This document shows, one piece after another, positions 1 to 64,000 of a stretch of DNA of 64,000 bases (its first letter is position 1; the number at the start of each line of letters is the position of its first letter). A program made the position numbers and the translations under genes. A model generated the notes under the pieces. It saw nothing but the letters and a program-made list of their open reading frames with translations, was not told the DNA's origin and searched no databases. Source of the DNA: Atrina japonica (lineage: Eukaryota > Mollusca > Bivalvia > Pterioida > Pinnidae); the NCBI GenBank assembly GCA_030159075.1, contig BROG01000938.1:146812-210811 (forward strand), read 5' to 3'.

Positions 1-45
1 TACCCATAATGCACACTGACTAGCCTTACACTCAAGAATGTTGAA

Positions 46-320
46 CCGGTCTGACTCCGTCGGTAGCGCGCTCGACTTTTGATCGTGAGGTCGTGATTTC
101 GAGTCCAGCTGGCGGCAGGTTGGTTTCCTGTCCTTCGGATGAGACAGTAAAAACAGAGGTCTGTGTCACAGTAGGTGTCGCACGTTAGAGAACCCTCACT
201 GCTCAATGGCCGTAAGTGCCGAGCATAGGCCAAAATCTGAAGCCCCTCATCGGCATTCGGTGACGTCTCCATATGAGTGAAATATTCTTGAGTGGGACGT
301 TAACAACAACAAACAAACAA
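46..320 (+). mobile_element. tRNA-derived SINE, copy 1, with target-site duplication
   Basis: A tRNA-like head (GTCGGTAGCGCGCTCGAC as A box; GAGTCCAGCTGGCGG near the B box) is followed by a body shared with six other copies and the tail GTGGGACGTTAACAACAACAAA. It is flanked by near-identical 16-17 base direct repeats (30-45 and 321-337, ACTCAAGAATGTTGAA), a target-site duplication. Confidence 0.85.
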
Positions 321-348
321 ACTCAAGAATGTTTGAAAATATTCTGGA

Positions 349-600
349 GCACGATTATATACAGTGACTTCCTTTTCACCAATCAGATCTAAAAATAACT
401 GATGATATTTTCAACGAGCTTGGCCTTTTCATCGAACATGAGAGGTTCCAATGTAACATTTGCAACATTGCGGTATGATAACATGGGACGCTAACTCATT
501 CCGGACACCTGGTCTCATCCCATTTGTGATTCGCAATTGTTCTTCATTTTGAGACCAATGATGGACGTGGAAGTTTTATTATGCATTGGCACTTTTTTAC
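349..600 (+). mobile_element. Penelope-like element 3' fragment
   Basis: This stretch matches, with many changes, the region after the reverse transcriptase of the 61-kb element (61754-62045). Shared blocks include TTTTCATCGAAC, AACATTTGC, GACACCTGGTCT-like, TTGTTCTTCAT and TTGAGACCA. It is a 5'-truncated end only, with no intact frame. Confidence 0.55.
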
Positions 601-760
601 TCGGAGAAACATTTTGTAGAAAAATGTTTATAGAATCCATAGAATTTATTAAAGTCTGTTTGTTTAGGTTATGGGTATAGGAGCAATTTGAACTCTTCAT
701 TTGGTTGTTTCTTTGGTGCTTTTTACACCACACGCAATAATGCTTTGATTATATGGTGTT

Positions 761-1444
761 TTAAAAGTTGAGGATAGAACACGGTTATAATGTATTGAAG
801 AGTAACTCTTAGTTAGGACGAATTTAGAGAGCAGCTTACGCACAAATAGGGGATTCATCTTAAAACTTCCTTGTTATTAAATTCCAACAAAATATTGCAC
901 TTTTAGACTAAATTACAGTGAAACTTGTATATAACAAAACCTATCTTTATAGGGAGGTGGTCTTTATATAGAGGTTGATTTATTGGGGACAGCAGAAAGC
1001 GATCTTTGAGATCAGGTGGTCTTTTTACACAGGTTGTCTTTAAAGCAGGGTTTACTGTATATCCAAAGGAAATAAATGTTTTTGAATTGCTTGTTTTAAA
1101 TTACTTTAAAATATTTACAATGGGGACTATTTTTCCTGATCAAATTTGCGTAAAATGCAAATGGAAAATGTCAAGTAAGAATTTTTCTAGTCATACATTG
1201 GGTCTGAGTAGAATTTTTCTACCTTTGTTTTATTATATGTATGCAATACATGCCTATTCAAAAAATACTAAAAAAATGTAAAATATTTTACCTTGCCCTG
1301 GTTCTGAAGTTCTTATATATTGTGTGGATACCGCATAATACTCATATTATAGTATTAATGAAGATTTTGAAATATGTGCAAATTTAACGTGGCAGACCTA
1401 TATACGCCATATTATTGAACTATTGATCTATTTTCTTAATCACT

Positions 1445-1476
<32 letters not shown>

Positions 1477-1821
1477 TAAATTTTCAGGAAAACAACTTTG
1501 ACGTGACCCAAAGTTTTCTTTATATATATTTAGACATTATCGGCTGTAGATGAATTGCCATAAATGTTCTTCTATCAAAGCCATGACTGCTTATGTACTT
1601 AACATGACCGGAATGGTATTTGAACTTTATATTAAGTATCACTTGAAGAACCCATCATTTTCAATTCTTAGGTCGAACGTAAAACGGAGAAACATACACT
1701 ACCTATTTGCTAAGGAAAGATTGATATGACTTAGAATTAGAATCCGTTAATTCCCTGTTGGGAGTCAAACTCTCGACAGTTAGAGGATGATTTTACAGAA
1801 TGAAAGCTTCATGGAATTAAA
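761..1821. other. Gene-free stretch with one dispersed repeat
   Basis: I see no credible gene. At 915-1060 is a copy of a dispersed repeat (GTGAAACTTGTATA... GGGAGGTGGTCTTTATA... TTTACTGTA) also found at about 9630, 10332, 17878 and, reversed, 20855. A short TA run lies at 1456-1476. Confidence 0.5.
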
Positions 1822-2060
1822 ATCACAGATACCAAAATATTAATCTTCAGGATGTCCAGGATACAAATATATAAACCTGGAAAATAATGAACAAACAACG
1901 GCCTCTGGAAATCTGGGATTCCACGCCATAGAGAAGTAAGCATCCCCTGTAGATCGGTCACACCCACTGTGAGTCCACAGTCAAATTCAAATGAACTAGG
2001 TGAGGAACAAATCTTCTTCATAACTGGTACAGACGACTCAACAACCGCTAACAAACAGGT
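1822..2060 (-). mobile_element. Truncated Penelope-like 3' end
   Basis: The minus strand matches the dispersed 3' segment that elsewhere sits directly behind Penelope-like reverse transcriptase remnants (5.7 and 56 kb). Translated remnants include GVTDLQGMLTSLW and FVHYFPGLYIC. It is 5'-truncated and not coding. Confidence 0.55.
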
Positions 2061-2275
2061 AACTCAACATTTCAATAATGTCAGAAATATTTCTCATAAT
2101 TCTCATCTATTTTTATTAGCCAGCCGGGTATTGTGACAATTGATTTGATAACTGATGTTTTGTATTGAGTGGGAATCACACTCCAGGTAATCATTTGTTA
2201 CAATATATCAATAATTGATCATGAAGGATGATGTTTCCGATTACTCGTTCACACGGGTCATTTTATACCTGTCGC

Positions 2276-2381
2276 TATATAAAAGCAACCATCAAACGGT
2301 GTCGTTTAAATCAATAAGCGCCCTTTTAATCGTCTGGATCATAAGTAGGGAAGGGTACTTTAGGAATAACACAGGCAAAAG
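2276..2381 (+). promoter_or_regulatory. Candidate TATA promoter and non-coding first exon
   Basis: TATATAAAA at 2276-2284 is followed about 25-30 bases later by a possible start site. Then comes a stretch without ATG that ends at a donor-like AAAAG/GTAAAT (exon end 2381). The peptide gene needs an upstream non-coding exon on this strand, and this is the best TATA-plus-donor pair I noticed, but it lies about 12 kb away and the link is a guess. Confidence 0.25.
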
Positions 2382-2693
2382 GTAAATATATTTTTAATTA
2401 TTTCCGTTCTACCTTTTACGGTATTTATTTTAGGTATTATTTAAACGTATTCTGAAAATATAATTGCACAATATTGTATATGTGATACACCTGTAATTAA
2501 GAACTACAAGTCGCAAAAGGTAATTATCAAGAATTTCCGTTCTACCTTTGTAGGTATATTAAAATAATTTTGAAAGTATAACTGCACAACATTGTATATT
2601 TGATATGTTAATATTCCTATGTAGCGGGCACCTGTAATTAAGGACTAAAACATATAAATTCTGAGAATATATTTACAGAAACTTATAACTTAT

Positions 2694-2741
2694 ATATATA
2701 TATATATATATATATCTGTGTGTGTGTGTATGTGTGTGTGT
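2694..2741. repeat. TA/TG microsatellite
   Basis: A run of TA units turns into TG units. Confidence 0.9.
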
Positions 2742-3932
2742 TCCTAGATAATGGGCACCTGTAAATACATATGTTGATTGTAAATATATAAAAAGTAATG
2801 GGCATTCTATGCAAATTATATAAAGCTGTCTTTTGTGAAAAAAATAGAAATATTTATTGAATTTTAGAAATGGAATAGAAATCTGTTGCAATTAGGTCGT
2901 ACTTCATCTATTTTACGGTATAAATGTTATTAACTCTATCAACGAGAAAAACCTATAACATTGACTTGATGTTTTATTTCATCTTGAGAATTATAACTTC
3001 GGTATTATGTTTATAATATCCATATCCATTTTGTTAGATTCTACAAAAGCGAAAAATTAAATTTTGTTTAATAAATTGCTCGGCCTCATTTTCTCTGGTA
3101 TGATACAGTTTCTAAACTCAAATCTTATTTTTCTTCGCCTTTTTTAAAAACAATTACTAAATTATAATAGCCACAAAATACAATATACTTCAGGTTATGA
3201 AACATGTTTTGGCATTTTACAATTGTTTGTCATGAAACAACTTTTACCTTCAGATTCCTCGACCTTAGACGATATCTAATATGACTGGTGCATTGCTACG
3301 GAAACGTAAAGTGCCAGTAAACCTGATAATAAACCAATGGATTTTTATGCCTTCTTTTGTCTTTCTATCTGTGTGAATCTCTTTTAAGCAAGCACTTTTC
3401 AGATAGGTGTCTAACTATATGATTTTATTAAAAAAAAAAATCTTTCTGTGACGTTATCCGTTCTCAATGTTTAACTGTTTTTTACGATTGTGTTTGCAAT
3501 TATTTCGTGTTCTTGCGCATTTGACTTCAGCTGCACAATTTTTGCAATCGTAAAAAATAAGTCATTCGACTAACAGTTCTTTAATCGTATTATTTTGATA
3601 GTCAACGTTTTGAACCTGGTAAGACTAAATATGGGATCTAAACTTAAAACCATGAAACACACGGTGTTGTTTTTTAAGTAATAGAAATATGACTAACAAT
3701 ATGCTGAAATATCGTTATTCGAATTTTCAGAATTTTTAAGAAAAAAAACGAGCATATATTCGGTTAATGTTACAAGTACATAACTTGACATATATCAGAT
3801 TAGTAAAGATGATACTCTGCATTTAAGTATAGTATAGTGCTATGAGTAAATTTCTATCTTATGTACATGTTGGATATGTCTCTTGAAGGCATTCTGGCAG
3901 GGAACATCAGAGTGACTCGAAAAGATTAATGG

Positions 3933-4081
3933 AATCATTCATTATTACGAGTGTGGGATAGTGAAATTCCACAGAGGGGACAAGATTAACTGTTTAGGAC
4001 AAGGCTCTGTCGAGTCCTGTACCGTAAACCTTAGCTTCGAGGTGGAATTCCAACTATCCTAGACTGGTAATAATGAATGAT
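3933..4081. mobile_element. Short fold-back element
   Basis: AATCATTCATTATTACGAGT at the left is matched in reverse complement by ACTGGTAATAATGAATGATT at the right. The complementarity continues for about 40 bases through GGAATTCCA-like inner ends. It has no coding capacity and resembles a fold-back MITE. Confidence 0.6.
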
Positions 4082-5624
4082 TATTTTTCTCAATTTATTT
4101 TATAAGAGTTACCATACTTACGTCATTAAAATATTTAAAAAACCATCCGTTTCAGGTTTAGATTAATTTGCGGGTTACCTTTCCGCCACCTGCATATAGT
4201 GCTACTGAAGAAGTGAAGCCTATCTAACACTGGCGATAATGTGAGGAAAAACAATCAACTTTATTATTGTCTAATAAAACTAAAGCGTGCTTCAAAAGAA
4301 AAGCCCCCACATGAAATATCCATAACCTTGCACAGACACATGATAATTAAAACCTTGATAGTGCATTTAAAAAGAATCTAAGTGAAAAGTTTTGATTTAT
4401 TTAGCCAAAAACCTTTGAGGTCTCAACTTATTTAATGACGTCATTGATGCCATCATCATGAATAAGCATATTTGGCTTTGCTATCACAATGGGTGACAAG
4501 AACATGAAGAGGAACCTTCATTTCGAAGTTGTTAAATTCTATTTTGAGTATACCCAACAATGATTTGGATGAATTAAGGATAAAATCGGAAGGATTGTTC
4601 TGAAACACTATTTAATATAACATATCCCTTACAGTGATATGTAGCTTGTTACATATTCTATTGAAAGGTAAAGTTGTAACATGTTTTTGAAACACCCTGT
4701 ATAAAAACATATTTTAAGATAAGGGAGCAATGTCCATAAAATCTCTGTAAATTTTCGCATTGCCATTAGAGACACTAGTTGACACAAGTGCAGGATGTGT
4801 ATAAACTTGACCGAGTTCAGTTAATATAAATTTCTTCATGGCGTATCAAATTTTATTTTAATACATCATCAATCCTATGATTGGACACATACCATGTAAT
4901 CCTTCTCAGCTTTGTATGCATAAAAATGATAGTTATACTGCAAAAAAGGTACGCTCGGGGAATTGTTTAACACATAGCTAAACAATTCAGACTTATTATT
5001 ACTGTGTTCATCAAACGAAATCAATTTAATGTTTCATGTAAATATGATACTTTCCTTTCTGCTTAAATGACAACTTTGGGATTGTTTTAATATCATATGT
5101 TTTAAGCTATAAATTTTAGATATAAATGTAGTAATTTTAGTAAAAGTTCAAGTCATAGGCAACTGAATAGTTTCCATAGGCGACAATGTTAACGTTTTCA
5201 TGTATATCTCATTTTCCAAACGAGTGTTGAACTATCAATTACACATGAATCTGTTCGGCGTCCTTTCCTCAATCAAAAAATAAACACAGGGCATAGGCTT
5301 TAGCATCTTGTATTTTTGTCACATGGCCATATCCAGCCCCATACAGTTTCGCAGGGAATGAACAGTGAAATCACAGTTCAGATAGTGTTCAGAAAATTGG
5401 CTCTGATTATATCAAAATACCAGTAAAAATTATACTGACTCAGCATTTTCAATTCTTAATACATTATTTTTTGTGACAAAAATATATAAAAATGTATTCA
5501 TTGATACAATATAAACCCATCAGAAACCAGGTTGCGTTCAAAATAGCAGCTCCACCTTTTCAACCAAGTAATTTCCGGGGGGGGGGGGTATTTATTTATT
5601 TCAGAAAGACCATATACAATCTAA

Positions 5625-5765
5625 GGATCATTTTACAAACACAGACCTCTGAAAATCCAGAGATTGAATCAGGTGGCATGGAGGAGAAAGCATCCTATGC
5701 CACATCAGCTATGAGTAAACAATCAAATTCAAATGAAATCAAGAATCAATCTTAGTCTCAATCGA
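5625..5765 (-). mobile_element. Penelope-like 3' end, adjoining RT remnant
   Basis: This is the same dispersed 3' segment as at 1.8 and 9.0 kb (block ACAGACCTCTGAAAATCCAGAG... GGCATGGAGGAG). In the sense of the element it lies just downstream of the RT remnant at 5780-6090, as at 55.9-56.2 kb. Confidence 0.6.
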
Positions 5766-5779
5766 TATAAATGCTTCAA

Positions 5780-6090
5780 AACCACTTTGGAGTAGATAAC
5801 TCAACAATGCATTTTGTAAACAATAGTAATTGTAAATTGGGTAATCATACCTACAGAATGATCTGCGAAATGTTGACATTAAATCCCATCTCCGATATCC
5901 CTGTAACAATAACTTATCAGTAAGTAGTTTTCTCTGTATATGAAATGAACATATGGTGAACACGCTCTGGCTTATCAGATCATCTGCCAGAAATAAACAC
6001 CATATGCAGGCAAGCAGATGATATTTCCACTTAAATGTGGAAAACTGACGATTGGAAAGCTGAATTCAACACGTCTGTCGAACAGCATGG
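5780..6090 (-). pseudogene. Penelope-like reverse transcriptase C-terminal remnant
   Basis: Read on the minus strand in two frames, it gives blocks such as FSFPIVSFPHLSGNI, AYGVYFWQMI, KLLTDKLLLQGY and STFRRSFCRYD. These align in order with the better 61-kb copy (NFPFQSSNIPSSLAYGVF, LANKLLTQGY, SSFKKFYGRYG). It is frameshifted and 5'-truncated. Confidence 0.6.
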
Positions 6091-6381
6091 GTGTCAATAT
6101 TCCGTTTGTGACTATAGAAAATAAAATGCCCATGTAAAAACATGTGTGCTTGGTTCTTAGGTTTCTTTCATTTGTAGTTCGTTTCAATATATTGCATTAA
6201 CTTAAGTAAGGAAATTATTGATCAACGAAACGTCCTTGATCAATCTAAATGTTAAATTAAAGGTCACGGCAAGCTTTTTCTTCTTGTGATTCATAAGATT
6301 CTAAATGAAGTCATTTTTATATGATAGAGTAACAGATAGGCCGATAAAGCGATTTGCTGAAACAACATGTTTCCAAACACT

Positions 6382-6560
<179 letters not shown>

Positions 6561-6599
6561 ATTGTCTATTAAATATCCAGTGTATTTATGTGGTTATTC

Positions 6600-8740
6600 C
6601 GAGTGTTGTAAGACGAAATTAGTAACTATGTAAAAACGGTTTAGATAGTTGCAAATATTACGAAACACAAAGTCCATTAAAAATGCGTAATGCTATACAT
6701 AATACGTATACATGATATAGAAGGATTTCGTTCAGATACCCTTCCTTGTTTTGGTTTCTGACAGACTAGCCCTATAACATATTGGTGTTACTTGTTGGTG
6801 TTACTTCACATCGTTGAAGTATAATATCAAATCAATCATTTGGAATCAAACCTCAAGGATGACATGAACGAAATGTATTTCCTGTTTTTGTTTAATCTAA
6901 GATAATTATGACGTTGGTGTAGTACAACATCTAAGAAATGTGAACTGTTGACATAGACAAGGAAATCTAAAGAATTTAACTATTGCTCAGCGTGCTCTGG
7001 ATGTAAATTAACCATATGTCTATTTCTGGCTTTGTCAACATGTAATGATGCTTCTGATATAAAATCTCACTGTCCTCATGAGATTGTATCATGTATAAGA
7101 CTTACTTTTAAAGTAATAACTAATATTTACATACCGACTGCAATTCCCTTCATTGCAATTGGATTTGTTAGTATTTGCAATTACGTAACCCGAGTGTTAA
7201 CCCCTTTACTTTTTTGGCGTAGGAATGCATGAATGAATCAATAAAGAATAAAATATCACATATTTATTTCTGGTTTATTTAATCTTAAAAGCCATACTTT
7301 ACCACAAAACAAAAAAAAAGAAAGAAAAAAAGAAAAACAATCGCAGAAAGAAATCGGAAACACAAGACTTAATCTACATCTGTAGCACACTGTACAGCCT
7401 ACAGGCCCACATTGCGATATATATCTAGGCTACGTTATGATGTTATGACCAGAACCACAGACCACAGAAATAAAAGTTGGCTTAGTAGTTACAACAGAAA
7501 AAAGAGAGTTGGGCCTAGTGTTACTTTATCAAGCATCTCTGATAAACAGGTCGATGCGTTTGCCTTCATCGGATATTCCTGTCCTGTCAGAAACAATTTG
7601 TCACTCGCATCGTGCGAAATCAGGCCGTGTGAAATACTTACGTAAGTTATGGACGAATCAGTCATCATGGTGTCCAGCTGATTGGTAAAAATGTCAAATA
7701 AAATGGCTACTTTCAGTTGTCTCGTAAGTCACACTCAAACTTTCTATGGTATATCTCATTAATAATATATCAGAATTTAAACGCAAATTCGTTGTAAATA
7801 CATTATACAGTATATCCATGGGCGCGGTCATTTGCATTTTCATTTCTCTTCTGACACATTTAAACGTCCGGTACCAAGCAGTCGAATATTTTAAAATAAC
7901 CTCAAAACAAATTTGACACGTATTCAAAATTTTCCATATCACTACTTTCTTTCAAAATGATATGAAAATAAGGAAAAAAAACCTTAATTCCATATAGTAT
8001 TTCCGGACAGAAAAGGGGAACTACTGCTCGTCTCACACAGCTGTTTAGCTGTTACGTCATATGAAAAACTTTCACCGCAAAGCCAATTACATAGAATGAA
8101 TTTCGTAACCAGCTGACTGCAGATTCACAGAAAATGGTAATATATATAAATATAAGGATTGTTGTTTTTAATTTTTGGAATGCACTTTGTGCTGCACAGA
8201 ATTTTTCCCATGATCCGTTGCATATATACTCAATGCTTTTCAAAAAATGAAAACCAATCCTTAATTCCAGAATCGGTGAGAAAGACGTACGTCATTGACA
8301 TCAGACAATGTCACAAGTAAAACAAAACCTTAAGCTTATGATGTAGCCATATCAGCGACAAGAGGTCTTGGCATCACATGATATAAGATTATAACAAACA
8401 AACAAATCAAATAGACAAAATAACTCAATGTCACCTTATGGAGCACGATATTCCGGTTTTAGAAAAATGATATGGATGCATCACGCCTCTCACATTTTGT
8501 AGTACATGTTTAATGATTCCATTTTTCCCGGTTCAGATGTCATCATTGGACATAACTGAATAATATTCGGTTTTATTCATATTTCCCGAAATCACATATA
8601 CTGCTTTTGAAATAGAATATATTTTCTTTTTTTAGAATGTAGTGTGTATCATTTTATATTTCATTTTCGAGTGTTTGGTTGAACATAACTCTATCAACTT
8701 TGATCTAAATCAAATAGTCATTAGCTGTGTGTACCAAAAA
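6600..8740. other. Intergenic DNA, nothing recognised
   Basis: Short open frames on both strands lack domains, splice context and codon signal. An A-rich patch lies at 7305-7338. No gene or repeat is recognised. Confidence 0.45.
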
Positions 8741-8744
8741 TAAT

Positions 8745-8985
8745 ACTTTCGATTTATGTTTTACTTTTACTACTTGTACAACTACAAATAAGAGCTACAC
8801 ACGGGCACACAAATCTTATATTCCTCTATATTTTGTAAACATAAGGTCAGGACCAGTAACAAAAAGTAAGGTTTAATTAATCTTTTGCAAGTTTATAATT
8901 GCCAAACTAGGTTTCCCAAGCAATATTCTCAAACTAAATTTAATTTTTTCATGCATGCTATTATTATTGTATATCAATATAAAAA
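8745..8985 (+). repeat. Dispersed repeat family A, copy 1
   Basis: It shares the ordered blocks ACTACTTGTAC, AATAAGAGCTA, ATATTCCT-TATATTTTGT, AAATAAGGTCAGG and AATTGCCAAAC with copies at 30690, 34355 and (reversed) 38150. Its class is unknown; it carries no coding frame. Confidence 0.6.
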
Positions 8986-9150
8986 TCTCAGATACCAAGT
9001 ATAAATCAATAGGATGTCCAGGACATATATACAAATCCGGTAAAAATGGACAAACACGGACCTCTGGAAACCAAGAGGTGGGATCAGGTGCCATGGAGGA
9101 GTAAGCATCCCCTGTCGACCGGTCACACCCGCCGTGAGTCCACAGTCATC
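8986..9150 (-). mobile_element. Truncated Penelope-like 3' end
   Basis: This is the best preserved copy of the dispersed 3' segment (CCTCTGGAAACCAAGAGGTG... CGGTCACACCCGCCGTGAGT on the plus strand). Its minus strand still reads as FPEVRVCPFLPDLYICPGHP. Confidence 0.6.
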
Positions 9151-9228
9151 TAAGTTATAAAAAAAGAAAGAAAAGTAAAAATAACAGCAAATGCCCCTTT
9201 ATAGATGTTTTTTAATCATTTGTTCATC

Positions 9229-10620
9229 AATTCTATTTATTTTTTTCCTTCATGAAATGTTTCAATTTAGTGAAATATCATTCACTAAATTTGTTTAAAA
9301 ATTGCTCCCCCATTACGCCTCAGTGGGCGAGAAAAGAGTTATACAGTCTAAACGTTAAATGGGATCCTGAAATGAACTACATAAAACTTAATATTTGGAA
9401 TTATGTAATTTTCAACAGTAATGTCTTCAAAATGATCCCATTAATCACGCAATTAACTGTATTGGATTTTCTGTACATCTAGGATAAGAACATATGAATC
9501 TTCTCCACTAGCTAGTTATGATCTGATGTGCCGTGTGACAGTGGCAAAATTTTTCTTTTCATTTTTTCGCCAGTTGAGTTATCAATTGTATAAAAGGTCA
9601 AAATGTTATCCCTGTTTAGGTAATACAGTCAAACTTGCATTAAAAGCCACCTCTGTATAAAGGGCACCTGCTTATAATGGCCACTCAAACGTAGCCTTTA
9701 TTAACATTTTCATAATGAATAAATTTCTTTTATAAAGGCCGTCTGTCTATATGGGCTAGTATTGCCTGTTGGCATGCATAATGATTATAGTCTGTGAAAT
9801 ATAGGTATCTCCCATGTACAAACATGTACATAAGGTTTTCAGAGACAAAATATCAAAAGGGGAATTAATTTTGTACATCAAATTTGTCAGTTACGTGTCA
9901 TAACACCCATCTCCAAATCAAAGTGTTTATCAATTCTATATTTTTTTTCCTTCATGAAATGTTTCATTTTAGTGAAATATTATTCACTAAATTTGTTTAA
10001 AAATTGCTCCCCCATTACGCCTCAGTGGGCGAGAAAATAGTTATACAGTCTAAACGCTAAATGGGATCCTGAAATGAACTACATAAAGCTTAATATTTGG
10101 GATTATGTAATTTTCAACAGTTATGTCATCAAAATGATCCCATTAATCACGCAATTAACTGTATTGAATTTTCTGTACATCTAGGATAAGAACATATGAA
10201 TCTTCTCCACTAGCTAGTTATGATCTGATGTGCCGTGTGACAGTGGCAAAATTTTTCTTTTCATTTTTTCGCCAGTTGAGTTATCAATTGTATAAAAGGT
10301 CAAAATGTTATCCCTGTTTAGGTAATACAGTCAAACTTGCATTAAAAGCCACCTCTGTATAAAGGGCACCTGCTTATAATGGCCACTCAAACGTAGCCTT
10401 TATTAACATTTTCATAATGAATAAATTTCTTTTATAAAGGCCGTCTGTCTATATGGGCTAGTATTGCCTGTTGGCATGCATAATGATTATAGTCTGTGAA
10501 ATATAGGTATCTCCCATGTACAAACATGTACATAAGGTTTTCAGAGACAAAATATCAAAAGGGGAATTAATTTAGTACATCACATTTGTCAGTTACGTGT
10601 CATAACACCCATCTCCAAAT
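9229..10620 (+). repeat. 702-bp tandem duplication
   Basis: Two adjacent copies (about 9229-9918 and 9931-10620) are offset by 702 bases. About ten scattered differences fall mostly in the first 250 bases, a few near the 3' edge, and the central block of almost 400 bases looks identical. Each copy includes one member of the GTAATACAGTCAAACTTGCA dispersed repeat. No gene is seen in either copy. Confidence 0.9.
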
Positions 10621-11199
10621 TAATCTCAATTACAAATGAAAAGCATATTTTTTGTAAATGTTTGATGATTAGAGAACAATATTCATTCACAAACCCTTTA
10701 TTAATATTAGATATAAGTATTCATTTAAAGAAAAGTCTTTGTACAATATTACAATGAAACTTACATTATCCTGAATTCACCGAGATTATGACGGAAATAT
10801 AAGAATTTAATATACCCATGTATACAAGGGATACTTTAATAATAGTTTTCTCCAGTTAATAGAAATGTTGAGATAGAGCTGGTATTTCTGTAGTTAATTG
10901 TGTGCGTTTTTCTCAATATCCACATCGATTTTATTAATTCTATGTATTAGTAGTGTAAGAAGATAGCGTTCATAAAAAATAATTCCACTGAAATATTATT
11001 CTGATCTCTATAATCTCTGCCACTCAGATTGCCGTATCTACAGCAGGGTGACGGAAGTGAGTAAACATTTTAATTTTCCTCTGTATATTTAATATAAAAC
11101 AACATTAAGAGTATTACAGTCATTTTTATTTACTTTCAATACAGTTGTCACTATTGGGCATTACTTTTATTGACAAAGTGTATGTGTATATTTAGTTAT

Positions 11200-11370
11200 A
11201 AAGTACCATACCTCCGTTATTCATTGGGCAAGTGTGATACCACTTTTTGTTTCGGAACGCTTTATTTTAAAATCCAGTTCAACTGATGAAGTCTCATTGA
11301 CAGAAACGATAGTTTTGAGCATTTTTGTTTTACTATTTTTGCAAAATTACAACTTTGTTATTCAGTTTAT
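11200..11370 (-). repeat. Dispersed repeat family C, copy
   Basis: On the minus strand it shares AACGATCGTTTCTGTCAAT-type, GACTTCATCAATTGAGCTC-type and AAAGTGGTA-type blocks with copies at 12710, 28790, 29820, 30300 and 43400. Unknown class, non-coding. Confidence 0.5.
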
Positions 11371-11462
11371 GATATTACACTGGTGAGTTTTGCAGGTTAC
11401 ATAATTTTAATGTCTCTTCAATATGTGTAAATATGGCGATTTGACATAAGGTATCTCAAGTC

Positions 11463-11702
11463 CAATCAGTCGGTAGCGCGCTCTACTCTTGATCGTGAGG
11501 TTGTGAGTTCGAGTCCAGCCGGCGGCAGGTTGGTTTCCTGTCCTTCGAACTGAGACAGTAAAAACCGAGGTCCCATGTCACAATAGGTGTCGGCACTCAA
11601 TGGCCGCAAGTGCCGAGCAAAGGCCAAAATTTGAAGCCCCTCACTGGCATTTGGTGACGTCTTCGTATGTGTGAGACGTTAAACAACAATAAACAAACAA
11701 AC
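11463..11702 (+). mobile_element. tRNA-derived SINE, copy 2
   Basis: Same family as the copy at 46-320: GTCGGTAGCGCGCTCTAC head, GTGAGTTCGAGTCCAGCC B box, then GGACGTTAAA-like tail (here GAGACGTTAAACAACAATAA). The first bases of the tRNA-like head are lost. It has a small internal deletion (no TTAGAGAACCCTCACTG block). Confidence 0.85.
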
Positions 11703-11819
11703 ATATATAAAATATATACCTGAACAAACAACCAAAAACATTTATTCATTTTGTGACCATACGGTTAGTGCATGTTTTTGAAATGAGGACAGACATAGTT
11801 TCTAAAACATATATTCTTT

Positions 11820-12190
11820 GAAATATTTATAAACATTCCATTATCATTTTATTTCCCCGTTATGAGAACATTTATTACTCATAGAATCGAAATAAATGCA
11901 ATTTCCTCTATCGTAAATAATTTTATTTAAGTTTACTATTAGTTTAATAATCCATTAGAAAAATATTTGGTAAATGTATACTTACATAGGTCTACTTGTG
12001 TGCATTGAAGCTGTTTATTATACAGCCATGATACTAAGTAAATCATATAGATATTGTCGTCTTTCACTTGATAAAGGCCAAGGGGCCGAACATTTGTGAA
12101 CATCGAGTTTGTTCACTGTATTGTCGCATTCCATTGTCATTCTACTTCCCCGTTATAAGAACATTTATTACTCATAGAATCGAAATATAT
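11820..12190 (+). repeat. Pair of direct repeats
   Basis: A block of about 65 bases (CATTCCATTATCATTTTATT... TACTCATAGAATCGAAATA) at 11834-11895 recurs at 12130-12190 with few changes. The 235-base interval holds nothing recognised. It could be an element flanked by short terminal repeats or a simple local duplication. Confidence 0.5.
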
Positions 12191-12709
12191 AATTCACAAA
12201 TTATATTTTTCTCTATTTTGTTTAATTATCATCAATATTTTTACTGACCAGTGAAACCGTTTTCGTTCAGAATTTAAAAATGTCCCCAGGGGTATTCAAA
12301 TCGATTAGCAAGTAATTTAACGTACGCGACACTCGGTGCATTATGTTGTAGAGTAAAACAGATTTGTACTTCATGAAAAGTCCAATTTTCATGAATAATG
12401 ATAATTTTACTAATATTTACTTTAAGTAAATCCACCAATATGTTTCTTCTTCTATTGCCACTGTCAGTATACAGGACACAACATAATGTGTGCTTACTTT
12501 AAGTTTCTATATAGTGATCATATATTTTTTCACACGAGGGAATACATAAACCTAGAACCTTGAATTTAGATACCAACTGATAATCTTATACTCAAATAAT
12601 ATTTCGCAGTGATAACCATTTAAATTCTAAATTCCTCAAAAGCTAATATAGTCATCTTTTCACTGTGGTTACTCTTAGACGGATTTGGCTATGCATTTAG
12701 ATATGATAT

Positions 12710-12830
12710 ATAACACCACTTTCCATTTAGAAAATCTATCTAAAATGGAGCTCAATTGATAAAGTCTAATTGATTGAAACGATCGTCTTGAGCATTATAA
12801 CTTTCGTATTATGTTTATAATGCTTCTTGA
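12710..12830 (-). repeat. Dispersed repeat family C, copy
   Basis: The plus strand reads GAGCTCAATTGATAAAGTCT and GAAACGATCGTCTTGAGCAT, the reverse complement of the family C core. Confidence 0.5.
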
Positions 12831-12839
12831 CTTTCCAAA

Positions 12840-14215
12840 TATTGATCTCACCACATTAAATTAGCGTTTAGCCAAATGCGAATTAATTTCATTTTATTGA
12901 AATAGATTTTAACAAGTAATGTAAGTTGCAACATTTGATATTTTAAATTCTCAAAATGGAACATCGCTTTAAGAGTTGCTTCCCTACATATTTATTATGA
13001 CCAATCACAATTTTTGACGGTAATATATTCAATATACTGGTATTCGGGTATTGGACAACTTACGGACTCCTAATATAGTGCATATCGTTCAAACAAAGAC
13101 CATGAAAGATAGGGGTTAGAGTCATACGTTGCATTATCAAACGATTTCTCCGCCGTTCCAAGTTAAGTGAATCGAACAATATACGCCTCGTCGAGCCATT
13201 ACAGTGCATTCGCTCTTTTAAATCTGTAAATCACAATAGATTTTCACTTTTTGATTTAAGGCTTTTGGTATTTATATAATAACCTTCGGTCAAAAAAGTA
13301 AAAACAATATATTATTAATATGCTCATTTTGATCAAAGTTATAAAAACTCAAATCGAAAAATGGTATGTATGCAGATACTACGAAGATAGTATTACGCAA
13401 ACACGCCAATCTCTTTTACGAATTTATGTGTATGTGCATGCATTTGATTTACCATCTCGTATGATTTAATTAACTATTTATATCATATGTATAGAAATTC
13501 TACCTCGATACAATTTCACTGATGTGTAAAGAGATAATGGGCATACCGTTAATGTCTGGTGTTTTAAAATGAAATCATTAATGAATGCGTAAATGGTTTT
13601 TTGTCTCCCTCGTTCCATTGCATTGTCATTTCGTTTTGTAAACACCGTTTAGGTATTGGTTTCCTCGGGTCTCATTTCTTTTGTTTCACTTTTAACAGTT
13701 CCCACGGGTAAAGCAATGACGTAACAGAAATATGTTTAGAGGAATCCGGGTTTGTGCGATATTTTGCATGACTCCACAATAAGTATCGTATTCACTTGTT
13801 ACATCTGATAGGTACCCAAAAAATTGACGAGTTCAAACCATACCTCAACTTCTCTAAAATATTAAAAGAAAAAGAAAAAAATAAACTTTCCAAATTATAG
13901 GCCTGTCGATTTCAAAACGTTTTCACACAAAGTTGAGTGTTAGTCGAAATCATTAATTATACAGTAAAAAGTAATAAGCCAAAAAAAATGTAAATAAACG
14001 AAAGCTGTTTAATTGATTCCAAACATTTATTTTGTTATTCGTTAAGCTAACAATGAATGGGCATAAGGCATATCAATCATTATAATAGTCACTCTATACG
14101 TGAAGCCTAATCACCGTTATGATAAAAAAAATTATATCACAATTACTCTGCTTGAATAAATGAAATTTTGAGTAACCAGTTCCTTGTTAAGTCGTATGTA
14201 CCAATTGTGACGAGG
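12840..14215. other. Intergenic DNA upstream of the peptide gene
   Basis: I see no exon or recognisable repeat. It would be intronic if the non-coding first exon proposed at 2.3 kb is right. Confidence 0.4.
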
Positions 14216-14219
14216 ATTT

Positions 14220-14430
14220 ATTCCTCACTTATTCCATTTAGATTTGAACTGTGGACTTACGATGTGTGTGAACGGTCAACTGGAGATATGCACTCCTCCA
14301 TAGCATCTGATTCCAGCTCTTGATTTTTAGAAGTCAGTGTTTGCCCAGTATTCACTAGATTGTTAAACGTATCCTGGAGATCCTGGAATATTTTTCTTTG
14401 GTATCTTTGATTTGATATCTAAGGCAACCT
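14220..14430 (+). mobile_element. Truncated Penelope-like 3' end
   Basis: It matches the dispersed 3' segment in sense orientation: GTGGACTTACGATGTGTGTG, CACTCCTCCATAGCATCTGA and AGTCAGTGTTTGCCCAGT blocks. Diverged and non-coding. Confidence 0.5.
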
Positions 14431-14600
14431 TTAACATTATTTGAACGACTCGAACAAATGTAGTCGTAGGACTTCCGGGATAGTATAAAATAATTAGTTA
14501 TCAAGACCAATTAGCAAAAAATACACTCTATTTGATTTTAGTAAGCCCTATATGACAATTGAGGATAGATTCAATGTAAATAATTATTTCTTTATTTCAG

Positions 14601-14775
14601 AGTGACACAGGAATGGCGTCCTATATAATTTTCTGCTTAATAATTGTATGCACACTGTCATCTACAGTACAGGGTCTCTTTTACACCATCAGCAACGGAA
14701 ATAATTATCCAAGAATTGGTAAAAGAAAAAACACTTTACACCAAATTGTTGAATCAAATAGACTTGGTTTCAAAG
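14601..14775 (+). CDS. Neuropeptide precursor, first coding exon
   Basis: The exon begins after the acceptor AG at 14599-14600. It has 12 bases of 5' untranslated sequence, the ATG at 14613, the signal peptide, the complete predicted amidated peptide and its GKR processing site. It ends in phase 1 at 14775 before the donor GTATGG. An ATT microsatellite starts a few bases into the intron. Confidence 0.78.
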
Positions 14776-16951
14776 GTATGGGCAATATTATTATTATTAT
14801 TATTATTATTTCTCTCGAACGAATCTCGTCGAGAGGCATATTGTTATTGTTCGTTTCTTTTTATTTTATGTCTCGAACGAATCTCTCGATTCATACCATC
14901 GTTTCTGTCAATCATTTCTTGAACTCGAATTTATAATAGATGTATACTTCGAAAGAATAATCGGTTATGAGACCAGGACTCAAAAACCGGAATGCATTGT
15001 CAATAGACCATCTTAAGTTCTTACTTAATCCGTTGTTGGACCTGGATTTTTCATGCGCCGATTCATCTTCGATAGTCCTAGCGATTTCCGGTTTGTGTAT
15101 TTGCAGTGATCAGGAAATAAAATGCAGTTATATCTGAAGGGCAAATTATTGTCATTAGTCTATTTATGTTAAAACAAATTTACATTAACGTCTACACTCT
15201 ATACCAAACATGGAATATTGTGACAGTTTTATTTATTGTATGAAATCGAGCATTTTATTTCTTGATCGAGGCAAATACACATACCGGAAATAGCTAGGGC
15301 TAACAAAGTTGAAGCGGCGCAAGAAAAATCCGGATCCAAAAACTGATTTCGTAAGAACTCGAAAATGGTCTATTTTCTTTAAGAGTAACCACTATAAAAC
15401 AATGACTGTATCCTATCTTTTGAGATATACGAAATATCACTTCGATAAAACATATTCAACTGATACCAAAATTTCAAAAGGAACCCAACCGGTATAGCAG
15501 TAGGGATAACAACCAGTGGGTTCAGTTGATGTATATATAGTTTTACAAAACCAGAAACCAAAACCTATATCTCCACCATAACTTGTATTGTTATACCACT
15601 CTCATGCGGTTGTATAAACGAAGCTGCAGTTATTTAATTATGTACAAATAAATCACAGGGCTGAATAAATCTCATTGACTGAAAAATTAAAATTTGACCC
15701 CGCAGTTTTACTGTAATAAAAATAATGGCCGCCTCGGAAACTGATTGTGCATTAAGATGCATCAGGCTTGTTGCCGATATAATATAGAAAACCTTGGAAA
15801 TTTTTCTATATAGAAAAGCTTCCCGACGGGGGAAAGTTTTCTATATAGAATTTATTCCGCCTTCTCTGTATAGAAATCTTACTACCTGTACGTTATAGGA
15901 GTGGCTTTTTCATCGATAGATAAATGTCTTTTTTCAAACTATCTTCCAGGATTCCTAAATACATGCAATGCAGAAATAAACATCGAAATTAAATGTTTCT
16001 GTCAGTGGCTGTAATGATTTTTATATGTTTCGTTAAGTTTTTAATTAGCTGATTAATCATTGGTTATTTAATATATAAAACATATATGAAGAATATATTG
16101 CTACTCATTTTCCAATTGTAACACATTAAGTGTTTTTGTAAATCTATGGACTGCTTAATGATATATATATTTCGCGGACATTATTTGACATTAATTAATG
16201 TACTCAGTATGTAACTAATAAAAACATCTTATGATTTACCAACAAAATGTACAAAATTTCAAACTAGAATTTTATATTACTACAAAATAGAAAAAAAATT
16301 ATAAATCCACATCTCAGCAAGCTTTGTTCATAAAAAGGTAAAATAATTGTGAAACGTATCTTCATAATCACCAAATATGCATCTGCATTTTTTCTCTTTT
16401 GATAAAAAATGTGCATCATTGTGTTTTTAGTTTGTAATGTCAATGTGTGGTTTGTTCTTTTCATGTTTCATGTTTCAAAATATTGAGAGCTAAAACGAAT
16501 GATTGAATATTCAAGCCAGTATTCTACAATTTTTTTTATTTGGTTTCACGTAAATATACTTCCACTGTCTTACTGTCTAAACAAACGGTGGCTAAAAACC
16601 CAAATACATTTAATAGTCATATGTACTGCATTCATTTGGATCTATTTATCATAGAATTACATACAAATAGTGCCAATTTGTATTCGAAATTGCAATAATG
16701 TACCATTAGACATAAGATACAGTGTTATCGATCTAACTTGACAAGACGTACAGAAGTTCCCGTTCAATTTTTACCAGATGTTAATTTAATTGCATTTTTT
16801 TTGTAAACTAAATAAAATTTTCGTAGTAATAATATTTTTCATGTTTATTTTCTCTTCTTCAGGAAATAGTTTGGAAACCAGGAAAAGAAATTTGGTCATC
16901 GTTGACGATATGGCAGCCTATGGGAAATGGTTGTTCTTACGGGGAGACTAA
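14613..16951 (+). CDS. Amidated neuropeptide precursor, PRIamide / ETH-like (2 coding exons)
   Basis: Joined coding exons 14613-14775 and 16863-16951 give an 83-residue secreted precursor. Residues 1-21 are a signal peptide with a hydrophobic core (IIFCLIIVC). Residues 22-35, LFYTISNGNNYPRI, follow at once and end in Gly36-Lys37-Arg38, the classic amidation and dibasic cleavage signal, so the predicted product is a 14-residue C-terminally amidated peptide. A second basic site, Arg-Lys-Arg 61-63, would release a 20-residue C-terminal peptide that ends at a TAA. The donor GTATGG and acceptor CTTCTTCAG join in phase 1. An acceptor (TTTATTTCAG) 12 bases before the start codon implies a further non-coding 5' exon. 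The ending -NxPRIamide recalls arthropod ecdysis-triggering hormones and the wider PRXamide group, whose peptides act on G-protein-coupled receptors. Assignment to ETH is inference; a secreted amidated peptide is well supported. Confidence 0.8.
15000..15380. mobile_element. Fold-back element in the peptide-gene intron
   Basis: Two arms of about 130 bases (15000-15125 and 15240-15380) are imperfect reverse complements, for example GATTTCCGGTTTGTGTATTT against AAATACACATACCGGAAAT, and CAGGAAATAAAATGC against GCATTTTATTTCTTG. The 115-base centre is unique. This is a MITE-like or fold-back structure with no coding capacity. Confidence 0.7.
15803..15849. repeat. Hairpin-forming inverted repeat
   Basis: TTCTATATAGAAAAGCTTCCC is nearly the reverse complement of GGGGGAAAGTTTTCTATATAGAA across a four-base loop. 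A further TTCTCTGTATAGAA half lies just beyond. Confidence 0.6.
16863..16951 (+). CDS. Neuropeptide precursor, last coding exon
   Basis: A pyrimidine-rich acceptor (TTTTCTCTTCTTCAG) precedes 16863. The phase 1 join keeps the frame and gives residues 55-83, including an Arg-Lys-Arg cleavage site and a C-terminal peptide with the acidic-hydrophobic stretch VIVDDM and the ending KWLFLRGD. TAA is at 16949-16951. No canonical AATAAA is obvious in the next 150 bases, so the 3' end is undefined. Confidence 0.75.
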
Positions 16952-17227
16952 ATTATTGCACGGACAAATACGGATCCGGTTTATATATAAATTAGAGCTT
17001 TATATAATTTCTAATCAACAGTTATATTTTTTCAATAACTCATAAATTTTGCATTATATGTGACATTAAAACTATTTCATGGTCAAAAAGTTATTCCAGT
17101 ATATTTTATTTGCAAATATTTGCACATTGGAAAAATGGCGAATAACTCAACAAGAAACGATATATTGTTTCCATATAAGATAAACCACATATACAAAATT
17201 TAAATTCCTTTTTAAGCTAACCATGTC

Positions 17228-17305
17228 CTAGCTGGGGTTCGAACTCTCGACCAACGGCACCATCCACCCGACTCTCGTGTATGACGTTCTAAACCATTCG
17301 GCCAT
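17228..17305 (-). other. tRNA-like sequence
   Basis: The minus strand carries an A-box-like TGGCCGAATGGTTTAGA and a B-box-like GAGAGTTCGAACCCC at Leu/Ser-tRNA-like spacing. I could not fold a clean cloverleaf with paired acceptor ends, so it is probably a tRNA pseudogene or SINE head. Confidence 0.4.
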
Positions 17306-17877
17306 CTACTCATTCACAAAAATGAATATTTCGATACCGGTGTTTATGATACCGAATTTGAGAACGATGTCATAGAGAAAGAGGTGAAAACTATAAGCCC
17401 ATGTAAATGACAAGGGGTCAGAAGATTCGAGGAGAGAAGAAAGATAAATATGTAAAGCACGAATATCACTAAAACGATTAACATTAACCATGGACCTTGG
17501 ACCATGAAGGATGCTTATCTGTGTAAATAAATTATATATAGAGTGAACACTGTATTTTAATCAACCAATAAATCAGCCTGTAGATCAACATTGTGACATC
17601 CTTTAAATGCTGCGCAACAATCGACGCCAATATGGCATTTCTCTTTATCGAGCAATAGATTCTTCGAATCGCAAATGGGTTTCGGCTTAGAATCCAGTTC
17701 AAACATTTTTATCAGAGTTAAACGCGCGGAAAATCACGAAAAACAACTTTAAATCAAACTAACCAGTCAACGTCTTCTCCTGACATCATAATAACGTCAA
17801 ATATAATAAATAAATGAATAAATGAATAAAAGAATTTTAGTGAATAAATACATAAGTTATGGAAAAAACAAACAAAA

Positions 17878-18056
17878 TACAGTGAAACTTGTGCATAAAA
17901 ACCTCCTGAGGGAAACAACAAAACCGGTCTTTATAGGGAGGTGGTCTTTCTATTAAGGTTGATTTGTACATCAATGGTACTATTTATATTATGGACAACA
18001 AAAATGTTTGTTTTCTTTATACACAGGTGGTCGTTAAAGCAGGTTTTACTGTAGCT
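17878..18056 (+). repeat. Dispersed repeat, GTGAAACTTG family
   Basis: ACAGTGAAACTTGTGCATAA, then GGGAGGTGGTCTTTCTATTA, then GGTGGTCGTTAAAGCAGG-like and TTTTACTGTA follow the same order as in the copy at 915-1060. Confidence 0.55.
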
Positions 18057-18597
18057 ACTTTAATTTCGTTACAAAACAGTTTGTCACCTTAATTTCGTCA
18101 TAATATATTTTGTCACTTTAATTTCGTTATTAAATAGTTTGTCACCTAAATTTCGTTATAAAATATTTTCTTACTTTAATTTCGTTATAAAAGTCACCTT
18201 AATTTCGCTATAGAATATATTGTCTTTTTAATTTCGTTATTAAATAGTTTGTCACCTAAATTTCGTTATAAAATATTTTCTCACTTTAATTTCGTTGTAA
18301 AAGTCACCTTAATGTCGCTATAGAATATATTGTCACCTTAATTTCGGTATAAAATAGTTTGTAATTATAATTTCGTTATACAATAGTTTGTCACCTTAAT
18401 TTTGTTATAAGGTTGTTAGTAAATTTAATTTCGTTATAAAAGTTTGTCGCTTTAATTTCGTTATAAAATGGTTTGTCTTATAAATTTCGTTATAAAATGG
18501 TTTGTCACCTTAATTTCGGTATAAAATAGTTTGTAATTATAATTTCGATAGACAATAGTTTGTCACTTTAATTTTGTTATACAGTAGTTAGTAAATT
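18057..18597 (+). repeat. Irregular tandem array (TTTAATTTCGTTATAAAATAG)
   Basis: About 16-18 degenerate units of roughly 27-32 bases built around AATTTCGTTATAAAATAG and TTTGTCACCTT. It runs straight into the long TA tract. Confidence 0.8.

Positions 18598-18600
<3 letters not shown>

Positions 18601-18684
<84 letters not shown>
18601..18684. repeat. TA microsatellite
   Basis: About 42 uninterrupted TA units immediately follow the tandem array. It could extrude as a cruciform and is a likely site of length polymorphism. Confidence 0.95.
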
Positions 18685-18686
<2 letters not shown>

Positions 18687-18689
18687 CCG

Positions 18690-19500
18690 AGAATTAAACA
18701 TGGATAATATTTATTTTGTGAAATCATGTTTATGCGGGGTATAAACTTCGTGACATTAATGGTTTTGTAACAATGAAAGGATGGTAGCATTTCACAATTT
18801 TATTGGTACTTCTGTACATAAATCCCTTGTCATTGTTGCTATTCATCTGTCAATTCATTGAAAGAAAACTTCAACGCTAATGAAAATGGAGGTCCGAAAT
18901 TCAATTTATTCCCATGGCAATTTACAGAAAATTATAAAAGGAAACACGCCCCCGAATCATTGAAAGAAGAAACAGTTTTTTCTTGATAAATGTATTCTCC
19001 GGACTATGATTTCAACCGGAAAGGTTCCCTGTCAGTTGCGCGATTATCAACGGAGTCATTTATATCTCACTTATATCTTAGGTCTGGAAATCGTCATTCT
19101 CCCAGGTTGGACAGGCGTGGCTGCCATTTTTCCAAGTCCGAATTTCTTTGTCCAAATCCTAGGGTGAAGACAAGCTACACGGGCTATGACGTCACAGTAT
19201 AATTTTATAACTAGGACTTATTTTTGATGAAAATACAGTGCATTAAATGTTGCATAAGATTTTACTTACGTGCATAAACATGCGTTTTAAGCATGCGACA
19301 AAAGTAATCAAACAAAAGTGTGTTGAGTTGAAAGGGAAATCTTCCTTCGGGACACTCTGATTTGACAGCCACACTCCTACCATTCCGGTGGATATTTCCT
19401 TATCCACTCTACACACCCATGTGAGATTATATTATTCTTTGTGAAGAAATTCTTATATATTGAAGGTAAACATAGACTAATAGAAAATGCTATGGACTCT
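18690..19500. other. Intergenic DNA, nothing recognised
   Basis: An open frame at 18990-19202 has no domain or splice support. Nothing else is seen. Confidence 0.4.
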
Positions 19501-19741
19501 CTGTTTGTTTGTTTGTTGTTGTTTACCATCCCACTCAAGAATATTTCACTCATATGGAGACGTCACTAAATGCCGGTGAAGGGCTTCAAAAATTGGCCTT
19601 TGCTCGGCACTTACGGCCATTGAGCAGTGAGGCTTTTTGACTGTCTCATCCGCAGGACAGGAAACCAACCTGTCGCCGGCTGGACTCGAACTCACGACCT
19701 CACGATCAAGAGTCCAGCGCGCTACCGACTGAGCCAGCCTA
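19501..19741 (-). mobile_element. tRNA-derived SINE, copy 3
   Basis: The reverse complement of the family: TTGTTGTTTACCATCCCACT tail at the left, ACTCTTGATCGTGAGGTCGT and the GGCTCAGTCGGTAGCGCGCT head at the right (minus strand). The AACGTGCCGACACC block is deleted. Confidence 0.85.
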
Positions 19742-19749
19742 TGGACTTT

Positions 19750-20850
19750 CCACATAAGAAATAACTTATTCGTTTTGTTTTAGTTTATTATTGTCAATAG
19801 ATGAACTCGAAAAAACACTTTTTAACAAAATTTAAAGAGTGATTGGCAATTGCATTGATAATTGATCCAGATACATGTAGAATACCACGCTGTTGATTTT
19901 TGATATTCAATATATCAGTCGAGACTTAGACAGTATCGTCTAAGCAAGCAAGCAAGGTTCAAAGAGCGTATTGCAATGTTTTCGTGCCGAGACTCATATA
20001 CTTCATGTCAAAACTCAACAACATGACATTAGTCTTATCTTGTAATAGAAAATAAAGATTTGTCACAAATACGTCCGGATGGCCCAGATTGTTCAATTGA
20101 CGTGAAATTATCTGCTGTCACTTTTACGTCATAAAAATGTGCGCACTTATGCGCATGCGCTAATGTTATCGGACATTTGGCGGATAAACCTAACGAATAA
20201 ATATCAGGCAGGTGTTATAATGTCAATATGTAAATTAAAGCATAAAGTTTGTACGGTACATTTTTACAGAAACATTTGACTAATTTTTGGAAGACAACTC
20301 AACTGCGAGAGAATCAGATTCGCAACTGACAATACAATCTCCGTAGTATATATTGACATTGATGTGATACCACATTTATATATAAAAAAATATTTTAAAA
20401 TCATTTCCCGTGTAATTCTAGCAAAATTCATGCATACATTTTCCAATTTTTTTTCTCATTTTTTAGTAATGATGAGTTTTGCAGTGTAAAATATATAATG
20501 TCCTTTTAAATATGTTTAAATAGGAACGGATATTCGAGGAACTGATTTGGGGTCTCAAAATATTGTGACATTAAAATAAATGAATCTTAAAAACCGAAAT
20601 GATTTTATTATGACAGAATATAAAACACAATACGCGATGAAAGATGGGTTTTATGTTTGAATGTTTTCTCAAAGTTGATTTAAAAACGACTCATCATGAA
20701 TATTTTGGGAAAAACTGTATTAATATGGAATATATAGGGAATAACTTTGTCACTACTATTGTAAAAAGACCTGAGACCAAGTTTGAAGGTAGCAGTGACA
20801 TGAAAATACACCCTGATATGGGAAAATGGAGAGATGTATTTTAATGATGA
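19750..20850. other. Intergenic DNA
   Basis: An open frame at 20644-20844 (66 codons, plus strand) is unremarkable in length, shows no known domain and lacks an upstream acceptor match. I do not call it a gene. Confidence 0.4.
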
Positions 20851-20854
20851 AATA

Positions 20855-21035
20855 CAGTAAACCTGCTATAGCGGCCATCTCTATATAAGGATTACCTGTT
20901 TATAAAGGCTAATTTTTTTTAAGTTCCTTGACTGCATAATTCAACTAAATTGAACCTGTGTATAAGGGTCACCTGCACATAAAGGCAATATTTTCTAATC
21001 CCTTGAGTGGCCATTATATACAGGTTTCACTGTAT
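20855..21035 (-). repeat. Dispersed repeat, GTGAAACTTG family, reversed
   Basis: ACAGTAAACCTGCTATAGCG at one end and CAGGTTTCACTGTA at the other, with CTATATAAGGATTACCTG and GTATAAGGGTCACCTG inside. It is the same family with both ends preserved. Confidence 0.55.
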
Positions 21036-21479
21036 TTAGAATTACACCCCATTGATCAAATAATATATGAGAATAAGCACATGTAACATTATGAATGGCT
21101 TTTCCGAAACTAAAACAAATGAAATTTCAAACCCAAATTTGATGTATGATCAAACAAAAACTTAAAATAATTAAATAACATTTGAAAATTTTTCCATGTT
21201 GAGTATATTTTGGATGCTGGAAATTCTGCCATAGATCGTTATCGAAAGCATGCTTGAAACGTCCAACTTGTATTATGATCTGTATTATGTTAACCCGAAT
21301 TAAAGTATTCAGACAAACACGTCATTTTGCAGGACTCTCAGATAACAAATGGTTTTAAAGCTTAACAAGATGAACGCGTTGTGGTCTGACTCATAAGTAT
21401 TCTGAATTTAGAATGTAGATGAACCTGTTTATTATGACACTGTAACGGTGTAAAAAAAACACCAATGGTCCTGTCATAA

Positions 21480-21480
21480 G

Positions 21481-21538
<58 letters not shown>

Positions 21539-21562
21539 ACATACACACATACACACACACAC
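21480..21562 (+). repeat. AC microsatellite
   Basis: A run of about 26 pure CA units is followed by ACATAC-interrupted units. The apparent Cys-Val open frames on the minus strand are repeat products. Confidence 0.95.
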
Positions 21563-21599
21563 ATAAATACTGTGATATTGGATATTTCGCAGTTATCGT

Positions 21600-21860
21600 C
21601 CAATTCAGGTAAGATGACTGGGCGGAGTAACCTTTTGATTACCATACGGATTATTCTACTCACTTTTCGGTTATGACAAACATCACGGGAAAAAATGTTT
21701 TATTCTTCTTTGGATGCCCTCTTATGTTTGCTGAGAAGAAGGGAAGATTACTCTAGTCAGTGTAATGTAAATACAATGGTATGCTTTATATCCCCCAAAA
21801 CTCACCCAGGTCAAGAAGGAGTTCACAAGACTCCAACCCGCCAGGTCGTTATATGGATCG
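21600..21860 (+). repeat. Dispersed repeat family F, copy 1
   Basis: It matches 44800-45110 in order (GGCGGAGTAACCTTTTGATT, TCTACTCACTTTTCGGTTAT, ATTACTCTAGTCAGTGTAAT). It lies within 350 bases of the receptor stop codon and so may be part of that gene's 3' untranslated region. Confidence 0.6.
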
Positions 21861-21946
21861 TTATATCCGACCGCTATTCAAATTAGGTATGACTTTAATA
21901 GTCCGTCAGATACTAACTTTAGTTTCATGTTTCCATATTTACTAAG

Positions 21947-22535
21947 TCAGTTAAAAGGTATGACAATATCATATGGGTTAGAGTCATCAACATGGTGTTT
22001 TCCTGTAGTTTCGACTATATGCTTATCATCTGTCTTATCTATTAAGATTGGTTTTTCATTTTTCTCTTCAATTCTAATGAAATAAGGATCATCTATTATA
22101 TTTGGATTTTTTTCTATTGTAACATCGCTATAATGGGGGTTATTCTCCAGACAGGGGGTTTTAGACGTTGTTTTGATATTTTCTGGAACGCATTCACTCA
22201 GTAACTTCACTTCCATATAACCCGATTCATCCCCTGCTCTTAGAGATTCCTTTTTGTTTATAGTAACTTTTTCTCCGTCAAATTTGATATCACTGTATCC
22301 AGAATCCAAATTCTGTTTGTTATTAGAATTTACTTGTGTCTTCCGTTTGGACCCTGTTCTAAACTTTAAAGAAAATCTTGCCATTCTGGATTGCTTTTTA
22401 GATTTGACACGTGGTTTTATTTTCACGATGCCGCTTCTTGATTGGCGTGCATCATATGGTGTAGAATATTCTCCTGCACTGCTGGATCCTATTACGTCAC
22501 TCGGTTCAGCATACGGCACTTCCTCGTATTTTGTC
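21947..22535 (-). CDS. Receptor exon 8: cytoplasmic tail with ITSM/ITIM-like motifs
   Basis: The exon starts after ATATTTTACAG at 22535, completes the split Thr codon and runs 195 codons to TGA at 21947. It holds TKYEEV close to the membrane, a Lys/Arg-rich patch, two SGYxx(I/V) motifs whose YxxI/V cores are 22 residues apart, NPHYSDV another 25 residues on, and a C-terminal [10 protein letters not shown]. The open frame continues upstream through a CAA/CAT microsatellite, but that part is intron: the splice acceptor and the phase of exon 7 define the start. Confidence 0.82.
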
Positions 22536-22961
22536 CTGTAAAATATCGTATTGTTTAAGTTGTCTAGTCTCAACAACAACAACAACAACAACAACAGGAA
22601 CAACAAAAACAACAACAACATCAACAGCAACATCAACATCATCATCATCATCAATACAAACAACAACAACAATAATAATAATAAACACTATGTCATTTAT
22701 TATGCAATTTGCATTTCCGCGCCTGCTTTATTTGCATAATAAAAAAACTAACTGCGCCACAAGATAGGCCTACTGTAACACAGTATTTTTCAATATTTTT
22801 ATTCGTCAATCTCACCTGTCAGGTGAGATATTTGCCTGTAAAGGTAAAAATCCTGCAGGAAAATAAAATATCCTGCAGGAAATCGACAAAATTCCACAGG
22901 GTAATAACCGTCCTAAGGGATTTTTTTCTCCTATAGGAAAATAAATGTTGCTGTGTGCGCA

Positions 22962-23015
<54 letters not shown>

Positions 23016-25809
23016 AGCTGGACAGCTCTGGATTAGTATTTAATTACAATGTATTGTAGATGGGTGTCTCTTTAAATTTCGTCTGCTGTATGCAAATATG
23101 TACCATATTTACCAAATCTCCCCCATTCTATGTAAAATTTTGAAAAATGCATATCTCCACCATAAAAAATTTTAATTTTCCTTTTAATTCTTACTAAACC
23201 TTTGATTCTCCTCCATGAGGTTGAAAAATCTTCCCAATAAAATATTTCAAGGTTGGCAAGTCTGTTGAAAATTATATTGATAATCTGTTGGTAATTTGAA
23301 TTCTTAAACAGTACAAGTGCCTCATAAGTAAGTAAATAGTCGATGTAAAATTAAAAATTTTCTTTCGGGATTTTTAAATCATACTAACTCCATGTTTTTG
23401 TTGCTGCAAATTAATTGTAAATTTATACAGACCTGTATCATTTACTCCTCAATTTTTTTTTCAAGTCTCAAGTGTACACATATTGTTTTAAGCATAAACG
23501 TACATCGTAAATCAATATACTCCTGATAACTTTTATTTTCAACAGAAATTTGTTTAATACCACATATCTATAGCTATTAGCTATAATCAAGACAATCTAC
23601 AGATATCTTTTCTGCTACTTGGTCCTACACATGTCCCCTTCTTTACCACAGCAGGGTGCAGATGACATTTCTTTGATGATTGTTATACAGTTAACATGTT
23701 TATGGTAATTAGTTGCATAATCACATGATGTGTGTCTGTGTGTCAACAGTCTAAAATGATACAGTCAGAACTCAATTTAAAATGTATGGCTAGAGCTTTT
23801 AAAATTTAAAGGAAGGCCATACCAATTTGATTTGTAGTTCTTTGGGATTTCATTCTCAGATTTTGGACCCAACGATTAAATTTTTTTAAATTTCATTGAA
23901 ATTGGACCGAAGCAATAAAAATGGGGATCGAATGAAATTATTTTCTTCCATTTTCGTAATTTTGATTTTACTAATGCAAAATTTCATGCAGATTATTTAA
24001 TTATGAAATATACATTTTATTTTGGTTCATGCAATACATTATTGTGATCTACACATGTAAATATCAAATAGACCATCAAGTTTCTGGTTTCTAAATCACG
24101 AAAACCGTTTTGAAAGAAAGTGAAAGGGGTATTAATCTTCCTGTTAGATTTGCAATAGGGTAAGTGTACTGAGAAATTGTTTCCACATGTAATCTGCCTA
24201 AGGTCCTCAACAAAATATATAAAGTAAAATTATATTTGTATTAATCCAAAAAAGTTTATCTTCGGCACAAAAATTTCATTGCACAATTTTTATAAGGTAA
24301 TACCTTAATGCCAAGATCAACAGAAATATTAGAATAATAAAACATTTTATACTTTTATTTGAAATGTATAGGTTAATTGTAGTAATATGTCTTTATGTAA
24401 ATGGGCTAACATCAGGACCCTAACCCTGACAACACAATAATGTGAATTATTATCTTACAAAAAAATTGATTCCTGTTAAAATAGAAAAAAGGAACTTATT
24501 TCAGAATTGTAATTCAAAAGTAGAAGATACTAAAAGAGAAATCATGGACATTTTCTGAAGTTGTAAAACAAAAGTAAAATGATATTTATGGATTGTGAAA
24601 TGGAATATGATCAAGACTGACTCTGTGATAATGACAAATTTTGTCACTAATTGACTACAAAAAAGTTATGCGGAGAATATTTTGTAAAACTTTATGTTGG
24701 CTATAAACTAAATCCATCCAAACTCGAAACCACTGGGAAAAACTCATCTGATATAAGTGAAATTGCTACAAAGAATATACTTCCATGATTCACAATTTCT
24801 ATATTGCATTTCACTAATAGTACAGTTAAAGATAGTCATATACATGAAACAAAAAGACAGTATGTCAGTAAATAGAGAATAATAAAAATACACATTAGGA
24901 TTGATATATTGTGGAAACATGTGATTTTTTTAAAAAAGTTTTTATTTGTTTATGTTAGGCAGGCTTATGTCCTCAAGATGTATGTTAGATATTAATAATT
25001 TCTGTGGAAATGCAGGGTAAAATCGTAATTTCTTTGGAAACTCTGATTAAAAACGGAGAATTTTATATGCCCCAGCTGCGGCATATAAAATTCTCCGATT
25101 TACCCAGCGTTTCCACAAAAATTAGGTAAAATCAGAGAATTTTATAAAATTCTCCGATTTTTTATAATTATGTATTCATACTTCATATCTAAAAGCAAGC
25201 AGATGGTGAAACTGTAGGCCGAATTTCTTCCTCGATTTTCAGCATTCATAAAATTACCAAAAAAAATAAAATCGGTTGAGAAATTCTTCCTTACGAAACG
25301 AATGACCAGCAATGATAAACAACTGAACACTGAAATGAATCTTTGCAGTTTAATCAGATTCAATATCTTGATCCAAGATAAGCTATAAATATCATTTCTA
25401 TTAAGTTTTGTTTAATTATCTTTATGCTTCCCTGCATGGAAACTATGTAAACAGTCATCGTAAAAAACGGAGGACAAAAAAGGAAACACATGGCTGAATA
25501 TTAAAATCAGAAAAGAAAACGACAATACCGAACCCGAATCTTGAAAATAAAAAATAAAATCGAATGCGCACTTTCAAACCAGGCGCAGTAAAATAATAAT
25601 GATATTATTGCATTTTCTGAAAAAAAGGACCGGGATTTCCAACGAACTACTAATTAAATTGGTTTGGCCTAATAGTAAATTTATGTATATAAGATACAAA
25701 TCAATCAGTGTTTGGAATAGGAGTTGGTCTTCAGATGTACAAAATGGCCTGTTTTTTCTTCATAATTGATCATAGATGATTTTCATTGCCATTAATCATA
25801 AAAATATTA

Positions 25810-25890
<81 letters not shown>

Positions 25891-26588
25891 GGACAGCTCT
25901 GGATAAGTATTTTATCTACATTATTTTATTTTAGGTGTCTCTTTGAAGCCCTCATACATGCAGAGAAGCTCACATTTTTAATTCCTACTATATCCGGGGA
26001 CCCGTACTACTAATGTAAAAATTTCGCTCACATCGGGAAATTGCACAAGGCATAAACAAAATGTCGGAACTGTAAAGTCATTCTTTCAAAGCGCATTGCA
26101 AATGATTTAATAAAGTACTGTTCTATCAAACGTTTTGTAGACAGAGACTAGGCCATGACGACTAGAGGTGTACATCGAACCCGATCACGAAGCGCCTCCA
26201 TTATTCTGGTAATGTGAACTGCATGAAATGATGGATACACTTAGATAGAGAAAAATATATAGCATGAAAACATATTTGTGCATTTAATTTATGACTAATA
26301 AATACCACATAGATTCTATTTAAGTTTTAGCACCAAGGAAACAGTCAGCAACTCAATAGTTTATTTAAAACAATGTGTGAATGACCGGGACATTTACGTG
26401 ATAAAAACACTGAATATTAATCCCTCTCGTGATTCTGTCATGTTGCCCCCAGCAAATCCCCAAAGGGATTAACTGAACATGTAAAACTGTTGATGAATGC
26501 CTTCGCCCTCTCCACAGGTTTACCTATGTATTAGTTATAATAGAAGAAGAAGAAGAAGAAGAAGAAGAAGAAGAAGAAGAAGAAGATG

Positions 26589-26620
<32 letters not shown>

Positions 26621-27241
26621 GATGGTGATGAAGAAGATGATGAAGAAGAAGAAGAAGAAGAAAGAAAGAAGAAGAAAGAAGAAGAAGAAGAAGAAGAATA
26701 AGAAGATTTTCTTATAAAGAAAAATATGTCCACTGGTACACTGTGACCATGACATTAAAAATATGACCCATGGTCAAGATCATTACACACTTGCAATGTC
26801 ACGACCAATCACATGTCGAAGTTTGAATGCATTGGAAGTGTTGGAAAATTATAGCAAAATAAAAATTCTCTCCATTGATGCTCTATGGACAAGATCAATG
26901 ACACAACTTTAGTTCGTGACCAGTTACATAATAAACATTGCATGTAAGGACTGGGTAGTAAAAGCCTGGACGAGATATGAGACGGAGGGACAGATATACA
27001 GACAGAATGACAGACAGACATGTAAGGACTGGAAAGTTAAAGCCTGGACAAGATATGAGACGGGGGGACAGATATGTTGACAGAATGACAGACAGACAAC
27101 CGTAGCAAATCCGATGTCTTATTGTCCTGTTGTTGTTGTTGTTGTTGTTGAGGTCCGTGTTTGTCTATTTTTACCGGATTTGTATCTATGTCCTGGACAT
27201 TCTATTGATTTATACTTTGGTATCTGAAATTTTTATATTGT

Positions 27242-27273
<32 letters not shown>

Positions 27274-30200
27274 AGGAGGAGTAGGATGGGGATGATGAAG
27301 AAAAAACGACGAAGAAGACGACGAAGACGATGATGATGATGATGATTTTGATGGACGAGTAATGTTTTAGAAGTACATAAATAAACAAAACTTACGTTGT
27401 ACAGCATCCAGTCAATTTACATATAACTACTGCAGTAAAAAGCAACGCTATGCCAGATCCAATAGTTATTCCGACCCACAGCATTCGGTTTCCTGAAAAA
27501 GTGTACAATAATTTCTGACTGTATAATCACGCATACAAAATTTGTCATGATTAATGGTTCATGAGAAGAAGATTTTTAAAGATGTACTAAGTTTTGGTCC
27601 TTTTTAGGGCCCTTATAGATCCTAGCCCTTTTTCATTCGCAAACTTTATGCGGCTTCAGATTGGGGTGATACAAGCCTAGTATGGTTTTAAATTGCCTAC
27701 TGGATAAAGAAATGAAAAATGTCTCAAATTTGACAATAAAAGGGGAAATAACTCCCATAAGGTGCGACCTAACAATTGCCTCTTGACTTTTTTGTAGATC
27801 TTTTCGTGCTGAACATTTTTGCTTCTTTCACTTTCTCTCCATCTATCATACTTTTCAAGTTGAAAGGAAAAAACTGTCTAAAACGTGAATAATTCACTTA
27901 GAAGGGAAAATAACTCCCACAAAGGGCAACGTACCAGTTTAGCCCCCTCATGGTTTTTGTAGATCTTTGCGCACTGAACATTTTTGCTTCACTTTTACTC
28001 TATCTGTTATACTTTTCAAGATAATGGGACAAAACAGCGCAAAACATGAAAAATCTACACAAAGGGGAAATAACTCACATAAGGGTTGACCTGACAATTT
28101 CCATCAAAATAAAATATTGGCAGATTTCTGCAAAATCGCTCATTTTCAGGAAACGGTTTATTTCTAGCTTTAATAAATTTGGAGATACATGCATTAAATC
28201 AAAAATATCTGCTGACTAATTCGCTCTATATTTAGCCATAACAGCCATATTTGGTCCTATCCTCTTTTAATCCAGTTTGGTTCAAAATGGTCCACTGGTT
28301 CTGGATTAGTAATAAAAAAAGTCTAAAATTTAACAAAAAAAACCTTATATTTTCCATTTACTTAGGTGTCTGTGACCTTAACCTTTGACCCCATGACCTT
28401 GGAATTTATTTCAAACTGATTTTTATATAATTCCCAACAACTTTCTCATATATCTTTGTATACAATAAGTCAATCAGTTTTGTGTTATGAAACAATTTGT
28501 AATACATTTGTATCCTGTGTCACTGAAGCGCCCCTAGTGGCTCGTTTAAGGACAGATTTCATTTTCGTTCACAAACTTTGTAGATATTGACTTAACAATC
28601 ATGCATACAAAATAAATCTGATCATTGGTTCATAAGAAGATGTTTAAAGATGTACAAAGTTTTGGTCCGATTTGGTCCCTTTTGTGGCCGCTATGGGTCC
28701 TAGCCCCTTTTCATTCGCAAACCTTATGCGGCTTTGCATGGGGATGACACAAGCCTAGTTTGGTTTAAAATGGCCTACCGGTTCAAGAACTTCAGAATAT
28801 TAAAAAAATTGTTTGAGTACCGTACTGCACTTGTAACATAATATCAATCCTTGATCAAGACTAGACAAGGCCGACATTGGAGTCTCGGCTTAATGCGGCA
28901 TACAATTTAATTATAATACAAAACATGCAAAAAAGGGGGTTAAAACAAATGCCCAAGACGATGGTTTCTGTCAATAAGACTTCAACAATTGCGCTCGAAT
29001 TTAAAATAAAAAAAAAATAAAGTTTCTAATAAACCGTGGTATCATACATGGGCAAAAAATAAACTAAATGCATTCCTAAATACGTCTAGGAGTAACCAGT
29101 GGTAAAAGATGACCGGTCCCATCTAAAAGGTCATTGACCCTCATAATCATGGAAAGTATTGGCTCAGTGAAATTATCAGAGGAAATTGAATATGTTCAAA
29201 GACTTACGCATTGTTTAACTTACTTACTCAGGTTACCTGAAAAATATATTTCAGATAGCCCGTACTAACAGATAGACCTGTGGGACCATATTTTTTTCTG
29301 GTGTGGGGGATCGTAGAACCCGCGGGGTAATACACAGGGAATTACGGTAAATTTAAAAATAATCTTAAGGTTAACCGACATGAAAATGTAGAATTAAAGG
29401 AATTCCAATATCGTAAATTTAATTTCAAAATTTCAAAATACTTGTAATTGTAATTTATTTTTAAATTTTAAAATTAGTTCGACAATAGACCATGAGAGAT
29501 TCACATTTTACGGGGCAATTTTATTGATCCCATTTAGACAAATATTTTGGAATATTTGCAACTTAAGTGTATTTCATTAGGAACCTGTTATGTGATACTA
29601 ACCTGATTTAGGCTGTGGGAGTTTGGTAGGAACCGACCTTTCGACTGAAGATGTAGGCGAAGTTTTGTTTTCATAAGTACTGGTGAGTTGAGGGCAAAGG
29701 ATAGATTCATTGAATCTTGAACTTATGTGTCTTACAGCTAGAACTCGACCTGAAAAATAATAGAATAATTAAGATTTTGTTCCTGGTTCCTACAGAGTAA
29801 CGTAACTACATCAACTTTCTATGATTGAATAATAGTCGAATCCTGATATATTGAAATCAAAGGGGAATGTATTCTTCTTTCGTGCAAATATTATCAACAA
29901 TACCAAAGTTATAATTTTACAAAAGAGACCAAAACAAATAATAAAGACGATCGTTTCTGTCAATAGACGTCATCAATTGAGTTCAAATTAATAAATATAA
30001 TATCAATTAATATGTATATTTCCGAAATAAAAAGTGGTACCATATAAGGTCATATGATAAGTATGAATGTATTGCCAAGTCCGAATAAGACGTATAAGAA
30101 GTACCCACTGTACAATGAATATTTTTTTTTTTTTTTTTTTTTTTGGAAGTTTAAGAATTTAGATGATACCATCTGAGCGAAATATTACTTTAATATAAAA

Positions 30201-33200
30201 CAAAACTCTGGTACCGAAATACCAGGTACTAGGTTTATGTATACCCTTGGGGGACTCAAACGATCTACCAGTAGTGGAAACGACCCAGTGGTTATAAATA
30301 TCAACAATACTTATGTTATATTTTTAGAAAAGAGACCAAAATAAAAGCTCAAGACCGTTTAAGCTGAGTTTGAATTTGATATAGATAAATATTTCCGAAA
30401 GAAAAAAGAGGATTCAAATTAACCGGATTATAATGGTAATGCAGAAATTTGGGCGGGAATTCAAAATCATTTCAAATAAAGTCGGAGTTCAATAAACATG
30501 TGATAGGGTTCAATATAAGTGGGTTCAACTGTATCTATTATCAATACGACAATAATTTCACTTTGGTTTGCTTAAATATATATTTTTAGATTTTTTATTA
30601 AGAATAATATATTTTACAGAAATGTTATTTAGTAAAAGGGGCACCAGCTGTGTTTACCCCAATAATTTGTTTTTCAATTTTTTCTACTTTTACTACTTGT
30701 ACTTGATGTACAATAACAAATAAGAGCTATATACAGGCATAAAAATATCTTATATTCCTATATATTTTGTGAAAATAAAGTCAGGCCTAGTGTGGTATTC
30801 ATATACAAAAAGTAAGGCTGAGTATTTCAATTGCAAGCGAAAAAGTGCCAAACCCGGGTTTCTGAAGCAATTTTCACAATATATATGGGAATTTAGGAAT
30901 TTTTATGGCTCTCATATTTCTTTTTGTTTGTTATTGTATTTCATTCTAAGTAGGAAATAAAGGGATTTGTTTGTTTGTTTATTGTTGTTTAACGTCCCAC
31001 TCAAGAATATTTCACTCATATGGAGACGTCACCAAATGCCGGTGAAGTGCTTCAAATTTTTTGGCACTTACGGCCATTGAGCAGTGAGAGTTCTTTAACC
31101 TGCCGACACCTTCTGTGACACGGGACCTCCAGTTTTTACTGGCTCCTCCGAAAGAAAGGAAACCAGCTTGTCGCCGGCGGGACTCGAACTCACGACCTCA
31201 CAATCCAGAGTCGAGCGCGCTACCGACTGAGCCAGGCCGGCTCGATATAAAGGGACATTTAAAAAAAGCTGATGCCCCTTTAAAAGAAAATGTTTTATGA
31301 TAAAAATGATAAATCGATTTTTTTAAAACTTTGTTAACGAACATCTTAAAACTGCTGTCATTTATAAATATTCTACAGTATAACTTTTCTACAATACACG
31401 AAAACACCAAAATAACATTTAACCAAGAAAAAATGTTTTTTACTCTATAGAAACGCACAGAATAACAAATGAGGTACGATAGTAAAAAACATGAAAGAAA
31501 TCTCAGGGCAAGTTTAGATTTAGAACGCCCAGTTACATCAAAAACTAATACCGATGATACAACGAAATATGGCATTAAGAAAAGAAGAACGAATCGTGAT
31601 TTGAAATACATGAATCCGACCAGATACACGAAGAACTGCACACAACAATACTATGAACAGAGCTATTTCGAAATGAAGAATGTCATGCGTTTTGTGTTTA
31701 CATAGTTTATACATGGAAAAATATTAATATGTATTACCTATTTCTTCACAACAAGTCGTCGTGCATTCGGGGCAATCGTTATCAGCTGTAATTCTAGTCC
31801 GTCTATGGTCTACAATAAAACTAGAAATCATACTATGACTCGTACTCAACATTAGAACCAATTGTAATTCATAGCTTTTCAAGTTAGACAATATTCCTGC
31901 AGCCACAAAAAGTTCCTCATATGTTTTATTTTCCGTTCTGTATTATGCCTCTCTTATTCGTATGTGAAAATGTTTTTACAGAGTGCACATTGACTTATGT
32001 CGATGTAGTTGGAGTTCTTTCACGTCACATATGGGCATTGGTTCAAATCTTACCCAAAAGACCCATGACTTTCAATTATTACGCGACCACATGGCGACGA
32101 AATGTTTGAGGAATTAACAGGCAACCACCCTAACAGTTTTGAAATACCACGTATGTACTGTAAAATATTTTTTTTCGCGATAAATTTATTTACGCGTAAT
32201 TTCACGAGAGCATCAGTCGCTAAAATAACATTATCGTATAATGAAGTATGAAACTTGTATGATGAAATGACATTTGAAATCGCAAAAATATCATCTTACG
32301 AATAAATTTATAACTTGCGTATCGCGAATTAAAGTCCCGGAAAAATTCCCGGAAAAATTCCCGGAAATATAGTACTAGATTTATTGACTGGTACACTTAC
32401 TGTATAGGGGAAAATAACCCGCGGTGTTAATATTCCCTATATTTACGGGTTGATAAATCCGCGAATTAAAGAAACAGTAAATAAGTATTTGAAAAATATA
32501 ATAAATATAATATATTGCTGACTACCATTTTTATGCTGCTATCAATCGAATTAAAAAAACAGCGATCATGTCAACAGAAACAAAATGGAGGAAGGGATTT
32601 AACCTTAACCCATTATCAACATTCATTAATTTTAAGTAGAGTCCATTATTGTGTTAAAGAGAACTAAAGGCCAATGGGCCACATCACTCACCTGAAGTGT
32701 ATTGGTATCTTACAAATATGGGATTCTCAAATTCACAAATTATTTTAACACTCCTTAGGAGTGGAGCAGACTTAAAAATGAATAAAAATGACAAAGCTGG
32801 AAAAAATGCCAAAAACATGTTAAAAACTAGTTTTCAAATTTATTCCAAAAACAGGAAATTGAATTATGCATTTATAAAAATCACTCAGATGCAAGTAGTC
32901 TTTCAATCATGCAGAAGTTCTGGAGAAGATTTTCAAAGAGAGGTAGGCCGAGGCCTCTTTTGTCCCACCTTGGGCAAATCGGGCCGAAATGAACAAACTT
33001 GGTAGACGACCTTGAGTACTTGCTTCCTATGACGTTTCATCAAAATCCCATCAGCGGTTTTTGAGGAAAAGTCGAAAATGTGGGAAATTATCCCCTTCAT
33101 TTTTGCAGTCATAAATTAATAAAAAATTCAAAAAATTAAATTTCAGCAAAATTCTTTCAGAAAAGCATTTATCTACCAAACCACAGGTAAACCATATGAA

Positions 33201-35647
33201 ATAATTGCATCATAATGAATAATAGGGGAGAAAATCAAAGAAATCATACAAAAATGAATGGAAATTACAAAGTCTAAAAATAAGTCAAAAACGCGTCAAA
33301 TATTTATTCTTCGATTTCAACGAAATTAACAAACTTGAATCATACATCTATGTAGATCACTCAGATATATTTAATTCTTCAATTCATGCAGCGGTTCTGG
33401 AGAAGAAGATTTTTAAAGAAGGGTACCCCCTGGGGCCTCTTTTACCCCACCCTGGATCCACCCCTGGGCAGATCGGGCCGAAATAAACAAATTTTGTAGA
33501 GGACCTTTTTCTACTTGCTTCCTATCAAGACAGACAGACAAACGACGGACAAAGGGCGATCAGAAAAGCTCACTTGAACCTTCCGTTCAGGTGAGATAAA
33601 AAGTAGAACAAAATTGTAAAAATTTGAATTTCTTACCGTCACAAACCAATGACTCACTGATCCAAAAATATGAACCTGTTTTATCTTTGAGAATATTATT
33701 CAGAGGTGTTACTCTTGTCATTAATTCACACGAACGGTTGGCTTCCGTGTATGTTGTCTTATTTAATGATACAGATTTGTCTGAAATAAACGTCAAAATA
33801 TATACAAGCGCGTATATTTCATATAAAATACCTCTATGCATTAGTTTAATATTGGATTTATCTTTGGCAACAAACATCAGGCCCGGTAAAGATTAATATT
33901 GTAAAATTTGTTTAGTGGTAAAGACAGATCAATTGAATTTTTCATTTTGAAATTGAGCTTACATAATGAATTTATTACTATGTGTTCATGTTATACTGCA
34001 TTCATTAAACGAGTTCAATAATTTGAAGAAGACAAGAGCCTTTAACGAATTTAAAATGAAATGCCCAGAGACTATATTTGCTCTACAACTTTGGAGTTTG
34101 AAAAATATCTTTTCTTGCCGTATGCAATTGTTTAAATAAGTCAAACTTAATATGGTCATACTCATTACCAATGTATAACTTTCAGTATGTATTATAATTC
34201 GCTTATCTTATTATAATTCCATTTTCATTAGCGTTAATTTCAAATGCAGACAAGTCAACCATGAAAATAAAAATATTTAATATTTTTTTTTATGAAAAAT
34301 CAATTAAAGAGGCATCAAAAATTATTTCGTGTTTTACAAGCAATACTGATGTTGGATAACAAATAAAATTTAAATACAGGCATAGACATTCTTATGTTCC
34401 TATATATTTTGTGAAAATAAGGCCAGATGCAGTGTCGTATGCAAAAAACAAAATAGTACTAAGATCGAATTAATCATTTGCAAACGAATAATTGCCAAAC
34501 CGAGACAATTTTCACAAAACTGCAGGAATTTAAGTATGCCTGTATATATCTTTTTTGTTGTTATTGTACATCAATTTAAGTTAGTGAAATAAGAAACAAA
34601 AATGTTTGGAAATAGACAGCTAATGTCCCTTTAAAGGCGAAAGATTGGAGTAATCGCAGTGCTGCTAGGTTTATTACCATGTATATAATATCATAAAACA
34701 GAATAAACATAGTTAGTTGCGTGATTAGCCCTTTCAATCCTACAGACCTAAATATACTTGTCTTAACAATACAAAAGAACATTACATTAAGATATTTAGG
34801 GGGTGAAAGGGTTAAATATCACATAATTTGAGAAATATATGACGTCACATTATTTTACGGGGACATAGTATGAGACAAAATACTTTAAAATATTGTTAAT
34901 TATCGATGTTCGAAATTGAAATATTTGTAGATTTCACCTACTTGAACAAATGTATGGAAGTTCTGTGGACTGATTGAAAGCTCTGACTTCTATGTAATCG
35001 GAGCATGTTGCTGAAATATATAAAAATATGACCAACTGAAAAAAAATATATGATTAACTCGAAACCCACATTTAACTGAATAAAAATTAGGCTTACCCTA
35101 GAAAAACGTTCTCACTCTCCATTGAATTTGTGTTAAGAGAAAAACTAGGATTAATTGAAAAAAGTAGGTTTGAACTTTTATTCACTGGAGAAAAACTGGG
35201 TTTAACTGATAAAAACTAGTTTTAATTCATTATTGTGACTTTGGCGTGCTTTATCAGTTAAACGTATTTTTTCTCAATGAAACCTAAATTTTTCCAGTTA
35301 AACCTAGTTTTTCTCAGCACACCCAACATTAACAAGAGAAAAATAGGTTTGACTGCTCTGGTTAATTTGTAACGCTTCTGAGAGCCGCTTATGCATTTTT
35401 AGCTGTTTAAATTCCAGTGACGGTACCGGATAATAAAGCTGCATTTTTATTTGAACAAACATGTAAGTAAACAAACGTGTAAGTAAACAAACGTGTAAGT
35501 AAACAAACATGTAAGTAAACAAACATTTTAAGTAAACAAGCACGAAAGAGCAGAACAAACTGTCCAGGGCCTTGGCAAAATAGTTTGCAAATCAAAAGGA
35601 TACGTCATGACCGCTAAAATGACGTCACTAAACATCTTCCTTACCTG

Positions 35648-35733
<86 letters not shown>

Positions 35734-38378
35734 GAAATCGTTTACACTGAACCCTCTTAAAAGGAAAAACAAATCGGTGTTCGTTTAAAATGAAATTCAT
35801 GTGCCAACCCAACGCTTTACTTTTTACTTTCAGTTCTCCGTAAACTTTTTAATTTAATTGCTTGAAATATCTGATTATTTGAAACAATTTTCTGGAACCG
35901 CTGAACTGTGAATGTGCTGATTTTACGACGGTTAATGTGAAATTATTCTTTTCCGGTAAATGAAACGCAGGTAAACTGTCTATATATATACGTGTATTTC
36001 AGACACGATATAATAATAAGACAGACTTCTTAAGCAATACTTAAACCTTCCATAGATACATGACTAGCATCGACAAAAGTTGGCTCTGTGGTATATTTCT
36101 ATGGTGTTGTCTGAAATAGATCTATTTGATCTATTATGGCAATAAACTCCCTTTACAGAATGTTTGTGATAGGCCTTTATTAAGGTATATTACCGATATG
36201 ATTATAAAATTTGATACGTAGAAATTCAATTAATTTGAAAAAAATAGATTGTATCATTGTAACCGTGTTCAAAAATATATATAAAATAATGGTAAAATAT
36301 AACATACCAAACTATCCGCTTACACTTTATGTGATTATTCAGAAATACATTTTATGCAGTACAAAAACATAAGTAAAATATGAAATGTTTTAGAAATAAA
36401 TTCTTAATATCATGATATTTTGAAAAATCGTTAGACGTACTAATACCATTGAATGATATGAATGTCTGTTAGAATTGAATGTACGACATGATCATAATAG
36501 ATCGTGTTTCAGAAAGCTGAACTTGTAAATTATCTCGAGCAACCCCAAGAGATAATCATGAAATGAAAAGAGTTTGTCTTGGCCACTTGATGCACGTGGA
36601 ATATTTACAAATGTAATCGTCAATAGGCAATTTCTCCAATGCTGGATTTTGTGTTTTTATATCGCCTACATAATCCTCATTTTGTATTCAATACTTTTGC
36701 AGTCTCTTTTTCTTCTAATCACCATAAACACGCATTACAGTGGAGTCGTCAAGGACAACGCAAAATAGACTAATAGAATCAACCCCTGACCTTGAGGGTA
36801 TGGCAAGGGAATCTCAATGTGAGGGTAATATTCTTGAATGACAAATTCGAGGATTGCCGACGGTTTGTTATTCAAGAAACATATCCCGAGGATTGAGATT
36901 CCTTTGTCATACCCTAAAGGTAGGGGTTGAATCTTTTTCTCCTATGTCTTAAATACATGTCTATGCATGTCTGTGTAGATCCACGGAGATCTATGTCAAA
37001 TCTGATATAACTAAGTACTGCATTCCAGAATCCACAGACGTCATAAATTGTCATATCGCGCGTAGCTTATCAATACCCTAGAGGTTGACAAGGAAATCAT
37101 TCCCCGTAAAAAGAGGGGAGGGGGATCTGTTAACCATGGGAGAAAGGCCACAGAACATCTGACATACAAGTCTTACGAGTCTTATAAAGGACCTACTGAA
37201 AATTAGATTAATCAAGTCCATAACATGTCAAAGGACAGGAGAAAGTTGAAGGCCATCAGGAATTTCTTATGTCGCTCTTGGAGTGATTTATTATTTATTT
37301 TGTTTATATTCTTATCACTTGACGCTCGACTGTTACTTTCAAAAACCATTTGTGATGGTCTAGGGGTAGAGTGTTGGACTCGTAAGCGGACAGTTCCGGG
37401 TTTGATTTCTGGTAGCAAGTCCTAGGATGTGAAAGTCAGGAGTGTTTCTAATGGGATTAATTCATGCACCACGTGGTACCCGATAACGTTTGTGCGGGAC
37501 TATTGTTTCTATTAGTGATGGAATGACGCTAGTAGACGATAACCCGCGGTAACGTCATTTCAGCGGGAAGATTACGTAGTGTTACGTTCCATCACGATCA
37601 GAGAAACTAATACCGCACAAGCGTTATCGGTTATCACCTAGTACATGAATTCGTTCCATTATACATGTACTTAAAACAGGATAAGATTAATCAGATAAAA
37701 TTATTAACTTGAGCAACGAGTTTTGTTTTAGCTTGATAAACGTTGACATGTAAGATTCTTTCAAGAATGGTACTGGCCACTGGACTCGTGGTAGAGCGTC
37801 CTACACACAAACAAAGTTCCCCGGTTTCGATTCCCAGACTTTTTTAACCCCAAAACACCAAATTTGATAAATAATGGTTGTTAAATGGTTCAATACTTGT
37901 CATTTCAGATATCTACCATACAACCAGTACGTCCTCTGCAAACAGAGATCCTAAACGCCCCAACATCCAGAGTGCTAACATGGCTCATTTTGTTGCATTT
38001 TTGATAAGCTTTTAAAAAAAACATGATCTCAAAAATTCCCCTGGGGGGGAACAAACAATTATAAGCCAGGGGACTAATATATTTTGTAAAAAGTGGTTGA
38101 GAAACCCAGTTTGGCACTTGATTAACTCAACGTTACCATTTGTATATGAATACCACACTGGACCGTACCTTATTTTCACAAAAAATATAGGAATACAAGA
38201 TTTTGTATGTCTGTGTCTCTTATTTGTTATTGTACATCAAGGAGATGCAGTAAAAGTAGAAAAAAATTCGAAATCAATTTTTGTAAACATAGCTAATAAT
38301 TATTTCTGTTTTTCTCATTATTTCATTTTTGTACTTTTTTTTGTTTATCTTTTGTTTTCTTATTGGCTTTTTATTTTA

Positions 38379-38453
<75 letters not shown>

Positions 38454-41047
38454 CACCCTATATATACCAGCGGGAAAAAAGAAACTGTAATTCCATTTAT
38501 AGAGTCATATACAAAATATTATGTTCCATTATGTATATCATTATTTAATATAATACATTGTCTTTCAATTCAAACATCAAATCACGGATTATGTCCATTA
38601 TGGTGGATACGAGCAGCCACTGAAAGTAAGAGGGTGCAAAAAGATTTCACAATTTCAATAGCGTGTATGACCGCCATTTGCACCTTCCGCTCAATCTCTG
38701 TTATTGAAACGAGGATGCCTCCTACACCAAGCTAACTTCGTAACACGGTGACGCCAGAGCACAACAGACCGGATAACAGGACGTCGAGAACGTACGTTGG
38801 CCTCTCGCAATCTGTTCCTTACGGTAGGAGCACTTATCAGTCGATTGCCAAGGATGCTTCTAGCGGTCATAGAAGCCGATTGATTACTAACCACGTGTCG
38901 TTTAGGCTCGAAACTCACGAAAATCGTGTTGTGGCCATCAAGGCGAACCGTACGCGATATTTAACAAATTGAGTACTCCAACACGAGTTTAGTATATTAA
39001 ACTATGCTTTAAGAGTAAAGAGAGACTCTGGTATGTCCTTTTAATGATTCTATATATAACACCGCAACAACTTACTAGTTACACCGTGATGCCCTTAATG
39101 ATCCCATATAACTCCGTAATGCACTTACTAATTTATATAAATACATAATGCACGCGATGCACTTACTGATTCTATATAACACCGCAATGCACTTACTGAT
39201 TCTATATAACACCGGAATGAACTTACTGATTCTATATAACACCGTGATGCACTTACTGATTCTATATAACACCGTGATGCACTTACTGATTCTATATAAC
39301 ACCGTGATGCACTTACTGATTCTAGATAACACCGTGATGCACTTACTGATTCTAGATAACACCGTGATGCACTTACTGATTCTATATAACACCGCAATGC
39401 ACTTATTGATTCTATATAACACCGCAATGCACTTACTGATTCTATATGACACCGTGATGCACTTACTGATTCTATATAACATTACAATGCACTTACTGAT
39501 TCTATATAACACCGCAATGAACTTACTGATTCTATATAACACCGTGATGCACTTACTGATTCTATATAACACCGTGATGCACTTACTGATTCTATATAAC
39601 ACTGCAATGCACTTACTGATTCTATATAACACCGCAATGCACTTACTGATTCTATATAACACCGCGATGCACTTACGGATTCTATATAACACCGCGATGC
39701 ACTTACTGATTCTATATAACACCGTGATGCACTTACTGATTCTATATAACACCGCAATGCACTTACTGATTCAATATAACACCGCAATTTACTTACTGAT
39801 TCTATATAACACCGAGATGCACTTACTGATTCTATATAACACCGTGATGCACTTACTGATTCAATATAACATTACAATGCACTTACTGATTCTATATAAC
39901 ACCGTGATGCACTTACTGATTCTATATAACACCGCAATGCACTTACTGATTCTATATAACACCGCAATGCACTTACTGATTCTATATAACACCGTGAAGC
40001 ACTTACTGATTCTATATAACACCGTGATGCACTTACTGATTCTATATAACACCGCAATGCACTTACTGATTCTATATAACACCGCAATGCACTTACTGAT
40101 TCTATATAACACCGCAATGCACTTACTGATTCTATATAACACCGTGATGCACTTACTGATTCTATATAACACCGTGAAGCACTTACTTGTACTATTCCCG
40201 CTTTGCGGAATGCATAGTAACCTTCTATTGGCAACAGTTGTATTAGAGCATATATCTTGCATTGAAAAAGACTGGACGAAAAACAACTTTTTATTTTTGC
40301 TTGAAAAATTTAACAACAATACCTAGGTCTGTAAGTTGTATGAGGAATTAGCAGAAAAAAATGCCCACATACGTCTTTGGAAGATAGCCGTTATAAAGAG
40401 GAGATAATTCCTGTAATCCGTAAGTATGTAATATAACACTGTAATGTACTTTTAAGGATTCTATGTATCAATATAATGCACGTAGTCATTTTATATAAAT
40501 CAATAATGCGTTTACATGATTCTAAATAACACCGCAACGCATTTTCTAAGTTCACAGCATAACATACGTACCATTCGCGTCTGTTTTACCGCCATGAATT
40601 ATTGTACTGTTGAATGTCAAATTGGAAAATATTGAGTCGCCATCACATATAGCTTCAGTAGCCTGACATATACCTGTAAATTATACAATACAATATGAAA
40701 TTGATAATGATGATAGTTGCTTAATATGACTTTTGAAGAGAGAAAGGAAAGCTTTGATGAAGCGTACAATCTAAATATCTAAATGGCTTATCTTGTGACG
40801 TTAAATAAGGACTCACAGGTCATAATTATCTATGGTATCTCTACTGACATTTACTTTAATAGAGGTTAATCATTAAACTAGAATTTGTTGTAAATGAATT
40901 TCCCTTTAACAGGGTGCAAAAATAGGGAGGACTGAGGACTTTTTCCTAGAATTTCTACGTCAACCAATTAAAGCATATATAATTCGACACACAACAATGC
41001 AGCGCCAACGGTATCTATCTATCTGTCTGTCTGTTTGTTTGTTTGTT

Positions 41048-41097
<50 letters not shown>

Positions 41098-44000
41098 TCA
41101 ATTAATTTATTTATTTATTTATCTGTCTGTCTATTGCAACACCTTTGACTGGCAAGACGTTTGAACATTTTGTTAGCAAAAGAGAGCAGATTAAAATCCT
41201 TAAAGCTGAACTAGGAAGCTTTTGAACGTCGAAAAATAATGCTTTGAAACATTCCCACTTCATCTCCCTTTACAACAAACATATTTGTAATTATTTCACC
41301 GAAAAATCAAGTTCCACAACAGGTATAAAGGAAGGATTAGTTATATTGGTCGTCATTGTATATCTGTTCCATATATGAAGTCCCAGTGGCGGAATTGAGT
41401 CATGCAAGTTTCTTCTTTCGTTAAGCAGTGAGGTGTTCCGAATAACCGGTAGAAAAAACATAACTCAGTGGTCGAATAACAGTGGGAAGCAGATCGCTTT
41501 GTTTGTGTTTTGGATGGTGCTTGATATTTATTGTAATGGAATAAATTTTGGATTTATTATGGTTGAACTAATCATTCTCTGTTTGTTGCTGTTTGTACGT
41601 TGCAGAAAACTTTACTTCAGGTACTGGTGTTTATTTTTGTCGAGAAGTACAGGTAAGACTAAGAGTCCGTGAGTTTTATTCAGTCTCAGGGACTTCGCAC
41701 GTTTCGCGTTGCGAGTACAGATATACAATGACGACCAATATAACTAATCCGCCTTTTATACCTGTTGTGGGACTTGTTTTCCAGTGAAACAATTACAAAT
41801 ATGTCTTCTGTGTGGGGAGATGAAGTGGGAATGTTTCAAAACATTTTATTCAACACATTTTTATTCAAAGTTCCTAAGCTTTTTATCTTCCTAGTCCAGC
41901 TTTAATCAGAAGAACACATGATTCAAATCGTAAGTAGACTAGCATACTACTAGAATCTTTAATAATAAGAGCAGTTAATTCGATTTGTTGAAAAGGCGAA
42001 AACGAGCTCGACTTTTTTTTAAAGTAGGACACTTGATTCGAATTATAGAGCAGAGAAGACCGGGATTCTTAGAAAGATGTAATAGTTTTGTATCGAATTA
42101 TTAGGCAGAAATAATTTAGAAGGACATTGTATTCGGATTAAGATTGTTTGTTTATTGTTGTTTAACGTCCCACTCGAGAATATTTCACTCATATGGAGAC
42201 GTCACCAAATGCCGGTGAAGGGCTTCAAAGTTTGGCCTATGCTCGGCACTTACGGCCATTGAGCAGTAGGGTTCTTTAACGTGCCAACACCTACTGTGAC
42301 ACGGGACCTCCAGCTTTTACTGTCTCATCCGAAAGACAGGAAACAACCTGTCGCCGGCGGGACTCGAACTCACGACCTCACGATCCAGAGTCGAGCGCGC
42401 TACCGACTGAGCCAGGCCGGCTCTCGGATTAAGAATAAACCGCTATTTATCTTTGACCTTTTAACAACTTACGACTTTGTTGCCATCATCGAAATCTGGT
42501 GGGAAATTAATACTGATCAACATTATATTTAAGAGTTCCTTCCAAACAGATATCAGGTTTCAAAAAGGTTTTGGCAAAGTCGAAGTGGAGGAGGAGGGTG
42601 TGACTGTGATGTATTCGAATGAAATCTAATAATGTACGAAGTTATGAAATATCAATTATACAAATTTTTCAAATCTTGAATTGTCTGGTAGATACATCAA
42701 ACGCATAATTTATCTATACGTTATTTATAGACCACCATTTTCAAACAAAAACGGATTCGAAACCGTTTATTTATCGATGTATAGGTAACGCACATGCTTC
42801 AACCTCCCAAGAAATACTTGTCACAGGTGGTCTCCTTCTTATCTCCATTATATTTAAAGAGTGTTTTACGCCACACCCATTAACATTTCAGTTCAGTTCA
42901 GTGGTGGCGGACAGGTTTTTATGGTGAAGGAGAGAACACGGTTGCAATGCACCCGGAAAGATACCAACGGGCTTCCTTAAGTAAACTGGCAAACTTTATC
43001 CCAAAATCAGCTCAGTTTCCAGCGATGTTTGACACTGCGCTATTTAATAAGTAAGAGATTTCGTGGTTCAAAGTGCAATGCTCTACCTACGGCCACAGAT
43101 GCACCATATCCATGTGAACACAAATGCCACTGATGGTTATGGTCCTACACAATATGTTAAATGCCCCACACATTCTCCAGGTCAAACTTTGGACATTTTG
43201 AAAACAACGGATAACAGCACCATAATTAATGACAGTCCGATTGACTTTTGGCCCTCATCTTAATGATTCAACTGGGAACATATCTGTGGATCATCTTGCC
43301 ATACTAGCGATGATGCGTTCTGCTATTCCTTGTCATCAAAGTAAATTAGTCACCTATCGTAAACTCCGTGCTACATCGTTGGAAAAGATTTCAATGATGA
43401 CTATGAATTATCAGTTATCCTTAAATATCATTAACAACACCAAAGTTATTGGGTTTTTTTTTCTAAAGAGGCTAATAATGCTCAAGGGGATTGTTTCTGT
43501 CAATAAGACTTCATCGGGTAAGCTCGAATTTGATATAAATGCATATTTCCGAAAGAAAAAGTGGTATCATACAAGGCCAAATGATAAATCTAAATGTATT
43601 GCAAAATCTGTCTAAGAGTACTCAATGTAAACATAAATGTCTCCGTTTTTGAGAAGTATGGAATTTATTTGGTGCTATCTGCGCTAAAATTACTTTAGTA
43701 TAAAATAATCGGCTGACACCAAAATGCCCGATTAAATCATGCAATGGCTTTGTAGCCGATTAAGTTTAATTCTTACAAAAGTGATATTAGGGATATCATA
43801 GACGAACATGCACATCTAAAAACAATAGGCAATTACTTTCAGAGCAAATTGTGCTTGGTACAATGAGGATATTCATAGCGGCAAATGTACATGCGTACAC
43901 TGGCAGAATAATGCAAAACGTGAGAGAAATTCACTTTCAGATGTACAAACAGAAGATCGCCACTATAAAAATTAATCTATAATGCCAAAAGACTATTAGT

Positions 44001-46109
44001 ACCGGGAAAAAGAGAATGTTACTCTGGTAACAAAAACCTATCACAGCTGTCCAATATGCTTGGTAAATATTGCTGTTCAGTTGTTGGTTTTTGTTTTTTA
44101 TTCTGCATTTCCATTTGTCCAGAGACGGTCACGTGTTCTACCGTTTAAAATGAAATCACACTGTAAACGGAATAATTTATCATATTGCGCTGCTATGACG
44201 TCACAAAACTGTGTTAGCTGAATTTCATTTAGCGCCAAATTTTCTGACTGCATGGAAAAGTGAGACAAAAAACTTGTCAACTCTCTTTTAATGGACGATG
44301 TTTTGTTAAATCAAAATGTAATAAAGCGACTATTGCACTACTTTTGGTTCGATATGAGAATTTATGGAGTACAAAAACAATATCAACCTTGGCTTGTATT
44401 ATACGTATTAAAGGTGAATACTAACATTGAAGTTTAAGGGAAGGACGAAGAAATAACCGTAGAGGACAGAATAATGAACAAAGTTAAAATATGCATTAAG
44501 ATTGGAGTATGCAAATTGGCAATCCAAATTGATCGTTTCAGAGTAAACTTGTGGTTGTCCAAATTGGATTGTCTTATGTGATGTCATGTTGAACAACCAG
44601 TAGTTGTGGTCGTCCAAATTGACAGCCTTGTGTCATGGACAACCAGTATTTGTGGTCGTTCACATTGACTTGTCTTGTGTGATGTCATGTTGAACAACCA
44701 GTAGTTGTGGTCGTCCAAATTGACAGCCTTGTGTCATGGACAACAAGTAGTTGTGGCCGTCTAAATTAACAACCAGTAGTTGCTCAACATATTGATATTG
44801 TCCCATTCAAATAAGATGGCGGGGCAGAGTAACGTTTTGATTATCATATGGATGATTCTACTCACTTTTCGGTTATGACAAGCTGTACGGGAATACGTTT
44901 TATTGTCATGTTATAATGGACTTGACTTTTGATTATCGGTTGGTACTTCTTCCATTTAAATGCTTACTGGATACTATATTATGTATGATAAGGAACTTAT
45001 GACAAGTAGGAAGAATTACTCTAGTCGGTGTAATTTTAAAGTTATTATTTATTACCTAAAATTTAAACTCGTCCAGTTCAAAAAATGGTTCCCAAGATTC
45101 AACCACGCTAGGTTATATGTTTTTACTATAGACATTTAAGCTTATTGTACAAACACCCATTTTTGTAATGACTGTATTATGTTAAACGGTCAAGAGTGAT
45201 CCGACATATTGGTACGACACACTTGCATACATATTGTCACTTCTGCTAGTGCTTTTGATACTGTAAATTTGTAAATTTTTGCGGGGGTTTATTTCTAAGA
45301 TACACAGTTTCTACATTTTTTCGCGAGATGATATTTTCGCTATTTCAAATGTCCATTTCATCATACTTTTATCATACGTCGTAACACAATTTTGTTCGCG
45401 AACAAGAGCTTTCGCGAAATTACGAGTAAACAAAACCTGATTCACAGTAATCAGTAATTCATTTATGTATAAACTGATCGTAAATTTTATTACCTATACT
45501 TTCTATCTGTATAATTTATGGACATCCCCACTTTCAACCAGAAAGGAAGGATAATTAATTGCACGTTTGCACGAGACATGTTAATGGAGTTTATATAAAC
45601 ATTATAAACGACGAAGACGAGGACGATGATGATGATGATTATGGTGATGCTGCTGATGATGAAGATGATGACGACGACGACGATGATGTGAATATATATA
45701 TATACATGATATATAGTAAGATAAAGACAAATCTATAAAAAAAAGTCTGAAGTAAATATAGATGAAACAGAACACATCATTGCGTTATATAAGTGTATGT
45801 TTATAATATCATCTTACTAAACCGGAAGTTTCAAACAGTAAATACATCCTTTGATCCAGACAGAATGGATAAACTAGATAGATATATAATTAATGGCTTT
45901 ATGTCTAAAGTTGAATGACCGTCATTGTTTTAGCTTGATTTGAGTTCCTTTTACATTGTTTTAAATAGACATTACGGTTTATTATATCTTAACCAAGCCT
46001 GAATATCCGTGATAAGCATGTAGAAATTACAAAGCAGCATTTATATGACTAACAGTACATACATACATACATACATACATACATACATACATACATAAAA
46101 TATAGATAA

Positions 46110-46178
<69 letters not shown>

Positions 46179-46239
46179 CATACATACATACATATATACA
46201 TACAGACAGACAGGCTTCAATTAAATGTATTGACCATTT

Positions 46240-46280
<41 letters not shown>

Positions 46281-46617
46281 AAAATGGAAGACGAACAGTT
46301 TTGAGAGGTAGATAGACCGAAAGAAAGCTACATAGATAGGTTTATATATAGATCGCAAGCAAGCTAATTGGATAGATAGATAGATAGATAGATAGATAGA
46401 CAGACAGATAAGTAAAGAAGAAGATCTCACAATTAAAATATCTGATGTACCATGCTATGTTATGACTTTTTGATACCATACCCTTTATAGAATTGATATT
46501 TCTTTCCATTACTGTTCTATTTCATTTCTCGTACTTACCGCCAGAAGACGTTAATCCGAACACAAAAATCGCAAAATAACACAGATACAATCTAGCTATG
46601 TCAGTTTTTCGCAACAT
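21947..46617 (-). CDS. Type I membrane receptor with ITIM/ITSM-like tail (8 exons)
   Basis: Exons on the minus strand: 46617-46539, 40673-40572, 35010-34942, 33780-33637, 31809-31738, 29749-29603, 27492-27396, 22535-21947. Together they give 1299 bases, 432 residues and one open frame; introns 1-6 are phase 1 and intron 7 is phase 2. Residues 1-26 are a signal peptide. Residues 27-208 are an ectodomain with 11 cysteines and many N-x-S/T sites. The end of exon 3 (C..LPYIC) and start of exon 4 (YTEANRSC...YFWI) look C-type-lectin-like, but I cannot name a family. Residues 209-229 are the membrane helix. The tail (230-432) has a basic stretch (275-302) and tyrosine motifs TKYEEV (Y240), SGYSDI (Y317), SGYMEV (Y343), NPHYSDV (Y372) and PYDIV (Y425). 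In known receptors such motifs recruit SH2-domain phosphatases; an inhibitory immune role here is inference. A possible AATAAA lies at 21704-21699. Confidence 0.78.
22572..22685 (+). repeat. CAA / CAT / ATA trinucleotide repeat
   Basis: A compound CAA, CAT and AAT repeat lies just upstream (minus-strand sense) of the acceptor of receptor exon 8. It makes the exon's frame appear to extend into a run of Leu/Met/Val, which is not protein. Confidence 0.9.
22792..22945. repeat. Cluster of small palindromes
   Basis: TCTCACCTGTCAGGTGAGA (9-base arms) is followed by TCCTGCAGGAAAAT, TCCTGCAGGAAATC and TCCTATAGGAAAAT, three decamer palindromes of the form TCCTnnAGGA, plus a degenerate TCCTAAGGGAT. Confidence 0.6.
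22963..23012 (+). repeat. CT microsatellite
   Basis: About 24 CT units followed by CCATCAGCTGGACAGCTCTG. Nearly the same flank (CAGTTGGACAGCTCTGGAT) follows the TC run at 25813-25886, so this microsatellite sits in a dispersed repeat. Confidence 0.9.
23020..25050. other. Receptor intron 7, AT-rich, nothing recognised
   Basis: No coding block, RNA gene or mobile element is seen in this part of intron 7. Confidence 0.45.
25056..25163. repeat. Paired perfect palindromes
   Basis: GGAGAATTTTATATGCC and its exact complement flank a short CCAGCTGC centre. About 40 bases later AGAGAATTTTATAAAATTCTC repeats the same stem core as a second palindrome. Confidence 0.75.
25813..25886 (+). repeat. TC microsatellite
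   Basis: About 36 TC units with the flank CAGTTGGACAGCTCTGGATA shared with the CT tract at 22963. Confidence 0.95.
26541..26706 (+). repeat. GAA / GAT compound trinucleotide repeat
   Basis: GAA, GAT and GGT units over about 165 bases. Poly-Ser and poly-Phe frames on the minus strand are artefacts. Confidence 0.95.
27150..27240 (+). mobile_element. Truncated Penelope-like 3' end with GAT tail
   Basis: GAGGTCCGTGTTTGTCTATT, TTTACCGGATTTGTATC and TTTGGTATCTGAAATTTTTA match the last 90 bases of the dispersed 3' segment. A GAT repeat begins at its 3' end, which may be the element's tail or slippage at it. Confidence 0.55.
27241..27345 (+). repeat. GAT / GAC trinucleotide repeat
   Basis: About 10 GAT units, an imperfect GA-rich centre, then GAC and GAT units. 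It lies in intron 7, about 50 bases from the donor of exon 7. Confidence 0.9.
27396..27492 (-). CDS. Receptor exon 7: transmembrane helix
   Basis: This 97-base exon with acceptor TTTTTCAG and donor GTAAGT enters in phase 1 and leaves in phase 2. Residues 209-229 form a hydrophobic helix (core [17 protein letters not shown]). A Lys and two cysteines (KLTGCC) follow, a likely cytosolic stop and possible palmitoylation site. No charged residue lies within the helix, so pairing with an ITAM adaptor is not suggested. Confidence 0.8.
27570..28800 (+). repeat. Intron 6 repeat block with internal duplications
   Basis: A segment of about 150 bases (AAGATGTACTAAGTTTTGGT... TTCATTCGCAAACTTTATGC... GATACAAGCCTAGT) at 27570-27720 recurs at 28650-28800. 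Between them, blocks of about 165 bases with GGGGAAATAACTCCCATAAG and TTTTTGTAGATCTTT-GCTGAACATTTTTGCTTC occur two and a half times. It looks like a decayed non-coding mobile element of unknown type. Confidence 0.6.
28850..29060 (+). repeat. Dispersed repeat family C, copy
   Basis: GGTTTCTGTCAATAAGACTT, CAACAATTGCGCTCGAATTT and GTGGTATCATACATGG follow the family order. Confidence 0.55.
29603..29749 (-). CDS. Receptor exon 6: Ser/Thr/Pro stalk
   Basis: This 147-base phase 1-1 exon after TTTTTCAG, with donor GTTAGT, codes residues 156-205. After one cysteine (Cys174) it becomes a Thr/Ser/Pro-rich stalk ([18 protein letters not shown]) directly before the membrane, the usual place for an O-glycosylated stem. 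Two sequons (NES, NKT) are present. Confidence 0.75.
29820..30185 (+). repeat. Dispersed repeat family C, copy with poly-T
   Basis: CGATCGTTTCTGTCAATAGA, GTCATCAATTGAGTTCAAAT and AAAAAGTGGTACCATATAAG are present. A tract of 23 T lies inside at 30122-30144. A shorter copy follows at 30300-30420. Confidence 0.55.
30690..30967 (+). repeat. Dispersed repeat family A, copy 2, split by a SINE
   Basis: It matches the copies at 8745 and 34355. It breaks off at the SINE insertion and resumes after it (31246-31290, AAAAGCTGATGCCCCTTTAA against ACAGCTAATGTCCCTTTAAA in the 34-kb copy). Confidence 0.65.
30968..31245 (-). mobile_element. tRNA-derived SINE, copy 4, nested, with target-site duplication
   Basis: Nearly full length on the minus strand: GCCGGCCTGGCTCAGTCGGT head, GTGAGTTCGAGTCCCGCC B box, tail ending in repeated AAACA. 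Flanks AATAAAGGGATTT and ATATAAAGGGACATTT form an imperfect target-site duplication. It interrupts a family A repeat, so it is the younger of the two. Confidence 0.88.
31738..31809 (-). CDS. Receptor exon 5: cysteine-rich segment
   Basis: This 72-base phase 1-1 exon, residues 132-156, has a tight cysteine cluster ([12 protein letters not shown]: Cys144, 147, 151, 152). The acceptor used is TAGTTTTATTGTAG and the donor is GTAATA. A second acceptor (GGCTGCAG, exon start 31898) is also in phase and would add about 30 residues, so the 5' edge is less certain than the frame. Confidence 0.65.
   Translation of the reverse strand, partial: TIDGLELQLITIAPNARRLVVKK
32155..32470. repeat. Dispersed repeat family E, copy 1
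   Basis: ACTGTAAAATATTTTTTTTCGCG, TAATTTCACGAGAGC, TGAAATGACATTTGAAATCG and CGCGAATTAAAG blocks resemble, in the opposite orientation, 45255-45432. Three short GGAAAAATTCCC-like units lie at 32338-32370. Confidence 0.5.
32687..33595. mobile_element. Hairpin-ended non-autonomous element
   Basis: The ends CTCACCTGAA (32687-32696) and TTCAGGTGAG (33586-33595) are exact reverse complements. The right end also folds on itself: CTCACTTGAAC (33569-33579), a five-base loop, then GTTCAGGTGAG. The inside has two related blocks (GGGCAAATCGGGCCGAAAT at 32963 and GGGCAGATCGGGCCGAAAT at 33466, each followed by AACAAA and a TTGCTTCCTAT). No coding frame. Exon 4 of the receptor begins 40 bases further on. 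Confidence 0.6.
33637..33780 (-). CDS. Receptor exon 4: lectin-like segment
   Basis: This 144-base phase 1-1 exon is bounded by TTTATTTCAG and GTAAGA. Residues 84-132 contain [13 protein letters not shown] and [13 protein letters not shown]. The order aromatic, E-A-N, Cys, then FWI resembles the first half of a C-type-lectin-like or related invertebrate sugar-binding fold. It carries three sequons (NKS across the junction with exon 3, NKT, NRS). Confidence 0.75.
34355..34640 (+). repeat. Dispersed repeat family A, copy 3
   Basis: Contains TATGTTCCTATATATTTTGT, GAAAATAAGGCCAGATGCAG, TTGCAAACGAATAATTGCCA and GCTAATGTCCCTTTAAAGGC, in the same order as the other copies, without a SINE insertion. 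Confidence 0.65.
34942..35010 (-). CDS. Receptor exon 3: lectin-like segment
   Basis: This 69-base phase 1-1 exon after ATATATTTCAG codes residues 61-84, ending in ELPYICS, like the close of a C-type-lectin-like fold (P-Y/F-I-C). The donor chosen is A/GTAGGT, because it keeps phase 1. An alternative GTGAAA four bases further would break the frame. Confidence 0.68.
35090..35350. repeat. Inverted AAACTAGGTTTAACTG-type repeats
   Basis: Several units of GAGAAAAACTGGGTTTAACT in one orientation are followed by units of AGTTAAACCTAGTTTTTCTC in the other, giving a potential fold-back of about 80 bases per arm. Confidence 0.55.
35452..35540 (+). repeat. 16-bp minisatellite
   Basis: Five units of about GTAAGTAAACAAACGT. 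The frame-independent Leu/Phe/Tyr/Val repeats on the minus strand are by-products. Confidence 0.85.
35649..35730 (+). repeat. AC / TA compound microsatellite
   Basis: About 21 AC units pass directly into about 20 TA units. Confidence 0.95.
36777..36934. mobile_element. Palindromic MITE
   Basis: The left arm (GAATCAACCCCTGACCTTGA... GGGAATCTCAATG... TCTTGAATGACAAA) and right arm (TTTGTTATTCAAGA... GATTGAGATTCC... AGGTAGGGGTTGAATC) are reverse complements over about 65 bases, with a 20-base centre. Confidence 0.7.
37358..37425 (+). other. tRNA-like sequence
   Basis: GATGGTCTAGGGGTAGAGTG resembles an A box, and GTTCCGGGTTTGATTTC a degenerate B box. Spacing is tRNA-like, but no CCA-side acceptor stem pairs well. 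Probably the head of a SINE or a tRNA pseudogene. Confidence 0.35.
37455..37655. mobile_element. Fold-back element
   Basis: The left arm (ATTAATTCATGCACCACGTG, CGATAACGTTTGTGCGGGAC, TAGTGATGGAATG) mirrors the right arm (GTTCCATCACGATC, ACCGCACAAGCGTTATCGG, GTACATGAATTCG) over about 70 bases at roughly three quarters identity. Confidence 0.65.
37775..37843 (+). other. tRNA-like sequence
   Basis: TGGACTCGTGGTAGAGCGTC (A-box-like) and CCCCGGTTTCGATTCCC (B-box-like) are about 30 bases apart. No clean cloverleaf was found by eye. Confidence 0.35.
38150..38262 (-). repeat. Dispersed repeat family A, partial reversed copy
   Basis: The plus strand reads CCTTATTTTCACAAAAAATA, TGTCTCTTATTTGTTATTGT and ACATCAAGGAGATGCAGTAA-like blocks, the complement of the family A core. 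Confidence 0.55.
38380..38451 (+). repeat. TG microsatellite
   Basis: About 36 TG units within receptor intron 2. Confidence 0.95.
38600..38990 (-). pseudogene. Tc1/mariner-type transposase remnant
   Basis: The minus strand (38918-38691) reads [20 protein letters not shown], then [17 protein letters not shown] and [14 protein letters not shown]. This is the helix-turn-helix and linker region of Tc1-like transposases (the IS-xxTVRxRLREAG...RRP...LxxRHRxxRLxWxxxH pattern). The DDE catalytic region is absent. It lies within intron 2 of the receptor gene, in the same orientation as that gene. Confidence 0.75.
39157..40190 (+). repeat. 30-bp satellite array
   Basis: About 34 units of ATGCACTTACTGATTCTATA plus TAACACCGTG or TAACACCGCA. 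Variants alternate mainly between CCGTG and CCGCA. Rare units have ACATTACA (39480 and 39870, 13 units apart). Degenerate units trail off on both sides (39030-39150 and 40420-40550). Because 30 is a multiple of three, long open frames (for example [10 protein letters not shown] repeated) appear on both strands; I treat these as non-coding. Confidence 0.95.
40572..40673 (-). CDS. Receptor exon 2: N-terminal ectodomain
   Basis: Acceptor TTTACAG and donor GTACGT bound a 102-base phase 1-1 exon coding residues 27-61. It holds Cys29 and Cys36 and the sequons NLT and NST; a third sequon, NAT, forms across the junction with exon 3. It is open in only one frame that matches both neighbours. Confidence 0.75.
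41013..41127 (+). repeat. TCTA / TCTG / TTTG tetranucleotide repeat
   Basis: Runs of ATCT, GTCT, GTTT and ATTT units in blocks. Confidence 0.9.
41191..41905. mobile_element. Long inverted-repeat (fold-back) element
   Basis: The left arm (41191-41420) contains CACTTCATCTCCCTTTACAA, AACAGGTATAAAGGAAGGAT and GGTCGTCATTGTATATCTG. The right arm (41670-41905) contains their complements in reverse order (CAGATATACAATGACGACC, TCCGCCTTTTATACCTGTT, GGGGAGATGAAGTGGGAATG). The arms are about 230 bases with a 250-base centre that holds no recognisable gene. Confidence 0.8.
42144..42423 (-). mobile_element. tRNA-derived SINE, copy 5, with target-site duplication
   Basis: Nearly full length on the minus strand, flanked by exact 11-base repeats TCGGATTAAGA at 42133-42143 and 42424-42434. 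Inside are the GTGAGTTCGAGTCCCGCC B box and a GGACGTTAAACAACAATAAA tail. Confidence 0.92.
42540..44540. other. Receptor intron 1, mostly unrecognised
   Basis: Apart from the family C copy, I see no gene. Open frames at 43063-43263 and 43229-43615 lack domains, and the second overlaps the repeat. Confidence 0.4.
43400..43640 (+). repeat. Dispersed repeat family C, copy
   Basis: GGGGATTGTTTCTGTCAATA, AGACTTCATCGGGTAAGCTC and AAAGTGGTATCATACAAGGC, in the order of the 29-kb copies. Confidence 0.6.
44548..44790 (+). repeat. 101-bp tandem repeat
   Basis: About two and a half units containing TGATGTCATGTTGAACAACC, AGTAGTTGTGGTCGTCCAAA and TTGACAGCCTTGTGTCATGG, offset by 101 bases with very few changes. 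Confidence 0.85.
44800..45110 (+). repeat. Dispersed repeat family F, copy 2
   Basis: The partner of 21600-21860. It also carries TTATAATGGACTTGACTTTT, which occurs behind the 61-kb Penelope-like element, so it may itself be made from such an element's end. Confidence 0.55.
45255..45432. repeat. Dispersed repeat family E, copy 2
   Basis: TTTTTTCGCGAGATGATATT, GCTATTTCAAATGTCCATTT and AAGAGCTTTCGCGAAATTAC resemble the reverse complement of 32155-32330. Confidence 0.5.
45610..45690 (+). repeat. GAC / GAT repeat
   Basis: Interrupted GAC, GAG and GAT units. Confidence 0.85.
46058..46205 (+). repeat. ATAC / TA compound microsatellite
   Basis: About ten ATAC units, an interruption, about 29 TA units, then ATAC again. 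GA (46243-46279) and GATA (46370-46400) runs follow within 200 bases, all in intron 1 close to exon 1. Confidence 0.95.
46539..46617 (-). CDS. Receptor exon 1: signal peptide
   Basis: ATG at 46617 opens a 26-codon stretch with a basic start (MLRKTDIAR), a hydrophobic core ([13 protein letters not shown]) and a small-residue end (TSSGG), a typical signal peptide. It ends in phase 1 at the consensus donor GTAAGT. Sequence upstream of the ATG shows no clear TATA box. Confidence 0.75.
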
Positions 46618-46619
46618 GA

Positions 46620-47400
46620 TGTCTCTTATATCCTAATTTTTAAATTAACTGCGTATGATTAAAGCTTGAAAAAAGTACATCCTTGTTTTCATGGTCCGAC
46701 AACATTTTGTACTTTCTGTTGATTGACACGTTCAACTGTCAAGAAAAACTTATCGTCACTCCGAGTGAGTAAGGGATTTCGTTTAAGTGTGCTACTCAGA
46801 TTAACGGGATATGATCAGCATGCTTTAGTTGTCCGTCGCCTTTCATTTTACGCGTCCTATTTTAAGTATGACATAGAAATACAACGTGTATGAACACATA
46901 GCAATAGAAACTCATATATAATATAGTGACAAAAGTGGGCACAATTTTTAGTTTTGTCTATTATTTATATGAATCTGCAAATTTTCAAAACATTCATGTT
47001 GAGTCAAAACCAGATCATTTTTGGTAAAACTTACATCATAAAACTATAGTAATACTTTTAAAACTGTTTCAATGTGTATTAGCTCATAATTATCATTTTT
47101 TTTTTTTTCAAGATTCAGGAGTTTTGAAAGAAAATTAAATTCTATATGTCATAATTCCCTATTTACACATATTAAAAAGAGACTTTAAAATTTTGTGTCC
47201 TGCAAAACTCATTAATACTTTAAAACAAAACAATGGAAATTAACATGAAAACAAACACAAAAACTTCAAAACATTGATAGTCAACGACAGAAGTTTTATT
47301 GAACAGGAAATGAATGTGTAATAGTTTTATGAAAAATGTGCTTTTATTTGAAATATAGAGAGCAAAACTAAAAAATACACTCACGTTTTTTGTCACCCTG
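46620..47400. other. Region upstream of the receptor start codon
   Basis: This would hold the receptor promoter and 5' untranslated region (minus-strand sense). I see no TATA box or CpG-rich block, and no second gene. Confidence 0.35.
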
Positions 47401-47408
47401 CTGTACAT

Positions 47409-47410
<2 letters not shown>

Positions 47411-47472
<62 letters not shown>
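47411..47472 (+). repeat. GA microsatellite
   Basis: About 30 GA units ending in GGGGGG. Confidence 0.95.
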
Positions 47473-47478
<6 letters not shown>

Positions 47479-47699
47479 CACACAGCAACATTATCACACA
47501 TGTATTTGATGCAGCTAACTTTGTTCCGTTTCAGTGCTTTGATGAAAATCGATTATCCTCACCACGTGAGCTGTACTACTTGTCGGAGACCAGTAGCCGG
47601 CTAGGACTAGTAGCCGGCTATGGACCAGTAGTCGGCTATGGTGTGATTTCGTTTTTATTATGTACCACGACAATATTATTTGGGTTTTTTTTCTTGTGT

Positions 47700-48062
47700 T
47701 TGAGATAAATGTCCATCATTTCATGATTGATCTAATTAAATCTCACAAAATCGTGTTCAATATTACTGAAATAAAGCAATAGCCTTTTGTTGAGAGAATT
47801 AGCATTGATTGCCAAGATGGACATAAAATATCCTGTCCGTGTATCCAGGTGACTTTGATCCCATTCGATATTGTTTTCAGGGAAAGTACTATGTAGACAA
47901 ATGGATGCCGATTGGTATTGCCATTGGTTTTAACACTTTTGAGAAATTCTTCACGAGAAATGCAATCATTGGCAGGAGCCCTTAATATTTCATTAGGGAT
48001 AACATGTCTTCTCGTGCGTTCGATAGAAGATTTTATGATGCAACTGTTGGGGGTCAAGGAGC
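47700..48062 (+). pseudogene. DIRS/Ngaro-like reverse transcriptase remnant
   Basis: Read with frameshifts, it gives LIAKMDIKYP (the LMAKTDIxSAF motif) and then GDFDPIRYCFQGKYYVDKWM and PIGIAIGFNTFEKF. These match the motif A to motif B stretch of DIRS-type reverse transcriptases (HPDDFxLLGFxxxGxYYxDKCLPMGCSxxCxTFEKF). The cysteine pair and several motif residues are mutated; the catalytic YLDD region is missing. Confidence 0.7.
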
Positions 48063-48189
48063 AACATAAGTTTTAAGAATTAATGCTGAACTGAGGGAAG
48101 ATGTTTGCATTTGTTTGCCATTTTTACAGCAGTTTAATGGAGTTTTTTTATTTCCTTGACAGCAATTTGGTGATGAGTGACGTATTACA

Positions 48190-48660
48190 GCTCTATACTG
48201 ACATGGCTCAGGTATTCTAAGTTGTTTGGCATTAGGGCAAAAGGGTCCATTTTTCTTGGCCAGCAGAATTGTGTAGTTCCAGCATTTCGAAAGATGTCAC
48301 ATTCCTTTAGTTTGTGCCTCTGATTTTACCTTTTATGTATGGGGTCAGAAATTAGAACGCAACAAAATCATGTTCAGAAAAGACAATTAAGCTTTACTCG
48401 CAATTATTAGCAAGCAGTCCTCAAAGTCAAAGCAAGTCATGCATTTCAAAAGAAAATATTTTTTCTATCTATGAAGTACCATATTAATTTTTGTACGAAA
48501 TATATTCCCGGTCGTAGAAATGAAATAGCAGATACTATTTCTCGTAACAGTGGGCACGTCTGAAAGTCTTGGCACCAAGGGCAATACAGGTTCAGGAAAA
48601 TAAATCCATACAATTTAACCAGTTTGTATCCACAATGAAATAACAAAGTTCCTAGAATCA
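48190..48660 (+). pseudogene. DIRS/Ngaro-like RNase H remnant
   Basis: Frames give VLQLYTDMAQV (the LQLFTDAS motif), then HFSWPAELCS, FVPLILPFMYGV (LELVPVVLALYVWG), LLASSPQSKQVMHF (IINKxSSKSKxVM) and YIPGRRNEIADTISR (the HIPGRxNEIADSLSR motif). The order is as in DIRS elements. Several stops. Confidence 0.7.
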
Positions 48661-48899
48661 TCTTTTGCACCCAATACTAGTACAGGATATGCTAATGGTA
48701 TAAACAGTTTCAAAAAATGCATTCTCAGCTGAATTGCTGGTCACCTACCAAAGAACATGTAAAAGGTAGTGCTAAAGCTAAGCTATATGTTAATGCTACT
48801 GCGTATACATGCAAGATAGAATGTTTGCAGGATGTTACTCGTTATTTTGTAGTTTGTAGAAACATTTAGAAGGTATGCCGAGGATATTATTTGAAGAAG

Positions 48900-49430
48900 A
48901 CGCTCGCTACCAATAAAAGATCATCTGTCCAAAAACTATCATCTGAGTTCTGGGACAAATTATTCACATCTGCCTTTGTTTTGGCCTATTTTTGAATCTT
49001 TGAGAGAAGGGGAGATTTTTCACACATACCTTAAAACTAGAAGAATATCCCGCAAATAAAATCATTGTTGCGTTCTTCTAAAATAGATCAGCAAGGTAAA
49101 GTTATTCGTAGCACAAGGCAGCCACTCTGTCCGGTAAATCTCGTGCAAGCATATTTAGAGCAGTTTTCTTGTTTTGGTGGCCCCCTCGTTTACCACTTTG
49201 GTGGAAATCCTGTTACTCCATGATCAATTTTCAGCTGTGTTGCATAAAGCAATAAAGCTTTAAGGGCTTCACTCTTCTAATTACAAGTCGCATTCATTCA
49301 TAATAGGAGCGGCTACCCCAGCTGCTGCTGCTGCTGCTGCCGGTCTTGATGCATCTGCATGATGCAGTGCTGGTCGGTGGAAATCTACAGCATATAAAGG
49401 TTATATAAAACTTCCATCTGAAGTTTTGGT
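48900..49430 (+). pseudogene. Tyrosine recombinase remnant of the DIRS/Ngaro-like element
   Basis: RQPLCPVNLVQAYLEQF, then (after frameshifts) FSCVA-SNKAL, YKSHSFIIGAATPAAAAAAA, and AGRWKSTAYKGYIKLPS. This is the C-terminal half of a tyrosine recombinase: the SHSFRIGAAT box (H-x-x-R), the GRW box, and the YKxYI nucleophile box. The box II arginine reads as Ile, and the Ala run has expanded through a GCT repeat. Confidence 0.75.
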
Positions 49431-49858
49431 TTTAATAACAGGTAATAAATATTTATTTCCACTAGCTATTATATCTGCTCCAATGTTGATTAAAGTATTT
49501 CAGGTGAAGTCAATGTTTGGATTGTGGGGTTGGGGAACATCAAATGAGTATTTACGAGTACTAGAGCGGAGGAAATGATGAAATCCTCTCCTTGCGTGAT
49601 TTACGGTAGATTCTTTGGTAATTGTTGCTAGAATTTTTACTAGTATGGTTCCAGATGTTGTTGCGTTTAATGTGGAGAACCTCAGATAATATAAGTGTAT
49701 GAATCGCTCCGTCCAAAGATTAAACAGGTTTGGTGCCAAAATTTCCTTGTACCCCGATACTAGGATTACTACTACATTATACCATGGAGATGGTGTGCAT
49801 TTGTCGCAAATTGGCATTTACGTGTTTTTAAACACACTCAAAGCTGCTATTGATGCTT
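49431..49858 (+). pseudogene. SGNH-hydrolase-like domain remnant fused to the recombinase
   Basis: Directly after the recombinase the frame continues in pieces and ends in YHGDGVHLSQIGIYVFLNTL then TAA at 49856-49858. DGVHLS with its D-x-x-H is the terminal block of SGNH/GDSL-type hydrolase domains carried by Ngaro-like and related tyrosine-recombinase elements. The N-terminal GDS block is not recognisable. Confidence 0.6.
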
Positions 49859-49859
49859 T

Positions 49860-50480
49860 GTAAAATGCGGGAAAAAAAAGAATTTACCCTTGCGTATCAT
49901 GCCCATTGTATATTTTGTTGTTGTCGGTGCTATTGACACGACTGTATTGTGGCAGTCGGTGAGCATAAGATGTCACACTATTTCATACTTTCGGCATCAT
50001 ATGCTAATTTGGCCGACTTCGATGGCACAACGCCTATTACATGTGTAGGCCTATTGTGATTAAATACTGCATCAAAACTAATTATCAAACCGCTGTACTA
50101 AAGGTCTGTTGACCTAATGGACCAGTAAAATGTGTTTTAATTGACTTCCTCATTGTTCACAAGTGTGCATTTAATTGGCCTCTATGTTGTTAGTATGAAC
50201 CGTGAATTTGACATGTTTTGCATGTTATGTAACTAATATTAACTTGAATTAATTGATTGAATAAATTATAAGGTTTCTTGCAAGTTATTTGAAAACTTGA
50301 ATTACTTGATTGAATGTACTGCCAAATACCATTGAAGGTCGGCAGTACCAAGCTCTGACCAAATAACCCCACATGATAAATAAAATTCCTACTTCAATAT
50401 GATTTTGCTGGTGGTTTGGTTTTTTTGTAATAACGACGGAATACAACGTGTAAGAGCACACAGAAATAGAAACGCATATA
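49860..50480. other. Intergenic DNA, nothing recognised
   Basis: No gene or repeat was recognised between the DIRS-like relic and the compound repeat that follows. Confidence 0.4.
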
Positions 50481-50763
50481 CAGGGAACAAACACACACAC
50501 ACACACAAACACACACACAGCAACATTGACATACACGAACACATACACAGGCAACGCATACACACAGCAACATTGACATACACAAACGTATACAAGGCAA
50601 CACATACAAAGAGACACTGACATATACACACAGCAACATTGACTCACATGTAATATGCATACAGCAACATTGACATAACCAAACGCATATACAGACAACA
50701 CACACATATAGGTAAGACGATGATATTAATTCTTACATAAGCATGATTCCAACTCTGTGTGTT

Positions 50764-50827
<64 letters not shown>

Positions 50828-51080
50828 CACCAACATTAACACACATGTAATACGCACACAGCAACATTGACATACACAAACGCTTATGCAGGCAACAATA
50901 ACACAGCAACAACATTGACACACATGTAATACGCACACACACGGCAACACTGACATACACACAGCGATATTGACATACGCAAACGCATATACAGACAACA
51001 CACATATATAGGTAAGACGATGATATTAATTCGTATATAAGCATGATTCCAGCTGTGTGTGTTGAGAGAGAGAGAGAGAT
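50480..51080 (+). repeat. AC / GA compound repeat with a 300-bp internal duplication
   Basis: Degenerate CA-rich units (AACATTGACATACACAAACG) are followed by AGGTAAGACGATGATATTAA, AAGCATGATTCCAACTCTGT and a GA run (50766-50824). The same order repeats about 300 bases later (51010-51080), with a much shorter GA run. Confidence 0.85.
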
Positions 51081-51169
51081 TAAATATTGTTTTCACAAGT
51101 TGGAAACTATTAATACGTTTCTTGAAAATGTAAGTGCTTTGTCATTGGTCAACCGGATATGTATTTTGT

Positions 51170-51330
51170 TCAAACGTCAGCCGGTCAACAGTGGATGCTT
51201 ACTGCTCAATGACACCTGATCCCACCTCTGGATTTCAGTGTTTGCCCAGTGTTCACCAGATTTGTATATTTGTCTCTTGGAAATCCTAAAGATTTGAACT
51301 TTAGTTTCTATGGCCTTTATACTTTAAGTT
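51170..51330 (+). mobile_element. Truncated Penelope-like 3' end
   Basis: Matches the dispersed 3' segment in sense: AACAGTGGATGCTTACTGCT, TGACACCTGATCCCACCTCT, GTTTGCCCAGTGTTCACCAG. Confidence 0.55.
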
Positions 51331-51334
51331 TTCT

Positions 51335-51869
51335 TGCGTAGACGCTGCTAATATTAAATGCCAATAGATATATATTATTTGGAAGAACAAGTATTTCTGC
51401 AAATAGTCAAGATTTCCAAGTGGCTTTGCTGGTCAACTCCTTTCTCATACGAAGCTGACTTCTTTGAAGACGCTTCTGAGCCGGAGGAGAAAACAGTAGA
51501 ATGTGTGTTTGGTTTGGTTACCGTTAATATAGTATAAACTTTGTTTTTATATTTGACGATTAGAAAACATTTTAATGAAACATACATAAAGCACTCTGTT
51601 TGTGTCTGATGTTGGCGTAAAGGGAACTTACTAGGGGTCAAGCAGGAGTAACCAGATAATACCCAAGTGTCCGAGCTGGCGATTGACATGCCATCCCACC
51701 TACACCCCTGTTCCATCTTTTGATAATATCATACGAATGTTTGTTTTACCAAATTTAATACCTGATCACTGTTTTTCACGATACTTGCGCCGTCCAACAC
51801 CACTCAGATTCAACACAAAAATACGCTGAATTTGATACAAAAAGATGCTGGAATTTCAAATTAATGATA

Positions 51870-51870
<1 letters not shown>
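51335..51870. other. Intergenic DNA, nothing recognised
   Basis: An open frame on the minus strand (51716-51375) has no recognisable domain or splice context. Confidence 0.4.

Positions 51871-51871
<1 letters not shown>

Positions 51872-51948
<77 letters not shown>
51872..51948. repeat. TA microsatellite
   Basis: About 38 TA units that end a few bases before the Penelope-like fragment begins. Confidence 0.95.
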
Positions 51949-51951
<3 letters not shown>

Positions 51952-51952
51952 G

Positions 51953-52465
51953 TGTTTGGACAACAGATATTTCGGCAAATGGTCGATATTCCAATGGATT
52001 CGAATTGTACCCCTTTAATGGTCGATCTGTTCCTTTATCTATATGAAACAGACTTCATTCAAAAGTTTCTGAAATATAATGACAATGTTCAGATGTATGG
52101 TAATGCGATACATCTCGACGAACTAGAAATTAAAGAGACCACAGAATCAAGCATTTACACTTTCTACTTTGACGTTTTGCTAAATATAGATACAGACGGA
52201 AAATTAACAATCAAGATAAACGATAAACGTATTGATCTCGGCTTTCCTATTGTCAAATTTACACATTTAATTAGTAATGTATCATGTTATCATGTTCGTT
52301 TGGATGTTATGGTGTTATCATCTCACAGATGATCAGATTTGCCAGGGCGTGTTCAACATATGAAAAGTAGATATACAGAGGCAAACTTGCTGACAATTTG
52401 TCGTCAAAAGGATATCCGAAATATCGTTTAAAGTCAACATTTCGCGAATTTTGGACTTGTTGATC
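51953..52465 (+). pseudogene. Penelope-like reverse transcriptase remnant
   Basis: Reads IPMDSNCTPLMVDLFLYLYE, DELEIKETTESS, FPIVKFTHLISN, then QMIRFARACSTYEK (stop) and STFREFW, collinear with the 61-kb copy. The stretch that should hold the catalytic YIDD between FLYLYE and ELEIKETTES is deleted. It starts next to the TA tract and ends within 20 bases of the LINE that follows. Confidence 0.7.
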
Positions 52466-52473
52466 CCTTTAGG

Positions 52474-55400
52474 GAAAACGACCTAAATTTTAGAAAATAT
52501 ACTTGGAGAAAAAGGAAACCTGTCAAACAAGCAAGACAAGACTTCTCTCTTATAAGTGAAAATTTTTCAAGTGATATTAAGTTATGTACTATTGATTCTA
52601 GCTGTAGATCTGATCACTCTCCTATTAAACTTTGTCTAAGATTTGACAGTTTTGAAAAGGGGAAAGGGCTATGGAAATTTACTAACTCTTTGTTGTAGGA
52701 TACTGAATATACCAAATAAATAAATAATAAAATTAATGAAATAATTTCCCTATATGCTGTACCAGTCTTTTATTTTGATAACTTGGATAATATTCCAAAA
52801 GATTCTCTTCAGTTTACTATAAATGATAATCTTTTTCTAGAAGTACTTTTAATGGAAATCATGGGCGAAACCATATTTTATGCTTCTCATAGGGTAAAAA
52901 TGCAAAATCAAATAGAATATAACCTTAAAAATGACATTATGTCACTAGAAAACCAAATAAGTAATATAAATACTGTTGAACTCGAAATTAAAAAACAAGA
53001 ACTGGAAAACATTAGATTAAATAAACTCAAAGGGTGTATAATCAGGTCAAAAGCTACATGGATTAGTGAAGGAGAAATACCCTCAAAGTATTTTTAGGAC
53101 TAGAATCAAGAAATTTTGTAAGTAAAATTATTTCAAAAATTGAAAAAAATAATGGTGATATTGTCATAGAACAAAACAAAATCTTAGATGAAATAAAATT
53201 TTGTTATGAAAATCTCTATTTAGAAAAACAAATATCACAAGAGTTTGATTTAAATGAGGAATTTCCTAACCTTAACATTCCAAAACATACACTAGATAAA
53301 TCCAAAAAATTAGAAGGCCCACTTTCCTATGACGAAGCAACAAAAGCCCCACGTAGTATAAACAACATTAAAAGTCCAGGCTCAGATGGATGTTCAACTA
53401 AATTTTCAAAAATATTTTGGAATAAATTAGGAAATTTCGTTATTCGTTCTTTAAATTATGGTTACTTATATGGGGAATTATCATTCACACAAAAAGAGGA
53501 TATAATAACATGTATTCCTAAAGAAAATAAACCAAAACAATTCCTAAAAAACTGGAGACCTATTACTCTTCTTAATACTCTCTATGAAATAGGCTCAACA
53601 ACAATAGCAAATAGAATGAAATCAGTACTTGATAAACTTATTAGTAAAGAACAAACAGGATTCATGGCTGGCAGATATATTGGGGAAAATACCAGACTTA
53701 GATATGACCTTTTAGAATACACAGAAAACAAAAACATTCCTGGACTATTATTATTTAATGATTTAGAGAAAGCGTTTGACTCTGTTTCCTGGAAATTTAT
53801 TGATAAAGTTCTCGAGTTATTTTGAATTTTGGTAATTCTTTTCAAAGGTGGATTAACACACTTTATTCAAATATAAAGTCAAAAGTTATAATGGGGGACA
53901 CCTTTCGGATCAATTCTCCCCCAAAAGAGGCTGTAGGCAGGGAGATCCTATATCACCATATTTTTTAATTTTATGTGCAGAAATACTTTCTATTAAAATT
54001 TAAAATTAAAGGTATTAAGGTAGACAGATATGGATTTATAATTTCTTTAAATACTGCCTTATGAACATTAAAATGGTTTGAAAAAATCTCAAGAAATAAA
54101 AATAAATTTTGATAAAACTCAAGTTATATGGATCGGCAGCAAAAAATACAGTAATGAAAAATTTTGTAAACAATGGGGACTCCAGTGGGGGCATTAGAAA
54201 TATTACACAAATTGGTCGTATATCAATGATAAAATCCCTCTTAATCTCTCAGTTAAATCATTTATTTATTTCACTTCCAAATCCAAATCGAAATTTTTTA
54301 AAAGAGCTTAATTGTTCACTCTTTAATTTTATTTGGAATTATAAACAGGATAAAGTTAAAAGAGACTTTGGATTGCGATGAAAGGGGGGGGGGGGTTAAA
54401 TATGATAGATTTACAAACTAACATTCATTCACTAAAAATTACATACTTAGAAGATTTCTAAATACTGAAGGTATATGGCAAAATCTTCTTAATCAACATT
54501 TGGACATATATAAAATTATTTATTTTGGATTTGAATTTTTAAATTTAGTTATATCTAAACAGTCAAATACATTTTGGAAAGATGTTTTATTTGCATGGCG
54601 AGAATTGCAGAAAAAAAACCCATTAACGCCATTATGGTACAATGATGATATAAAAATAGGGAACCACTGTGTAAGTTATAAACACTGGCAAGGAAAAAAT
54701 ATTTTTATATCAATGACATTATTAAGCCAGATGGAAATTTTTGTAGTATGATGACTTCAAAAATGAATTTGATTTAAAAACCAATATATTGGAACACAAT
54801 GGCTTCATTAGGTCAATTAAATCACACATGAGAAAATATAATGAATCAAATTGGAACAAAATTATGGTCCAAGTATACCAACATGTATTAAAATAATAAT
54901 AAAAAATATAAGAAGGTGCTAAATATATTTACAAATACCTTAAAACTAAAAACATAATTATTAAATCCCAAATTAAGTGGTCCCAAATATTCAGTAATAT
55001 AGATCATCTTCAATTCAATGAAATTTTTTAATCAATAAATATGATAAAAGAACAAAACAAATCTTTTCAATTTAGAATAAATCATTTTATTCTGAAAACA
55101 AACAAATCAGCATTTAAAATAAACTTATGTGATTCTCCTCTTTGCACATTTTGCAACGAACACGAGGAAAATATTGTACACTTGCTGTGGTCATGTGCCA
55201 TGGTTCAAACACTTTTGACAGAAGTAACTGAATTTTTTAAACAATTTTTCTTTAACCTTGACCTTGAATAAGAAATACTTTCTTATAGGACCATACAAGG
55301 AAAATGATTTTGCTCAGACAATAATTATGTTCTATATAAAGCATTATAACTACAGATGTAAATGTCAGAAGCATAGATTATCACTTAATAGTTTACTTTT

Positions 55401-55555
55401 AAGCCTTAAAAGTATGCATTTAGTTTATAAACAACTATATAAGGAGAAAAAAAATTGCAAGAATTTGATAGAGAATGGTCAAAATGGAAAACAATCCTTA
55501 ATAATTGATATAAAATGTTGCACTCACACAATACTCTCTCTCTCTCTCTCTGGTT
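52474..55555 (+). pseudogene. L1/Tx1-like LINE, 5'-truncated and degenerate
   Basis: In order: the end of an apurinic-type endonuclease (FRKYTWRKRKPVKQARQDF, RSDHSPIKL at about 52611); a linker; reverse transcriptase blocks KSPGSDG, NWRPITLLNTLYEI, EQTGFMAGRYIGEN and LFNDLEKAFDSVSWKF (motif A Asp retained); [17 protein letters not shown] (motif B); and a Cys-rich C-terminal segment CDSPLCTFCNEHEENIVHLL (about 55127-55200). Motif C (YADD/FADD) is absent through a deletion at about 54000-54115. Many stops and frameshifts. A CT run near 55533 marks about where the coding remnant ends. The group name is inferred from motif style. Confidence 0.8.
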
Positions 55556-55861
55556 TGTGAGTGAGTGCATAAAATGAATGTGAGATGTATGTTACAAGGT
55601 ACTGTACAGTAAATGTGTATATACAAGTTAGTAATAATATTTACCAGGAAAATATAAAAATGTATATGTTTAAAAACAAGTTAATTATAATATATCAAAT
55701 CAGTTGTACATTATACTAATGAAGTCATACCATGGTGATGGTTACAAATACATTGTACTTATGAAATTTTGTGAATCAAAATGATAACGCGGTAGCAAGA
55801 GTGTACAAATGCACAAATTGTACAGTACCGAATAAAAGTGTTTAAAAAACAAAACAAAACA

Positions 55862-55965
55862 AAAAAAACATTTCGCAAATTTTACGGTCGGTATAATGAA
55901 CTCGTTTGCAAATACTATGTTTTACTAAATGAAATTTCCAGTTCGACAGTAGTTGTTGAAAAGCC
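55862..55965 (+). pseudogene. Penelope-like RT C-terminal remnant
   Basis: KTFRKFYGRYNELVCKYYVL matches SSFKKFYGRYGDIVKHYE at the end of the 61-kb copy. It is followed by the dispersed 3' segment. Confidence 0.65.
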
Positions 55966-56009
55966 TCTATCCCTTGTAACGCTCATTTATCCCTCACATT
56001 TTATTTTAT

Positions 56010-56170
56010 TTCAATATGGCTATGGATTCGTGTCTGACGTGACTGGTCAACATAGAATGCTGACTGCTCTATAACAATTCCGGATCTTCGGCAAATGAGT
56101 GTTTGTCCAATGTTCACCAGATTTGTACACTGTCACCTGGACCCCCTGGACCAAGTTGTACAACAGGTGA
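56010..56170 (+). mobile_element. Penelope-like 3' end adjoining an RT remnant
   Basis: GTGACTGGTCAACATAGAAT, ATGCTGACTGCTC and GTGTTTGTCCAATGTTCACC follow the dispersed 3' segment. Together with 55862-55965 this links that segment to the element. Confidence 0.6.
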
Positions 56171-56671
56171 AGTTAACTAATGTTAAACCAATGGGCTAAC
56201 TGTAGGTTAAACTTAACAATGTTTTGTGCAACCGGTCCTGACGATTAACATTAATGGTGTTTATATTTACTTCTTGTTTATAGGTAAATGGCTCAAATGT
56301 AATAATCGTTATCGATAAAAAATAATCGCATTAAACTTGACACTTAGCATTGCACCTAACCATTATTAATCAGCACCTGTGAATGAAACGTTATTCAATT
56401 TCATGGTTTCTATGGCACCAATATCTATTGGTATGAATTATGTTTATACCATTTGCAGTGCTATAGTGATAAAGCATTCGAAATGCAGGTTTCGACTTCT
56501 GGAAATAACTCACAGCTATTACTTTTAAAATGCAGTCATTGCTACTTTTCTAAATGTCTGATATCTGGAACGTTAAGGAATCCTCTCTGCAATGATTTCT
56601 ATTTTATCAATTTTCTTGATTGCAGTACATCCTATAAACCACCTCTACATGACAGCTATATGTTTGCAATA

Positions 56672-56941
56672 CGGCAGCCTGGCTCAGTCGCTCAGCGCTC
56701 GACTCTTGATCGTGAGGTCGTGAGTTCCTGCCCTTTCGTTTCCCGTCCTTTGGATGAGACAGTCAAAATCGAGGTCCCGTGTCACACAAGGTGTCGGCAC
56801 GTTAAAGAACCCTCACTGCTCAATGGCCGTAAGCGCCGAGCATAGGTCAAAATTTGAAGCCCTTCACCGACATTTGGTGATGTCTCCATATGCATAAAAG
56901 ATTCTTGAGTCGGACGTTAAACAACAATAAACAAACAAACA
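56672..56941 (+). mobile_element. tRNA-derived SINE, copy 6
   Basis: GCCTGGCTCAGTCGCTCAGC head (short deletion in GGTAGCGCG), CGTGAGTTC, GAGACAGTCAAAATCGAGGT and a GGACGTTAAACAACAATAAA tail with repeated CAAA. Part of the B box is deleted. Confidence 0.88.
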
Positions 56942-56949
56942 AACATACA

Positions 56950-57570
56950 AACAATCATACCGTAGGTCCTGAAATATTCACGTTAAGGCGAAATGACAAA
57001 AAAAAAAATGAAAGCCATTGAACGTTAAATTTTAAGCTACCAACAAACACTAGAAGTGATACAATCTGTTCTTTTCTATGTGTTAAAGTATGACCTAAAA
57101 CCGGAATCTCTGAATTTGAAACTTCCTAAATTTGTATGTAACCCAAGTATACATAATTGTATAAGGCACAGCACAACTTAACACTGGTCCTTAATATTGA
57201 GGGTAATGTAATAATCACAATACAGAATGTAAAACACTGGCGACTAAAGCATTGAGTTGATGTTATTAAAATAGATCAGAACTAAAACGTTAGAAAGAAA
57301 TCACTTCACTTTCCTTTCAAAATAACGACATTTTTGGTGTATTTTGTTTTCATTTTAACATAATGAATAAAGAACAATTAGAGATCGTCGAGGTGTTGAA
57401 TACGGAGACGTATTTACATTAAAAATATTATCTCGAAATGTTGATTTATTATCTCGAAATTTTGTGTTATCTATGACTACAAGTTTGACAGAGATTATTA
57501 GTAAAGAAAATGTAAAGCTTTAGCACGTTATGGAGATATGGGACACTGATTTAATTATGAATGAACACCG
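56950..57570. other. Intergenic DNA, nothing recognised
   Basis: No gene or repeat was recognised. Confidence 0.4.
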
Positions 57571-57574
57571 TATT

Positions 57575-57740
57575 ATTTAAATAAAGACTCGTGGTGGGTT
57601 CTCCTCCATGACACCTGATCCCACTTCTGAACTTTCAGAGGTCAGTGTTTATCCAATGTACACCAGATATGTATCTCGTCTCTTGAACCATCTATCGATT
57701 ACTTCTTTGGTATTCATTTGGTATTATATTTGAGATAAAT
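57575..57740 (+). mobile_element. Truncated Penelope-like 3' end
   Basis: CTCCTCCATGACACCTGATC, CCCACTTCTGAACTTTCAGA, GGTCAGTGTTTATCCAATGT and TTTGGTATTCATTTGGTATT match the dispersed 3' segment. Confidence 0.55.
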
Positions 57741-58059
57741 ATGTGTACATTAATATATAAAATATTAAAAACATAATTAGTTTATGCGGAATCGAACTTA
57801 TGACCTTACTTCCTGGCAATCGCATACAAGACTATTATACCGACCGTAAAATTTGCGGAACGTTTAGATCAAACGCGATTTTTGATATTCCTGTCAGGAT
57901 TATTTGTCAGTAAGTAGTAAACAAAGAATCATATATTGCGTACTTAAACGGGTACTAGACATGTGACCAAATATTCCAGTGCTTATCTTATACTTGGATA
58001 TAAGCCGTTTGCTATTCATTCGTGAATTTCCGGAAATTCGTTTCAGATCTTCATGAATG

Positions 58060-58157
58060 TTCTTCAGCTACATTTGTTGTTTTCGTTTTCCTAAGCTAAT
58101 GGGAAATTTTCTTCGGCTACATTTGTTGTTTTCGTTTTCCTAAGCTAATGGGAAATA
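58060..58157 (+). repeat. 45-bp direct duplication
   Basis: GGCTACATTTGTTGTTTTCG and TTTTCCTAAGCTAATGGGAA occur twice in a row, the first copy beginning CAGCTACATT. Confidence 0.8.
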
Positions 58158-58439
58158 TTAGTTGCTTATCAATATTAGGGCGTTTACAAAAAGTCAACAA
58201 CAACCAACATCTAGAACAATGAAATATACTAACAGGATCTAAGGTCGATTCATATATGTCTGTCTTAAACCTGCCTGCTGGATTTGATGTAGCATCTTCG
58301 GATAGGATATTAAAAATATATATAAGTACATGTAAGTGCATACACAGAAAGGAAAAACGATGAACAAGGAAGTGGGATGATCATACCACCAAAACACTTT
58401 AAAATAGATTCCAGTTTGAGGATTACAATGTGTTTCTCC

Positions 58440-60740
58440 TTATCACGTATCTTTCTCTAAAGATTAAATCTCTTACTATTTACTTGTACTAGAAAACTGA
58501 TCCTATCTCTGATTGTTTACATGTACTAGTAAACTGTGTCCTATCTCTGACTGTTTACATGTACTAGTAAACTCTATCCTATCTCTGATTGTTTACATGT
58601 ACACGTAAACTCTATCCTATCTCTGACTGTTAACATGTGTCAATAAACTCTATCCTATCGCTGACTGTATACATGTACTAGTAAACTCTATCCTATCTCT
58701 GACTGTTTACATGTACTAGTAAACTGTATCCTATCTCTGACTGTTAACATGTACAAGTAAACTCTATCCTATCTCTGACTGTCTACATGTACAAGTAAAC
58801 TCTATCCTATCTCTGACTGTTTACATGTACTAGTAAACTCTATCCTATCTCTGACTGTTAACATGTACAAGTAAACTCTATCATATCTCTGACTGTATAC
58901 ATGTACTAGTAAACTGTATCCTATCTCTGACTGTTTACAAGTACTAGTAAACTGTATCCTATCTCTGACTGTTTACATGTACTAGTAAACTGTATCCTAT
59001 CTCTGACTGTTTACATGTACTAGTAAACTCTATCATATCTCTGACTGTCTACATGTACAAGTAAACTCTATCCTATCGCTGACTGTCTACATGTACAAGT
59101 AAACTCTATCCTATCGCTGACTGTCTACATGTACAAGTAAACTCTATCCTATCGCTGACTGTCTACATGTACAAGTAAACTCTATCCTATCGCTGACTGT
59201 CTACATGTACAAGTAAACTCTATCCTATCGCTGACTGTCTACATGTACAAGTAAACTCTATCCTATCGCTGACTGTCTACATGTACAAGTAAACTCTATC
59301 CTATCGCTGACTGTATACATGTCCTAGTAAACTTTATCATATTTCTGACTGTTTACATGTACAAGTAAACTCTATCCTATCGCTGACTGTCTACATGTAC
59401 AAGTAAACTCTATCCTATCGCTGACTGTATACATGTACTAGTAAACTCTATCCTATCTCTGACTGTTTACATGTACTAGTAAACTTTATCATATTTCTGA
59501 CTGTTTACATGTACTAGTAAACTTTATCATATTTCTGACTATGTATATGTACAAGTACACTCTATCCTATCTCTGTTTACATGTACCAGTAAACTGTATA
59601 CTATCTGTCACTGTCTACATGTACCAGTAAACTGTATCCGATCGCTGACTGTTTACATGCACAAATAAACTCTATCCTATCTCTGACGTTTTAAATGTTC
59701 TACTACACTGTATCCTATTTATGACTGTTTACATGTGCTAGTCAACTCTATCCTATTTCTGACTCTCTATATCAGTATATGTACTAGTAAACGCATTCCG
59801 GCCTCTGAATGTACCAGTACACTCTATCCTATGTCTGACTGTTTACATGTACCAGTAAACTTTTTCCTATCTTTGACTATCTACATACACCAATGAACCC
59901 TATCCTATGTCTGACTGTTTACATGTACCAGTAAACTTTTTCCTATCTTTGACTATCTACATACACCAATGAACCCTATCCTATGTCTGACTGTCTACAT
60001 ACAAGTAAACTCTATCCTATTTCTGACTGTTCACATGTACCAGTACACTCTATCCTATTTCTGACTGTTCACATGTACCAGGAAGCTGTACACTATCTCT
60101 GATTTACATATACCAGCAAGCTATATCCTATATGTGACTTTTTACATGCAGCAGTAAACCGTATCCTATCTCTGATTGTTTACATGTACCAGTACATTCT
60201 ATCCTATTTCTGACTGTTTACATATATTTGTAAACTGCATCCTATTTCTGACTGTCTACACGTACAAGTGAACTCTGTCCTATCTCTGACTGTTTACACG
60301 TACCATTAAACTATACTATTTCTGAATGTAAACATATACAAGTACACTCTTCCTCTCTGTGACAGTCTACATGTACCATAAACTCTAGGCTATCTCTGAC
60401 TATTTGCATATACTAGTAAACTGTATCTTATCTCTGACTGTTTACATGTGCCATTAAACTGTATCCTATTTCTGAGTTTTCACATGTACTAGTAAAATGT
60501 ATCCTATCTTTGACTGTTTATATGTACCGGTAAAATGTATTCTTCCTCTGATTGTTTACACGTACTAGTGTATCCTATCTTTGACTGTTTACATGTACCA
60601 GTAAACATTATCCTACCTCTGACTGTTTATATGTATGTTCTTGTAAACTGTATCTTATATCTGACTGTTTACATGGACCAGTAAACTGAATTCTTTCTCT
60701 GACTGTCTACATATACCAGTAAACTATATTCTATCTCTTA
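58440..60740 (+). repeat. 38-bp minisatellite, main block
   Basis: About 60 units of 38 bases: CTATCCTATCTCTGACTGTT then TACATGTACTAGTAAACT. Each unit has an inverted GTTTAC / GTAAAC pair around ATGTACTA. Units at 59045-59315 form a nearly identical sub-block (TCGCTGACTGTCTACATGTA variant). A two-unit segment is duplicated at 59825-59990. Decay increases toward 60740. Confidence 0.95.
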
Positions 60741-60814
60741 CTAAACTTCTAACACATATTAAACAAGGTCTTCAGAAGTACTGTAAAACGACCTACTCAA
60801 GAAGCGGAGTCAAC

Positions 60815-62050
60815 AGATGTGGATCCTAAAAAATTCAAAGGAATTGTTGGAACATTTAAAATCTCCAAATTTCAAACATGTTACAAGCATCAAGTCTTTT
60901 GATTTTTCGACCCTTTACACAATAATCCCTCATCAAAAACTCAAAAACAGATTAACATCTATTATACAAAACTCTTTTGTATACAAAAATGGAAATCGCA
61001 GATATAAATATTTGGTGTTAGGTCAAGAAAACCTTATTTTGTCAAGGAACACTCTGATTCAAATAACAAATACACTGAAGACGATATTATCAAGATGCTG
61101 GGGTTTCTAGTAGACAACATCTTCGTGGCTTTTGCGGGAAAAGTTTTCCAATAGATTGTCGGCATTCCAGTGGGTATCAATTGTGCACCTCTCTTGGCTG
61201 ACATATTTTTGTATTCATATGAAGCGGAACTTATAGAGTCTCTGCTCTCCAAAGGAAACAAACATTTAGCATCTCGGTTCAATTTTACTTACAGGTATAT
61301 CGACGATGTTCTGTCCATAAATAATTCAGAATTTCAGAATTACCTCGGCCAGATGTATCCACTTGAGCTAGAGATCAGTGAGACGACAGAGAGCAACACA
61401 TCTGCTTCTTACCTAGATTTACTTCTGTCGATTGGAAAAGACGGTCAACTTCACACATCCCTCTATGACAAACAAGACAATTTCAATTTCCATATCACAA
61501 ACTTCCCGTTTCAAAGTAGTAATATTCCATCTTCTCTTGCCTATGGCGTTTTCATTTCACAACTTATACGTTATGTCAGGGCATGCTCTTCTTATGAATG
61601 TTTTATTCTGAGAGCTAAACGACTAGCCAATAAACTACTTACACAAGGTTACGTTGTTGAACGCTTGGAGTCGTCGTTTAAGAAGTTTTATGGTCGATAC
61701 GGGGATATTGTTAAACATTATGAAGCCCCCCCCCCTCTCAGAGATATTAGGTAGTATTCTGGATCACGGCCACAGACAGTGACTCCGTTTCACTAATCAT
61801 GCTTTTCACCGAACTTGACCTCATCACCAAACTTGACCTTTTTACAGAATTTGACCCGCTCATCGAACTAGGTTTCCATGGAACATTTGCGACGGGTGTG
61901 GCATGCCAGCAGAAGACGCTGACTCCTTCCAGACATCTGGTCTTATTCCGTTTGGGATTCGTTATTGTTCTTCATGTTGAGACCATTTGCACATCTAATT
62001 CGTCGTGTTATAATGGACTTGAGTTTTGATTATTGATTGGTACTTTTTCA
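60815..62050 (+). pseudogene. Penelope-like reverse transcriptase, largest copy
   Basis: First frame (60817-61110): SIKSFDFSTLYTIIPHQKLK and NRRYKYLVLG. After a frameshift and a stop near 61154, the second frame (61170-61754) gives GINCAPLLADIFLYSYEAEL, FTYRYIDDVLSINN with the catalytic YIDD intact, LELEISETTESNTSASYLDL, LAYGVFISQLIRYVRACSSY and KKFYGRYGDIVKHYE. The RT then ends near a run of nine C. A downstream frame keeps FHGTFATGVACQQKTLTPS. No GIY-YIG endonuclease is visible. It sits inside the 38-bp minisatellite. The class is inferred from RT style. Confidence 0.75.
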
Positions 62051-62059
62051 ATTTTACTA

Positions 62060-62600
62060 CTTACTGTTTACATATGTACTAGTAAAGTATATCCTATATC
62101 TGACTGTTTACATGTACTAGTAAACTGTATCCTATCTCTGACAGTTTACATGTACTAGTAAACTGCATCCTATCTCTGACAGTTTACATGTACTAGTAAA
62201 CTGCATCCTATCTTTGATTGTATACATATACCAATAAATTGTATCCTATATCTGACTGTCTATATGCACTACTAAACTGTACCCTATCTCTGACTGTCTA
62301 TATGCACTAGTAAACTGTATCCTATCTCTCACTTTCGACATGCACTTGTAAACTGTATCCTATCTCTCACCTTCGACATGCACTTGTAAACTGTATCCTA
62401 TCTCTCACCTTCGACATGCACTTGTAAACTGTATCCTATCTCTCACTTTCGACATGCACTTGTAAACTGTATCCTATCTCTCACTTTCGACATGCACTTG
62501 TAAACTGTATCCTATCTCTCACTTTCGACATGCACTAGTAAACTGTATCCTATCTCTCACTTTCGACATGTGCCAGTAAACGGTATCCTATCGATGCCTA
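62060..62600 (+). repeat. 38-bp minisatellite, second block
   Basis: The array resumes directly after the Penelope-like fragment with about 14 units. The last seven share the variant TCTCACTTTCGACATGCACT, different from the main block. Confidence 0.95.
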
Positions 62601-62604
62601 GATT

Positions 62605-63370
62605 TTCCTTAGTCGTCTACACAACGTCTTTTTCAAAACCACAGCAATAGCTAGATAGGCTCCGCCCATCGATCTAAAAACCAACCAAATTACACAGAGT
62701 AAGGAAACTCTACACAAACGTAAAGTCCCCTTATTTATATCCATTTAAAAAAGTATTTTCGCCTCAAATAGTATTTTATTCTATGCTAGCACTAAAACAA
62801 AAACTTGCAAAAGGCTAATACTTTACAAAGAACAAAAGCTGTCATAGATTTTCCAGAAATAGGCAAAAGTCGACACGTTGACAGAGATTGCTGAGTCATA
62901 CAAGGTCCAACATCTCTGTGTAAGAGATTGGTCTCTAGCACTGTATCAGTAACTCCTATAATATTAAGACTATTCAAAAGCTATATAAACGTTTTGAAAA
63001 CAATATGTAGGCAATTTTCAGTACAGAACACAACAAGCTAAATAAAAAGCTATCTAGAGTGCTGAAAGGTTAAGGTTGAATGTGAATCATAACATGGACG
63101 TCTAAAGTTAAAGGTAAAGGAAAACACTTAGAGGACGGAATTATGAATAAAGTTATACTCTGAGTTGATACTGGTGCACACAACATTATGTATAAAACTG
63201 ATATTTCACTCATACCGTGACGTGGTCTTGTTAAAGCTTTTTATAGGTATTTTATAATATAAAAAGCAGTAAGAAAAACATATATATAGGCTACATGTAA
63301 TATAAATAAATATATTCTGTTCTTAGAAATTATATTCACTGGTTTTCCATAGAATATGTAGATATATTTT
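62605..63370. other. Intergenic DNA, nothing recognised
   Basis: No gene is seen. 63060-63180 (AGAGGACGGAATTATGAATA, AAGTTATA) recalls 44410-44490 (AGAGGACAGAATAATGAACA), a weak dispersed repeat pair. Confidence 0.4.
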
Positions 63371-63375
63371 GAAGG

Positions 63376-63594
63376 GTCAGATGCCGGTGAAGGTCTTCAA
63401 ATTTTGGCCAATGCTCGGCACTTATGGTCATTGAGCAGTGAGGGTTCTTTAACGTGCCGACACTTACTGTGATACGGGACCTCGCTTTTTGCTGCCTCAT
63501 CCGAAGGACAGGAAACCAACCTGCCGCCGGCTGCCCGAACTCACGACCTCACGATCAAGAATCGAGCGCGCTACCGACTGCGCCAGGCCGGCTC
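63376..63594 (-). mobile_element. tRNA-derived SINE, copy 7, 3'-truncated
   Basis: The minus strand begins at GAGCCGGCCTGGCGCAGTCG and runs through the GTGAGTTCGGGC B-box region to ACCTTCACCGGCATCTGACC. The CATATGAGTGAAATATTC and GACGTTAAAC tail is missing. Confidence 0.85.
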
Positions 63595-63666
63595 TGGAAC
63601 AGCCAGGAGTGGTCTAACATAGGGCTGATCATTTGACAGTCTATATATTTTATACAATAGTCTGTT

Positions 63667-63935
63667 CCTGGAGTCTCCGTGGCCTAGTGGTTAAAACATC
63701 GTGCTTTAAACCATGAAGTCTCTCACTTCCGGTCAGCGCATGTTCGAGCCCCACAGGACTCTAGTAAGCTGATTTTTGTGAGAAAATGTGCCAAGTTTAC
63801 TTGCAGAAGACCGGTGGTCTCTTCTCTGGTATATTGTTATAACGTTCTCTCCTCCGCCATTAAAAACTTGCTTCCACCGTATAACCGAGATATTGCTGAT
63901 TTAGACATAAAACAAAAATTAAAATTAAATACATT
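63667..63935 (+). mobile_element. Second tRNA-derived SINE family
   Basis: GGAGTCTCCGTGGCCTAGTG and GTTAAAACATCGTGC look like a tRNA acceptor arm and A box; GCATGTTCGAGCCCCACAGG looks like a B box. The body (GAAAATGTGCCAAGTTTACT, AACGTTCTCTCCTCCGCCAT, ACCGAGATATTGCTGA) is non-coding. The ATATTGCTGA block recalls the AAATATTCTTGAGTG of the other SINE family. The open frame at 63778-63975 is part of this body, not a gene. Confidence 0.55.
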
Positions 63936-64000
63936 ATTTCTTTGCGTACGTATTGTTACAAGTCTACTCGGGTAAACTGGCACTTGTTTACAAACACAAC

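Follow-up and report, generated by a model that had tools for sequence, protein, structure and literature searches.

We describe what is believably a gene for a cell-surface receptor in the bivalve Atrina japonica, whose small cysteine-rich ectodomain matches no known class by sequence and whose long cytoplasmic tail is rich in tyrosine motifs. The better-conserved signal of this tail is a tandem pair of YxxPxD sites next to the membrane, a feature that the preliminary description of this DNA did not mention. The product looks like a receptor for phosphotyrosine docking, perhaps with an inhibitory role, and we place it in no named receptor family. Our tentative reading is that such a receptor could be inhibitory by bringing RasGAP to the YxxPxD pair and an SHP-type phosphatase to the distal Yxx[VI] sites. 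The gene lies within a stretch of 64,000 nucleotides (contig BROG01000938.1), the whole of which was analysed and is called the window here; all unprefixed coordinates refer to it.

Structure of the receptor gene

The gene model comprises the following exons:

46539..46617, minus strand: exon 1, start codon and signal peptide, phase-1 donor; recovered by the first-exon scan
40572..40673, minus strand: exon 2, ectodomain, two cysteines and sequons; recovered by the splice-matrix scan
34942..35010, minus strand: exon 3, ectodomain, two cysteines; lowest score among the four scan-recovered exons
33637..33780, minus strand: exon 4, ectodomain, two cysteines and three sequons, one of them across its start; scan-recovered
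31738..31809, minus strand: exon 5, ectodomain, cysteine cluster CPECTTTCC; the exon in which we have least confidence, as its splice sites score weakly
29603..29749, minus strand: exon 6, Ser/Thr/Pro stem with Cys174; top-scoring scan candidate
27396..27492, minus strand: exon 7, transmembrane helix; phase-2 donor AC|GTAAGT, the same donor as in the paralogue on contig C804
21947..22535, minus strand: exon 8, the 195 complete codons of the cytoplasmic tail, then the stop codon

As had been claimed, these eight minus-strand exons join in phase to give a type I membrane protein of exactly 432 residues. All seven introns are of the GT-AG type, the first six junctions being in phase 1 and the last in phase 2, with no break in the frame. 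Each of exons 2 to 6 has a length divisible by three, so that skipping any one of them would leave the frame of the tail unchanged. Two polyadenylation-type hexamers, at 21899 and 21704, lie at most 250 bases past the stop codon.

The model was compared with chance expectation in several ways. A first-exon scan over the 40.7-64 kb region of the minus strand, which looked for a hydrophobic core of the signal-peptide type together with a phase-1 donor, returned exon 1 as its sole match. In a scan for phase-1/phase-1 exons, based on approximate generic splice matrices and on a phase borrowed from the gene model, exons 2, 3, 4 and 6 made up four of the seven candidates on the minus strand (22.5-47 kb), and the plus strand gave one candidate; exon 5 fell under the thresholds, and exon 7, which is not symmetric, could not show up. 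The amino-acid composition of exon 8 was equalled by none of 191 decoys, and that of exons 1 to 7, taken singly, was not separable from decoys (fractions as good, 0.16-0.45). Sequons are concentrated on the predicted outside of the protein, with nine in the 180 residues of the ectodomain (shuffle mean 2.9, P = 0.00025) and none in the tail (shuffle mean 2.1, P = 0.10).

Some exon-like stretches stand outside the model. One with phase-1 borders at both ends, at 36791-36913 on the minus strand in intron 2, could be a skipped exon or a product of chance, and two further phase-1/phase-1 stretches lie at 32692-32796 and 22816-22872.

Topology and ectodomain

The membrane helix spans approximately residues 211-229, and all nine N-glycosylation sites fall in the ectodomain. 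The product also has a signal peptide and a Ser/Thr/Pro stem, and the earlier proposal of a glycosylated single-pass receptor with a tail rich in tyrosine motifs is supported. The ectodomain has eleven cysteines between residues 29 and 174; from this odd count we infer that one of them is possibly unpaired or joins two chains in a dimer.

Within the reach of the protein search, which covers relatives that share 5-residue words and lie inside its length limits, the full 432-residue receptor gave 3779 candidates with none at E ≤ 1e-3, and the ectodomain alone gave 78 with none at E ≤ 10. The control, a LINE reverse transcriptase frame from the window, found 1165 proteins at E ≤ 1e-10, and its match in Pinctada imbricata means that at least one mollusc is present in the searched database. 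A Pfam scan of the whole receptor assigned no family, including no EGF, EMI or Lectin_C, and separate scans of exon 4, part of exon 5 and exon 8 gave nothing usable, with no Lectin_C in exon 4. A sequence search of the PDB with the whole receptor and with exon 4 likewise gave nothing usable. These results agree with the claim of a non-Ig ectodomain as far as Pfam and PDB sequence comparison goes, a comparison that a very diverged Ig fold would escape.

Exon 4 drew a few candidate assignments that we dismissed: a Bfc match in Pfam below the cut-off (E 0.08), and three PDB matches with E above 1 (heparin lyase twice and an antibody chain). An impression that exon 4 resembles half a C-type lectin domain was not supported. 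Structure prediction for exon 4 by itself was uninformative, with a mean pLDDT of 53 and a pTM of 0.27.

Other features of the window

Repeats and mobile elements are found within the gene and outside it. A LINE-type reverse transcriptase (RVT_1) lies at 53070-53822 on the plus strand, with more open frames at 52.4-55.5 kb; the top named relative of this frame, among the matches listed, is from Pinctada imbricata (61%). A second reverse transcriptase-like fragment, at 61155-61751 on the plus strand (RVT_1 E 0.0016, below the cut-off), we take to be Penelope-like. Intron 2 holds a remnant of a Tc3-type transposase DNA-binding domain (38694-38960, minus strand; E 2.5e-5, below the curated cut-off) and one of the tandem arrays with units of 30 and 38 bases (39153-40187), which also occupy 58468-60742 and 62074-62592. 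Three tRNA-like matches on the minus strand, at 31169-31241, 42349-42421 and 63525-63592, the last also called as tRNA-Lys, read as heads of a tRNA-derived SINE, probably a V-SINE of the kind found in molluscs; a similar longer repeat surrounds the first two at least.

At 14601-14775 on the plus strand is a possible exon of a precursor for a small secreted peptide, bounded by AG and GT, in which a signal peptide is followed by LFYTISNGNNYPRIG-KR. Processing of LFYTISNGNNYPRIG-KR would yield an amidated ...NNYPRI peptide of the PRXamide type; myomodulin precursors of molluscs encode PRXamide peptides (PMC6425005).

Tyrosine motifs of the tail

The motifs of the cytoplasmic tail, with their residue numbers, are as follows:

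22517..22534, minus strand: TKYEEV (238-243), ITSM-like; not in the paralogue on C804
22496..22513, minus strand: YAEPSD (245-250), first YxxPxD; counterpart YSVPND in the paralogue
22451..22468, minus strand: YSTPYD (260-265), second YxxPxD; YSTPYD also in the paralogue
22286..22303, minus strand: SGYSDI (315-320), ITIM-like
22208..22225, minus strand: SGYMEV (341-346), ITIM-like
22121..22141, minus strand: NPHYSDV (369-375), NPxY and YxxV; paralogue without NPxY
21962..21976, minus strand: PYDIV (424-428), C-terminal Yxx[VI]; the paralogue ends APYSCINIDF

The four motifs named in the preliminary description (TKYEEV, SGYSDI, SGYMEV and NPHYSDV) are all present, with the 22 and 25 residues between YxxI/V cores that it gave, corresponding to 26 and 29 residues from tyrosine to tyrosine. 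The ITIM consensus, [SIVL]xYxx[IVL], is matched at two sites, and two YxxP sites stand close together at residues 245 and 260. The significance of these motifs was assessed with 100,000 shuffles of a 200-residue tail, and the P-values are uncorrected for the several motif classes tried, which were picked after the sequence was seen. On this basis at least two ITIMs have P = 0.06 and at least one ITSM P = 0.08, and the two together P = 0.004; five Yxx-hydrophobic sites have P = 0.02 and one NPxY P = 0.035. The tail is thus rich in tyrosine motifs, yet the ITIM claim alone is weak.

A probable paralogue

A search of the Atrina japonica genome returned one probable paralogue, on contig C804 (genome-wide E = 1.3); a search back with its tail returned the receptor at E = 0.72, behind matches on C802 (0.03), C2 (0.11) and C158 (0.31), with further weak matches on C269 and C210. 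The match on C802 was dropped, having no YxxPxD over the 236 bases read. The layout of exons 7 and 8 is similar in the paralogue, its transmembrane exon being entered in phase 0 and that of the receptor in phase 1; within the 3.9 kb that separate this transmembrane exon from the contig start, we recognised no exon of an ectodomain.

Both tails carry two YxxPxD sites exactly 15 residues apart. Shuffling gave P = 7.4e-4 (receptor) and 2.4e-4 (paralogue) for at least two such sites; the two genes are not independent, and since C804 was picked by the genome search the P-values concern a selected pair. Yxx[VI] cores are likewise in excess, with five in the receptor (P = 0.0035) and four in the paralogue (P = 0.016). 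The conservation of tyrosine motifs in relatives, which the preliminary description proposed as a check, is mixed in this sole probable relative: its tail has four Yxx[VI] cores against five, one ITIM-consensus site (VVYNNV; at least one is expected by chance with P = 0.30) against two in the receptor, and neither TKYEEV or another ITSM nor NPxY was found in its tail. The distal tails of the two proteins cannot be aligned, shuffled sequences scoring as well in 1094 of 2000 trials locally and 1921 of 2000 globally.

The pattern TAYWSNACNCCNTAYGAY occurs at 19 places in the genome, and its reversed control at 41, which puts the pattern alone at chance level; among the 19 loci read, a receptor-tail frame was present only at the receptor itself (C938) and on C804. 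The longest other frame, of 524 residues with YRTPYD (L049), and the repeats at L045 and L046 are otherwise unlike the receptor. Elsewhere on the receptor's own contig, a search of 15 stretches yielded a single match (E 2.5); it is interrupted by a stop and no better than chance, and we rejected it. When the genome was searched with the ectodomain, four of the seven matches were the receptor's own exons, and those on C18 (873880-874137), C1297 and C101 were weak. The C1297 match (42947-43078, minus strand; 36% over positions 67-111 of a 130-residue ectodomain query, E 2.1, in an open frame of 95 residues) may mark a further paralogue.

Candidate effectors and a model for signalling

The order of matches on two other contigs points to possible effectors. 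On C891, SH2 matches at 160937, 162737 and 163619 are followed by protein tyrosine phosphatase (PTP) matches on the same strand at 172161 and 174125, an exon order that suggests an SHP-like gene and makes the ITIM route possible. On C796, SH2 matches at 231746 and 224380 precede a RasGAP match at 205427 that shares their strand. This order suggests, more weakly, a RasGAP-like gene; the RasGAP match is a poor one, with E 7.5e-4, a score of 28.3 bits that just equals the cut-off of 28.3, and three stops inside. A KCAKYWPD match on C50 was not accepted as SHP, as no SH2 match was found on that contig.

The RasGAP consensus includes an aspartate at +5, and the PDGF receptor carries the site YMAPYD. 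Other SH2 domains, those of Crk, Nck and chimaerin, likewise read YxxP. At +3 the SH2 domains of p120RasGAP have a strong preference for proline, and the partners that they bind tightly present paired pYxxP sites 18 residues apart (p190RhoGAP, Kd 10 nM) or 19-28 residues apart (Dok; Kd 30 nM for Dok1), whereas the sites of EphB4, 6 residues apart, bind weakly at 2 uM (PMC10470053). The spacing of 15 residues in our receptor is short of the 18 or more found in tight dual-SH2 partners and counts against tight dual engagement of RasGAP. The paralogue's tail reads IRYSVPND, and the site peptide of p190RhoGAP is EEENI(pY)SVPHDST (PMC6938330). A full-text literature search for the string YXXPXD matched no paper.

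We propose a model in which binding of a ligand would lead Src-type kinases to phosphorylate the tail. The membrane-proximal YxxPxD pair would then dock p120RasGAP through its two SH2 domains, and an SHP-type phosphatase would be recruited to the distal Yxx[VI] sites, which include the two ITIM-consensus sites. The joint effect of RasGAP and phosphatase would be to dampen Ras/ERK and kinase signalling in the receptor-bearing cell. Phosphorylation, binding, inhibition and any immune role are inferred steps beyond the sequence. That the receptor represents an undescribed mollusc family, which would apply RasGAP through YxxPxD and SHP through Yxx[VI] as two brakes with no Dok adaptor, we hold to be doubtful.

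Alternative readings

The receptor could instead be a classical ITIM/ITSM inhibitory receptor, as the preliminary description had it, in which SGYSDI and SGYMEV would recruit an SHP phosphatase and the YxxPxD block would be secondary. We judge this rather unlikely, although two consensus sites lie at a suitable spacing, ITIMs and an ITSM are jointly unexpected by shuffling, an SHP-like exon order exists on C891, and inhibitory activity has been reported for the oyster receptors CgSiglec-1 (PMC5877582) and, by its title as cited in a review, IgIT (PMC11999971). What speaks against it is that two ITIMs by themselves are of marginal significance, that the paralogue has a single ITIM-consensus site, readily had by chance, and no ITSM, and that the distal tails do not align; the earlier claim is partly supported. 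By analogy with CED-1, Draper and MEGF10, the tail might also serve engulfment or endocytosis, a role that seems to us unlikely. YxxP would then recruit adaptors of the Crk type and connect the receptor with actin, and uptake would depend on PTB adaptors and AP-2 binding at NPHY and at the Yxx-hydrophobic sites. Crk prefers YxxP and AP-2 prefers Yxx-hydrophobic sites; the tandem YxxP, the NPxY and the five Yxx-hydrophobic sites of the tail favour this reading. On the other side, the paralogue is without NPxY, the Pfam scan gave no EGF or EMI family, and the cores, with 22 and 25 residues between them, are set wider than those of an ITAM. The pairing of NPxY with an ITAM or YxxL in the tails of MEGF10, Draper and CED-1 (PMC8092387) speaks for such a role.

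The motifs might, at another extreme, be mostly accidents of a disordered tail on a real receptor that serves adhesion or an unrelated ligand. The weak significance of single motif classes, the failure of the distal tail to align and the weak genome-wide scores on which the relatedness of C804 itself depends all favour this, but the YxxPxD block is the conserved part and Yxx[VI] cores are in excess in both tails, and we regard this reading as quite improbable. Still less credible, and in our view very improbable indeed, is that the exons are misjoined or the gene dead: exons 1 to 7 are singly not coding-like and the splice sites of exon 5 are weak, but scans recovered exons 1, 2, 3, 4 and 6, sequons are enriched in the ectodomain and absent from the tail, and the paralogue has a like layout of exons 7 and 8. 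We retain, tentatively, the inhibitory docking receptor with RasGAP at YxxPxD and SHP at the distal sites.

Comparison with known receptors

The inhibitory immune receptors of vertebrates are well charted, and those with ITIM and ITSM motifs recruit SHP phosphatases. Our receptor resembles them in its type I topology, in its tandem YxxI/V sites, with 26 and 29 residues from one tyrosine to the next, and in its two ITIM-consensus sites; it differs in that no Ig or lectin family was detected, in its tandem YxxPxD at the membrane, and in an ITIM consensus that is only partly kept in the paralogue. Among molluscs, CgSiglec-1 of the oyster has two Ig domains and is named as inhibitory in the title of its paper (PMC5877582), inhibitory activity of oyster IgIT likewise figures in the title of a paper cited in a review, and CgIgIT2 has five Ig domains and bears an ITAM (both in PMC11999971). 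The receptor described here is, like CgSiglec-1 and IgIT, a mollusc surface receptor, with an ectodomain that matches no family in place of their Ig domains. Further invertebrate ITIM candidates are FcoR of Botryllus and Alr of Hydractinia (PMC12065747), and in Draper-II an ITIM is bound by Corkscrew (PMC9008705, PMC8092387). The inhibitory receptors reported from invertebrates in these sources belong mostly to the Ig superfamily, with Draper in addition, and the small receptor presented here matches no ectodomain class. With Draper, MEGF10 and CED-1 it shares a tail that combines NPxY with Yxx-hydrophobic sites, unlike them it has no detected EGF or EMI ectodomain, and its NPxY is missing from the paralogue.

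The paired YxxP sites recall p190RhoGAP, Dok1 and EphB4, and the YSVPHD of p190RhoGAP is close to the YSVPND of the paralogue; the spacing differs (15 residues, as against 18, 19-28 and 6), and our receptor is not a kinase, GAP or adaptor. CD200R is inhibitory without an ITIM and reaches RasGAP through Dok2 (PMC5828319). RasGAP can in this way take the place of ITIM phosphatases in inhibition, and for the receptor described here we propose direct docking at YxxPxD in place of the Dok2 relay. If this is true, it would suggest that inhibitory wiring arose more than once, with different effectors.
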